A DNA stretch of 64,000 nucleotides from Punctularia strigosozonata HHB-11173 SS5 (Eukaryota > Basidiomycota > Agaricomycetes > Corticiales > Punctulariaceae): contig NW_006767448.1 of assembly GCF_000264995.1 (NCBI RefSeq), positions 124,001 to 188,000 on the forward strand. The letters run 5' to 3'. Below the pieces are notes generated by a model. The model made no database searches. It worked only from the letters and a program-made list of their open reading frames with translations, and was not told the DNA's origin. Each line of letters begins with the position of its first letter. The first letter of the stretch is position 1. The position numbers and the translations under genes are program-made. Below, piece after piece: positions 1-64,000 of this stretch.

Positions 1-329
1 ACGAATGCGTTACTCGGGAGCTTTCGGAGCCGAGTGGGCTCTACGACAACTTGGTACAGCAACTTCTTTCGCTCTATTGATCCATTTGACAACGTCGCGT
101 TCAGACGCATGAGGAATCGTAAGCTTGGTTTGCTAAACTTTTTGTCGCGATTGAACGAGTCCTTCGTCCAGCGAAATATTTCCCTCTACTCCATTGCTTC
201 TGCAAATATATCATCACGATTATTCGCATACCTGGCAAGAGGACCAAGCTACTGTCTGTGAGCTAGTAGCCCAATGCTTGCGGATTGGACGTTCATTAGT
301 TTTTAGGTTTAAGCCCTTCGGAGGTAGAC

Positions 330-1651
330 ATGTTGCTGGCCCTGAAAACATCTATGGACTCCGAGACTGGTAACACTACCCACAAATACGCTGGACCCGC
401 ACTTCTGCGACAACTGCAGGCCGTGAGTATAACTCATGACAGCTCATTCCTGCCTGACGGGACGGTCTCCCACAGAAAATATATCATGTCGACTCGAGCT
501 TGGCAGAGCCAAACCTGTGGGGCAACGCGCTGCGACTATACCAGCGTGTCGCATCTGAGCTTGATCGATATCCGCGAGCGCTGGTGTTGAACGATGTTGA
601 GACAGATCTCGCCAATCCGATATTTGACGGGCATTATGCAGACGTATTCAAGGGACACAGCGCGGATGGAGATGTCGCGGTCAAACGATTTCGATTGGCC
701 GGTACAAGCAAACAAAATCTAGACTTCTCTAAGGTAAACTTTGTCCTGCCATGGCGAAATGAGTCTGATCTATACTCGAAGGCCTTGCTTGCCGAAGCCT
801 TGGTATGGCGCCATCTGGATCACGCCAATATTCTCCCTTTTCTAGGACTGATGACCAGTAGTGAGCAAGACGAGCATCACGCCGAGTTGTCCCTACTGTG
901 CATGGTTACACCTTGGGCCCAAAATGGCAATCTGCGCAGATATCTTGATGCTACGGAAGGCATCAGCCTGTCCGAGAAACACAGTTTGGTAAGTCATTTC
1001 ACTTCCTCACGTTCGTTTATCATATACCCTCCCGACATAGATACTGGGTATCGCAGAAGGTCTGGCATATTTGCATGATGCTGGAATCATTCATGGGGAC
1101 CTTAGAGGAGTGCGTAGACTCGGTTTAACGAGTCGCTCGTTCTGAAGTGAGAACACGCGCTGAAGGTCAATATTATGGTGGACGCAAACTCGTGCCCGCG
1201 TCTGGGTGATTACGGACTGTCCCAATTGGTGGAAGCATGGCCAGTTCTTGCGTCTCGCAAGAAGGCCGAGGGGCCCACTCGCTGGACGGCGCCCGAGCTA
1301 CTGTCACCCGAGCACTTCGATCGCGAAAGCTCAGAACCTACGTATGCAAGCGACGTATACGCGTTCGCCTGCGTGTGCTACGAGGTAGGTTCGGAACACC
1401 GGCAAAGGCAATAGCTCATCGCCACGTTGCTTTCGCAGGTGTATACTTCTCAATCCCCGTTTCATGCTTTGAAGCGCGAGGCTAGTGTCATATTCCGGGT
1501 TCTCGATTCGAAACGCCCCGAGTTCACAGTCGAGGATTGCGCCGGTGGACTGCCGCCACAGGCTATGCAAGAGCTCATACGACGAAGTTGGGACCAGATG
1601 CCGGACAATCGACCCCAAATTCACGAAGTGCTGCGGCGTCTGAAACAGTAG
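330..1651 (+). CDS. Tyrosine-kinase-like (TKL) protein kinase
   Basis: Five exons read as one 368-codon protein: 330-422, 476-988, 1041-1109, 1166-1384 and 1439-1651. All junctions are GT-AG and keep frame. The start is the ATG at 330, because the later stretch around 476-500 has no in-frame ATG. Kinase features in order: beta-3 lysine in VAVKRF, an alpha-C glutamate region (LLAEALVWRHLDHANILPF), the catalytic loop HGDLRGVNIM split by an intron, DYG in place of DFG, the APE motif (TAPELL), DVYAFACVCYE, and a closing RSWDQMPDNRPQIHEV that matches the kinase C-lobe arginine motif. The catalytic Asp is kept but the HRD arginine is Gly, as is common in agaricomycete TKLs. It ends shortly after the kinase fold, with no extra domain. 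The substrate is unknown. Confidence 0.85.
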
Positions 1652-1800
1652 ACCATGCATCATACGTTCGATGTTTGAGATCATCTCCGTTCTCGCCTGT
1701 CATGCATAGTTTATGCGCTTGGTCTTTGTTGCCTTTTCTGAACCTCTTCACGATACTTCATCAGCATCAGCCGCTCACGTACATACCCCGTAGTTTCTTA

Positions 1801-1967
1801 GGCGCTGTACGGTACACGGGTGATTTGAGAGAATCACCCGTCTTTGCGATTTGACCTTCCGTGAAAGGCAATAGATGGCTCTAAAAATTTCCGGTTAAGG
1901 CAAAGGCGTCCTATAATGGTAACCCTGAGTCGCAAAGACCTGAGTCACTCGTGTACCGTACAGCGCC
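1801..1967. mobile_element. 167-bp MITE, PIF/Harbinger-like (TTA target duplication)
   Basis: The ends are inverted repeats starting GGCGCTGTACGGTACACG; the other end is the reverse complement with about one mismatch in the first 23 bases. Similarity continues further inside (CGTCTTTGCGA against TCGCAAAGACC). The trinucleotide TTA flanks both sides (1798-1800 and 1968-1970), the target-site duplication typical of PIF/Harbinger. There is no coding capacity. A short internal hairpin (GGGTGATT...AATCACCC) lies just inside the left end. It inserted 150 bp downstream of the kinase stop. Confidence 0.85.
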
Positions 1968-3668
1968 TTACATATACTGACCTGATATGTTCACTTACCT
2001 GTTACTGCGTTAATCGTCTGTCGTCTGCGAGCTACTGAACTTCCAAGACTGGTCGCCCTAGGTGTGACAGGGAATGAAGCCTCCTGCACGGAGATAGCTC
2101 CTGATGGCCGGCACCAACGGGACGTCATGCTGGGTGAGTGGACTAGCTTTAATGGTCCTCACGTACACGGGAACGTTGCGCTGGGCGCATATACGTTTAC
2201 ATGAAGCACCAGACCCTGAGTTTTACCCTTCTGAACTGAATGCGGGGCTTCAGAAGCATCCACGAACCAAAGCTGACAACAGCGGCGCACCGAACCCATG
2301 ATGCATCAATTCATCCCGGTGAGGAGTCCTCGAACTCAATACCTACGATAGAAACTAGAAACACCGGCATGGTCAGCTGGTACTGTTACGAGATCGCGAG
2401 CGTCTACCACATCTCAGAGATGCATTTCCGCTGCCCCACACGCGACGTGCGCTGGTTCGGGAACATCATCGTTAATCTGAATCCACGACCATCCTCACTT
2501 GTCAACGTACCCCTACTAACACGAGGATCCAATGTTTCGTAGGCGTGTCTTCCGATCCGAGCATTTCTCCAGGTTCTTGCCGCGGGGTGTTTACTTCGGA
2601 TCACCTGTCCCTAGCGCATGCTATCACCTCGACGGAGGTCGTGCGCTTCCCCTCGGCTTTGTATCTTCGGAACGTCCACGCCGTTGTAGAACTGAGACTA
2701 TCGCCATCATTGTATTGAGCAACGAGACACCTCTTGCCGTCGGCCTGGGCTGTCCATGACTTAAGATGGTGACCAGTTTCTGCAAGAGGCCTCGATCCAC
2801 ACAACGGGGCATTCGCTTGCAATCAAGACGGCTGTTCGCGTGCAGACTGTTCCCGGTCGTTATTTGTAGTGGCTTCTCAGGTATGTAGACGTTTAGATGG
2901 CGGAGGAAGAGAATTTCGCATGTTACGGGGTGGTCTTGCGGAAGTCGGTTTCCGCAGGTTTAGCGAGCGCGTTGTGCACGAGTTGCGAAACAGGATACGA
3001 GTATAGGTGCTATCTTCCTGGAGACTCCCACCATCAGTGGGGAGGTCCTTGGAGTGTTGCCTATGTGAACGTGCCGATGTAGTGCCAATTGCGTATGGCT
3101 TTTCCGAAACGTTCCATCAGCGAGGCGCTACGTACGGTTGGCTTTGTCAACATCAGTTCGTCGCCAGCTCGTCGCAAACCCGCCGCCCTTTACTCAGATG
3201 GTTAGCGAGTTGCTACTATTAGCCATGAGCTCAATTCCGGCCTTGCAGGTCAGATTTATCCTTGGTGTAACAGAGCTCGCCGCTCGATGCTAGCACTAGA
3301 AGAGTCGCCGAGATGAGGCCGTATGCACTCTGAAGCTATCGACGATGCACATTCGTCGGTCTCGACTCCCCCTCATCACTTCAGAACATATCCCGTGATG
3401 GCCCTTCGCGCGCACGTGCGCGTGCCTCCACGCTGGCGCGACGCGCTTCGGGAGGTTCTCCCCCGCGATACCGACGCACACGTCGGCCAGGATCGTATGC
3501 TCTATCACCGCACGTTGCCTATTCTCTGTCATCTGATTACGACCTGCTGTCCCGCCCCAGCCACCTCCATCTTCCTACTTGCCGCCCTCAAAATACCGAG
3601 AATGCGGGCTATATTCTTGCGCACGGCAGATTATCTGAGACCTCCCGTCGACCTCAGTGACGAGCACG
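1968..3668. other. Intergenic, no recognisable gene
   Basis: Several short open frames lie on both strands, the longest under 150 codons. None has family motifs or a plausible exon chain that I could follow. The last few hundred bases serve as the 5' region of the GH92 gene. Confidence 0.5.
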
Positions 3669-6600
3669 ATGGTGCCTACTGCGAGCAACACAACGCGCTC
3701 GCTGTTAGTTGTGTTCGCCGCGGTTGGGGTCGTGCAGGCTGCGAATCTAACGAGCCTCGTTAACCTCTTCATCGGGACTGCATCCGGTGCCAATGGCGGG
3801 AGCGGGGGCAATGCTTTCCCTGGAGCTGCCATCCCGCATGCGATGGCCAAGGTAAGCTCGAAAAGCCTACGGTCTCCGATGGAACACAGCTAACTCTGCT
3901 CGTTAAGGTTGGCATCGACGTGAACGAAACCCCACGCCAGGCGGGATATATCCATGACAATTCTACCGTCACAGGTTGCTTTGGCTTATTTGATCTGATC
4001 ATGCGTATCTGATCTGGAATCCATAGGGATATCGCTCATGCATGATGAGGGCACGGGCGGGAACACCGCTGGTGGTTACGGCCTGTTTCCGCTCTTTCCT
4101 CTTCTGGGCTCCAACTGCACCTTTTCGGACTGCCCTGTCGGCATCAACCAAAGGCAGGCCCTGCGAGCCGCGAACACGGACGGTCAGCAGTTTCACCAAG
4201 ACATGACTGAGAAGCCCCATTTGACCAGTTATTGGCACTTAAAGCGGCGTCCCCGGGCTACTTCACCACCACGCTCGTCAACGGGATCAAGTTCGAAACC
4301 ACATCCACCAGGCGCGCTGGCTTGATCCGGTTCACTTACCCGAGCAGCACCACGCCGAACCATGTCGTGGTCGATTTGACGGACGACCTCCAGCGCTCCT
4401 TCCAAGGCAACGGTAGACTCACCTTCGACTCCACTTCGGGCCGTGTCGAACTCTTCGGCACGTACTTCCAGAGCTACGGGGAGAGCAACTACACCGCCTA
4501 CGGGTGCTACGACTTTACGCCGCCCTCGTCCTCGCCGCTAGTGGGCACACAGAAAATTGTGGCGAACTCCTCGGGGACGTACCAGTCTCCGGCGACGGCC
4601 GCAACGCCACTCACGTTCACGCCCTCGACTGCGGCCAACTTCTCCGCCATCTCGTACGCGTTCGCAGGCGCCACTATACCCGCGCAGGCAGGCGCGTTAA
4701 TCAGCCTGCAGGGAGGCGATAGCGTGACGGTCCGGTTTGGGATATCGATGATCAGTACGGCGCAGGCGTGCGCGAACGCGGAGTCGGAGGTGCCTAGCTG
4801 GGATTTCGACGCGGTGAGGGCCGCGAGCGAGGGCGAGTGGGAGAGCGTGCTGGAGAAGGTGCAAGTGAACGTGGCGAAGGAGAACGCGAATGTGGTCGAG
4901 TTGCTTTATTCCTCGGTTGGTGGCGTCTTTTGCTTCCGTTAAAGCGCAGCGCTGATATCACCTGACAGCTGTATCGCTCGCACCTTGTACCTGCAAACTT
5001 GACTGACGAGAACCCGTACTGGGACAACACGTTTCCCTTCTACGATGCGCTCTTCTGGTGGGATCTCCCTTTTCTACACTACCCTCTAAGTCTCATATGA
5101 TTGCGACTTAGCTCATGGGATACTTTCCGTACCGTGCACCCGTTCCTCTCCCTCGTATCCCCACGCGAATGGGCGGGCATCGTGAACACTTACGTTGATG
5201 GATGGCGACACACCGGTACGCTCTCTCCTCCTCCCTCCTCCTCCTCCTCCTTTCCTCTCAACCATGTGACATCCAGGTTTCATCCCCGAATGCCGCGCGA
5301 ACACGAAACCGGGCTTCGTCCAAGGCGGCGACGACGGCATGCCAATCCTCGGCGACTTCGCGGTCAAGTACGCGGCGCACGCGTCCGCACTCGGCGTGCC
5401 GCTCGACGACCTCTACCAGGCGCTCGTCGACACCGCCGAGAACACGCCTGACGACTGGTACACCGTCGGCAGGCAGAACACGGCCTGGACGACGTTCGAT
5501 TATATCCCGACGGCATGGGTCGATCCGTCTGGGAAGACGGGATTACCGACGCGCGAGGCGTCGAGAACGCTAGAGGTACGATGTGGTGCATGCATGGGAG
5601 ATGGACCGTTGCGCTGACGATGGTATGGGTTGGACTACGACAGTATGCCGTGGGGGACTTCGCGGTGCGCCAGGCGGCGAAGGTGCTCAACAAGCCGGCC
5701 TCGGATATAGAGAAATACACGAACCGATCGATGGGCTTCCGGAACATCTGGGACCCGAATCAGACTAGTGACGGGTTCAACGGATTCATGCAGAAACGCT
5801 TCGCGGTGAGCTTTTCCCCCTACATATAGGCGCAATATTTTGCTGATCCGGAGCAGAATGGAACGTTTGACCCCACTCCGCCGAACGCGTGCTCACCTGT
5901 GGACCCCGTTTCGCATTCGTGTGCGCGGGGTACAGACAATAATGGTATGTCCCTGATCGGCGTCTCTTTGAGCGTCGTCTGATTGATGTCCTCTGGGTAA
6001 TTTCAGTCGGCTTTTATGAATGTATGCGCATGACGCCTCCTTCAAGCGATGTGGGTGCTGACAGTTCTTAAACAGCTTCGTCCTGGGAGTACAGTTTCTT
6101 TGTGCCCCATTCGATGGCGACGATGGTTAACTTGATGGGCGGCAATGAGACGTTCATCAGCCGACTGTTAGTGTTTCCGCCGCTCGTCCTCGACTCACGC
6201 TGACGGTTAAGCGCATATAGCGACCACTACTACTCGGCTGGATACTTCCTGGCCGGGAACGAACCGGGGTTCCAGACCCCTTGGCTGTACCACTATGCCA
6301 ACAGGCCAGACTTGAGCGCACTGCGTGTCCGCGACGTCGTCTTCAACAACTTCAACACAGGAGTGGGCGGGGTACGTCTTCCCTATGCCATCTCATCTGG
6401 ACTACTCAGACTGACGCATGTCACCCGTGTCTAGATCCCCGGAAACGACGACTCGGCCGCGATGGCCGCGCTCCTGCTCTTCCACATCCTCGGGATGTAC
6501 CCCGTCCCGGCCTCGAAGCAGCTCCTGATCGGCTCTCCGCTCGTCTCGGGCTTCAAGCTGACCAACGACCTGCTCGGGACGACGACCTCCTTCGTCGTCG

Positions 6601-6839
6601 ACGGCTTTGACCCTAACGGGCTCGCCGCCGCGCCACCGAGTGGGAGCGCCGTGTTCGTGAAGCAGATCACGATCAGGGGCAAGCCGAGCGAGAGCCTGTG
6701 TTGGATCGACTTTGACGACGTCGTGGGCGGGGGCGAGATTGTGATCACGGTCGACGCGGACCAGGCCGCGGCGCAGGCGAGGGGGTGCGGGAGCGGGTCG
6801 AAGGCGTTGCCGGACTCGTTGGGCACGGGTGGGTTCTGA
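3669..6839 (+). CDS. GH92 alpha-1,2-mannosidase, secreted
   Basis: Exo-acting, calcium-dependent alpha-mannosidase family that trims mannose from glycoproteins or fungal mannans. About 13 exons can be chained from the ATG at 3669 to the TGA at 6839, with small introns (for example 3852-3907, about 4181-4241, about 5575-5641). The N-terminus is a signal peptide (LLVVFAAVGVVQA). GH92 landmarks in order: FPGAAIPHAMAKVGID, SLMHDEGTGGN, LYRSHLVPANL, FCSWDTFRTVHPFLSL, ILGDFAVKYAA and IPGNDDSAAMA. The last carries the acidic pair expected of the catalytic base. The C-terminal beta domain ends GTGGF. It runs in tandem with the GH105 gene, 480 bp downstream. The intron near 5215-5275 holds a CTC/CTT microsatellite. 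Family call is firm; exact linkage specificity is not visible. Confidence 0.93.
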
Positions 6840-7321
6840 CGAAGAAAATGTTGCGAAGAATTCCGATAGAAATGGGCGTTGTGTTCGGCTCGTGATTGAC
6901 GAAATGCATCGTGCTTTGGATACAATCTCTTCGGAATGCGATGGGGCGAGTGAATACGCCACGCATACCAAGAAGACGATCAACAAAGCTCATCTCCGGT
7001 CTACGCCAAGGCGGGCCGGCGCCCCACCGTCGACGAAGGCTTCCTCGTCACGAGACCGCGCCGCCTTGCCGCCCTCTGCCTGCGGCTCCCGCCAGGGTCG
7101 TCGGCGCATATCAGAACACGCTCAGCTGGACAATATTATCCCATTCGCAAGCGTGTACTATTCAGATGACCACTTGTCGTCACATACTCGGCATATCAGC
7201 CCGTCATTCGCTTGCGGAAGGTCTTAAATAGCAAGATGCCACTCCTCCTCGATAGACGTGCCCTGTAGCCTTCCGCCGATTTGCCTATTCGCGCGAACCC
7301 ATCGGAGAAACCTCAGCATCG

Positions 7322-8826
7322 ATGCTGATCCACCTGCTACTCTTGCCGCTCCTTGCGAGCACATGGGCAAAGCCCACCTCGTACGCCATCTGGTCCGCAG
7401 ACTCGGCCATCTCCCGCGGCCAGGGAAACGGGCTGGGCTCGAACGGCGCACCTCTCGTCTCGTACGAGCATGGCGAGTTCTGGTGGGCCCTCAGGCTTCT
7501 GTACGAGAAGACGGGGAACAAGATCTACTTCGATTACATCCGGCAAGGTGTAGACCGCGTGGTCGCCGCGAACGGCACCATCGGGGGCGGATACGGGTCG
7601 GTGGTTTCAGTACAACACGAGGAAATGCACGTAGCCCTGACGTGGTGCAAGGTTCACTACCGATTACCAGCTGGACCCTATCCGGACCGGACCTACATTC
7701 CTGTACCTGTAAGCGTGTCATTCAGGACTAAGACGGGAGAAGTGACTTTACGTATGCTCAGATACGATGTGACGGGTCAGCAGAAGTACAAGATCGCTGC
7801 GGATAAGTACAGGCAACAGCTGGAGACACATCCGAGGACGGCTCAGGGCCAGTTCTGGCATAAGCTCCGTTACCCGAATCAAGGTGGTCCTCTGTCTCTT
7901 TCATCGCGCCCTACACGCAGGCTGACATCACCGGATAGGATGGCTGGACGGCATCTACATGGGCGACGTGTTCTACGCGCAATACACCCATGACTTCCAA
8001 TACTCGAACAAGTCGGCCTGGGGTACGCAGTCGCCTCGTTCTTAGACCGGACAGTCCCCGTTTTGACACCTTTCCATATGCCAGACGACGTCCAGGCGCA
8101 GTTCACGCTCATGTTCGAGAACACGCTCCAAAACGCGACGTCCCCGCCGCACCTGCTCTACCACGGCTACGACTACTCGCACGCCGCCCCGTGGGCCTCG
8201 CCCGATCGGGGCCACTCTCCCGAATCCTGGGACCGCGCGCTGGGCTGGTACATGATGGCCCTCGTCGACACGCTCGACATTTTCCCGCCCGCCCACCCGG
8301 GCCACGCCGCGCTGCTGTCGTTCTTCCGCACGCTCGCGCCCCGGGTGAAGGCCGCCGCGGACGCGCAGACCGGCGTGTGGTGGCTCGTCTTGAGCCAGCC
8401 CGGACGCGCGGGGAACTACTTCGAGAGCTCGGGCAGCGCCATGTTCGTCTACGCGCTGCTGAAAGGGGTGCGGAGGGGCCACATCGAGGACGACGGGATC
8501 GTGAAGGCGATGAGGAAGGCCTACGGGTATATGGTGGAGAACTGGGCCATTCCAAACGCCAACGGGACCATAGACTGGCAGAATACGGTTCAGGTGAGAC
8601 CCGCGGCGGAAGCGGCGCACCCTTGCTGCCCATGAGCTGATGCGATCTCGTAGGTTGGGAGCTTGGACGGTAACGGCACGTTCGAGGTGAGTTTCTCTCT
8701 TCGCGGCTTGCTACCCCTTATTCATTATCCAACACGCAGTATTACACCAGCGTGCCCACGGACGTGAACGATTTGAAGGGCTTGGCTGCGTTCACTCTCG
8801 CCAGCATCGAATACGAAAACCTGTAG
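7322..8826 (+). CDS. GH105 unsaturated rhamnogalacturonyl hydrolase, secreted
   Basis: Cleaves the 4,5-unsaturated sugar left by pectate or rhamnogalacturonan lyases; an (alpha/alpha)6 barrel family. The ATG at 7322 opens a signal peptide (MLIHLLLLPLLASTWA). Chained exons give LVSYEHGEFWWALRLLYEKT, a short exon reading LDPIRTGPTFLYL, then YDVTGQQKYK, THPRTAQGQFWHK, and GWLDGIYMGDVFYAQ, where the Asp corresponds to the family's catalytic acid. GHSPESWDRALGWYMMALVD and SSGSAMFVYALLKG follow. The last exons read VGSLDGNGTFE and YYTSVPTDVNDLKG, ending ASIEYENL at 8826. The gene is about 105 bp tail to tail with the GH44 gene. Some tiny internal exons (7590-7720) are tentative. Confidence 0.9.
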
Positions 8827-8929
8827 CCCTGAAGATTGACAGCAGACATGTACCGTAGAGACGGCATCGAATCATCATCATTTCCCCAAGAGAAAGATCA
8901 TTTTACAGAGTTTTATATGGTCTCCAAGT

Positions 8930-11754
8930 TCACTGCTCCTGCAAGAAGACAGCGGTGTACGCAGGTACCACCAAGTTGCTGTTCGCAGCGATCTTGATCG
9001 TTGTCTTTCACAAATAGCGGTCAGCGCGAGATTATCATAGAGGCGGGCAGAAAAGGTTGCGAGCTCACCTGCCACTTCGCGACACCCGCTGCACCACCAA
9101 AGTGGCGGACGAAGTAGGTGCCCGCGGGGATGTTGGAGATGGCGAGGTTGACGGGGTTGACGTCCTTGTTGACGAGGACGAGCGTGACCTTCTTGCCGTC
9201 CGACGTCGAAGCGTACACACCGAGCACGTCCTCGTCCCGGTCGGCCATATTCACCTGCACGCTCTTGCTTCCGAAGGTCGTTCCGTTTCTGCATGACGAA
9301 CGTTGGAATGAGCGTCTGCTTCAAGACGGAGGTTACAGCGCAAACGTACCCTCGGAAGAGCCAGAACGCCAAGCCGACCGGGCCCTTCTCGTCCGGCGTC
9401 ACCCAGTAGGTTGCGCTGTCGACGCCTTCGCGGCCGTAGATGCCGAGCTGGTCGACGGTGACGAGTCCACCCGTGATGTCGGTGTCGGCGGTGGAGCTCC
9501 ACTCGGAGATGGAGAGCTTGGTGCCGGGGTAGTGCTGGGCGATGAGCTGCTGCATGCGCGGAATGAGCCAGACCGCGTTCGGGTTCGGCTCGCTCCATTG
9601 GGCGGGGACGGACGTGCCGATCCAGGATTCGTCGGTGTAATCGGGATCTGTACATTGTAGGAGTTCGTCAATGTGGACGTTCGAAGCCACGCTGGCAGGA
9701 CAAGTCTGCGTACCCCAGAGAGACCTGGTCATCCTGAGCCGAAGGGCCTTTGCAGCGGCATCGTTCGCGCTCGTGTCGGGCGCGTAGTAGTAGTGGATGT
9801 CCAGATAGTCGAGCAGGCGTTTGCCGGCCTTCGTGGAAGCAGCCTGCATCTGGGACAGGAACCAGGGAAGGAAGTCTTGGTTGTTGTGCGCGGCGTTATC
9901 CGTGTACCCGATGGAGCTGGTCCAGTCTGATATATACCGATCGTCAATGGGAGAATGGACAGGCGTCGAGCCATGATACTTACAGAACCACCAGGCGCAG
10001 GTAGACGGCGCAGCAACCTGGACGTTGGGAAGAACACTCTTGGCCATGGTCGCGGTGTTGACTACGCGCTGAAGCTCTTCGTCGTATCCCATGGGCTCAG
10101 GGTGCATGTCCTGGTGAGTACTACCGGCGATCTCGATTTCGTTGTCAACTGCATGTCGTGAATGAGTATGAGCTTGCGAAACAGGATATTGCTTGGAGAT
10201 AAAACGAACCTGTGACGATGTCAGGCTTGTTTGTCAGGCCAGTGAGCCATTGAGCGGCAAGCGACGTGTTCCAGGGTGAGTACACGTTGGTTTGCGGCGG
10301 GGGTGCAACCCAAGAGCCGTTCGGGAATTGCCCATTTCCAGCATCGGAGTTGTATGGATCGTACGCGGCTTGGGCTGATAAAGATATAAGGTGATGGGTT
10401 TGAATCAAGCAAGAGATTGGACATACTGGGGTATACGGTGCGAGGATAGGAGTATGAGGTCGCGTCCTTCGATACCCAGTCCAAGCTTGATATGACGTAT
10501 ATATTAACATCGTTATTCGATACGTGATAGTTAGACCAGAGACTCACGCAGGGATGGTCACCATACTCTTGCTTCCTGCGCCCTTAACCCAGCCCGACCA
10601 GGCGTCGGCATCGGGTGGGGACGCGACACGGTTCTCGAAGTACCAGTCATTGCCGGCGTTGGTGAACTGCCCGAATGGGTTGTAGGCAGTCACAGCGTTT
10701 CCACCCCATCGACTCATGGTCACGCCCAAGAGCTCGATGTAGTTGGCATCGGTGGGGAAGTTGACGCCATAGATGTCGTCCGAGATGGCCTTAGTGTTTG
10801 CGATGTTGATGGTGCCGTACTTGAGGGCCGGGATGGTGTACGAGAACGTGGTGTTCGCGTCCGCGGAGATGACCAATGAACCAGGAGCGAGGGACTTAGA
10901 GAGGGTAAAGTAGGTGATCGTTTGGGCAGGAGTGTCGGGTGGCGAGTAGGTAGCCGTCTTCGTGAGGGAGACGGTCGCGTTGTTCAACGTGGCGGTCACT
11001 TGAGAGAAGTCAACGGCGCCTTGCGACGTGACTGCGATCACATTGGCAGCGAGGGGTTCGGCGGAGAGAAACTTCGGGGTAACAACGATTTCTGCGTGAA
11101 CATAGGGATGAGCACGGGAAAGTGGCGCCGCGCGGCAGTTGCGCACCTGTCAAGAGCTCGATGTTGGTGATGTAGTACGTTGCGCCATTTCCACCGGCCT
11201 GGAAGTTGAGACGATCCCCTGTATAGAGCAAGAGTCAACAAACACTGCATGATACGTAGCAAAAGGTATCACTAACAGCTATCGGAGGCCAGCACACCTC
11301 CGCTTCCAGGCAAGTTACCGAAGTCCACAGTGATTGTGATGAAGCTGTCCGTGGTCACGGCAGTGCTCATGGATGCCAACGGAATAGAGGGAGACGAGTC
11401 GGAGTCCGCGCTTGAAGAGAGGTACAGTGACACGTCCGGCTGGGCGCCGGAGATGTCGAACCTCAGCCCGGCAAAGTTGTTCGCGAATGGAGTCTCGTCA
11501 TATAACGAGAGTGCAGCGTATGCATCGGAGGTGATGGAGATGGCCTCGACGCCTCCAGGTCCAGAAGTGGACGCGAAGTCGATGGTGGATGACCAGGACC
11601 AGTTCTCCCAGCCGGACGCAAGGGCACCGCTTCCGGCGATGTACACGTCCTGGTCGGCACCCACAAGTAGGCCAAAGACCAAAACCACCAGAGAGCTCAG
11701 AATCATGCCGGGCACGCACAGACGGGAGAGAGCACCCTTGCTCGTACTCTTCAT
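8930..11754 (-). CDS. GH44 beta-1,4-glucanase / xyloglucanase-like, secreted
   Basis: GH44 enzymes are endo-acting beta-glucanases (cellulose, xyloglucan). The start is the ATG at 11754; a further in-frame GTG at 11760 is ignored. A hydrophobic signal segment (MILSSLVVLVFGLLVGA) is followed by a beta-rich N-terminal module of roughly 250 residues. The catalytic part then begins: DDIYGVNFPTDANYIELL, MSRWGGNAVTAYNPFG. The acid/base region is VDNEIEIAGSTHQDMHPEP and the nucleophile region LSISEWSS. LDYLDIHYYYAP, ALRLRMTRSLW and ATYWVTPDEKGPVGLAFWLF also fit the family. The C-terminal beta-sandwich includes VTLVLVNKD and ends TAVFLQEQ at 8930. There are roughly ten exons. GH44 is best known from bacteria, but the intron-rich structure shows this copy is fully fungal. 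Confidence 0.88.
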
Positions 11755-13792
11755 ACACACTCGCCCGCTCTTTGAACGATTCGCGACGGGCGTCCCGGAG
11801 CCGCAGGACCACGCGAGATCGTGTCAACAGCGCTCTTCTCAATGACTTCTCCAATGTTCGTCCGTGTCCAGACACGCCCAAGGGTGCACATGACGGTCAT
11901 ATCATCGAGGGGAAGGACGGCACTCGGCGGCTGAAGGTCATTCGCGGCGGGTGACCGAGTTTTATCCCCCATGATGATCCGTGTTCCGTCGACAGAACAA
12001 CCATCGGGCTGGTGAACTCGCGGTTTTCTGTGCCTGACAGTCGCTGTTTGTGTCCGGTATGACAAGGTAATATCCCGATAAGAGGCCGGTGAGTGTGTTG
12101 GCAAGCACGGCGGTCACTGAAAGGACCTGAAAGGTCGAGCGGGCGTCAACGTCGATTCAGGGGGCGTGTGAACTTCGCGAAAGGGGTACAATCCAGAGGC
12201 TTTGAGCTTCGCCAGGTTTCAACTCAATGAGCATACTCATGAATATAAATATGTCGAGGATCCTGGTTAGGTGGCAAGACGCCGCTGGTCCGGGCTTATA
12301 TTTTGTCTGCGAAACCTTTGTGGATTATGCTGAGTGTCTACCCCACCCATCTTGCCGGCATGATCAGGTCGGAAAATCCTCTGGATCATCCGGTGGTTTT
12401 AAGGAACGAAGACAAGTATAACACGCTTGTACGCAGACCAAGCTGATTCTAGGTATATCACGGTAGTCGCATACGTCTGTGAGAAGATGGAAGATGCTAA
12501 GAAGGGCAGAGTTGCCTCGATACTGGTCCTTGTTGCCTTGCCTTGCAACTGCTTTTGCGCGGATAAGTGAGTTAGGGGGCCGTCCGCACGAGCAGCAGGT
12601 TTCTTTCGCTCTAGTGCATATCTCCGACGAACACGATCTCGGAAAGACGTCATAACGGAGAAATGCGAGCTGGCCATCGGCGACGCTTTCGCAGACCTGA
12701 GAACACCGGCCGAAGGAGAACGGGTACCAAGTGTTCGTATGCACAGTAGTATTGCCGGAGGCACACGAGGTGATATGCTAAAGGAAGAGAAATGCGAATG
12801 CGCTGGACCAGCATTTCATTCCGTACAAGCGCCGAATGCGCCAGTGACGGTATACGAAGAGATTTATCAGTGGCAACTTCGGTGCCAGCTGGAGCTGTAC
12901 TCTATAACACGAGGTGAGCAAGGGCAGAAGAAACCTATTCAGAGGTCGTAGCACTTACAGTCGTCAGGTAGGTTGGTGAGATACTGAGGCCGCACTAGTA
13001 CGAACGTTGAGGCCCATAGAGCATGTCACGTACGGTGAAGAAAGCATCGAGGTTGTCATTGAAGCTCGTGGTCGTTCCGGTGGTGGGCGAAAACGAGTAG
13101 ACGCTGTTTGAGCCACTGGAGCCGTACTACATGTTCCAGAGGTGCGAGCGCCAATGCTCAAGCTGGGTTTCGAACGCAGGCGGCGCTCGCGACGTGTAGA
13201 TGTGACCTTGGCCAGCTTTCAGCGCCGGGGACACAAGAAGCACGCACATAGCATATGAATCCAGCATTCGCTTAGATCACGATCTTAGATATTTGCTGGA
13301 CGGCTTGATAGTAGCTTGATTTCGGGGCTTGACAACAAGACGGGGGAGGTGTGGCTACATCACGGCACATTACTCGCGTCGGTGAAGTACCGGAGGAGGT
13401 TGCGAGTTGCTCCCGCAAGGTCATCTCGGTATGAACACAGAAAGCGAAGAGCTCCCGGGTAGAATTCCCAAAACCAACGTTGCGACATCGACACCGGAGG
13501 CAAAAAAGGCAGGACTCCGAATCCAACAACCGCCCCGGACAAAGGGAAGCCGGACCGACTGGACTCGGCCAATACCGATTATGCCTAAAATAGCAATCCC
13601 GCCACATAACCCGGTATGGCTAATACTCGTGCTTCGGATTGGTGTGAAGTAAGTATGCCGATAATCAGGAGTGCGATCTATGAGATTCAAAGAGGAGATA
13701 GGATAGGGAAAAACTGATTGGTCTACGCGTACGGAGTCGTGCTATGATGTTGTTTACATATAGTTCTTTGCTATGTCGAATGCTGGAAGACA
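11755..13792. other. Intergenic with possible gene relic
   Basis: No gene can be supported. On the minus strand at about 13267 an ATG opens a signal-peptide-like stretch (MLDSYAMCVLLVSPALKA) that meets a stop after 46 codons. A Ser/Thr-rich stretch in a nearby frame follows downstream. This may be a small secreted protein or the decayed front of a longer one. The rest holds only short, unrecognised frames. Confidence 0.35.
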
Positions 13793-14665
13793 TCATCCAG
13801 ACATAGAGCAGGTTCGTGGGTGAGATGAGGGTATACCAATGTCACCCATCACAGGCAAACCTCGTAACAGGTTTGTATTACGAGCCCCTCTAGGCTGTAA
13901 TCCATAGGGAGGCAGGGGATCTTGAATGGATCGCGAGGTTTCTTCAGAGAGGGATGTGGAGGTCGACGAGGTCGTGGTCGAGTCCGATAAAGTCCGTGAC
14001 TGCGGGACAAATAGTATGCTAGGGGTAGAGTCCACGATGACCGGTGTGTATCCTTCCTTGGGCCAAGTTCCTTGAACTGGGAAGGGAGGACGGCGAGGGC
14101 ATGGGGGTGCTTCATCCCTCGGATTACTGAGCAGATGGGTGGTGGCAATAGTATGGCTGGATTGCGGGACAGCGAACGCAGCCGATGCGTGTGGAGGCGA
14201 TGAGTCGCTCGCCAAAAGGTGGCTAAAGGGCGGAATGGGTAAGGCAGACTCATCCGCTGAGACCGTTGGGTCACCGACGAGTGCGTCTGGAGCCACCTCA
14301 AGCTCAATTGAATCGCCATCAACCAACGAGATGCTCTCAGGAGCTCCGCCTGATTCGATGAGGGAACTAGCGAGGAAGGGTTCTTGCGAGGCACTCCCTT
14401 CGTGCGGGCGAGACTGTTGGTCACTCAAGTCCGCATGGCCGTGAGTCCATGGTCGACGCAATTGAAGGGAGCCAGGAGAAAATTGGACATGGTCTAAGGT
14501 CGAGAGGTCCAGGGCCTACGTGCTACTGCGTAAGGTGGGGATATTATGACTGAGCGTATTCGTACATACCTCATCCCTGGCCTTGCCCAGCTGCCCCAGC
14601 CAGACTGGAGCTGCAGTCACCGCAACACACGACAAGAGAAGGTATTGCATAGTTGTTCTGTTCAT
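13793..14665 (-). CDS. Unrecognised Ser/Pro-rich protein with signal-like N-terminus
   Basis: Two exons keep frame. The first runs from the ATG at 14665 to about 14570 and reads MNRTTMQYLLLSCVAVTAAP and on to KARDE. A GTATGT donor and an acceptor near 14518 follow. The second exon continues LDLSTLDHVQFSPGSLQL and stays open for about 240 codons to the stop at 13793. The product is about 270 residues. The first 20 look like a signal peptide or single anchor; the rest is rich in Ser, Pro and Thr with an acidic patch (LVDGDSIELEVAPDAL), probably disordered. I recognise no domain. It could be a lineage-specific secreted or membrane protein, or a chance open frame; the clean splice and hydrophobic start favour a gene. 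Confidence 0.5.
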
Positions 14666-15858
14666 GTTCGTCAATCGTCGAGGTCTGAGCGCAAGCTAGG
14701 TTGAGAGGTGAAACCCGATGCATCATGCATTATGAGGCAGGCGAAACACGCCCATCGAAGCCCGTCTCAACCGCGTCGCCCAATAATACCCTGCGGATGG
14801 GAAAGACAGAATCCTAATGTAGTTGCCAAGGAGTACGGCTTCCAAACTGGTGGGATGAAGTGAGTGCATCGTATCATGAAGAAGTAGTAGAGGAAATGAT
14901 ATTCTAACGATACATGCATTAGAGCGGGATGAGAAGCATTTTCGCTGTCCCATGAAGGCAGTCTGCATACACCATCCCGCAAATAGGCAAATCCGTCGAT
15001 TAATAGCGCCCATCCACCGTAAGCTGACCGCCAGAGAACGTCGAGAAGGCGCGAATCGGTTTCGAAGGGGGAGATTAATCACACTTCAATGACGCACGTG
15101 ATTTATTGAGTCTTCCTGGTGTTCTTCGCGCGACTTGTCAACGGCATCCTCTTCCTGCTTCTACGAAGTATCGCCAATAAGCGTCCTCCCTGTGTGCTGC
15201 TATCGGGAATGCAACTCAACGAATAACGCTCAACGAATAACTCGTAGCTCAGATTACGCGATTGTATCATGGACGGGCAAAACTGTGCATACGGTGCCTG
15301 TTGAGTGCGGCGAGACCAAGCACTACGTCCTTCCTCGGATTCGGACAGTCCGGATGCGCAGCGAATTATCGGGAAGCGCTAGAAAGATGCTCTGGCTCAT
15401 GAAGGATGCTTACTTCGGCAAGTGTGTTTACTCCCGCAGCTTGATCTCGTTGCGATCACAACTGTCACTGCCCATAGCAACTAGCTGTGGTATCGCAATG
15501 AACACCATCGAACACGCTTCTTTCGCACTATGGATCACGCTCGACACTGCGGAGAGCAGTGCGTGCTCTGATGTCCCGTCCGGCATTGCAGCTACTACCT
15601 GTGTCTCTCGCCCTCCGTACCGCCCGAAGCACAATCGTAGTAGATGCGCAGCGTGCTGCCCATGAGTATCTGGTCAACACGACTCGCTACCGCAGCTACT
15701 ATGCTGCGGTGATCCACTAAAATTCTGTCTGCGCATACCAGGTGCTCCTGCGCATATGAGGCGTTGAGAGATATAAGGAGCTTTGGTCGGTTGGTGCCTT
15801 TTCATCGGTTGATCCGTGCTTCGTATCTCACTCCTTCGATCAGTGTCGACCGCCTACT
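14666..15858. other. Intergenic, no supported gene
   Basis: A 176-codon plus-strand frame (15135-15665) shows no family motif and no signal peptide, so I do not call it. The last 200 bp are presumably the promoter of the S33 hydrolase gene. A short ATGCAT-rich motif near 14718 resembles one at about 44630, upstream of the second hydrolase copy. Confidence 0.4.
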
Positions 15859-18748
15859 ATGCTTTTACTCGGAACCTTCCTCACGCTCCTTACTTCGATT
15901 AACGCTCTCCCTGTGCCGCCTGCAGCGCACTTCCCTGTGCCGCCTGCAGCCCCCTTCACGAACAACTTCGGCGCCCAGCTCGAGTGGGTCGACTGCACGG
16001 TCAACGTGCCCGCACCCGTCCAGCAGCAGTTTAACGTCACCACTTGGAATGCCACTGGACTCCCGACGCTCCCTTCGACGCTGGCATGCGGACACTTGAC
16101 CGTTCCGCTCGACTATTCGGCTCCGATCAGCGACTCGAATAACATTACCCTGGGCTTTGCCATGCACCGGCCGGGTAACGCCTCCCAGTTGCTCAACTTG
16201 TGAGCTCGTCCACTTTCTTCGTCCACAGTGCCTCCTACAATTGTTCGGGACAGCAACCCAGGTGGCCCCGGTTTGGAGGCTGCTTCGTTCGCATGGGGAA
16301 TCGCTCTCAACTCCTCGTCGAGTGCCATGTTCGATGGCGTGCTTGACCAGGACTTCCTGGGTGAGTTGTTGCGCTCTGCGCCTTCTGGTAGTTTACTGAC
16401 ACGATTTATAGCTGTTGATGTCCGCGGTGTTGGGCAGTCGAATCCTTTGAACTGCTCTTTGGTCGCCGCCTCACAGATACCTATTGCGCTGTGAGTGTGG
16501 ATGACGCCTTTCGAAATATCTTGTCCTGATGCCTGCCGTGCAGCCCAACAGACGCAGCTTCCTTCGCGGCTTATCAGGCATCTGTCGCTGCATTTGCGCA
16601 ATCTTGTGTTACCGGCAGCTCTCCGCCGGGCATCGTCCAGCACGTTGGCACCCAAGAAGTCGCGCAGGACTGGAACACCTTGATGAACGCCCTCAACTAT
16701 ACCAAGATGAACTTCTTGGGCGTATCATAGTTAGTGGCCTCAACTTTCGATGTGGCACTGCTCTGATATATCTTGACAGCGGGACCTTCCAAGCTGCCGA
16801 ATACGCCTCTCGTTTCCCAGAAAGCGTTGGCAACTTTGTCCTCGACGCCGTTCTCTCGCACGCAACGGTATGTTCGAGCTCCATCTACATGCCTTGTGCT
16901 GATACAACCAATCATTCAGGTCGATCAAATCGCCGTCGCTGATCAGATCACGGCGGTCAACCGTCTTGTTCTTCGCGCGGACGATTTCTGCCAATCCGAT
17001 CCGTCTTGCCCTTTCAAGGATCAGGGCAACGGCAGCGTCCCCGAGGTATGTAGTTGATGGAGTGCAACCATCATGATGTTACTCCGCCGNNNNNNNNNNN
17101 NNNNNNNNNNNNNNNNNNNNNNNNNNNNNNNNNNNNNNNNNNNNNNNNNNNNNNNNNNNNNNNNNNNNNNNNNNNNNNNNNNNNNNNNNNNNNNNNNNNN
17201 NNNNNNNNNNNNNNNNNNNNNNNNNNNNNNNNNNNNNNNNNNNNNNNNNNNNNNNNNNNNNNNNNNNNNNNNNNNNNNNNNNNNNNNNNNNNNNNNNNNN
17301 NNNNNNNNNNNNNNNNNNNNNNNNNNNNNNNNNNNNNNNNNNNNNNNNNNNNNNNNNNNNNNNNNNNNNNNNNNNNNNNNNNNNNNNNNNNNNNNNNNNN
17401 NNNNNNNNNNNNNNNNNNNNNNNNNNNNNNNNNNNNNNNNNNNNNNNNNNNNNNNNNNNNNNNNNNNNNNNNNNNNNNNNNNNNNNNNNNNNNNNNNNNN
17501 NNNNNNNNNNNNNNNNNNNNNNNNNNNNNNNNNNNNNNNNNNNNNNNNNNNNNNNNNNNNNNNNNNNNNNNNNNNNNNNNNNNNNNNNNNNNNNNNNNNN
17601 NNNNNNNNNNNNNNNNNNNNCGATTTCTGCCAATCCGATCCGTCTTGCCCTTTCAAGGATCAGGGCAACGGCAGCGTCCCCGAGGTATGTAGTTGATGGA
17701 GTGCAACCATCATGATGTTACTCCGCCGAAGCTGAGCGCAAACTCCATAGGCATTCACCAAGGTCATCCAGATGGCCGAGAACGGTTCCTTCAGCGATCT
17801 CAACGTCACCGCGACGCTGGCCAAGTTCGCGTTGTACTACACGGTCAACTCTTCTCCGGACTTCCCCAAGTTCAACCTGGCGCTCTCGCAAGCATTGAAC
17901 GGCAACGCGACGCTTCTGGTACCTGATCCGGTGATCATGCTGGAGATTGTGAACGTGTTACCGATCATCTGCGCGGACGAGGGTGAGGATATCTCAACCG
18001 ACCATGGTTGGTTGGATCACTCACCAGATGGATCGCATCCGCAGCTGGCGACGACAATACTCTGGGCGGCCTCGTGAAGTTGAATCAGAGCGCATCTGCG
18101 GTAAGCGTCACGTCCTCTGCGGCCCAATTTGCCATCGTTAATCATAACATCAGGTCGACACGCTCGGTTTCCAATACTCGCAGTTCTGGCAGCTACGGGT
18201 GAGTACTATATGGCTCGCAGCTAACATAGCATGCTCACGAAAGTCTTCTTCAGCTCATGTGCACCGCTTGGCCGTTCTCCGCCAGGCCGAAGCAGACCTT
18301 GCACGTTCAGTCCCCCATGTTATTCGTTACCGCAGACTACGATCTCAAGTAAGCGAAGCCTGTACGGTGGATCACTCATGGCACTGATCGTTCGGAAATC
18401 TTAGCACACCGACGGAGCTCGCGACTCTCCAATGGCAGGATCAATCCCCGCAATCGACTCTGGTGGTCCGTCACGGAGACGATCATGGTACGACGATGCG
18501 TACGTACAGTATTCTGCTACCTTCGGCCAGGATAATTGCTCACGGTCAGATGCGCAGTTGCTGGGCAACCCGCTAGCCAAGACGCGATTGCTTTCCTTTC
18601 ATCGGGCACGATCCCCCAGCCGACGGAGCAGCAACTCGTCAGCGTTTACGCTCCTGGCTCGCAGCGTCCGCCGGTCACGCCCCCTTACGTCGCACCCATC
18701 GGGAAGGATGCCGGAGACTTGTCGACGGTTGAGACGATCTCTTTTTGA
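15859..18748 (+). CDS. S33/TAP-like alpha/beta hydrolase, secreted (copy A; interrupted by assembly gap)
   Basis: Resembles tripeptidyl-aminopeptidase-like serine hydrolases with a TAP-like C-terminal domain. The ATG at 15859 opens a signal peptide (MLLLGTFLTLLTSINA). FGAQLEWVDCTVNVPAPVQ, ACGHLTVPLDY and AVDVRGVGQSNPLNCSL follow. The nucleophile elbow GVSYGT is split by an intron near 16728-16781. EYASRFPESVGNFVLDAVL, then TADYDLNTPTELATL (acid region) and VVRHGDDHGTT (catalytic His) follow, ending DLSTVETISF at 18748. About ten exons. The N run at 17090-17620 lies inside, flanked on both sides by the same 108 bases, so the true gene is probably about 640 bp shorter than drawn. A 24-bp tandem repeat (15909-15956) doubles PVPPAA just after the signal peptide. 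Confidence 0.85.
15909..15956 (+). repeat. 24-bp tandem duplication in hydrolase copy A
   Basis: Two 24-base units (15909-15932 and 15933-15956) differ at two positions and encode PVPPAAHF and PVPPAAPF, directly after the signal peptide. The paralogue at 44.2 kb has a single, different unit (PVPYRPPF), so the expansion is specific to this copy. Confidence 0.8.
17090..17620. other. Assembly gap (531 N) with duplicated flanks
   Basis: The 108 bases before the gap (16982-17089) recur immediately after it (17621-17728). This is the pattern left when two overlapping contigs are placed side by side with padding. Reading frames that cross the N run are not real. Confidence 0.9.
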
Positions 18749-19614
18749 ATAGCTGAGAGATTCTCGGGAGATGATATGCACCTGTGCGGCTGGGACGGTC
18801 TGTATGATTGCTAGGACAATATACTTTGACCCCGCCTTAATGAAGTGTGTCCGCGATGATGCACAGGATAGCCCTGATACTCCCTGGAGCACCACCGCGG
18901 CGTAGCGCCTCCGACATGCGTGTATTCGGTTCATAGCTGAGGAATCGAAATATCAAGCGAGATAACGCTGCCCACGGGACTAGCCTCTGACATAGCCACC
19001 AATGGACTTGGCTCCGTCCATCACCCTGTCGCACCTTTTTGCGAGGCTCCGTTATTTTCTCGGACGGGACGATGACTGCCAAGCACATCGTTCTATATTC
19101 AGCGACGCTTGACGCTTGAACGAGGACGCGCGTGTAATACAAAGGACGGCGGCAAGATCGTTACACCGGGGGGAGGGTCACGAAGCCAACGGTTCTCAAT
19201 TCGCCGAAGAACGAAGCAGGACGACAGCATGATGCTCTCAACAACGGGCCTTGTTGTTAGCAGCCCCGAGCTTAAACCTCGGAACATGTTCAGTGACCCG
19301 GGGAAGTGATCGAGGACATCCTGCGCCGTTCGTCCGCGAGACCGACGAGCTGATCATCGTTCGCTTGGATACGCCGAGGACGGTTCTTGCATAGCGGTCA
19401 GGTCTCCCTCCGACGTTCGTCCTTCTCGATGGCGGAGGTTCGCTGCGTTTTGTTTGGGTCCAGTGTTCGGGGTGCAGCAAATCAGCCGGGCTATTTCCCC
19501 GTTGCGCTCCTGGGCGATGTTTTGCTCCTCCATCGGGGAGACGGTATATATACCCCGCAAAGCTCGACGTAAGTTTTCCTCCATCGGTCACCACCAACAC
19601 CCGGCTCAACCACA
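18749..19614. promoter_or_regulatory. Upstream region of GH7 copy A
   Basis: A TATA box (TATATATA, 19545-19552) lies 63 bases before the GH7 start codon. Two CCGGGG motifs (about 19166 and 19298) fit the SYGGRG consensus of the carbon-catabolite repressor CreA/Cre1. That consensus is short, so the repressor sites are only suggestive. The region shares no obvious similarity with the upstream region of GH7 copy B. Confidence 0.5.
19545..19552 (+). promoter_or_regulatory. TATA box of GH7 copy A
   Basis: TATATATA, 63 bases before the ATG, where a core TATA is expected for a strongly expressed fungal secreted-enzyme gene. Copy B has the same octamer 57 bases before its ATG. Confidence 0.65.
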
Positions 19615-21359
19615 ATGTTCCGCACGGCAGCCCTCGTCTCCTTCGTATTCCTCGCCACCGCGTCTGCCCAGCAGGTCGGTACCTCAGCGGCGGAGACCCA
19701 CCCGGCCCTTTCCTACCAGACCTGCACCTCGTCCGGCTGCACCAACGTCGCCGGTAGCGTCACCCTCGACTCCAACTGGCGCTGGGTCCACAACGTCGGC
19801 GGCTACACCAACTGCTACACCGGTATGTCCACCCTCCCCTCATCCCCGCTCTCACTCAGTGTCCTCACGCTTCTTCGTAGGAAACCAGTGGGATGCCACC
19901 CTCTGCCCGGACCCGGCCACCTGCGCGAAGAACTGTGCTCTCGACGGCGCCGACTACTCCGGCACCTACGGTATCACCTCCTCCGGCTCTGCCCTCACCC
20001 TCGCCTTCAAGACCGGCAGCAACGTCGGTTCCCGCGTCTACCTCATGAAGGACGACAGCACCTACGAGACCTTCAACCTCCTCAACAAGGAGTTCACCAT
20101 GGACGTCGACGTCTCCAAGCTCCCCTGCGGTCTCAACGGCGCCGTGTACTTTTCGGCCATGAGCGCGAACGGCGATGCGTCCTCGACCAACGCCGCCGGC
20201 GCCAAGTACGGCACCGGCTACTGCGACTCTCAGTGCCCTCACGACCTCAAGTTTATCCAGGGCCAGGTGAGAACGATGTACATCCTTGCTTGCCGTTCAT
20301 GCCTAACACGCTCTTGCTCACAGGCCAACATCATCGGATGGAACGGTACCTCCGCCAACTCGGGCACGGGGTCCATCGGCGCCTGCTGCTCCGAGATGGA
20401 CATCTGGGAGGCCAACTCCATCTCCGAGGCGGTCACGCCCCATCCCTGCACGGGCACGGGCATCACCGCCTGCACGGGTTCGACCTGCACCTCGACGTGC
20501 GACCAGGCCGGATGCGACTTCAACTCGTACCGGATGGGCAACACCACGTTCTACGGCCCGGGCATGACGGTCGACACGACCAAGCCGATCACGGTGGTGA
20601 CCCAGTTCCTGACGTCGGACAACACCACGACGGGGTCGCTTTCGGAGATCCGGCGGTTCTACGTGCAGAACGGGGTGGTGATTCCCAACTCTCAGTCGAC
20701 GATCGCGGGCGTGAGCGGCAACTCGATCACGGACAGCTGGTGCGCTGCACAGAAGACGGCGTTCGGGGACACGAACACGTTCCAGTCGCTCGGCGGGTTG
20801 AAGCAGCTGGGCGCGGCGTTCGCGAAGGGTATGGTTTTGGTTCTGTCGATTTGGGACGACTACGCGGTGAACATGCTCTGGCTGGACTCGGACTACCCGA
20901 CGAACAAGGACGCGTCTGCGCCCGGTGTCAAGCGCGGCACTTGCGCGACGACGTCCGGTGTCCCCGCGGACGTTGAAGCGAACGGCGGGTCGATCTCGGT
21001 GACTTACTCGAACATCAAGGTCGGCGACATCGGGACGACGTTCAAGGCTGGCCGTACGTTTCCCTCCTCTCCCCGTCGCTTCTACTCGCTAACATGCGCT
21101 TTCGTTCCTCAGAGTCCTCCGGCAGCGGATCGTCTGGCTCTAGCGGATCCAGCACCTCGACCGCTTCCGGCTCTGGTTCTACCGGCTCGTCCGGCTCGGT
21201 GGCCAAGTACGGACAATGCGGCGGCACCGGTTACGCCGGCGCGACGACCTGCGCGTCTGGCTCGACCTGCACCGTCCTCAACCCCTGTGAGTTCCTTCGC
21301 GATAAATCAAGCTGTCTTCCAAACTTACGTGATTATCAGACTACTCGCAATGTCTCTAA
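19615..21359 (+). CDS. cbh1: GH7 cellobiohydrolase I with CBM1 (copy A)
   Basis: Reducing-end exo-cellulase that releases cellobiose from crystalline cellulose. Five exons (19615-19822, 19881-20266, 20324-21053, 21113-21286, 21340-21359) encode 505 residues. Signal peptide [18 protein letters not shown]; the mature enzyme starts at QQVGT. The catalytic motif EMDIWEAN carries the E-x-D-x-x-E nucleophile and acid/base. Disulphide-rich stretches ([23 protein letters not shown]) and the [16 protein letters not shown] segment are typical. A Ser/Gly linker of about 35 residues leads to a complete CBM1 ([16 protein letters not shown] ... NPYYSQCL). The last exon is only 20 bases. TATA box 63 bp upstream. 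Almost identical to the inverted copy at 37.4 kb from the start codon to the CBM1, but not outside it. Confidence 0.97.
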
Positions 21360-21762
21360 ATAGGGGCAACCCTGGGACGCCCCGATAGACAACTGTGGGG
21401 GCAGTGCTCACAAAATGCCTCCATAATCACGACTCGAATTTATGTATTAGTAATGGAATGGATGACACCAAAATGGATAGCGCTTGCTGGGATTACTCAC
21501 CACGCTTGGTTGATCTGTTCGTCTGCAATGATAGGAGGACGCCATAAGTAAGCGTGAGAAATTCGCCTCTTTTCTTTTCTTTTCTACCCTTGAGACAGCT
21601 CCTCTGTGGCCTTTAAGTTTCTGTGGTGCTCCTATGCTTCGATGCACCGTACGACAGCGATTACTTAGGATTTGGATGTACAAGAAAATTGCTTGCAAGA
21701 TACGTGTGATCGTCGAGAAACGCTGGATGTATGTATACGTCATACATGATACGAAGTTCTGT

Positions 21763-22835
21763 CTACTCATGCATATATGCTAGTCTCTTTAGCTCGTCGC
21801 CTACAGTCTCCGACGCCCTCATAGCCTGTTTGCTCCACGGGGCAAGCTGCAAGAACACATGCGTCAGAGCCTCGAAGTGATGCCAGGAGACGGCATTCCC
21901 TGCTTCCTGGAGTTTGGAGGCGTACTCGACGCCGACGTCGCGCAGGGGGTCGTAGCCGCAGGTGAACACCGCCGCAGGAGGCACGGACTCCAGCGAAGAG
22001 ATGGGTTGCATACCGGGCGAGACATAAGGGTTGGAGGGCGCAACGCCGCGAGGGAGATAGTGGTCCGCAAACGAGAATATGCCGTTACCTGCGGGGCTTA
22101 GAGGTGAGATGGATTTGACCAGACCGTGCAAGAGCCGCTGGCTCACATTCGAGGTATAGACCCGTGTTGTTCTCAGCCGCTGCTGGAGTATCGAAGGGCA
22201 GCCGAGCTTCCGGATAGAGCAGGATCTGAGCCTTGAGTGGTTTCTTACCCTCGTCTCGCAACCTCAAGCTCAATGCTGCCGTCATGTTCCCTCCGGCGCT
22301 GTCTCCTCCTCCGCACACCCTGTCCGGGCTCACGCCCCTCGTCTCGCCACCTTCTCCCTGGAGCCATTCAACGACGCACGCGTACTCGTCCAGCTGTGTC
22401 GGGAAACGCCACTCGGGCGCCGGGCGCGAGGCGGTACTCCACCGCGTACACCTGCACGCCCGCGCGCTCCGCCAGAAGTCGGCACCCGTTTTCGAACTCG
22501 TCAACGGTGCCCACTGTGTATCCCCCGCCGTGGAAGTAGACAAGCGCGCCCGCGTCCCCCGCCTTCCTTCGCTCCTCGCCGCTGCGCGGGTAGAACACGC
22601 GAACGGGGATCGTCCCGTGCGGCCCACGGATCGCGGTGAACTCGACTTCGCCGATCGGCGCGCGCTTTGACGCGTCGAGTGCGTGAAAACAGAAGATCTT
22701 GGTGTGGTGGCTCCGCTCTGCGTAGAAGTCGCCGCAGCCGCCGAGGTGAAGGTCGGGCGCGCCGCTGGTCAGGAATGCGTGCACCTCTTCATCAACCCGT
22801 GCACCTCACGAGCCGACTTTGGGGATGGATGACAT
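21763..22835 (-). pseudogene. HSL-type alpha/beta hydrolase, apparently broken
   Basis: Resembles hormone-sensitive-lipase family esterases. Oxyanion motif YFHGGGY, nucleophile elbow GGGDSAGGN, and C-terminal acid and His regions (CGYDPLRDVGVEYAS, ALTHVFLQ) are all present. An intron near 22090-22148 splices well (LYLEC/NGIFSFADHYL). Two defects are visible. A 7-bp tandem duplication (GCGCCCG twice, near 22430) shifts the frame between VYAVEYRLAP and EWRFPTQLDEY. The only good ATG (22835, MSSIPKVGS) runs into an in-frame TGA before RVDEEVHAF. Both could be sequencing errors, since the rest is well conserved. If the sequence is right, this is a recently broken gene. It lies divergent from the methyltransferase gene. 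Confidence 0.7.
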
Positions 22836-23391
22836 TGTTGCGTGTGTTGACCTCGAGTTGAGGCGAAGGAGACGAACAAGTGGTCTTTGATGTCCGGTTG
22901 GATTTGCGACACATCTCAGCTTGCACGATGACGAAAGGTTGCTGGGGGTACATTATGAATAACTCAGTGGCGGTGCCAATATTCTTTGCCAGAGAGGGAG
23001 ACTCCGAGACCGACCGTGACAGAGGTTATCGATTTATCTGCAATGCATGGACAGACACGCCCCATTTGACTTTGACGGAACGGGGCATGGTCTCTGAAGA
23101 CCTCCTTTGGAGCTCGAAGACTGCGGGTGCAGCGCAAGAATCCGTCCGGCCGCGTTCGGCGTTGGTCAAAGTCGACCTCAAGCCTCCTTGGGTTGTTGCA
23201 GATAACCTCTACCAAAGTCGGGCATGATGTCTGTCCGTGCGTCGCTCTCATTGCTCCCACCCTGAAGGCCAAAGCTTGAAGAGTCACGATCGCAATCTCG
23301 ATTGTTGAGTCACATCAACCCTCGCCCATGAGTCGCTCATGGCACCGCTACATATAAGACCTCCGCGGGCGCTCCGCACACCCTCACAAGA
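22836..23391. other. Divergent intergenic region
   Basis: Holds the presumed promoters of the HSL-type hydrolase (minus) and methyltransferase (plus). The only sequence of note is a TATATAAG-like motif near 23351-23358, about 40 bases before the methyltransferase ATG. No gene seen. Confidence 0.45.
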
Positions 23392-24327
23392 ATGTCGTCT
23401 ATACCTCTGGACGCCGCGGAAATAGCCCCTCTTTCGCAGGTCACTGCTGGATCAGGGCTCAAGATCCAGCTCGGACAGACCGAGCACCGTGTCAATCTCG
23501 TTCGGCAATGGGACATCAAGCCGGGCGAACGCGTGCTCGAACTTGGATGTGGGCAGGGTGACTGCACGACCGTGCTTGCTGCTGCTGTCGGTACATCTGG
23601 CCATGTAACTGCCGTTGATCCCGCCCCGCTTGATTACGGTACGATACAATTTACATGACAATTTCTCACATGCTGAAGCAGCGTATGTTGTACTTTAGGC
23701 AGTCCGTTCACGCTTGGCCAAGCTCAGAGTTTCATCAGCGCAGGACCTCTTGGCCCTATTATCACATTTGTGCAAGACGACCCGGTGGCCTTTCTCGGCA
23801 AAACAGAAGAGACTTGGGACGTCGCTGTCCTCGCCGCCTGCACCTGGTACTTCTCCTCTCCCGAAGCCGTTCGCACAACGTTCAGAGCTCTCTCCGGAAG
23901 AGCCAAGCGTATCTGCATATCAGAGTTTGCACTTTCCGCGAGCAATCCTGCCGCGTTCCCCAACGTGCTCGCGGTGCTCACGCAGGCGGCGCTCGAGTGC
24001 CGCAAGATGCAGTCGACGTCAAACGTCCGAACCGTCCTGAGCCCGAAGGCTGTCAAGGAGATCATAGGGCAGGCAGGGCTGGAGGTCGTGGAGGAAACTG
24101 TGGTGGAAACACCTGAGGGCATGTATGACGGACGATGGGAGGTCGGCGCGGTTTTGAGCGAAAGCTTCCTGGAGGATATCAAGGCTCATGTCGAAGACGA
24201 GAAGGAGAGGTCGGTTGTATTGGCTTTGAGAGATGCGGTGGAGGCGAGTAAGAAAACCCTCCCAGAGGGAACTCGGATACGCACTATGGACGTGTGGGTT
24301 GCAACTCTAAAGGCTTCAGAGCACTGA
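23392..24327 (+). CDS. Class I SAM-dependent methyltransferase
   Basis: The ATG at 23392 begins MSSIPLDAAEIAPLSQV. The SAM-binding motif I is VLELGCGQGDCTTVLA, followed by the acidic residue of motif II in HVTAVDPAPLDYG. One intron (about 23639-23699) joins DYG to SPFTLGQAQSFISAG. Downstream come VAVLAACTWYFSSPE, equivalent to motif IV, and RICISEFALS. The protein ends WVATLKASEH at 24327 and is about 290 residues, usual for a single-domain Rossmann methyltransferase. The substrate cannot be read from sequence; there is no adjacent biosynthetic core enzyme to suggest a secondary-metabolite role. Confidence 0.88.
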
Positions 24328-25146
24328 TGTCTTCGCCCTGCATAGTATGAGGTGTTAAATGTCGGGTGACATGTCGGGCGCGGAGCGCGCTTGACCCGTC
24401 TGCAATGCGAGGGGTGAGATTGCTGGGCAAGCGCGTCAGGTACATCGGATGCGAGCGCGAGTAGATATACGTGTACAGCGATCAGATAATAGTGAGCACT
24501 GAACGCGCACTGAATTCTCATATTCCAACATGAGGCGACAATTGTATTTTGCTCGATAGTGCCTAAGGCTTGACAGTATAGTCTTCGTGTCCGAAGCCTC
24601 CGATCAATCGTGAGATGACCTCGTAAAGAAACCAGGAAAATCCTGGAAATGTCTATTCAGTGACTTGATCGGTCATTGTATGTCCAAGAACCCAGTCGGG
24701 TCTTTTGACGAACTATTGTAACCTGCTTAGTGCGTGCTCCCACCCCGGAGCCCCAAGCTTGGCCTTTGATGAAGATTACGATATTTATCGGTTGACGCAT
24801 TCCAAAAGCATCCTCAATGGATCTTCGAAGCATCCTTGAGCTCGATCGGGGATTGCCGCCACGTGGGAACTTGCGCATGTTGATCTCTGACACCCAAGAT
24901 CACGTGTCTGCTAATGCGGGAACCCACAAATGCTCAAAGCCCGAGGGCGCGCGAGTCCCCGTTCGACTCTCCTTGACCCTGCGCGCTCCCCCTTCACAGA
25001 GTCTCCCCCCTGTTGCGCTGTCCCGCCTGCGCCCGCTTTTCCCGCTCTACCGCTCAATTTTTGCGCTCGTGTTCTGCTCGTCGTCGTCAGATAACGACGC
25101 CCGTTTATCTTTCGCACATCGCTTTTGTCCCCGTTGAAAGGTAGTT
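24328..25146. other. Intergenic region
   Basis: No gene seen. The last 200 bases are pyrimidine-rich (many CTC, TTC and CGC runs), a composition common just upstream of highly expressed basidiomycete genes, here the basic KPASKA protein. Confidence 0.4.
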
Positions 25147-25965
25147 ATGCCCCGCAAAGCCGCTCAGCCCAAGGAAGGCGCCGAGGGTGCCGCCGAGCCC
25201 CGCCGCAGCTCTCGTATCAAGGAGCAGCCCAAAGCTGAGCCTGCACCGGCGAAAAAGGCCGCCAAACCCCGCGCAAAGAAGACCGAGGCTGCTGGTACGT
25301 GTCTCCTGCGTCGTCCGACCTTTTCACGCGCATTTATCCTTCCTCCCCAGAAGGAGAGGATAAGCCCAAGTCTACTCGCGGCAAGAAGCGCACCGCCAAC
25401 GAGGCGGATGCCGCAGGTGACGAGCCCGCCGCAAAGAAAGTCAGTCCTGATTCTCCTTCACATGATGCCCCTTTCCCCGGCTCGTCGTCTATCCGTTTTT
25501 CGGTACATAATATCGCTGGTTTCGGTCTTTTTATGCGTCGAGTTGTGGTCGTGTGGTACGCTGACACGTCCTCTGGCAGACTAAACCCGCGTCAAAGGCG
25601 GCGACCAAGCCGGCATCGAAGGCTGGCAGCAAGCCCGCCTCGAAAGCCGCCAAGCCAGCGTCTAAAGCGTCTAACAAGCCCGCCAGTACGGCGTCCACCA
25701 AGCCCGCGTCTCGCGCGGGAAGCAAGAAACCTGCCAGCAGGGCAGGCAGCAAGAAGCCGGCCTCGAAGGTGAGCTGATCCGGATCGATATGCAAAGCGCG
25801 AAAGAACTAACGGGCCCTTTAATCAAGGCCGAGGCATCAGCAGCGACCGCCAACGGCGATGCGTCGTTGACGAAGGAGACCATCGCGGAGGAGCCCGAAG
25901 CTGAGGCCGACGCCGAGAAGGCTGCTCCGCAAGAAGAAGAGGAGCCCGCTGCTGAGGAGGCATAG
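25147..25965 (+). CDS. Basic KPASKA-repeat nuclear-type protein (histone H1-tail-like)
   Basis: Four exons can be joined from the ATG at 25147 to the TAG at 25965. The N-terminal exon reads MPRKAAQPKEGAEG and RRSSRIKEQPK, then a Lys/Ala/Pro-rich stretch. The middle is an array of K-P-A-S-K/R-A units (SKPASKAAKPASKASNKPAS and similar), followed by SRAGSKKPASRAGSKK. The tail is strongly acidic (EEPEAEADAEKAAPQEEEE). The bipolar charge, low complexity and missing globular domain suggest a disordered chromatin-associated protein like an H1 tail. I see no winged-helix fold, so it is not a full linker histone. The RRSSRI motif is matched in the neighbouring convergent peroxiredoxin. Confidence 0.75.
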
Positions 25966-26692
25966 GATTATCAAGACCGTCATCACAGTTTCCTCCACCG
26001 AAGAAGGTGAACTCGCGTTCTTGCAGACCTCGGACTGCCTCCTCACAAGATGAACCCTCTGACCGCAACGCATAGGTCGTCTCGCTAGCGCACCCCATAG
26101 CAAACACGTGGCAGAGCAGTACAAACTCTCCGGGATGCCTTCTCTCGATTGGTGAATCTGCCGCAGCTGTTATATCCCAAGTTGACGGACGCCACGCTTG
26201 TCTTACCGTCCACATCTCCCTCCTCTTTGCTCTGCTGTCTATCGTCTTTCTAGTCGGCTCCGCGCGCTTTCTGATAACACTACTATCTATTCCCCACCCT
26301 TCGCGTTGGCACCTGTTGTCGAACATGAAGTTCCTCTTTATTTGCACCTTTGGCATTGGCGGATGGTGCCGTATTCTATTGTCGTCGTTGTCTCCTATGT
26401 GATATAGCGTATCGTGATCTGTATGGCGTTCTTAGTATAGTGTACCCTGTTATAGCGAATAGCGTAGAGGTATGCAATACGAGCATATGGGTCAAATCCA
26501 TGTAGTCACAGCGGAGTGAGTTTACTTAAGCTGTCCGTCCACACCCTTAACGCGACTTCGATCAATGGAACGATACTTATACATGACGAGTACAGCAATG
26601 ATGGGAATGCACAGATAGCAAGTGGAATCAGCATATACGGAAGGAGGTCTTTCAACTCGTGGCCGTGGACGTCCATCGGACGTCACACGGCG
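25966..26692. other. Convergent 3' region
   Basis: Lies between the stop codons of two convergent genes (KPASKA protein and peroxiredoxin). No gene is visible; it presumably holds both 3' UTRs. Confidence 0.45.
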
Positions 26693-27684
26693 GTTGCCTG
26701 CAGACCCTTGATAAACTCTAGCGCTAGCTTAGGGCTGGTAGACGAAGATTGCTCGGTGAGTGTCCGCGACACATGTCAATCGTGGAGGGCAACACACCTA
26801 TCAACGGGCTTAACGGGAATCTTCTTGTCGAGCAGCTTCCCGCCTTTCTCGAATACAAAATGGCTCCGCTTGGTCTTGTTCCCGTTCGCGGCACCCAGCG
26901 CGCCGATCAGCTGACGTTTCGGATCTGACAGGAGCGGGTAGGGGAGGGATTTCTACGGGAGCACGGCCTCAGGTTGAGTATATGCTGTCGGGGGAGGGGG
27001 GCGAAACGCACTTTGGTTTGCCATTTGGTTTGGGCGGAGGGCGAGTCCGCGCTGAGGCAATAGACGTCGAAGCCGAGCGCGGTGAAGTCCGGGTAGACGT
27101 CGCGGAAGCCGCAGGCTTGTTGTGTGCACCCGGCTGCGGAGAAAACGATATTAGGGACGGCATTGACACCATGAAACAGAGCATATGTCACACAATGGTG
27201 AAACGGGGGTAATCTAAAGAGAGAGGAGACGTACGCGTATCGGCTTTGGGCACCAGGAACAAGACAACACCTTTCTCCGATGCGAGCGTCGAAACGTCGA
27301 CATCTTCGCCCTTCTCGTTCTGCACCGTCAATGACGGGAGAAGGTCACCGACGTCGACGGAGGGCACGTCCGTAGGTTCTTCTGGCGCAACCTCAGCGGC
27401 GGCCTCTTCCTCAGCAGCCTTTGCTGGGGTGTCCGACTCGGTTTTCGCCTCACAAAAGCAAAGAAAGTTGAACGATGTTGAAGGGGAAGTTACGGTGCGC
27501 ACATATGAGGGCGTACCTTCTTTGTCGTCTTCTCGGGGGCACTCTCGCCACCCTCCGCAACCCGCTTTCGTGGCTGAGATTTGTGTCTGCCAGTTGCTTT
27601 AGCAGGCGCGTCGGCCGTGGGCTGGTCTCGAATGCGAGCGGAACGTCGAGTGCCGCTTTCTTCGCCTGTATCTGGGCCGGACAT
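26693..27684 (-). CDS. DOT5: Nuclear-type peroxiredoxin (Dot5/PrxQ-like)
   Basis: Thiol peroxidase that reduces hydroperoxides. The ATG at 27684 begins MSGPDTGEESG, then RRSARIRDQP and a basic stretch (GRHKSQPRKRVAEG), a nuclear-type N-terminal extension. After a Glu/Ala-rich linker the fold begins DLLPSLTVQNEKGEDVDVST. The peroxidatic cysteine lies in PGCTQQACGFRD, with a second Cys four residues on, as in atypical 2-Cys BCP/PrxQ proteins. LGFDVYCLSADSP, LLSDPKRQLIGALGA and RSHFVFEKGGKLLDKK follow. The last exon ends LALEFIKGLQATAV at 26693. There are about six exons. Yeast Dot5 likewise carries an RRSTRI-type N-terminus. Confidence 0.88.
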
Positions 27685-29046
27685 CGCTTGCAACTCGATA
27701 GAGGGTTTGTTATGAGCCGCTATAGCTCAGGCTATGAGGAGAAAAACGCGTATTTTGCGCGGCCTGACGGACGAGTTTCTCATACCGATGCTCGTTGCGC
27801 GATCAAATTCGCGTAATGTGGAGTCACGATATTCACACGTGGGTCGCGTTTACCACCGACATCGTTCTCCTCCAGAATCCAGAGTTCCTTTCTCCTTTGT
27901 GAAGACGGGCGTTAGGTCGGCGTGCTCTCGTCGAAAGGTTCGCCTCGATGCCCACCACAGCTCCTTTTCTCCGTCTCCTCCGATGAGAAAGCCTCGAAAA
28001 GTGGTCAATGGATGGCGCCATAATAGGACGTTACCAGCATAAGCACGACAACGAAACTCCAAGGCACTGGATCTACATGAAACGAAACCTGACAAGTGAA
28101 AGACTGCCACCCACGAGGTCAAGCTCCGGGTCCTCTCGCCCCGCTGCGTCCTTCTCGTCTGACCGCGAGGCGTTCGGCTCAGCTCATGTGCCGGGACCTC
28201 TATACGCATCGGGTGCTGGCTCGTTCTTGGACCGCCGGGGTCAAGGTCACTGCGCATACATCGGGGGTACGAGTCAATCTGGAAGCTGCACATGTTGCGT
28301 TATCGTTGCCTCGAGGTGTGGAACGAGGAGCAGCCCCCGAAGCTTATGGATCCGCTTTCGCATACACGAACAGCAAATTGTCGACACGCGGGCGTCTAGA
28401 TATCTAGGGTCTACGGGTCTCCAACATCGCCCCTTCTTGTTTTAACCAAAGACGTTGAACACACTAACACCGCTCGCGATCCAAGCATTGCACGCCTATA
28501 TGGCGCACGTGACCGAGTCCTTTTGTCTAGCGCTCAGATCAAGCAGCGTCCCTCTGCAGCTCTCTCACAGCTCTTGTTGTCTCCTACTCATCCGTACTCA
28601 ACGCTAATTGTATCGACCGGGACGCAACGTGCCCCGTGGCGCGCTTCCGCGCAGCTACATCCGGGCCTTCCTTCCTCCACACAAAGATGGCTTTTGTGCC
28701 GACGCGCGAGCGTTTTTGTATCACCCTTTCCTTCCGGGTGGAGTCGATCGCGACGCCCGGGGTGTTCCTGGAATCTTCGACGGTCCGACGAGGGGGATAT
28801 ATAACATGCAACGATTTCGCGATGGGCTACCAACACCGCAACGTCCGACAGGCTACTACTCCTACTCCTACCACTCCTACTACTTCGCCTCCTAGCATCG
28901 CCCGTTCGGTGGCGTGCTATCCTCCCCCATTTGTATTGCGACCCATCGAAGAGCTAGCTTATCTCTGCGCCATACCCCACCTATACATACCCCCACCCTA
29001 CTCCTACTCGGATCCACCCGCATAATCCTTCGATATCAGCGTTATA
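27685..29046. other. Intergenic, divergent promoters
   Basis: 1.36 kb between the peroxiredoxin and the MYND gene. A plus-strand frame at about 28690-29025 carries no domain and ends in a Pro/Tyr-rich stretch made by a TAC/TCC microsatellite (about 28852-28885), so I do not call it. The block near 28795 (ATATATAAC) could be a TATA element. Confidence 0.4.
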
Positions 29047-30003
29047 ATGGCCGCCGTGTACTCTACCCCCGCTGCTGCCAACTACTTCAGCCCCGCGCCG
29101 TGCGCGATGCCTCAACGCGGCTACCGCCTCTGCGACCAGTGCCAAGCCGTCGAGAACCCGGCGGGCCAGCGCTTCCGCCTCTGCGGCGGGTGCATGGCCG
29201 CCCAATACTGCGTGCGTCCATGCACAAATCTCTTCACACCACTCACCTCTCACACGCTCGCTCCGTTTCCACAGTCGTCTAATTGCCAGAAGGCCAACTG
29301 GCCGACCCACCGCGCGGTCTGCCAGCACACCCAGAGCGCCGTCTCTGCGTCCAAGCAGCACCCGCTCCCGGACGGCGGCAGCGTCGACCTCGCGAAGTCT
29401 CTCCGCCGGTTCACGTCCGCGCACCAGATGTTGCTCTCCTGGGCCGGCTTCCAGGCGCTGCAGGTCAAGCGCGTGCCCGCCAACGCCCGTCAATACGCGC
29501 TCGTCGTCGAGCTCGCGCACGATCCGACCGCCGCCGACCCGCTCCGCAGGTGCGTTCTTCGCCTTTTCCCTCCCCCCCCTGGTTCGCGTGATCGGGCGAA
29601 GATCCTGAACGGTACTGAGAAGGGGGCACACAGGTTCACGGTGGCGCATACCGCGCTCGTACCCCGCGCGGCGATCCTGGCGCGCGACCCGGTGGTGGCG
29701 GAGGACACGGCGCGCCGCGACGAGCGCTCCCGTCGCGCGGGCGGGCTCGGCGCGCTGCTCGTGCTCGTGCAGTGCGAAGGGCTGAGCCAGGTGATGCCCG
29801 TCGAGACGGACGCGCCCGCGCGCGTGAGCTGGGACACGCGCGCGGACTGGGAGGACGTGCTCCGCAAGTTCGTGCGCGAGGCCCGGGCCGACTTCAAGCC
29901 GATCAGCACGACGGCGCAGGGGTACGTTGGGCCTTCCTTCTTCTCCCCCTTTGGTTCCAGACTGATGGGATGCTGTCGGTTCCGTAGGGTCTACTACGGA
30001 TGA
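29047..30003 (+). CDS. MYND zinc-finger protein
   Basis: The ATG at 29047 begins MAAVYSTPAAANYFSPAPC. The MYND finger starts LCDQCQAV ... LCGGCMAAQYC and continues after an intron as SSNCQKANWPTHRAVCQH, giving the C-x2-C, C-x2-C, C-x3-C, H-x3-C ligand pattern. The rest (about 200 residues: FTSAHQMLLSWAGFQALQVK, YALVVELAHDP, GALLVLVQCEGLSQVMPV) matches no named domain but has the look of the uncharacterised C-terminal region in basidiomycete MYND proteins. Four exons; the last codes only GVYYG and the stop. No SET domain, so it is not an SMYD methyltransferase. Likely a protein-protein adaptor. Confidence 0.85.
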   Translation: MAAVYSTPAAANYFSPAPCAMPQRGYRLCDQCQAVENPAGQRFRLCGGCMAAQYCVRPCTNLFTPLTSHTLAPFPQSSNCQKANWPTHRAVCQHTQSAVSASKQHPLPDGGSVDLAKSLRRFTSAHQMLLSWAGFQALQVKRVPANARQYALVVELAHDPTAADPLRRCVLRLFPPPPGSRDRAKILNGTEKGAHRFTVAHTALVPRAAILARDPVVAEDTARRDERSRRAGGLGALLVLVQCEGLSQVMPVETDAPARVSWDTRADWEDVLRKFVREARADFKPISTTAQGYVGPSFFSPFGSRLMGCCRFRRVYYG

Positions 30004-30398
30004 GCGACGAAGACGGCGACGGCGTCCGGCTCTGCGAGCCTAAAGAGGCGCTCGGCCTGAAGACCGTGCATATATACCTATTTCATTTTATACTCACCGA
30101 TTCCGCGCCTATAACCGTGTCTCTTGCTCTCACGCTCTGGATCTCTCCCATTTGTAGTTGTTGATTTGCATCCACATATGTTCTCCGTCTGTATCGATTC
30201 AATATATGCCCCACATGCGCTTCTATTCGCTCTCCTCATCTGTGAACATGATAGCGAAAGACGTCGAGGGTCCTATGCAAGATAGCTAATCAAGTCATGT
30301 AGGGCCCTTGATCGAAGCTCAGCGCCATCTACAGCAGCCCGGCGATCGAGTACGGCTGTCCGTTGCGGGGCGAACCTGATCATCCCCAATGCTCTCGA
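30004..30398. other. Convergent 3' region
   Basis: 3' flanks of the MYND gene (plus) and cytochrome b561 gene (minus). AT-richer than its surroundings, with no open frame of interest. Confidence 0.45.
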
Positions 30399-31224
30399 TT
30401 ACTGCGCAGCTGCGCTCGCCTCGGTACCGCTGGCATCGTGCAACCCGGTCTTGCTCTCCTGGTCCTTCGTGACCGCGCCCGCGGCAAACGCCGATTCCTG
30501 CTTCCACTGCCTGCGGAGGAGGAGCAAGCCGAGCGCGTACAAAGCCCAGAAGACCTAGGTGGCGAGAAACTGATCGTCAGGCACGCGTAGGTGAGGGGGA
30601 GGAGGATGGAGACGCACGATGATGAGCGCGAGCCAGGCGTGCTTGGCCTCCTGCGTGACGGCGTGGAGCCCGCCGGTGGAGCGCGGCCACTCGGTGTAGA
30701 GCCCGTAGTGGACCTGGTACGCCGCGAGGGCGAGGATGGCGAGGCCGAGGATGGCGTGGAGGTAGTTCTGCGGCGGGCGGTGGAGCGGGGTGCGCGCGAA
30801 GCGGGGGAACTTGAGGAAGTGGACGAAGAGGCCGAAGAAGACCTGGAAGAGGTAGAGGACGAGGAGGGCGAGGCCGATTTTCTGTCACGGGCACGACCTC
30901 GTTAGCATACTCGGGAGTGCGAAGGGGGGTGAGGGTGGGAGAAAAAAAAAAGGGAGATACCTTGTGAGTGTCGACCCAGTTGCCGCCGGTGAACAGACGC
31001 TGGGTGGTCTGGTAGCCGTACGCCCAGCCGGCGAGGATGACGGGCCCGGAGACGACGAATTGGATGAGGCCGTGTGCCCACCACCAGCGGGAGGTGAAGG
31101 TGCGGGCGTAGCGGGCGAGGAGGACGCCGAGCGGGAGGAGGATGAGGAAGCCGATCGAGGAGAGCAGGGCGTGCGTGCGCGCGCGAGACTCGATCGGCGT
31201 GAAGGGGAGCTTGAACGACGACAT
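30399..31224 (-). CDS. Cytochrome b561-like membrane protein (copy 1)
   Basis: Transmembrane di-heme electron carrier family. The ATG at 31224 begins MSSFKLPFTPIESRARTHAL. Hydrophobic helices: SIGFLILLPLGVLLARY, LIQFVVSGPVILAGWAYG, IGLALLVLYLFQVFFGLFVH, NYLHAILGLAILALAAYQVH, and a last one in WALYALGLLLLRR. Candidate heme ligands are the His of RTHALLS, WAHGLIQ, DTHK/KIGLA and NYLHAILG. Four exons end TEASAAAQ at 30399. There is no DOMON domain in front, so this is a stand-alone b561. It is closely related to the gene at 56.7 kb, with introns in matching places (for example after GGNWVDTHK). Confidence 0.85.
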
Positions 31225-31899
31225 GGACCTCTATAGTACGGGGGTAGAGGGTGGTGCAGCTAGCGGATGGCAGGGTCGTGCGGGTCGTGAGCACGGTGAC
31301 GCAGGAGAGCGGGCTGGCGTATTTGAACGCTGCTCCCGCGCGACTGTCTGATTCATTTTTCGCGCGCGCAGCCGGGGGGACGTTCTCGGAAGGCCAGCCG
31401 AGGCGGGCGAGTATAAACGAGTGCACGGCGTGGATAGAAATGTGAGGGCGTCTACTGGCCGGCGAACCCACGCGCATTACGGATGGACGTGGACGTTCCC
31501 ATGAGTTCTCCGGGGCGGAGGCTGCGGATATCAGGCGTGGGCGAAGGCTGCCAGCATGGGAACATGGAAGGCAGCGCAGCCAATTCCGAGGTGGTTTATG
31601 CGCTAGAAGACGAGCAAGGGTTGGTCGATGGCGTAAAGAAGATTGCGAGGCGCAGTGGGAGGCTGTTAAAGGCGCGCGAGCGTCGGGGCTAGGACCGCAG
31701 TCGGCGAGGCCGAGTGTGCGAGTACGGTCATGAATTCATGTTCTGTGTTTCCAGCAGCGTCTCAAGCGACTTGCAGCTTGCAGACCAGATGTAGGCTATG
31801 AGTGAATTCCAGGCCGAGGTGAGTGGACAAGGTTAGGCGCCCATTCCCGAGCGTGATATGCGTCGGCGCCTATTCCCCACACTTGAGCTCGAGTGCACC
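31225..31899. other. Divergent promoter region
   Basis: Shared upstream region of cytochrome b561 copy 1 (minus) and the UBR7-like gene (plus). A 69-codon plus-strand frame starting at 31483 is too short and featureless to call. Confidence 0.45.
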
Positions 31900-33520
31900 A
31901 TGGCCTCCTCGTCTTCGCTCCTCGACATCCTCCGCTCGCAGACCGCCCTCGTCTCTGCCGCGTCCGAAGCCGTTCCATACCAATTCACGCAATGTACCTA
32001 CCACCTCGGCCCCGTCCGCCAGGCCGTGCACCTCTGCCTCACCTGCGCGTCCCCGCGCGGGCTCTGCGCCCCGTGCGCCGTCGCGTGCCACGGCGAGCAC
32101 GAGCAGATCGAACTCTTCCCGAAGCGTCGCTTCAGGTGCGACTGCCCCACATCCGCTCTCGCGCACCCCTGCACGCTGCACAAGGAGGCCGAACCGGAGA
32201 ACACCGAGAACGCGTACAACCGCAACTTTGATGGCGCGTTTTGCCGGTGCGGGAGGCGCTACGACCCCGAGCGCGAGCGGGAGACGATGATACAATGCGT
32301 CGTCTGCGAGGTAAGACCTTTTTTTTTTTACATACAACCCCCCGTCCGTCCCTGCCTTCTCGCGCTCAACATTGCGACGGCGCCACTCTCCAGGACTGGT
32401 TCCACGAGTCGTGCTGCAACCTCCGCGAGCGTCCTCCATCGCGCGAACCGACGCCCGCGCCGCAATCGGACGACGTCACGGCACCCGCAGAAGAGGGAGG
32501 GCACGACGACGGCGCGTCGGACGCGTCCTCGTCCGACCTCCCGCCCGCCCGCATACCGGGCACGTCCTACGACGCGTTCGCGTGCGGCGCGTGCGTCAGC
32601 GGGGTACCGACGCTGCGGCGGTACGCAGGCACGCCGGGCGCGATGGTCGTCCTGCGCGACGCGCTGGGGGAAGCGTGGAAGGTCGTGCCGCCTCTCGCGG
32701 CAGAAGATCTAGAGGCGGAGGGCGAGGTCGACGTGGTGGACGCGCCGGGCGCGGGGAAGAGGACGCGACCGGCCGACGGCGATGGGTTATGTCACGAAGA
32801 CGAGCCGGAGGTGAAACGGCTGCGCCATTCCGAGGACGAGGACACCGCCGCGTTCTCGACCCAGTCCGCCGACGAGGCGTGCCCTACCCGAAACGCGTCT
32901 AGCACCTGCCTCGCGCCTCCTCCCAACCCCGCCGCGCAGCGGATCTTCGAGCGTCTGCGCCCCGGCGCAACCGGTCACACCGACTCCTCGACCACCGCGG
33001 CTCAAGAGCCAGAACCGGACGCATCGCTCGGAACGGGCGACGTCTTCCTGACCGAAGGCTGGCGAGAGCGCTGGTGCCGCTGCGCGTCGTGTCTTCCATC
33101 GCTCGCGGCGCATCCGTACCTACTCGACGAAGAAGAGACGTACGAGCCGCCCGAGGACCCCGACTCCGGTGCGTCTTCCGCTTTTTTTTCTGCACCTCGA
33201 TCGCGATCGCTGACGCGCGCGCCCCCCGTGCAAGGCCTCTCGCTCGAGGAGCTCGGGATGCGCGCGCTCGCGAGGTTACCGCGCGACAGGGCGCTGGACG
33301 GGATCAGGGCGTACAACAACATGCGGTGCGTTTTTTTTTGGCCCTCTCGTGACAACGGGTCCTTTTTTTGTTTTTTCCTGTGCCCTAACGTGTGCGTGTT
33401 TCATGATCTAGGGACGAACTCAAGGCGTACCTTCGCCCATTTGCGCAGGCGGGCACGGTCGTGAGCGAGGCAGACATCACGCGCTTCTTCGAGGCGCGGA
33501 AGGCGGGGCAAGCTGCGTGA
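31900..33520 (+). CDS. UBR7: UBR7-like N-recognin E3 ligase (UBR box plus PHD)
   Basis: Putative ubiquitin ligase. Start chosen at the ATG at 31900 (MASSSSLLDILRSQ); an in-frame ATG at 31858 would add 14 residues. The UBR box covers QCTYHLGPVRQAVHLCLTC, CAPCAVACHGEHEQIELF and FRCDCPTS with the expected Cys/His pattern. The PHD finger follows (FCRCGRRYD, MIQCVVCE, then after an intron DWFHESCC). A long acidic, low-complexity middle is followed by VFLTEGWRERWCRCASC, typical of the UBR7 C-terminal part, and an alpha-helical end (LSLEELGMRALARLPRDRAL). About four introns; the last exon ends FFEARKAGQAA at 33520. UBR7 homologues occur throughout basidiomycetes. Confidence 0.88.
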
Positions 33521-34112
33521 GAAGCCGGCGGCGGCCGATGGATTTGCGTGCATTCTTTGTCTCGCGAATCGGTTGTTGGAAGTGAAAAAAAAAAACATGT
33601 ACCTCTGTAGAGCAGATACAGATGCTGCGTGTACTTTCTTTAGTAGTCGCCGACTCAGACAGCTCTATATCATCCCTGGCGGAGCAATCGAAGAAAGTAA
33701 CGGAGGAAGCCCTCCTCGCATCTCAGTGCAAGTAGATCGTATATAGCTTGTTCCTCATGCAAGCACTTGATAGCTCCGATTGTGCCAAGCGATGCCCATA
33801 CGTTTCCACCCCGTCCTTGGTCTCTCCCGTTACATACGCGGAGACCGAGGCATGGCACATACAGTGCCCAGGGTTGATGACGCGCGGGGATCGTCCTGTG
33901 GGCGCTGTTACAGCTGCGGGCCATGTACCAGACGGCGTCACGTATCATTGTATGGAAGGATGGTCGATTCGAAGGATGACCATTTCACCCACATCCAGCC
34001 AGCAAGCGCAAATAAACACTGTCAAACACCACTGGTTCATCAGAGAGCGTCGTGGACGGCGAATGCAGGTACGCACCTAACGAACAATTACATCCCAAAC
34101 TTCCAGATCGCT
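33521..34112. other. Convergent 3' region
   Basis: Between the stop codons of the UBR7-like gene and the kinase-WD40 gene. Short unrelated frames only. Confidence 0.45.
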
Positions 34113-36807
34113 CTAATCCAAATCCGCATTCCATATTTTCACGGTTTTGTCACTACCACCTGAGACGACGCGCTTGCCATCAGGCGAGAAGGCAACGGAC
34201 CAAATCACACCTCCACCTCGGCCTTCCCAAGGCCCCGCTACGGTCTGTCCCGTCTTCGCGTTCCATATCCGGATCGTGCTGTCGTCGGAGCCAGAGACGA
34301 TATACTGGCCATCCGGAGAGAATGACACGGAGCGGACCGTGTCTTTGTGCCCTCTCAATGGGCCCAGTACTGTCTGTCTTGTATTGGCGTCCCAGATCCG
34401 GATCGTGGTGTCGTAGGACCCTGAGACGATGTGCGCGCCACAGGGGGAATACGCGACCGGCCAAACCGCGTCATTGTGGCCACGCAACGGGTCCCCGACG
34501 GGCTTGGCCGCGTTGGCGTCCCAGAATCGAATGGTTCCGTCGTCGGATCCAGAGATGATGTATTTACCGTCCGGTGAGAATGCGACGCTAAGAACCCAGT
34601 CGGAGTGACCGTGTAAAGGCTCGCCGACGGCCTGTCCCGTCTGCGCGTCCCAGAGTCGGAGCGTCTTGTCAGTTGAGCCCGAGACGATGCGGTCGCCTTT
34701 GGGCGAGAATGCAACACACTTAACCTCGCGCGTATGCCCTTCGAGCGGCTCCCCAACCTGCTGCCCCGTCTTCACGTCCCATAGTCGCACGGTGAAGTCA
34801 TGTGAGGCCGAGGTCAGGCGCTTCCCATCGGGGGAAAACGCCACCGAAGAGACGTCGTTCGTGTGCCCTCGTAAAGGCTCGCAATCTTCCTTTCCGGTGT
34901 CCGCATTCCATATTCGGATCGTGCTATCCCCAGAGCCCGAGGCAATTTGGGAGCCATCCGGGGAGAGCGAAACAGAGTACACGGTATGTGTATGGCCTTG
35001 CATGGTGGACCGCAGCGTCATCTCTGTTGACAGGATCAGAGGTTTGAAAGCTAAACATGAACAAAGCATCAATGTATTGCGTACCGAGGTGACGTTGGGT
35101 AAAGGTCTGCGTCAACCAATCCATTGCCCGGCGACTCCCGGGTCGCCTCTGGTCAACATGCAGCAGCAGTCTCTCCACAACACGTCTGGAATATAGATTC
35201 AGACCCGGTGGCAACGGAGAATATACACCGAGAACCATGATGATATCGGTCGCACGCGTCTCTGGCAAGTTCGAATCTTTCAGTCCATCTAGCATCATAT
35301 TGAGAGAGCCGAGAAGCTCTGTTGGGTCAGCAATATTGCAGAACACATTTCTGCCGATCTCTGTATCGGTTTAGTACAGAGCTTGGGGTGAATTGTAGCA
35401 ACACGACAGACCTGTGGACAGCAGATCATCGAGCACTTGGCAATCGTCCTTCGAGAGACCTTCATTCAGCAGCTTTGGAGCAAGCTCTCGTGCAGCTTGA
35501 TATGTCACGAGATTCTCGAATACTTCCGAGATTTGAGGTCGCTCAGACGGGTCTGCTTCCCAGCACCAGGTGACGGCAGTCCTCCATACGAAATCATCCA
35601 GACCTAGGTCTTGTGCGTGCGAAGGGCGCGTAGGCCGTGAACCATCAAGAACTTTGAGAGCGGTTACGAATACGTGATCGATATTGTAGAACGGGCGTCT
35701 ACCATCAAAGATCTGTAGACTGGTTTAGCTTAAGTGATTTAGCAATATCAGACTATACCTACCTCCCATGTGGTCATACCAAATGCATAAACGTCAGACT
35801 CCGAAGTACGGGTCGGATTCATCACGTCAGACTCCGAAGTACGGGTCGGATTCATCGCCCAATCCAACAACTCGGGGGCCTTGTATAACACCGAGACCCA
35901 GCGTGAAGAAGATTCTGTAGGTGTTGCCAAAGAGTCGGTACCAAGGGTCGTCGATAAAAGAAAGTCGACAAGACGTGCACGCCCGACTTTGTCCACAAGG
36001 ACGTTGCGCTGGATTCCGACGATAATTGAGTCGTAGCTGACTGTGAAGAAGTCAGTACTCACGCTATGGAGATCACCATGTACAAGACCGTTTGAATGCA
36101 TGTAATGAAGGCCATGGGCGATATCCGTGATCTGACCGTAGCTTCATGAGTTTGGCGAAGTGCAGTGCAATACACAATGTTCACCAGTCTCACGCGATCG
36201 GCGCTTGGATGGTATTCGAGATACGACAGAACATCGCCATTGTCCATCCATTCCGACACGATGCATGCATAGTTTCCAGGTTCAACGCCGATGAAGGGGA
36301 CGATATTGGGATGATCCAGCCGCTTCCACAAGACCGCTTCCCTGCAGAACATCTAGCCATCGGTATGAACCTACGATTTTTTTCTCCGAGGCGCAATGAG
36401 GAACACACCTTCATATACGTTTTCTGATCTCTGGCGTGCAGCCGAATGACCTTCCGCGCGACGGAGATACCGTTGTAGGTCCCTCGGTACACATTCGCGG
36501 ATCCCCCATAGCAAGGAGGATCATCCCCAACATTCACAGGCCCCGATAACCTGCATCTTGTGGGTAGGAGCCCGCTCTTGCTACACAGCCCGCTGAGCGT
36601 GCGCAGACTCGTTCGAAATCTGCCGTCAGTGCGAGGTGTTGAGTCGAGGCCCTAGATCGCACTCTGAGTCTCCGGTTTTTCTCCAGTGCGCTCCAGCCGA
36701 CCGCCACTCACACAATCCAACTTGTCTATCTTCTCCTGCAGAGCCGCGGTGTGAGCAGCGGAACCATCGTCCATGTAGTTGAGTATGGGCGCGGGTGAAG
36801 GAGACAT
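34113..36807 (-). CDS. TKL kinase fused to seven WD40 repeats
   Basis: Start probably the ATG at 36807 (MSPSPAPILNYMDDGS); the join to the next exon is uncertain. From about 36620 the chain reads LCSKSGLLPTRCRLSG, a common lead-in to agaricomycete TKLs, then a glycine loop (CYGGSANVYRG), VARKVIRL, KRLDHPNIVPFIGV, the catalytic loop VHGDLHS/RNVLVDK, DFL instead of DFG, YKAPELLDW and DVYAFGMTTWE. ADPSERPQISEVFENL closes the kinase. A helical linker (LLGSLNMMLDGLKD, RRVVERLLLHVDQRRPG, RRAMDWLTQTFTQRHL) follows. A 71-bp intron (35024-35094) joins in frame to seven 43-residue WD40 repeats ending KTVKIWNADLD. Seven repeats make a complete propeller. A 33-bp tandem duplication sits in the kinase C-lobe. 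The fusion is supported by an in-frame splice, not by transcripts. Confidence 0.8.
35791..35856 (-). repeat. 33-bp tandem duplication in the kinase C-lobe
   Basis: Two identical 33-base units (35791-35823 and 35824-35856) give MNPTRTSESDV twice in a row between the APE motif and DVYAFG. The duplication keeps frame and is exact, so it is recent. Confidence 0.95.
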
Positions 36808-37401
36808 GATGCGCCTTGACGTTGTGTTGTTGCTTATTGTATCGCGATTAGCGCCGAGGGGGGATCACAGCATCCTTTAAGTCCTGTATATTGGAGCTCA
36901 ATAATCACGACCACATTTTAGGCACGCGTTCCCTTCTTTGAATCATCACGCGAGCGGCGACAGAGTGAAAACATAGATGAAAGGTCTGTACAACGCCCCT
37001 TATATTCCGGCAACTTGACTCGACAATGCCGAAGGATCGGCATGGCTCGCTTAGTGGAATTTTGAGCAAGATCTATTCTATTCGGCCTTACAGACCCTTA
37101 GGAATTGTCACCCATTGAATGTCGTATTTGACCATGTACTGTTATGGACATTGCAACGTTTCGGTCCATCACGGAAGACAAGACACCGCCTTACTCATAT
37201 AATGGTGACCGCGCAAGATATCTGGGCTCGAGAACGCGGACACCGTAACGATAGACCGTATTCGATTGCATGCGTGGTATCCAAGATCCTTCTTACTGGT
37301 ACAATACGAACATCCGATCCTCCTAGCACAGCAGCCTTTTGGCGACCATGAAGCTACGCTCTAATCCTCATCTACAAGCGAGGGACCAAAGGTCGCTGAA
37401 C
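36808..37401. other. Intergenic region
   Basis: Upstream of the kinase-WD40 gene and downstream of GH7 copy B. No gene recognised. Confidence 0.45.
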
Positions 37402-39148
37402 TCAGAGGCATTGCGAGTAGTCTGTGGAGGATTGTCAGTTTCCTGCTCGACTCAGGCGAAAGGGGGGAAAACTCACAGGGGTTGAGGACGGTGCAGGTCG
37501 AGCCAGACGCGCAGGTCGTCGCGCCGGTGTAACCGGTGCCGCCGCACTGTCCGTACTTGGCCACCGAGCCGGACGAGCCGGTAGAACCGGAGCCGGAAGC
37601 GGTCGAGGTGCTGGACCCGCTAGAGCCAGAAGATCCGCTGCCGGAGGACTCTGAGGAACGAAAGCGCATGTTAACGAGTAGAAGCGACGGGGAGAGGAGG
37701 GAAACGTACGGCCAGCCTTGAACGTCGTCCCGATGTCGCCGACCTTGATGTTCGAGTAAGTCACCGAGATCGACCCGCCGTTCGCTTCAACGTCCGCGGG
37801 GACACCGGACGTCGTCGCGCAAGTCCCGCGCTTGACACCGGGCGCAGACGCGTCCTTGTTCGTCGGGTAGTCCGAGTCCAGCCAGAGCATGTTCACCGCG
37901 TAGTCGTCCCAGATCGACAGGACCAGCACCATACCCTTTGCGAACGCCGCGCCCAGCTGCTTCAACCCACCGAGCGACTGGAACGTGTTCGTGTCCCCGA
38001 ACGCCGTCTTCTGTGCAGCGCACCAGCTGTCCGTGATCGAGTTGCCGCTCACGCCCGCGATCGTCGACTGCGAGTTGGGAATCACCACCCCGTTCTGGAC
38101 GTAAAACCGCCGGATCTCCGAAAGCGACCCCGTCGTGGTGTTGTCCGACGTCAGGAACTGGGTCACCACCGTGATCGGCTTGGTCGTGTCGACCGTCATG
38201 CCCGGGCCGTAGAACGTGGTATTGCCCATCCGGTACGAGTTGAAGTCGCATCCGGCCTGGTCGCAGGTCGAGGTGCAGGTCGAGCCCGTGCAGGCGGTGA
38301 TGCCCGTGCCCGTGCAGGGATGGGGCGTGACCGCCTCGGAGATGGAGTTGGCCTCCCAGATGTCCATCTCGGAGCAGCAGGCGCCGATGGACCCCGTGCC
38401 CGAGTTGGCGGAGGTACCGTTCCAGCCGATGATGTTGGCCTATGAGCAAGAGAACGTTAGTCATGAACGGCAAGCAAGGAGGTACATCGTTCTCACCTGG
38501 CCCTGGATAAACTTGAGGTCGTGAGGGCACTGAGAGTCGCAGTAGCCGGTGCCGTACTTGGCGCCGGCGGCGTTGGTCGAGGACGCGTCGCCGTTCGCGC
38601 TCATGGCCGAGAAGTAGACGGCGCCGTTGAGACCGCAGGGGAGCTTGGAGACGTCGACGTCCATGGTGAACTCCTTGTTGAGGAGGTTGAAGGTCTCGTA
38701 GGTGCTGTCGTCCTTCATGAGGTAGACGCGGGAACCGACGTTGCTGCCGGTCTTGAAGGCGAGGGTGAGGGCGGAGCCGGAGGAGGTGATACCGTAGGTG
38801 CCGGAGTAGTCGGCGCCGTCGAGAGCACAGTTCTTCGCGCAGGTGGCCGGGTCCGGGCAGAGGGTGGCATCCCACTGGTTTCCTACGAAGAAGCGTGAGG
38901 ACATTGAGTGAGAGCGGCGATGAGGGGAGGATGGACATACCGGTGTAGCAGTTGGTGTAGCCGCCGACGTTGTGGACCCAGCGCCAGTTGGAGTCGAGAG
39001 TGACGCTACCGGCGACGCTGGTGCAGCCGGACGAGGTGCAGGTCTGGTAGGAAAGGGCCGGGTGGGTCTCCGCGGCGGAGGTACCGACCTGCTGGGCAGA
39101 CGCGGTGGCGAGGAATACGAAGGAGACGAGGGCTGCTGCGCGGAACAT
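37402..39148 (-). CDS. cbh1: GH7 cellobiohydrolase I with CBM1 (copy B, inverted)
   Basis: Exons 39148-38941, 38882-38497, 38439-37710, 37650-37477 and 37421-37402 have exactly the same lengths as in copy A and encode 505 residues. Signal peptide [18 protein letters not shown]. Catalytic EMDIWEAN, Ser/Gly linker and CBM1 ([15 protein letters not shown], ending NPYYSQCL) are intact. Differences from copy A are a handful of substitutions, for example Thr to Ala at residue 4 and Tyr-Ala to Tyr-Thr in the CBM1. Introns 1-3 are also almost identical to copy A, but intron 4 and everything outside the coding region are not. TATA box at 39205-39212. The S33 hydrolase copy B lies upstream, as in the other pair. 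Confidence 0.97.
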
Positions 39149-41071
39149 GGCTGATCGACGACGGGAGGTAGACCGGTGAAGAGAAAGAGACCAAGACTCC
39201 TCCCTATATATACGATTCAGAGGTAGGCTTGATGGGGCCCAACAACGAAATGCGACGCGGGGAAACTGCTGGTCAGTACCCCTCGGGGAGCTTCCTTCGG
39301 GTGGTGCGGAACATGGTGGGGGTGTTCAATCAAAGGTGGACTTAGGGGGGTAATTATCGGAACATATCGTCCATTGATCGAAGGACGAAAATCGGGCCCT
39401 TTTACGGAACGCAGAGGAGATGCAGGTCTTCTGCTGGAGGCTCGGTGGAGATTCGTTGAAGACGCGTGAAAATCGCTGGTGAATAGATTTTCCGACAGTT
39501 CAACCAGGCCATACGACTCCAGACATGAAGGCACCGACCAGCTCGTTTGTTGACCTGCCCCAGAGCGGAATCGTGAATTGCAAGGCAGTGGTAATTCAAG
39601 CTGGTCCCCGCGCTTCTGCCAGCCAAAAAGCCTGTAGATCAAAGTCTGACCGAAGACATAGCCAATTTTGGGCCTTTTGTCTTGGCGCCGATGTGTGTTG
39701 TTTCCGAGGAAAGGACGAGAGCCAGCAAAATGTCCGTTACGACGTCGGCGAAGAGACCCAAGTCAACGGTGGCTGAGCTCTCCGCCCAAAGGGGGCTCAC
39801 GTGGAGGTCGACGACCTATTCCTCGGGTGAACCTCGCCCTCATGTCAGGGACCGTCATAACTGCTCTCTACGCGTGATACTGCGTCTTGTGCTGCATTGC
39901 GAGGCACTTGCTCAGATGTGACGGCCCATCACCGACAATCTCACTTGCACTATTGCCGCCGTCAAACAGGTGGACCCGCGGAGTGCTCCCGAATGGGTTG
40001 ACGGAGGTTGACGGGACACGATGGAACACGATTCACGTGGAACTCTCTTGAATTCACCGACGTCGGATGACTGCTTTCAGGCAGTTAGGTTGCGAAGATC
40101 AGATATTTCCGACGCTAGACCCATGCATCGGAGAGACTTGGTGACAGTGGATTGTTTGTTACGCTATTGTGCACACAGACCGAAAACATGAACCCCCAAG
40201 GGCGTAGTGAGCGTAAGCAGGTATGCTCCCTCCTAATCGGAGAACATGAGGTTGAGTCGGAATGTCGTTCGCCGGAACGAAATGACAATCTTGCTCGCAT
40301 GCGGACGGGAAGTCACTTTCTTGCACTTGGAGCTCATACGACGCAAATCTCGTGTAGATAGATCTCGACGTCAACAACAGATCCTTACTGTGCTTCCACT
40401 GTCGACGGCGAACGACAGCAGCCGAATGACGCGTCCTTGCGAAGTTCATTCATGGCGCAATACTGGGTGACTTCTCGCAATCAGGTGGTCGCTGTTCTGG
40501 GGGAGGTGTTCATATTCCGAGGTACGCTCTACGGCATTATATATACCGTAAGTCAAAAGACTATGTGTGCCTAACTGATAGATATTGCTCTTCTCAGGAC
40601 CTTGCCTTCGGCGTCGTTACCCTCGTACCAGTCGACGCATGCCTCATCCATTCATCACCTCCCGCTCGATGAAATTTCCAGTGAACCGCAGCTCTGCATG
40701 GACAATCGGGAATGTGATACGTTATAGCATATGTCTCGCGCTGTCATCGCATCGCAGGCAGTTATCCACCAGCTTGCTTTTGTTCCTGACTAGGCCCTAG
40801 TCTTCTCGTTGCCTCCGTGCCAAGCAACGGCAACATATCGGATTCGCAGACCGTTATGAATGAGTCGCAGCGCGCTGACGCTCCGTGCGCAGTGGCAGCC
40901 ACTGATACTTAGTAGGCATAGTCAATGCTGACTGGAAGCACTCTGCTCTTGAAGCATGACTTGTGTTATATACCATGAAAGCGGATTCGAAATGTACCAC
41001 CTTGGCGATCACACAGACCGTCCCAGCCGCACCAGCGCAGCTCGTATTTGAAGAAACAAAACCCCAATTTT
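39149..41071. promoter_or_regulatory. Upstream region of GH7 copy B, otherwise empty
   Basis: 1.9 kb between GH7 copy B and hydrolase copy B, compared with 0.87 kb in the other pair. It has the TATA box at 39205 and SYGGRG-type motifs near 39257 (GCGGGG) and 39316 (GTGGGG), which are weak candidates for CreA/Cre1. No gene recognised in the rest. Confidence 0.45.
39205..39212 (-). promoter_or_regulatory. TATA box of GH7 copy B
   Basis: TATATATA, 57 bases before the ATG at 39148. The surrounding promoter sequence differs from copy A, so the shared octamer reflects function rather than the duplication. Confidence 0.6.
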
Positions 41072-44000
41072 TCAAAAAGATATGGACTCTACTATCGATA
41101 AGTCTCCGGCATCCTTCCCGATCGGTGCGACATAAGGGGGGGTGACCGGCGGACGCTGCGAGCCAGGAGCGTAAACGCTGACGAGTTGCTGCTCTGTCGG
41201 CTGGGGGATTGTGCCCGTTGCGAGGAAGGTAATCGCGTCCTGGCTAGCGGGCTGCCCCACAACTACGTATCAAGCGATGAGCCCTAATCCTGGGTAAACA
41301 AGGTGGTAATATTCAACTCACGCATTGTCGTGCCGTGATCGTCTCCGTGACGGACTACGAGAGTCGATTGCGGGGATTGATCCTGCCACTGAAGGGTTGC
41401 GAGCTCCGTAGGTGTGCTGAGGCATCGCGTGTCATTCAACATTGCAAGTATTCTTCGATATGGCTTTCGCTTACTTCAGATCGTAATCCGCGGTGACGAA
41501 CAACATGGGAGTCTGGACTTTGAGGGTCTTCTTTGGTCTAGCGGGGAACGGCCAGGCTGTGCACATAAGCTAGAGAAAAACAAAACTGGTGAGCGAGAAC
41601 CAGTCCATTGAGAACAAGCACTGTACTCACGCGTAGCTGCCAGAACTGCGAGTATTGGAAACCGAGCGTGTCGACCTGACACTGCGTTCAGCGATGGCTC
41701 AACAGGTCACGGAGGAGACAATGATGCATACCGCAGAAGCGCTCTGGTTCAACTTCCTCAGGCCGTCCACGGTATTGTCGTCGCCAGCTGCGGATGCGAT
41801 CCATCTGGTGAGTGATCCAGCCAACCATGGTCGGTTGAGATATCCTCACCCTCGTCCGCGCAGATGATCGGTAACACGTTCACAATCTCCAGCATGATCA
41901 CCGGATCAGGTACCAGAAGCGTCGCGTTGCCGTTCAATGCTTGCGAGAGCGCCAGGTTGAACTTGGGGAAGTCCGGAGAAGAGTTGACCGTGTAGTACAA
42001 CGCGAACTTGGCCAGCGTCGCGGTGACGTTGAGATCGCTGAACGAACCGTTCTCGGCCATCTGGATGACCTTGGTGAATGCCTATGGAGTTTGCGCTCAG
42101 CTTCGGCGGAGTAACATCATCATGGTTGCACTCCATCAACTACATACCTCGGGGACGCTGCCGTTGCCCTGATCCTTGAAAGGGCAAGACGGATCGGATT
42201 GGCAGAAATCGTCCGCGCGAAGAACAAGACGGTTGACCGCCGTGATCTGATCAGCGACGGCGATTTGATCGACCTGAATGATTGGTTGTATCAGCACAAG
42301 GCATGTAGATGGAGCTCGAACATACCGTTGCGTGCGAGAGAACGGCGTCGAGGACAAAGTTGCCAACGCTTTCTGGGAAACGAGAGGCGTATTCGGCAGC
42401 TTGTAGGTCCCGCTGTCANNNNNNNNNNNNNNNNNNNNNNNNNNNNNNNNNNNNNNNNNNNNNNNNNNNNNNNNNNNNNNNNNNNNNNNNNNNNNNNNNN
42501 NNNNNNNNNNNNNNNNNNNNNNNNNNNNNNNNNNNNNNNNNNNNNNNNNNNNNNNNNNNNNNNNNNNNNNNNNNNNNNNNNNNNNNNNNNNNNNNNNNNN
42601 NNNNNNNNNNNNNNNNNNNNNNNNNNNNNNNNNNNNNNNNNNNNNNNNNNNNNNNNNNNNNNNNNNNNNNNNNNNNNNNNNNNNNNNNNNNNNNNNNNNN
42701 NNNNNNNNNNNNNAATCTCCAGCATGATCACCGGATCAGGTACCAGAAGCGTCGCGTTGCCGTTCAATGCTTGCGAGAGCGCCAGGTTGAACTTGGGGAA
42801 GTCCGGAGAAGAGTTGACCGTGTAGTACAACGCGAACTTGGCCAGCGTCGCGGTGACGTTGAGATCGCTGAACGAACCGTTCTCGGCCATCTGGATGACC
42901 TTGGTGAATGCCTATGGAGTTTGCGCTCAGCTTCGGCGGAGTAACATCATCATGGTTGCACTCCATCAACTACATACCTCGGGGACGCTGCCGTTGCCCT
43001 GATCCTTGAAAGGGCAAGACGGATCGGATTGGCAGAAATCGTCCGCGCGAAGAACAAGACGGTTGACCGCCGTGATCTGATCAGCGACGGCGATTTGATC
43101 GACCTGAATGATTGGTTGTATCAGCACAAGGCATGTAGATGGAGCTCGAACATACCGTTGCGTGCGAGAGAACGGCGTCGAGGACAAAGTTGCCAACGCT
43201 TTCTGGGAAACGAGAGGCGTATTCGGCAGCTTGGAAGGTCCCGCTGTCAAGATATATCAGAGCGGTGCCACATCGAAAGTTGAGGCCACTAACTATGATA
43301 CGCCCAAGAAGTTCATCTTGGTATAGTTGAGGGCATTCATCAAAGTGTTCCAATCTTGCGCAACTTCCTCCGTGCCAACGTGCTGAACGATTCCCGGGGG
43401 AGAGCTTCCAGTGATGCAGGATTGTGCGAACGTAGCCACCGATGTTTGATAAGCCGAGAAGGAAGCTTGGTCCGTTGGGCTGCTCGGCACTTATGAGTAT
43501 AGAACATTGGAAGAGGTATTGGCCATTCTTACAGCGCAATCGGTATCTCCGCTGCGGCGACCAGAGAGCAGTTCAAGGGATTTGACTGTCCGACGCCGCG
43601 GACGTCGACAGCTGCATGTCGAATCAGCTGACTACCGAAAGATGTTCCGCTGAGCGGCTTACCAAGGAAATCCTGGTCAAGCACGCCATCAAACATGGCG
43701 CTCGACGAGGAATTGAGAGCAATACCCCATGCAAATGAAGCTGCCTCCAAGCCAGGTCCACCTAAATCGTCTTGTGAGCCGCCAACAAAACCAAACTCAC
43801 GTCACAAAACACCGAGCACACGTACCTGGGTTACTGGTCCAACCAATTCCATCAATCATTCTAGACGCTCCGGTAGGAATGGAGCGAGCTCACAAATTAA
43901 GCAATTGCGTTGCGTTACCTGGGCGGTGCATGGCAAATCCCAGGGTAATGTTATTGGTGTCGCTGATCGGAGCTGAATAGTCAAGCGGAACGGTCAAGTG

Positions 44001-44210
44001 ACCGCATGCCAGTGTCGACGGGAGAGGCGGAAGTCCGGAGGCGTTCCAGGTCGTGACGTTAAACTGCTGCTGAACGGGCGCGGGTACGTTGACCGAGCAA
44101 TCAATCCATTCAAGCTGGGCACCGAAATTGCTCGTAAAGGGTGGTCTGTATGGCACGGGAAAGGCGACAATGGAAGTAGCAAGCGTGAGGAGGGTCGTGA
44201 ATAAAAGCAT
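41072..44210 (-). CDS. S33/TAP-like alpha/beta hydrolase, secreted (copy B; interrupted by assembly gap)
   Basis: The ATG at 44210 opens MLLFTTLLTLATSIVAFPVP; FGAQLEWIDCSVNVPAPVQ and ACGHLTVPLDY follow. The nucleophile elbow GVSYGT is split by the same intron as in copy A. The acid and His regions are present and the protein ends DLSIVESISF at 41072. The first exons and the last exons differ clearly from copy A, while the middle (from TLMNALNYTKMNFLG to about the DNT exon) is almost identical, intron included. An N run at 42419-42713 is flanked by about 535 duplicated bases, so several exons appear twice; the true gene is probably about 830 bp shorter. Probably a secreted exopeptidase; substrate unknown. 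Confidence 0.85.
42419..42713. other. Assembly gap (295 N) with duplicated flanks
   Basis: Bases 41884-42418 recur after the gap at 42714-43249 with only a small difference near the contig end (CTTGTAGGTCC against CTTGGAAGGTCC). This is the sign of two overlapping contigs that were not merged. Confidence 0.9.
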
Positions 44211-45663
44211 AATGAGCGATCTACGCTGAGTGAAGAAAGAGGGAAGTTGGAGATCGAACAACTCGAGGAAATCTGCAACAAATCTTCCAAACTCCTTTTG
44301 AACCTTCGAAGCCTTCTAGGAGCAAGGTGCTTCCGACGACGGTAAATCAGCGGAGCATGATCACTGAGGCAGCGAATGGGCTCACCCAGGGAAGAAGCGT
44401 GCAAGTTGCTATGCATCTGCCACCAATTTGCTTCTGAGTGATGAGGTGCGCAAGAGACGCACGTAGCATAGCGTTAGTTGCCAGGGGCTGTGATTAACGA
44501 CAGTCGGACAGACAAGGTGCCGGTGAAGCTGATCTTTCCTGAAGTGAGTGCGATCCACTTTGGTCCGCGCCAACCACCGTCTAGCACATCTTGCGGCAGG
44601 TTGTACGAACCGCTAGATGTGCATAATCTCATGCATCATGCATCATGATCGGAATCCACCCTGAGCATCTACGCTCATGCGCATCCCACTCTACACAGCT
44701 CGCGCAACGGGTTGCAGAAAAAAGCTCCAGAGTAGAGTAGCGATTCGATGAAGAAGGCGTGGTATTCATTATACCATAATTCTAATCGAGCCGGTTGTGC
44801 AATAGTCAGAGATGAACCAACAGTCGTACGGTCAGTAAGTGACCGTGCCGTCAGGAACATCCCGGAAAGTAAGTACTTACTGATGCTATCCACCAGCGCC
44901 CCTCGGTTATCCGGACCGATTGTGCATTTACTATTGAAAAACACATGTGAGTTCAAGCAGGGGCGTGAATCAAAAAGCAGTGATTGCGCATCAAGGAAAG
45001 ATAGAGAGCCTACACCGTATCATAAAGTAGTGTTTGCGTTTGCATGAGGGCGTTGAATCCATCAAGGAGTGATTGTGCATCAGAGGACGCTCCAAAGAGG
45101 ACGTTCTTAGCAGGAACCCGAACAAGTACTTATGGACCGTAGCATCATACTCTTGTGCTAGCGAGCTAGTGACGCACGCAGGGTATTGTCGCCGCGTTCC
45201 AAGGTCGGCGTCCTGTATACCTTCGGTCGAAGCGAGGAGTTGGCACGGGTTAGAGACGTCGAGGATCCGAAGCCTGAGGTAAGTAGTTATGTACTTAGTC
45301 TGCGATTATATCACATATGTATCCCGATATGCCTCCTCGCGCAGCAGATGATAGGCCACAGGATACAGCAGCATTGACCGTGATTGAGCTCGTCAATGCC
45401 ATAGTCCCACCGCACAGCCCCGGGACGCGTACCCCCCTTACGCGTCTCGCGCAGGCGTCAAGCTTCAATCTCGTCTTCATACACACTTCTCGTACTTGTC
45501 GGCATCCACGTAGTCTGCCCATCATGGTACGCATGGTTTGAAGATGGAACGAGATGCACGTCTGACGTCTGACCATATCAATCGATACTCCCACTGGATC
45601 CGTGCTATACTCTTACACGATGCGTTCGGCGTCAACCCCCGCGAATGGCGCATATAGTCGATA
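44211..45663. other. Intergenic region
   Basis: No gene supported. Near 44630 there is a short ATGCATCATGCATCATG repeat. At 44965-45085 there is an imperfect direct repeat (GTGATTGCGCATCA against GTGATTGTGCATCA). Neither has an obvious function. Confidence 0.4.
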
Positions 45664-46492
45664 ATGGAGACTAACGGTGGCTCCGTGGTTGCCATGGTTG
45701 GCAAGGACTGTGTCGCCATTGCGTCCGATCTTCGTCTGGGGAACCAGGCCCAGGGTCTTGCCGCCAACTTCCAGAAGGTACGTCCCAAGAGCTCAAGAAT
45801 GCGATCGTAAACTGACACTCAGACCGATAAAGGTGTTCTCTATAACCGACAGGATATATCTCGGTCTTCCAGGCCTCGCGACGGATGTGACAACTCTGTA
45901 CGTTCTACTTGTCATATGACCGATGCAGCCTACTCATTTGACCCAGTTACGAACGCTTCCGCTTCCGAACGAACATGTACACCATCAAAGAAGAGCGCGA
46001 AATCTCGCCAGAAACCTTCGCCCACCTCGTCTCCTCTACACTCTACGAGCATCGATTTGGACCCTATTTCATAGAGCCCGTCATCGCGGGCATCTCCGCC
46101 GCCCCTACCGCCTCCCCGTCCGCCGTCTCCTCAGGCACCCTCGCACCCCCTCCAGGGAAGAAATGGCAGCCGTTCATTGCGGCGACGGACGTCATCGGGT
46201 GCATCAACTTTGCGAAGGACTTCGTCGTCGCCGGCACAGCGAGCTCAACCCTGTTCGGTGTGGCAGAAGGCCTGTGGGAGCCTGACTTGGAGCCTGAAGA
46301 TCTGTTCGAGACGATCAGCCAGACGATGTTGAACGCGCTCGATCGGGATGCGTACTCGGGGTGGGGGGTGGTGGTCCATGTGATGTGAGTATCACGTTGT
46401 CCCTCGGGAAATTTTAGCGATGGTTGACGGCCTTATGATACAGAACACCAGACAAGGTTATCACTCGCACATTGAAAGCCAGGATGGACTGA
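45664..46492 (+). CDS. PUP3: 20S proteasome subunit beta type-3
   Basis: Non-catalytic beta-3 subunit of the 20S core. The ATG at 45664 begins METNGGSVVAMVGKDCVAIA, then SDLRLGNQAQGLAANFQK. Introns then join VFSITDRIYLGLPGLATDV, YERFRFRTNMYTIKEERE, RFGPYFIEPVIAG, DVIGCINFAKDFVVAGTA, EPEDLFETISQTMLNALDRD and GWGVVVHVI/TPDK. It ends with the conserved RTLKARMD at 46492. About 220 residues with a proline-rich insert (AAPTASPSAVSSG). It starts with NGG rather than a processed Thr, as expected for beta-3, which is catalytically inactive. A further short 5' exon cannot be ruled out. Confidence 0.93.
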
Positions 46493-47096
46493 ATACTTCA
46501 TCTGCTGTATTCTCTTGTCAATGGAATGATATCTGCCGTCTTTCCACTACCGGCATTCTAGTGGCCGGGCATGCTTCTCGAATTCCTTCCGGAAACTCTA
46601 TCACCAGTAAGCCGAGACGCACTTTCTGTCCATAGGACGAAGAAAATGTTGTCACGAATGACGGGCGATCTTATTCCGAGATCACTACAGCTCTGCCAGG
46701 GCGACTTTAGCATACTCATACGGCCATGCTGAAAGAAATGCTTACATTGAGCAATCAATGAGGTAATGCGGTGCGGTTCAGATCTGGCCAGGAAGAACGT
46801 TCACATTCCCTTCCGAATTTAGGTCGCAGCGGCACTAGGGAAAAATAATGGTCTACCGGAACGCGCATCTGATTAAACCAGCAAGTTGCTGTTCAAGCTG
46901 TCGATGTTGGTAAGACACGTCTATATTATCTTTTTCTTATATTCAAACTCTGAGAGTTTATGGCGGATAGCTCTGTAGGCGGTGAGAGTCAACGCTTATC
47001 ATTCACAGCCTCAAATGGGCGGAAGTCCGACCCATATTGGCCGTAAATGCGGTATATAATCCGCGATTGCCCTTGGTATTTGTTACTGTCCGCATC
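46493..47096. other. Intergenic region
   Basis: No gene recognised. Confidence 0.45.
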
Positions 47097-49575
47097 ATGT
47101 TGTCTTTACCATCCGGTGATATTCCCTTATTGACCAGCGACGACCAGCGATCGATCAGCACGAGTGATAACTCCACCGTGTCGGACCTGCCTGGCGCGGG
47201 ACGCTCAGTCGATAAGGTCCTTTCTCACGCAGCGAAACGTCTGAACAGACTTATCCTACGAGTCACGGAGGTACTTGGCTACGGACCGAACGCTTTGGTT
47301 AGGCGGACCATACGGCATGCCGCGTTACAGATGACGCCCACCTTCACTCCTTGCCCTCGCTGCCGTCACGAGGATACCATCAAGGACCTACTACCAGGTT
47401 TGGAGCGTGAAGACGGCTTCCATGGATTCATCGCCTTCCTGTTCGCCACTCCGGCCCTTGCGTGTGTTGAGTGTCGGTCGAGCTTCGTCAACTTTTTGAC
47501 CTCCACCAACGACGCGCGGAAATGCTGTACGCGCCTGACGGGGTATTTGGAGTAGGCCTACAGTGATAACGTTTCCTTCCTCTAGCTAACTCGTTATACT
47601 TAGATCCCGCAACTTGTCTTGCCGAATGGCGGCGATAGCTTATATTCGAGCGTTAGCTACGTTCGATGATAACTTTCGTCGCATGTTTCTAGCAACGGGG
47701 GCTTGTCATATACTTGAAGATACCGCATCACGCCGTTTGCTGTGTTACGCTGAAGACACGTCGTACGCGCTACAACTGTCTTCGCGTTCTGCCCTCGTCT
47801 GCTTGGAGGAGAGCAACATGCTCAGATTTCTGAAGAATTTTGACGCAGCTAACAACTCCCTGTTTCATCGCGGCGTCGCACAAGATACTGCTGAGAATCG
47901 CATCATTGTTGCCGATATCTCTTCGCATCTACGGGAGATGATCGTATCCCTGATAGCAGACGTGACGTGAGTTGGCTAGACAGCGCTTCGTTCACCCGTC
48001 GTTGACGCTTTCTGGCAGGTCTCTCGACGGGCACATCCTGTGCATTAGACGATTGCAAACGTTTCTGCCTTTATGGACGTGCGCTTGGCTTTTCTCTACA
48101 ATCAGAGGCTACCTCACCCAGCAAACCGTGATTTCCATCTTGAAGAGGCTGGCGATCTGTAGGGACGCCAGCACGCGCCAATTGCTCCTGCAACTCGTAT
48201 CGCAGCTGTTCACCACCTCTTCGTACTGGCTGCTGGATGCACGCGGTAGGGAATCATATGCGTGGCTTTGGCGAGACATATTCGGAGCGATATTCATGTT
48301 TAGGTAAGGTGTTTTCTTGATGTAGAAGGTCGAGTCCTGTTTAAAATATCCTCCAGGAACGATTATCCCGAGCTGTTCCATCGCATTGACGGCTCTCTGT
48401 GGACAGCGACCTCCGAAGCGTTTCACTGGTACGCAGAGCGCTATGCGATTGCAGACAGCCGTTGGGCGTCGATGCAAGATGCATGTCCTGAACTTCTACC
48501 CTCATCTCTTCTTGAAAATGGCGCTTCCAGTATCTTGGGACGTGTCAATTGGCACATCCTTCGGGTATCCTGCCAATTTCAGGAGGAGAGGGTTATGTTC
48601 AACAATTTCTGGGACATACCCCGGTCTATTCCGAGGAGACGGAGGGAAGCCCTTTGCAAGGCGCTCTACGACGGGCTGATATCGTGAGCCGATAGTTTTC
48701 CACGTCCCGTTTCTCGGCACCCGCTGATGTTCATGCACGTTCAGGGTCGGTGGAGACAACGAGTGCTCCATGCTCGCTGTCAAGGCCACCATCTCGCCAT
48801 GGGACACGGAGACACGAGAGGTCATGCAGGCCACGGCGACATGTTCCGCGCATCGCGTGAACGCATTTCTGCCTCTTTCCTCCGCAGGAGTTCCGCCCGA
48901 CGAGGAACGGCCCGAATGGCTGGAATGCACGGGGCTCGCGGTCGGAATCGATGAACAAAATACGTGTTCTCGATCGGGCGTTTCTGAACTCGAGGTAAGC
49001 GTCCCTTTCGGTCTATACCAAGGGAGAGTTGTTCAAAACGCTGTGAACGGCAGGCTTTCGATGATCATTGGTGTCTCCCGTCGTTCTCTGGCCGCACATA
49101 CCGCAAAGACGGGGGATATGCTCGCCTCGTAGCAGGGTCCGCTGGTTGGCGTTCTCTCAGGTGGATGGTTGTATCCGATATGCCGACGGATGGAAGCCTA
49201 TGGCCCATAGCGGTCGCCTGTGGCCACGAGACGCGACACCTGGGATGTTTCAGGCAAGATCCAATGGGCGGCAAGCTATCGCTGCTGGACGGTGATCTGC
49301 ATGCTGTGGGGGGGCGTGACAGCTTCGAGAAGAATCGAGGGCGATATCGGCATCGACAGCGGACTTCACGTCCTCGTGAGCCTTGACAGAAACACCCCAG
49401 TGTACTGGATGACCAGGTGAACTCACAAAAAGCAGCAGTCATCAAACGTCATGCTTACCAGTGCCTGGCTAGAGAGCATTTGCTCCACGCGGTCACCTTG
49501 GAAAGAGCAGCGAGGCAATTCGTTCCCTCCGCGATTTTGAAGAATTGCTTGTGCTGGTATGAATGGATGAGATGA
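47097..49575 (+). CDS. Unrecognised multi-exon protein
   Basis: A chain of sizeable open exons with sensible junctions runs from the ATG at 47097 (MLSLPSGDIPLLTS) to a stop at about 49575 (ending NCLCWYEWMR). The first exon has a CPRCRHEDTIKDLLPG stretch and a later Cys pair (ACVECRSS). The following exons are helical: SCRMAAIAYIRALATFDDN, SLDGHILCIRRLQTFL, LKRLAICRDASTRQLLLQL, YAWLWRDIFGAIFMF, NDYPELFHRIDGSLW. The last exon is AVIKRHAYQCLAREHLLHAV. The early part has a repeat-like helical look but no named domain that I can identify. The total would be roughly 650-700 residues. The exon chain between about 49130 and 49420 is uncertain. Probably a lineage-specific agaricomycete protein. Confidence 0.6.
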
Positions 49576-49737
49576 AACAGATCCTTCAGTGGATTCAACG
49601 TCCCCTAGCCACTCGGTGCGAGATCACATGGGGGTGATATCAGCCTCGCCGGTTCACTTTTTTCTCTCTCTGATGGAGTACGTTGCAAGCATATATACAT
49701 CCCAAATCGAATCTAGGGGACACATTCCTGCCCGCGC

Positions 49738-51097
49738 TCATATCGTGTACCTGCCCTCCTCGAGCCACACAAAGCTCGTCCTCGTCGGCAACTCGGTGTT
49801 CCTCGCCACGATCGTCAGATTGCGTCCCCCCTGCGTCCTCTCCAGCATCACCACGCCCGCGCTGCCCGCGACGCCTCCCGCGATCAAATACCGGTCCTCG
49901 GGGCCGCCGACGATCATGCCCCTGATCTGGTCCAAGCCCGTGAACACGTGCGTGACGAGCTTGAGCTCCACGTCGGACGGGGAGCGGAAGACGGGCTCGA
50001 AGACGGCGACGGCGTCGCCCTCGGGGGGCAGGACGCCCGTGTTGCGGTTCGAGACGTAGACGTAGGGCACGGGGAAGGCCGGCGAGGGGGGCGGGATGAG
50101 GATCTCGCCGGCGGCCATCGCGGCGCCCGCGGGGAGCGCGGGCGGGAGGATGGAGACGTTGGCGCTGATGGCGCTCGTCCCGTTCGGCGCGGCGGGGAAG
50201 GCCTGGGCGGTGAGCGTGCTCGCGAGCTCGTGCAGGGCGAAAAGCGTGTTATCTGTGCAACGTCGAGGGGGGAGGGGGGTCAGACGAGGGCGGGCGATCG
50301 CGCGATCGGAAAAAGGGATGCTGACTGAAGACGGCGATGTGCCGCGGGCCGCTTCCGGACGGCTGCGGGATGTCGCCCTGGATCTTCCAGCGTCCCGGAG
50401 CGCCGTCTTCGACTAGCCTCCAGATCTTGTCCGCGCCCTGAGAGGAGGTCAGCTGGAGCGTTTGGGTGGTTTAAGAGAACCTTGGGGACTCGCCAGGTCG
50501 GGCACGAGGACCTCTTTTCCGTGCTGGAGGGCCATGTGCGGGTGGCTGACGGTCGCGGGGAAGGTGACGAGGTCGGCGTCGGCGAAGTGCAGCGGGTCGG
50601 TCGTGGTGGGTACGATCTTCCCGTTCCCTCCGTCGTACTGGGGGTCGCAATCGGGGTTAACTCAGTCTCGCACGTGCGCGTAGAAGGGCACGGTTGCCGC
50701 TCACGTTCATGATGGCGACCTGCCCGGTGCTCAACGGCACGCAGAAGGCCGGGGAGCCGCCGTCGCTCGACACGTCCTCGACGGACGTGAGCACGCCCTG
50801 CGGGCCGATCGTGAACGACTGCAGGCCGCCGGTCGGATCGTTCTCGTTCGTCGCACTAAGTACCGCATATATGCACGGTAAGCGGCCACGGAAAAGAAAG
50901 AAAAAAAGCCGCAGAGGGAACGCATACGAGCCCACGCACTAGAGGATGCGCTGGTTCGTCGGGTGCCCCACGATCCAGCTCGGGTTCGCGCCCGTCGGGC
51001 TCGTGTTGAGCAGCGAGAGCGTCTTCGCGTCCGAGTTGAAGAGGTAGGACGCGACGAAGGTCGTGTACCCTCCGGCGAGGATCGTAAAGTTGACCAT
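49738..51097 (-). CDS. Lactonase / carboxymuconate-cyclase-like beta-propeller
   Basis: Similar to the seven-bladed propeller family of 6-phosphogluconolactonase and 3-carboxy-cis,cis-muconate lactonizing enzymes. The ATG at 51097 begins MVNFTILAGGYTTFVASYLF, then LLNTSPTGANPSWIVGHPTN. Further exons read YAVLSATNENDPTGGLQSF, GGSPAFCVPLSTGQVAIMN, VSHPHMALQHGKEVLVPDL, GSGPRHIAVF and PYVYVSNRNTG, and IRGMIVGGPEDRYLIAGG near the end; stop at 49738. The GGLQSF and SGPRH(I) motifs fit the family. There is no signal peptide, so it is probably cytosolic. It could act in aromatic ring-cleavage or sugar-lactone metabolism. Six exons with very short introns. The gene converges on the unrecognised one to its left. 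Confidence 0.85.
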
Positions 51098-52040
51098 TTT
51101 GTTCGTATTCCCCAGGAGAGATGGGAGGGAGGGTCGTCACGGGAGGGACGTCGCTGCTACATCTGTTTTATATCTGGCAGGTCGCGCATGGACCGAAACC
51201 CGCGCTGGGTATTCCGGAAGACCGAGGGCAAATGATGCTTGCGCGTGCGCCCCTGCCTTCGTCCGAAGAGCGATGTCGATGAGGGGAGGGGCCGTGTGCC
51301 AAAGATGCGCGCGGCGTGATGAGAGAAACGGACGAACGACGGCGCCGTTGCCGAGGTATCCGACGCTGTGGTCCCGTGCGCCCGCATCGAGGATCGATAT
51401 CGGGCGTCCGACTGCACGAAATAGCCAGCCGAAGCGGATGGCGGCAGCGATGAATGGGGTCAGAAGAGTTGCAGAAGAGGTAAGACGGATGAGATGTGCC
51501 GATGGATGGAGAAGGGGGAAGAACTGCGCAAGCGATACACGCCGTTCGGACATCGCGCCGAAACTCTGCCGGGCGTGGAAGGTTTTGGTCTCGCACCGAC
51601 GCGATGACGAGCGATATGTCGGGGGTATCTTGGCGAAAAAAGCACCATGCTCCTTCGGCCATGATGTCTCGATAAATCCGTCCGATAACTTCTCGGATTC
51701 AGATGTGTGCAGGAATACGCAACGTCACGCCGACGCCAGCAATAGGCGCAAAGCAGGAGACGGGGAGCTACACCCTCCTCCTCCGCTCACATGTTCATGA
51801 AACTGCCCTTCATTCCCAGCCCGCCACTGTTTTTGTCGCGAATAAGAGTACGGCGACTGTCTTTCGGGCAACGCGCAGGAGGCGCTGTGTTAACGCCGGG
51901 GTTGCGGATCGGACTCGCACGCGGAGAGCATCCCGATTGTTGCAGTCACCACGTCTTTCTCTGCGAGAAGATCGACGACCCTCATTCATGCACGGCGCTT
52001 TGCACTCATCGAGTCACAATCACATAATCTGTCCAGTCTA
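51098..52040. other. Intergenic region
   Basis: Upstream of the lactonase gene. Short frames on both strands only; none recognised. Confidence 0.45.
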
Positions 52041-52576
52041 CAGTTGCGGACAACCAAAGACGACAAGTGGGGTTGCGAGTGAACGGCTCGTTACTTTTTT
52101 AATCTGACTTCAGATTCAGAATCAGTCAGGCTGGAAACGTCGAAAAAAACGACCTCCGAAGTTTTTCCCGCGGTTTTTGATGTCGATTTTTTTCGAAAAC
52201 GTTGTGTACCTCTCTGAGCATTTCGGGCATCCATGGCGGGTAACTTCCGAAAAACTGACCGTGGGAGAACTATAGGTGACCGTGGGAGGCAGATTTGACC
52301 GGCCCATTTCTCGCTAACGGCTCGTGAGATTTTTTTGAAAGTCGGGGATCAAATTCCGCTCAACGGAAGGAGTTCATGGAATTATTCTTGGGAATTCTCC
52401 CATTTTTATAAGGGTCCGGCCAAAAATTTGGCCAATTTTTCCTCTTTTTACTCGAATTCTCGAATTTGGCTCGTGCCAATCGGTTCATCTACGTTACGTA
52501 CATGCAAAAAAACCCCGGGTTTTGGGACTCCTAAAGCGTGTGACTGAAACTTGTCGTCTTTGGGTGTCCGCAACTG
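52041..52576. mobile_element. 536-bp Tc1/mariner-type MITE (TA target duplication)
   Basis: Inverted ends start CAGTTGCGGACA and match over about 28 bases (to GACGACAAGT) with one difference. TA dinucleotides flank both sides (52039-52040 and 52577-52578). The interior is AT-richer than the surroundings, has T- and A-runs, and repeats GACCGTGGGA twice (near 52258 and 52279). It has no transposase frame. The TA target and CAGT-type ends fit non-autonomous mariner/Tc1-like elements. Confidence 0.85.
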
Positions 52577-54155
52577 TACGAGGCACAGGTACTCAACCCA
52601 CCCCGCGCGCTCGTCGTTACAACCCGGTCTCATTCATTCCGGTGGGCATTTCATAAAAAACGCCCCCCGCTTCTCGTCCCGGCCCAAGTCCAAACAGCCC
52701 GATTAAGTTGGAGGGTCTCGCTTCTATGCGGCAGGACAGGGGCAGCGTGTGTTTTCGAGGCCGGCGTCCCCTCCGAAATCCATGGGTTGGGGAAATGTCG
52801 AATCTGTGTAGCCTTCGTACGCGCGTGCGATACGTTAACCGTACGCAAGGACCCGGGCTTCAACTCTCTGCGCGATCCTAAACGCTCGGACCCCGTGAGA
52901 CGGCGCGCCTCGAACAAGAAACAAGAAAATATAATCCAAGTGCGTCCGGGATCCTTCCAGGGTGACTGCGCTATACTCATCGTGCGCGTGTTTGGAATAG
53001 GAGACGAGCCGATGCGACGCGTTTCTCAGCCTTCTGAGAGTGTGTATGATGGGCAGCAAAACGACGAGCCACGAGCTCAGAGGTGCTTTGGCTGTATAAG
53101 TGACCGCATGAGAATGCTTATAGAGGGACTTCCGGTACCGGAACTCGGTGCGATGCGCGATTCATTCAACGTGACTTGCTGACCAGTGCTTTTGCCCTGT
53201 CACTGTGCTATTTACTCATCCTGGACTTGCAGCCTTGTTACATCCAGAGGATAACCACCGGAAGACGATCGGGAGACGACGAGCTACGAGCGAACGTGAT
53301 ACAGAGTGGTGTTTCGGTCGCATGCGTGACCATATGAGAAATCCTCAGAGGGAATTTCCGGTGCCGGGAGTTCATGCCGAAAGCGCGCGGGAAGACAAAA
53401 GGTTAATTGTCCAAGCGCCGCTGACAAAGCCTACAGAACACCGTTCGGACTGAGGCTGCACTCGTCCGCGATCCAAAGTTAGCGCAATCCGGTAACGCCC
53501 CTCTCGGAACGTCGACATTGAACGCAGGCCGCCGAAACTTATGGGTGTCTGCAGCCGTATTGGCGCATGGGGGGCTGGATCCATTCTCATGAAGCGTCCT
53601 TCGGAGGCCGTCAGCACCAGCACCCTGGGGTCATGCTGGGGTCATGTGAAGAACAACATGGGAAGAACGCCTCCTACTACGTTATGCACGCCAAAATGCT
53701 TCAAGTCTACGAACGAGAGAGGGATATAGCTGATGTGTTTGTCTTACGTCTCAGGGGCAGGAATACGGCATTAACACTGTTTTGACAGGAGGTCTACATC
53801 CGGCGCATACCAACGTTCATACGCCGTACGCCGTCCTTTGATCCAACGATTCGGCACGCGCCGCAGATCAAAGTTGCCGACTCCCACGAATGGTAGGTAA
53901 AAGAAGCTTGGTCGGGCCCGAATCATTTAAGCTTTCAATTGAACGGGTACGCATTCCTGTGTCCCCCTTCTCCGACATTCGTGTCAATGGGATATAGATG
54001 CCGAAAGCTGCTTTGGGGATGCAAACGACACTCCGGCTCGCATAGCCATAGGGATATCAGGCCGCAAATCTTTCTAGAGTGCGTCCTCGCGTTTGGTTCC
54101 TCTCCCTACCCACACCCGTCCTTTCGTCCGTTAGTGCCATCCGCCAAGGCGCGCC
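52577..54155. other. Intergenic with a diverged direct repeat
   Basis: No supported gene. Two related segments (about 53047-53160 and 53268-53390) share several blocks of sequence such as GACGAGC(C/T)ACGAGC and TTCCGGT(A/G)CCGG. An in-frame reading of both gives similar peptides (CFG...D.MR...PVP), so this could be a duplicated exon of an unrecognised gene or a relic. Confidence 0.45.
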
Positions 54156-55714
54156 ATGGTGGACTGGAAATCTTCCGCCGAGTCCATGCACGATGCCAGT
54201 ACGCTCTGCGCTCCCTTATGGCCCGTACTCGCCCGGCTCCGCTGAGATTTTGACTTGCTCCTGCAGCGATCTACGTCTACATGGCTCACGCCCTCGTCGG
54301 GTTGTACTTTTGGGAGCTCGTGAACAGCTTTGGGCTCGAATGGGAGATACTCTCCGGTAAAAGGAGGTTTCGGTGGCCTATGGCAAGGGCTTGAGCGCCG
54401 TTCACACTGGGACGCGGCAACGCTAACCGCCCACAGATCTCCTACTTTGCCGGGAGGTACTCGCTGGTGGCCTCGATGATCGGATCGTGAGTGACGCTTG
54501 GGTATGTCACTTATGGTCAGCTCTGCTTAACCTCCGAACTATCCAGTATCATTGCGCTGGACGTGGAGAGCCGAAAGCTTCACTGCCGTGCGCTGTGGGT
54601 ATCCATCCAGGCGTTTGGCGAAGCAGCTGTGGGGTTTTCGACCATCAACCTTTCCATGCGGGTGTGAGCGCTTTTCCTTCATTTTGAAGTATCACGTCCG
54701 TGAAGCTGAAACACCGTGGTCAGCATCGCTATATGGAACCACGACCGGTACATCGTGGGTCTCATCGGCGCCCTCGTTCTCGGGCACTGGTTCCTCATGT
54801 TCCGCAGTGCGCCTTCCATCTAGCCCCGGTGGCCCCATGTACTTATCTCAGACGCGCTCAGGTCTACCTCTGGACGCAGAGTTTATCCCTGGGCTCGGAT
54901 GCGCCGCAACGACGCTGAGCAAGACGTTCATCGCAGCTCACTACGTGTACACCATGATGTTCGACCTGGTGATCCTGGCGCTCAGGTGAGTTTCAATTGT
55001 CCTTCCCTCTACCAATGTTTACCAGGCTTATTGATGACGGCGCAGTGTGTATAAGCTGGGCGTATCGTTTAACGAAGGTAATCCTCCCCTCGTCACTCTT
55101 TTGTTCAGAGACGGCGTAGCATACTTCGTGATCGTGTGGGTACCTTCCCTTAAACCGCGTAGAGAGCCAATGGCAGGGTGCTGACGCAGGCGCTGAGGCA
55201 GGATTCTGTTCAACATCTTGTCCGTGACGTTCATGTTGCTCGACCTGAACCCTATCATGCGAACTGTGCGCCTTCTTTTCTCGTTTCCGAGCTCCATTTT
55301 TCCGAACTTACGGCTGTTCGCCAGATGTTCGGCCTGCCCGCTGGCGTTGTCAGCGTCGTAAGCGCTTTATCCGTTTCCGACCCTGCGCTGATGCGCGTTC
55401 CTCATCTCTTCCCATCCCAGATTGCTTCGTCCCGCGCGGTTCGAAGGCTGCATCACTATGTCACGCCGACGCTTGGCGTAGGGTGCGTTGCCGTGCACAA
55501 CCACCGGCAACTGTACACTCACGTACCGACTACCGCTAGCATCACCATACCCACATCGAACCCATACCTCCCCTCCGAAGGATGGCGACATGCCTCGCCG
55601 CGTACTGGCACCACGAATACTAGCGGGGGAGGATCCGTGGCAACGCGACCGACCGATCACAGAATCCAATTTGCGCCGGTGGGTCTTCCTTGCCAGCGAC
55701 AATCATATGTGTGA
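54156..55714 (+). CDS. Multispan membrane protein of a basidiomycete-expanded family
   Basis: About nine short exons chain from the ATG at 54156 to the TGA at 55714. The start reads MVDWKSSAESMHDA and joins IYVYMAHALVGLYFWELV. FRWPM/ISYFAGRYSLVASM follows; that intron uses a GC donor (ATG/GCAAGG). Then come ALDVESRKLHCRALW, AFGEAAVGFSTINLSMR, IVGLIGALVLGHWFLMF, KTFIAAHYVYTMMFDLVILA, VYKLGVSFNEGNPPLV and FNILSVTFMLLDLNPIM. FGLPAGVVSV/IASSRAVRRL ends the last helix before a polar tail (ITIPTSNPYLPSEG). I count about seven hydrophobic segments. This type of W-W-rich small membrane protein is abundant in agaricomycete genomes and functionally unknown. Confidence 0.75.
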
Positions 55715-56711
55715 TGACTGATGAGAGTTTGCGAGGGAGCAGATGTCACGGTTGGCGTCGACGCCTGATGTTCTGGAGGAGGACAAGGACTCTATTGCTT
55801 CCCTTCAGCTTGCGAACGCGTCCGATACGGAACTTCAAGGACGCGGGTGATAGCCTTCGTACAGGGATTTGGGACTGAGAATATGTACATCTACAAGCCA
55901 GTGACGCTCTACTGCGGAGGTGACGGGGTTAACACATTGACACAAGCAATTGCATGGGCAAGCTGGTGATCATGAACCAAACCATCGAAGCCTACATGAT
56001 CTCCCCGCGCGCTTGCCTCGCCTACTGAACACGCGCTTGCTCTTTTCTATGCAGGGTGACTAGCTTAGCGGCCTCAGGCTATGATTATATCAAGACGCGA
56101 GGGATCTGGAAATGGAATGATTCTGATTGGACGTTCCGAGGCGAAGAGGTATCGGTCCAACTCCAGCCCGGAGTTCGTAACTGGTTTGCATGCTTGGCGA
56201 TTGGGCGCATCGTTCCACATACCGTGCAATCTTGTCCCGCAGCTCATCCTGAAAACACTACGGTTCATAAGCGTATTTGCACCTATTTCCGGTGACACAA
56301 GCCATCGCCTCCGTGTCGTTTCTCCGTACCCGACTCCATCTCAATCTCTCATCATATGCTGCGGCTCTCACTCCCGCGCCTCTTTTCATCTCGTCCATTG
56401 CGTCTCAGAATACAACGTCTGACCGCGCTGACGACACGCACAGTTAGCTCTGCCCATTACTTGCTAAAAGTGGTACCGAGTATCCCGCACCTTCGTCCCA
56501 CACCCATCTCTGAGCTCTCACTCCGACTCGCGCATCCCACGCTCTCGACGCCTCCTTCAAAACACGGCTGTACAACATGTCATCGCGCTCCTCATTACAA
56601 CTCGCTACCGACAGTGGAACGACTAGACCCTGACTGCATACCTGGCACTCTTTAGTACTTGACCTTGGACGCTCACGACTTTCTTCAACCAACGCCGTTT
56701 CCCCGCTTGCC
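55715..56711. other. Intergenic region
   Basis: No gene recognised between the membrane-protein gene and cytochrome b561 copy 2. The final 300 bp are presumably its promoter. Confidence 0.45.
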
Positions 56712-57586
56712 ATGTCCTCGCCTACGTCTTCGCTCCCCTTGACCCCTATTGAAGAGCATGCACGCATCCATGCGCACCTTATGACGCTCGGATTTCTCGC
56801 TCTTCTGCCTGCAGGTATTCTCGTTGCGCGATACTTCCGCACGTTCACTCGGAGGTACGCTGGTTCCCGCCGGATTCCGTACATTCCCGTTGACCTTGAA
56901 TGTACATGTAGGTGGTGGTTCGGCCACACCCTCATCCAAGCGATCGTATCAGGTCCGGTCATCATTGCCGGGTTCGTGTACGGGTACCAGTCGACCCAAC
57001 GCCTCTTCACGGGCGGTCACTGGAACGACCCGCACAAGGTAAGCCTGACCACTCGGGCGCGCGGGGGAAAATAAAAACAGCTTCTAAACATCGCAACGCA
57101 CACAGAAAATCGGCCTTGCGCTCTTCATCCTCTACCTCGTCCAGCTCGTGATCGGCCTCAGCATCCACTACTTCAAGCCTTCGCCGACTTTCTTCAAAGG
57201 CCGGCGCCCGCCGCAGAACTACTTCCACGCGCTGTTCGGGCTCGCGATCGTCGCGCTCGCGTCGTATCAGGTCCACTACGGGATGTTCATCGAATGGGCG
57301 CGCTCCACGGGCAACCTCCACCCGGTCGCGATGGGCTGCAAGCACTTCTGGCTCGGATGCACCACGGTGAGCCTCGGTATTTTCTGTTTCCAGTTTCGGT
57401 TGGAGGCTGACGCGGGTACGGGATGCGTGAAAGGTGTTCTTCGGGCTGTACTTCATCGGCGTCGCGCTCTTCCTCCGCCGGCAGTATCGGCAGGAGGCCG
57501 TTGCGCGCGACAAGACCCTGAACGGGAACGGAGCGTACGGAGATGGCGAGAGCGGCCGGGGCCTCACCAAGCAGCAGAAGGTGTAA
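56712..57586 (+). CDS. Cytochrome b561-like membrane protein (copy 2)
   Basis: Paralogue of the gene at 30.4 kb. The ATG at 56712 begins MSSPTSSLPLTPIEEHARIH; then LGFLALLPAGILVARYF, WWFGHTLIQAIVSGPVIIAG, TQRLFTGGHWNDPHK, KIGLALFILYLVQLVIGL, PPQNYFHALFGLAIVALASY and a final FFGLYFIGVALFLRRQY. The four heme-type His positions match those of copy 1. Compared with copy 1 there is one extra intron near 56855-56910, joining FRTFTRR to WWFGH. Ends LTKQQKV at 57586. There is no DOMON or other added domain. Confidence 0.85.
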
Positions 57587-58168
57587 GAGGTGGAAAGCGA
57601 TAACTGCTATGCTTTGCTGGCCTGAACTCTCTACTCTATCACAACGAGTTTTGTACTATATATCGATGATAATGTGCTAGCCTGCGTCTGGTGGTGAGTG
57701 AGCGTGCCTCAACACGCAACGCTCTGTATTACAACGTCTGGATAAAATAGCATTATATGATCATACGCGACGCCGCATTGTTACGTATCTCACGCTTGTG
57801 ACGGCCGCCTGCGCTTGAATGGGTACTTCTCGTTCATCCCGCGTAGGACGGCTAGCTGCGTTAAGTAACACTCGTGGAGGCACATATCTTATCCCATGAC
57901 CGACTCACACCGGCGGGCAAGAAACCGAGATAACATACGCCGCGGCCCTCGTAGCGGCGATGGCACCTGTTGTGCGACAGCAAGATAGGCCAAGAGCAAA
58001 ATCGGATAGGCACGGATATTCTCAGACGTCCGAGCGCTCAGGGTCAGTCGACCATCGGCAGTCGCTTGAAGTGCGATACGAGGCGCGAGTACCTGCGTAC
58101 ACAGGTCAGAGATGAGCCTTTCGTTCACGTCCTCGATAGAGAAAGGGGGAATGGGAAACGAGAGATGG
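57587..58168. other. 3' region with an overlapping alternative frame
   Basis: Minus-strand frame 57889-58257 (122 codons, reading NHLSFPIPPFSIEDVNERL and LTLSARTSENIRAYPILLLA) looks coding. It may be the real C-terminal exon of the RING gene through splicing, or a separate small gene. The rest is empty. Confidence 0.4.
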
Positions 58169-59578
58169 TTATACATGCCATTCTGTCTTTCGCGGACTGG
58201 CGACGACGGTGGGCGGAGGCGGAATCTCGTCGTTATGGCCGGCGATGGCGAATCCATCGATCAGCGGTGGAGGCCGCGCATTGCCGGATATGCTGGACGC
58301 AGAGCTGGAGGTGTCCGAGTTGGACGGGCATTCAGACGACCCGCTGCTTGCGCTGCTCCGTAGCAGATGTTCGTGATGTGCCCTGGGTCTGTGGTCTACG
58401 CTGAGACGACTGGGGCCCGTACGATCGGGGTGTTCGCTATGGATCACACGTCTATGTCAGTCTCTTGTATCAAATAGTGCGGGAGAGAGGTCATACGTGA
58501 TGTTCATGCTATGAGGAGTCTCGCCGCATGCCGACGCCCAGCGAAAGTCGAGGGGGGTTTGATATCGCCTGAGCGTCTCTTGCAGCCCTGCCGTTTCGAT
58601 CTGCGTCGCTGCTAGTTCTCTGCGGGATGGTCATTGATAGCCGGATTCCGCGTTGAAGAGGCAGAAAGGAACGACGAGGAAAAGGTCTGATCAGTAAGAA
58701 AAGTAATGGCGTACTCTTTCACATCCTTGTGCCGAGCTGCGAGCAACTTCGCACACGCTTTTTCTTCTGCGAGCTCGCCTTCGATAACGTGAAGCTCTCT
58801 GGGAAATATCCAAGGGAGAAATAAGAAGGGTCAGAGAACGGCGCTCTTCGCCGACGATCCTACACGCGCTCGTGATACGCGGTGTTCGATATGCAAACCT
58901 CTGAAAACCGGTTCTCCCAGGTGATGCGCTCGCGATTTTCGGCATGGTATCCGTCCTTCCAGTAGCCCAACAAGACATCATGGCCGAGCAAGGTGCCGAC
59001 GGAGGCGGCCAGCGCTTTATCCTTGAATCGAAAAGAAGAAACAATTGGTGAATTACGGTGGTGACCATTTACGGAGGGATGCGACCCACGGAATGGCTAG
59101 GATCTGCCAGCCATCTCTGGGCCTTCTTCAGAGCGTCGCAGTACCGCGGGCCCGGAGGCACCTCGTAAAACGCGTTCCAAAGTTCGGCCAAAAGCTCGCG
59201 CGCCTCGACGTCATGCTCGTCTGTCGCCTTCGTGGGCGGTGGCGAGGCTGCGGCGTTTATCCGCGTATGAACGCCCTCGTCCTTCGCATCCGGCTTGCCC
59301 TTGAATTTTCCCGAGCAGCCGCACGGCGGCGCCTTCTCGCGCGACCGCGACTCTGGCCGTCTGGGCGGGGCATGTTCGACCCTCAGCTTCGTGACGCGCG
59401 CCTTCGCAAAGCTCTTGCGACAAAACGGGCACCTGTTCTCCGCGAAACCGCGAATGCAGCTCGCGCATATGACGTGCCCGCAGGTGATGCTGCTCGGCGT
59501 CTTCGCGCTCTCGACGTCGTCCACGGTAAAGTCCTCGAAGCAGATGTCGCACACGCTGCTCGCGTCAATCACGAGCAT
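58169..59578 (-). CDS. RING finger protein with coiled coil
   Basis: Probable E3 ubiquitin ligase. The ATG at 59578 begins MLVIDASSVCDICFEDFTVD. The C3HC4 RING continues SSITCGHVICASCIRGF and CPFCRKSF. A basic linker and LLAELWNAFYEVPPGPRYCD follow. After an intron near 59030-59090 comes DKALAASVGTLLGHDVLLGY, then WENRFSE and a coiled-coil stretch LHVIEGELAEEKACAKLL. The C-terminal part (HSEHPDRTGPSRLSVDHRP, then a Ser-rich tract) is likely but its splicing is uncertain, and the true stop could be at 57889. A TA-flanked MITE lies 110 bp upstream of the start codon. Confidence 0.72.
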
Positions 59579-59689
59579 GTTCGCGAACGTCGGGTGTCCT
59601 CGACGAATCTGTTGACTATGAAGGCGGAAAAAAAGCGATACGGTCCTTGGTAAGTACTTATGGGCGCTAAGAGCTGGGGGGAGAGCTTA

Positions 59690-60252
59690 CAGCTGTTTGC
59701 AGAGAGATAGACGCTGCACGTTTCTCTCTCCATGATCAACGTGACCGTGGTAACTGCCGCATTAGGAAACTAAACCCAATACTGCCCCAGCAGTGCGCCT
59801 CCTCCGCTTCCGCTCTTTCACGATTGTTCACATTTTGAAACTCTGCTTAGCGGGCTCCTGGTTGCTCGATATGATGGCAACAATAGGGCTCGCTTGGGTT
59901 TACTCTCTTCATGTGGATCAATTTTTCACGAAACAGATTGCTGAGACTTGTTGGCTAAGGTCATCCATGAAAACGAGCATATGTGATATGGAGTGCATTC
60001 CGATGATTTCCCGGTCTCGGCTTCGCAAATCTTCGATTTATAGACATGTATCGCAGCAGCTCTTTTGAGCAGGATGGATGTAACGACGGTTACCCACGTC
60101 GCTGTCGGCGTGTAGTGCCGTGCACCATGTAGTCGAGCACGACACTGACCGCGACATTGATGAACTAAACTCGTTCCTCTTTTGGAAGTCTCCACGACCA
60201 CGTTGATTGTGGAGGGAGCGAGGCGCAGCGTCTATCTCTCTGCAAACAGCTG
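59690..60252. mobile_element. 563-bp TA-flanked MITE with long inverted ends
   Basis: Inverted repeats begin CAGCTGTTTGCAGAGAGATA and remain similar over about 65 bases, ending in CAACGTG(A/G)(C/T)CGTGG. TA flanks both ends (59688-59689 and 60253-60254). There is no transposase frame in the interior. The ends differ in sequence from the element at 52.0 kb, so this is a separate family. Tc1/mariner-type is the best guess from the TA target and CAG start. Confidence 0.82.
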
Positions 60253-61220
60253 TAACGCGTTAGCTCCTATCCGCGAAAAAAGGTGCCCAGGTCACGACGC
60301 GACTCAGTGTTCGAGATTCACTGGGCCGATTTGAATCCCCGCAAGGTTAATCCCGAGATCGAATCCCGGGCCTCCGAGACTTACGGCCCATCGAGATTCT
60401 GCTGCCTCCGTTCATTGATCTCTCCTGGAGTCCACGAACACCCGTCATGTTTGGAGCTTGCACAACCGACTGGTTCTACACTATGCCGTGTTCCGCTGTG
60501 AATTGTGAACGAAGCGCAGCGGCCCCGCGTCACAGGTACGTTCCCGGGCCCGATCACACAGAGCGGGGTAGACCTCATTTTCCCTCAACATAGACGTTGC
60601 CGCGTTCTGAATTGCACGCGATACCACCCGACAAAAACGCCGGTTCGCACAAGGACTCCTATCGTGCGCAAGTAGTATGTAGGCTGCCGAGGCCCTGAGT
60701 CTTGACTCCATCCTCAGCAGAACTCGTGCATGTCGCGGTGATATCATCGACACGGTCAGGATTGCCGCAATGTTCGACCCTGCGTTCACCGAGATGTGGC
60801 GCATCAGAGACGTTCGTGGTGCGATTCCCGCCGAAGGTTATTCATGCTATCGACATCCTCACCAGGATTTTCTCCGTCTCGCGGAAACCCACACGCCCTC
60901 GGGCGTGCATGATCCTTGCAAACTGTCTCGGTTCTCGACGACGCATCCCTGCGACCGTCTGCACAGCGCGGATCTGACCTGCCTGACGTCATACGTCAGC
61001 CCGAAGGGCGGCAAGAACGTTTCTGCCATGTCACCCATTCAGATCGGACTTCCGGTTACATCAGTTTGACATGGACTCCAAGGGCGCGGCAAAAAGCGCA
61101 TACAAAACCAGCGTTCATGTATTCGGTGTGGGTAGCGAACGCGACGATCCACCACAATCTACTCACCACCGGTCCCTTCCTCCTCCTAATCCCTTGCACC
61201 CGACATCCTAGGCTGCCCCA
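60253..61220. other. Upstream region of the (left-contig) aquaporin
   Basis: No gene. The part from 60593 onward recurs from 61619 because of the contig overlap, so only one copy of this upstream region probably exists. Confidence 0.5.
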
Positions 61221-61392
61221 ATGTCAGCCATGCTCCGCCGCGGCGCGCTCGCGACCGACCTCCAAGCGGCCGCGCTCGAATACGTCGGCACGACGACGTT
61301 CCTCCTCCTCTTCTTCGGCGCCATCCAGGCCGTCTCGGTCCAAGACCCGAACGTGGCCTCCTCGCCTATCGTCGAGACGCAGCTTTACATCG
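61221..61392 (+). CDS. Aquaporin first exon, partial duplicate from contig overlap
   Basis: Identical to the first 172 bases of the aquaporin gene at 62247 ([17 protein letters not shown] onward) and then cut by N. The offset of 1026 bases is constant over the full 800-bp repeat, so this is best read as the same exon seen on the left contig. Confidence 0.8.
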
Positions 61393-61618
61393 NNNNNNNN
61401 NNNNNNNNNNNNNNNNNNNNNNNNNNNNNNNNNNNNNNNNNNNNNNNNNNNNNNNNNNNNNNNNNNNNNNNNNNNNNNNNNNNNNNNNNNNNNNNNNNNN
61501 NNNNNNNNNNNNNNNNNNNNNNNNNNNNNNNNNNNNNNNNNNNNNNNNNNNNNNNNNNNNNNNNNNNNNNNNNNNNNNNNNNNNNNNNNNNNNNNNNNNN
61601 NNNNNNNNNNNNNNNNNN
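61393..61618. other. Assembly gap (226 N) with duplicated flanks
   Basis: Bases 60593-61392 recur as 61619-62418, a perfect-looking 800-bp repeat on either side of the N run. The two contigs overlap and were not merged. Confidence 0.92.
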
Positions 61619-62246
61619 GACGTTGCCGCGTTCTGAATTGCACGCGATACCACCCGACAAAAACGCCGGTTCGCACAAGGACTCCTATCGTGCGCAAGTA
61701 GTATGTAGGCTGCCGAGGCCCTGAGTCTTGACTCCATCCTCAGCAGAACTCGTGCATGTCGCGGTGATATCATCGACACGGTCAGGATTGCCGCAATGTT
61801 CGACCCTGCGTTCACCGAGATGTGGCGCATCAGAGACGTTCGTGGTGCGATTCCCGCCGAAGGTTATTCATGCTATCGACATCCTCACCAGGATTTTCTC
61901 CGTCTCGCGGAAACCCACACGCCCTCGGGCGTGCATGATCCTTGCAAACTGTCTCGGTTCTCGACGACGCATCCCTGCGACCGTCTGCACAGCGCGGATC
62001 TGACCTGCCTGACGTCATACGTCAGCCCGAAGGGCGGCAAGAACGTTTCTGCCATGTCACCCATTCAGATCGGACTTCCGGTTACATCAGTTTGACATGG
62101 ACTCCAAGGGCGCGGCAAAAAGCGCATACAAAACCAGCGTTCATGTATTCGGTGTGGGTAGCGAACGCGACGATCCACCACAATCTACTCACCACCGGTC
62201 CCTTCCTCCTCCTAATCCCTTGCACCCGACATCCTAGGCTGCCCCA

Positions 62247-63301
62247 ATGTCAGCCATGCTCCGCCGCGGCGCGCTCGCGACCGACCTCCAAGCGGCCGCG
62301 CTCGAATACGTCGGCACGACGACGTTCCTCCTCCTCTTCTTCGGCGCCATCCAGGCCGTCTCGGTCCAAGACCCGAACGTGGCCTCCTCGCCTATCGTCG
62401 AGACGCAGCTTTACATCGCCACCTCAGGCGGCATCTCCCTCCTCATCTCCGCCTGGCTCTTCTTCCGCGTCACTGGCGCGATCTTCAACCCCAACGTCGC
62501 GCTCGCGCTCGTGCTCTGCAAGATCATCAGCCCCATCCGATTCGTGCTGTTTTGCATCGCGCAGCTGCTCGGCGGGATCACCGCTGCGGCGTTGATTCTC
62601 GCGTTGACCTCAGGGGCCACGTCTTCGAAGTAAGCTCACCTCCCATTCGTCTTGTCGTGGATCTTTTCTGACTCTCTCACCCGCACAGCACCACGCTCGG
62701 ACCGAATATCAACTCTGCCCAGGGCGTATTCATCGAGATGTTCATCACGGCCGCGCTCTGCCTCGCCGTGCTCATGCTCGCCGCCGAAAAGCACATTGCG
62801 ACCCCCTTTGCACCGGTCGGCATCGGCCTCACCCTGTTCGCGGGCTTGCTGTGCGTCCAACGGCCCCCAATTTGATATTCCTCACCAGTACCCTGACGCT
62901 TCTTCACCAGATTCGCGATACCATACACGGGCGGATCGATGAACGCGGCGCGTTCCTTCGGACCCGCCGTCGTTTCAGGCTTCCCGCACGGGAACCACTG
63001 GATCGTGAGTACTTGCCTCTCCCGCACACCTCACCCGTACCCCGATCTAACGCGCCTGCAGTACTGGGTCGGCCCCGGTCTCGGATCCCTCCTCGCCGTC
63101 GCCATCTACTGGGTATTAAAATAGTCAGTACCCCAGATCCGTTGCCCCCTACCCGCACGCTCCCACTGACCTCCGTACTTTTTCAGCTGCGAATACTGGA
63201 CCCTCGCACCGGGCCAAGACTCGATCGACTTCAACCACTCGCCTGACCCGCTACCATCGTCGATGACAGAGACGACGCGCCCGAACGATAGCGCCGTCTA
63301 A
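62247..63301 (+). CDS. Aquaporin / MIP channel
   Basis: Six-helix water-channel family. The ATG at 62247 begins [22 protein letters not shown] segments: [83 protein letters not shown], and [17 protein letters not shown]. The first pore half-helix reads [10 protein letters not shown] (NPN for NPA); the second [13 protein letters not shown] (NAA for NPA). Five exons, ending RPNDSAV at 63301. The fungal-type altered NPA boxes and the short C-terminus suggest an orthodox water channel rather than an aquaglyceroporin, but selectivity is not certain. Confidence 0.9.
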
Positions 63302-63728
63302 GCCACTATCGCCCGCCCACGACACGACCCGCCAGCATCTCATGACCGAAAAGACCACACACACATGCACGCAGACACGACAATATGAATGTTGAATTTT
63401 GTAATCGCAAAAGGAGGGAACTGTGACCTTCCTTCATCTCCTCGCAATCTTATATCAGTATGGCATCCTTGGTGTATCATATAGTAAATCTCTTTCTGCC
63501 TCATACAATTGCATCACTTTACAGATTTTCAGCCAGGGCAATATCGTCGTTGGTAGTCAGCGAGTAATGTACAGGAAAAGCGCGCTTCCATAATACAGGG
63601 ACGATTACAGTAAGGTACAGTACACTATGTATATATGTATACATCATCCGGATCCGTCCATAGTGCCTCTTGTGTGTGCGTAGCGTGTGGTATACAAGTC
63701 CGCGTCAGCCTCCTATCCAGGGTATCAT
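63302..63728. other. Convergent 3' region
   Basis: 3' flanks of the aquaporin and the right-edge membrane-protein gene. AT-rich with TATATATG-type stretches; no open frame. Confidence 0.45.
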
Positions 63729-64000
63729 TCAGGTGATCCGCTGTCACCGTCGCCCGCGTTCGGATCCTCCCGCCACAGCGTTTCCCAAAGCTGGATCACG
63801 CTCCCGATCAAGAACGCCCACCCGCCCCAGAACGTGCATAGCACGGACTGGTAGTTGACCTGCCGTTTCCATTCCATTACAGTCAGACAATTCCATCGGC
63901 CCGACTAACGAGTGCGAAACGAACGGACCTTCGTCGACACCAGGGACGCGTACCCCAGCGCACCGCAGAGCATGAAGCCGACGGCCCCGATCAGGTTCCA
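63729..64000 (-). CDS. Membrane protein, C-terminal part (runs off window)
   Basis: Two exons read WNLIGAVGFMLCGALGYASL and, after an intron near 63860-63930, VNYQSVLCTFWGGWAFLIGS, continuing IQLWETLWREDPNAGDGDSG to the stop at 63729. Two hydrophobic segments with a WGGWAFLIGS core followed by a short acidic tail. The N-terminal part lies outside the window. I do not recognise the family; it looks like a small multi-pass protein. Confidence 0.7.

Follow-up and report, generated by a model that had tools for sequence, protein, structure and literature searches.

Patchwork divergence between the arms of an inverted hydrolase-cellulase pair in Punctularia strigosozonata probably reflects at least two interlocus gene conversions

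Introduction

How can two copies of one gene pair, facing each other on a single contig, be almost identical in some stretches and hardly alignable in others? The question is raised by a window of 64,000 nucleotides from Punctularia strigosozonata (G000:C16:124,001-188,000), the whole stretch of DNA analysed here, for which a preliminary description had proposed an inverted duplication of an S33-type hydrolase and a GH7 cellobiohydrolase. That description had suggested that both genes were duplicated together and that the inverted layout favours later conversion. We compared the two copies with each other and searched the genome, which comprised 33.57 Mb in 32 contigs. Its short introns and its GH7-CBM1 enzymes are in keeping with a basidiomycete that decays wood.

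Results

Repeat and BLAST searches of the window recovered the inverted duplication where it had been placed, as two facing arms: arm A at 15,859-21,359 on the plus strand and arm B at 44,210-37,402 on the minus strand. Each arm carries a gene for an alpha/beta hydrolase with a TAP-like C-terminus followed by a five-exon GH7 cellulase gene with a CBM1 module. Alignment of arm A with the reverse of arm B confirmed the same gene order and relative orientation in both; the GH7 genes matched at 97.7% identity over 1,679 nt, and the hydrolases matched piecewise, with pieces within 15,834-18,811 corresponding to 44,235-41,005. The distance of about 16 kb between the arms was also borne out, 16,176 nt separating the two GH7 repeats. 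The spacers between hydrolase and GH7 do not align between the arms, and a comparison of the open frames of the window (1,001 frames of at least 40 aa, frames with more than 10 N-derived residues being left out) revealed no other common gene in the outer flanks at E 1e-6. Arm B is unlikely to be the other haplotype of arm A, since each arm has its own flanks, spacer length and intron set.

Between the arms, a Pfam family was assigned to four of the 16 single open frames tried, one of the four below the cut-off. An open frame at 34,113-35,111 (minus strand) has seven WD40 repeats as well as direct DNA repeats inside it, and a protein kinase fragment (PF07714) at 35,748-36,143 (minus strand) contains a 33-nt tandem repeat (35,791-35,856) whose units match exactly. 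A weak match of 52 aa was found between 458-1,075 and 36,062-36,352. Two further open frames of the window that are related to each other, at 30,580-31,230 and 56,634-57,603, form another inverted pair, which is older and has about 56% amino-acid identity; part of the latter (57,088-57,603) matches cytochrome b561 (E 1.1e-5).

The hydrolase gene of arm A (15,859-18,748, plus strand) has 12 exons and encodes 546 aa when an assembly gap and its repeated edge (17,090-17,728) are left out, and that of arm B (41,072-44,210, minus strand) has 13 exons and encodes 538 aa with its gap and repeated edge treated likewise. As in other TAP-like alpha/beta hydrolases, Pfam domains PF00561 (Abhydrolase_1) and PF08386 (TAP-like Abhydrolase_4) were found, both above the cut-off in hydrolase B, and the GVSYGT and NPGGPG motifs are present. 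These domains agree with the S33 label given in the preliminary description, which in MEROPS denotes peptidases; the product is predicted to be a secreted hydrolase. Hydrolase B matched six distinct sequences in the PDB (a protease, Hip1, two of carboxylesterase A, TnmK2 and a secreted hydrolase), a range of names compatible with more than one kind of substrate; the relatives with a solved structure are all distant, the best match having an E value of 1.1e-15 and spanning residues 62-256.

Among the matches listed in the genome search, all 23 exon matches of the hydrolase subfamily fell in the two arms, and no other genomic member appeared among the best-scoring ones. A genome search with the Pfam TAP-like profile detected two more distant genes, on contig C2 and at 599 kb on C16; this search gave no match in the arms, where the domain is split by introns. 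No hydrolase was found among the matches listed near the other GH7 loci, on C6, C7 and C9, which makes the hydrolase-GH7 pairing specific to this locus and leaves the idea of a functional link between hydrolase and cellulase without support.

Hydrolase B alone contains a 64-nt intron (43,762-43,825, minus strand), which splits the NPGGPG motif and is preceded by a micro-exon of 8 nt (43,826-43,833, minus strand) predicted from the frame; because 8 is not a multiple of 3, skipping of the micro-exon would shift the frame. Hydrolase A lacks this intron. A gain in B is probably more likely than a loss in A, because the two distant relatives on C2 and at 599 kb on C16, on which this polarity is based, read the motif unbroken at the intron point. 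The insert bears AGGT at both ends; intron gain with short direct repeats is the subject of existing literature. We rejected the notion that the intron is a multi-copy element, as its one genomic match was its own and its resemblance to other parts of the window was at chance level (38 of 100 shuffles reached the score).

The divergence between the two hydrolases is distributed as a patchwork. Synonymous divergence (dS) was 0.917 over the 218 codons of the 5' side, 0.527 over the 154 codons of the 3' side and only 0.017 over the 166 codons of the middle, the middle differing from the two sides with p 1.7e-23 and 3.8e-13, respectively (Fisher test). The near-identical tract lies at 16,689-18,060 in arm A (plus strand; 733 nt after merging) and at 41,772-43,334 in arm B (minus strand), where it encloses the gap and repeated edge. 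Over 15,952-18,748, leaving out columns that are gaps in A, mismatches amounted to 4 of 733 columns within the tract against 318 of 1,425 outside it, and none of 10,000 column shuffles attained the score of the tract. The introns follow the same division: the four inside the tract are 98-100% identical between the arms and the seven outside are 45-65% identical. The hydrolases therefore show what interlocus conversion would leave, namely a bounded, near-identical tract within strongly diverged paralogues; and here, as in GH7 introns 1-3, near-identity runs through introns as well as exons.

Both hydrolase genes are interrupted by assembly gaps whose edges repeat each other. In arm A, 531 N (17,090-17,620) are preceded by 108 nt (16,982-17,089) that recur exactly behind them (17,621-17,728); in arm B, 295 N (42,419-42,713) are flanked by 41,884-42,418 and 42,714-43,249, which repeat each other at 99.6% over 536 columns. 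A third gap of the window (61,393-61,618), outside the inverted duplication, has 800 exact nt on both sides (60,593-62,418), and a gap in the C7 stretch is accompanied by a 444-nt repeat of 98.4% identity that ends 83 nt before it, so that every one of the four gaps inspected, the three of the window and the one in the C7 stretch, had repeated edges. When the repeat is counted once, both arms yield complete hydrolase frames, which align gap-free across the join. Because single counting gives intact genes, the repeats look as if they were assembly artefacts, in the simplest reading overlapping contigs left unmerged. For the same reason, and given that they abut N-gaps and that other gaps are alike, we discarded the direct repeats at 16,982/17,621 and 41,884/42,714 as real intragenic duplications.

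These gaps bear on an alternative in which the hydrolase middle is a chimeric or collapsed consensus that the assembly placed in both arms, the true second version being missing. The alternative draws on the position of the gaps, which lie with their repeated edges exactly within the tract in both arms, and on the recurrence of such edges at every gap inspected, which indicates that the assembly handles such places badly; some doubt about a chimeric assembly at this point persists. The tract nevertheless contains four differences between the arms, at 16,759, 17,072, 17,789 and 18,012, two of which are consistent between contig ends: at 17,072 both contig ends of A carry the A base and both of B the B base, and at 17,789 both contig ends of B carry the B base. 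Such arm-specific bases argue against a simple collapse of reads. In addition, the genome search uncovered no leftover diverged version (four matches, all in the arms), and GH7 displays the same kind of patchwork without any gap. We therefore consider an assembly artefact unlikely.

The GH7-CBM1 genes of arm A (19,615-21,359, plus strand) and arm B (37,402-39,148, minus strand) each have five exons and encode 505 aa, both frames being open and the two proteins differing at three amino acids. Like known GH7 cellobiohydrolases with CBM1, the predicted protein of arm A comprises a full GH7 profile (PF00840, residues 1-435, 635.9 bits) and a C-terminal CBM1 (PF00734, 48.4 bits); its best PDB match is the solved 1gpi, and nothing unusual was seen in the protein. 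The two genes share a core that begins at the ATG and reaches just into the last intron (19,615-21,293 on the plus strand in A; 39,148-37,470 on the minus strand in B), gap-free and with 39 differences. Leaving out the first ten codons, dS was 0.075 and dN 0.002. Introns 1-3 were identical between A and B at 55 of 58, 51 of 57 and 58 of 59 positions, whereas the last intron reached 0.78, near the shuffle mean of 0.71. No alignment between A and B was obtained for the promoters and the 3' flanks, and GH7 A thus has a last intron, last exon and 3' flank of its own. A second ATGTTCCGCAC at 39,314 (minus strand), 166 nt upstream of the ATG of GH7 B, resembles the start of the GH7 gene and is possibly a relic or a chance likeness.

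A third copy of the GH7 core was located on contig C9. The stretch C9:72,911-74,558 is 98% identical to the core and continues past it with the last intron and 3' flank of arm B, so that altogether 36,460-39,118 of arm B (minus strand), without 37,020-37,127, recurs from C9:72,911 to about C9:75,460. The C9 sequence is a dispersed copy of the GH7 gene and 3' flank of arm B. It stops about 300 nt short of the kinase fragment at 35,748-36,143. Within 30 kb around it, only this piece of 2.6 kb matches the window, and C9 was accordingly rejected as an allelic stretch. Homology begins at GH7 codon 11, the start codon and first ten codons being absent; an in-frame ATG stands some 300 nt farther upstream (C9:72,611). 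The 5' break (C9:72,894-72,925) coincides with an inverted repeat with 13 nt per arm and 3 nt between them, and GC-rich degenerate repeats adjoin it.

Divergence between B and C9 was uneven: among 366 synonymous sites 26 differed, against 11 of 344 in the near flank and 4 of 557 in the far flank (synonymous versus far flank, p 9e-8; near versus far flank, p 0.0065). Either a mixed history or unequal rates may lie behind this pattern, for which one simple copying event at a uniform rate fails to account. In the compared part C9 has only one protein change of its own, at codon 273, which implies that it was constrained for most of the time or lost its 5' end recently. Private differences numbered 19 in A, 17 in B and 20 in C9, in addition to one three-state site; these nearly equal counts point to no order or direction of transfer, and a short burst of copying would look alike.

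The C9 copy brings up another alternative, namely that no conversion took place in GH7, that its coding part was recently copied into arm A by ordinary duplication and that only the hydrolase is an old duplicate. The similar distances among A, B and C9 (dS 0.075, 0.090 and 0.075) suit such copying, and C9 itself demonstrates that parts of GH7 do become copied to other places. What does not suit it is the way in which the likeness of A and B ends: it reaches no further than the ATG on one side and the beginning of the last intron on the other, and yet A has a last exon that appears from its sequence to work and that follows a different intron, so that a pasted copy would have had to land in register before such an exon. 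Because A has its own 3' end, the better fit is a GH7 gene that already stood in arm A and was overwritten from its ATG as far as exon 4, and we regard recent copying as improbable. Finally, maintenance of the likeness by selection or codon bias alone, in keeping as it would be with the low protein change of GH7, is very improbable and contradicted by the introns, which are as alike as the exons within the tracts and unlike outside them, and by the older GH7 paralogues on C7 and C6, whose identity to A is 80.5% and 74.6% in exons but 42% and 51% in introns 1-3.

Discussion

The best explanation of this locus, which we hold to be likely, is an old inverted duplication followed by interlocus conversion on at least two occasions of unequal age. 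Long ago, a unit of hydrolase and GH7 would have given rise to a second, inverted copy within the same chromosome, after which the arms would have diverged until introns, spacers and promoters barely aligned. Later, repair using the other copy as template, that is, interlocus non-reciprocal conversion, may have overwritten parts of one arm. An older conversion, or a series of them, would have covered GH7 between its start codon and its last intron, and a younger one the middle 733 nt of the hydrolase. The copying of a piece of arm B, from GH7 codon 11 through the 3' flank, to C9 would have been a separate event. We infer different ages for the two conversions because the tracts differ in divergence (39 of 1,679 in GH7 versus 4 of 733 in the hydrolase, p 0.0013), the difference being weaker at synonymous sites only (p 0.038). 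The later conversion that the inverted layout had been thought to favour has thus probably already happened, at least twice.

The proposal that the pair was duplicated as a unit held in part. Gene order, orientation and a hydrolase subfamily that, among the best-scoring genome matches, is confined to this locus fit it; proof is precluded because the GH7 genes no longer carry an age signal of their own and the spacers are too different for alignment.

It is tempting to extend the conversion reading to a lasting exchange network, in which GH7 sequence passed again and again between three loci spread over two contigs; we offer this as a tentative and rather doubtful possibility. If true, it would keep the cellulases two to three residues apart and let A and B diverge in their promoters and 3' ends; a single enzyme would then stand under separate controls, and the conversion of the hydrolase would follow from this layout as a side effect.

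The patchwork has consequences for how such loci are read. Dating the duplication by the identity of the cellulases (97.7%) would mislead, given the silent divergence of 0.5-0.9 at the ends of the hydrolase, and the same pitfall can distort the reading of cellulase gene trees and copy numbers in such fungi. Annotation of the assembly as it stands would produce split or falsely repeated hydrolase genes.

In the open-licence literature, where absence proves little, we found no report of gene conversion in basidiomycete GH7 cellobiohydrolases or among glycoside hydrolase paralogs of white-rot fungi. The process itself is known: paralogues can convert one another, also across introns and within inverted two-gene modules, and the present locus is a well-resolved new case of it. 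Recursive ectopic gene conversion in Aspergillus, as set out in PMC12844118, likewise concerns linked fungal paralogues and runs through introns. That study compares orthologues of two species, whereas we compared paralogues of one genome, and the word "inverted" is absent from its main text. With regard to orientation, a review cites a study on Caenorhabditis suggesting that pairs in the same orientation convert more, and names proximity as a confounding factor (PMC3966223). The same review describes hsp16-1/hsp16-48 of C. elegans, which like the present locus form an inverted two-gene module, and explains their high identity by gene conversion (PMC3966223). According to that account the hsp16 modules are 416 bp apart, whereas the arms studied here are separated by 16 kb that include other genes, and by comparison with hsp16-1/hsp16-48 the conversion in this locus would be patchy, with tracts of differing divergence.
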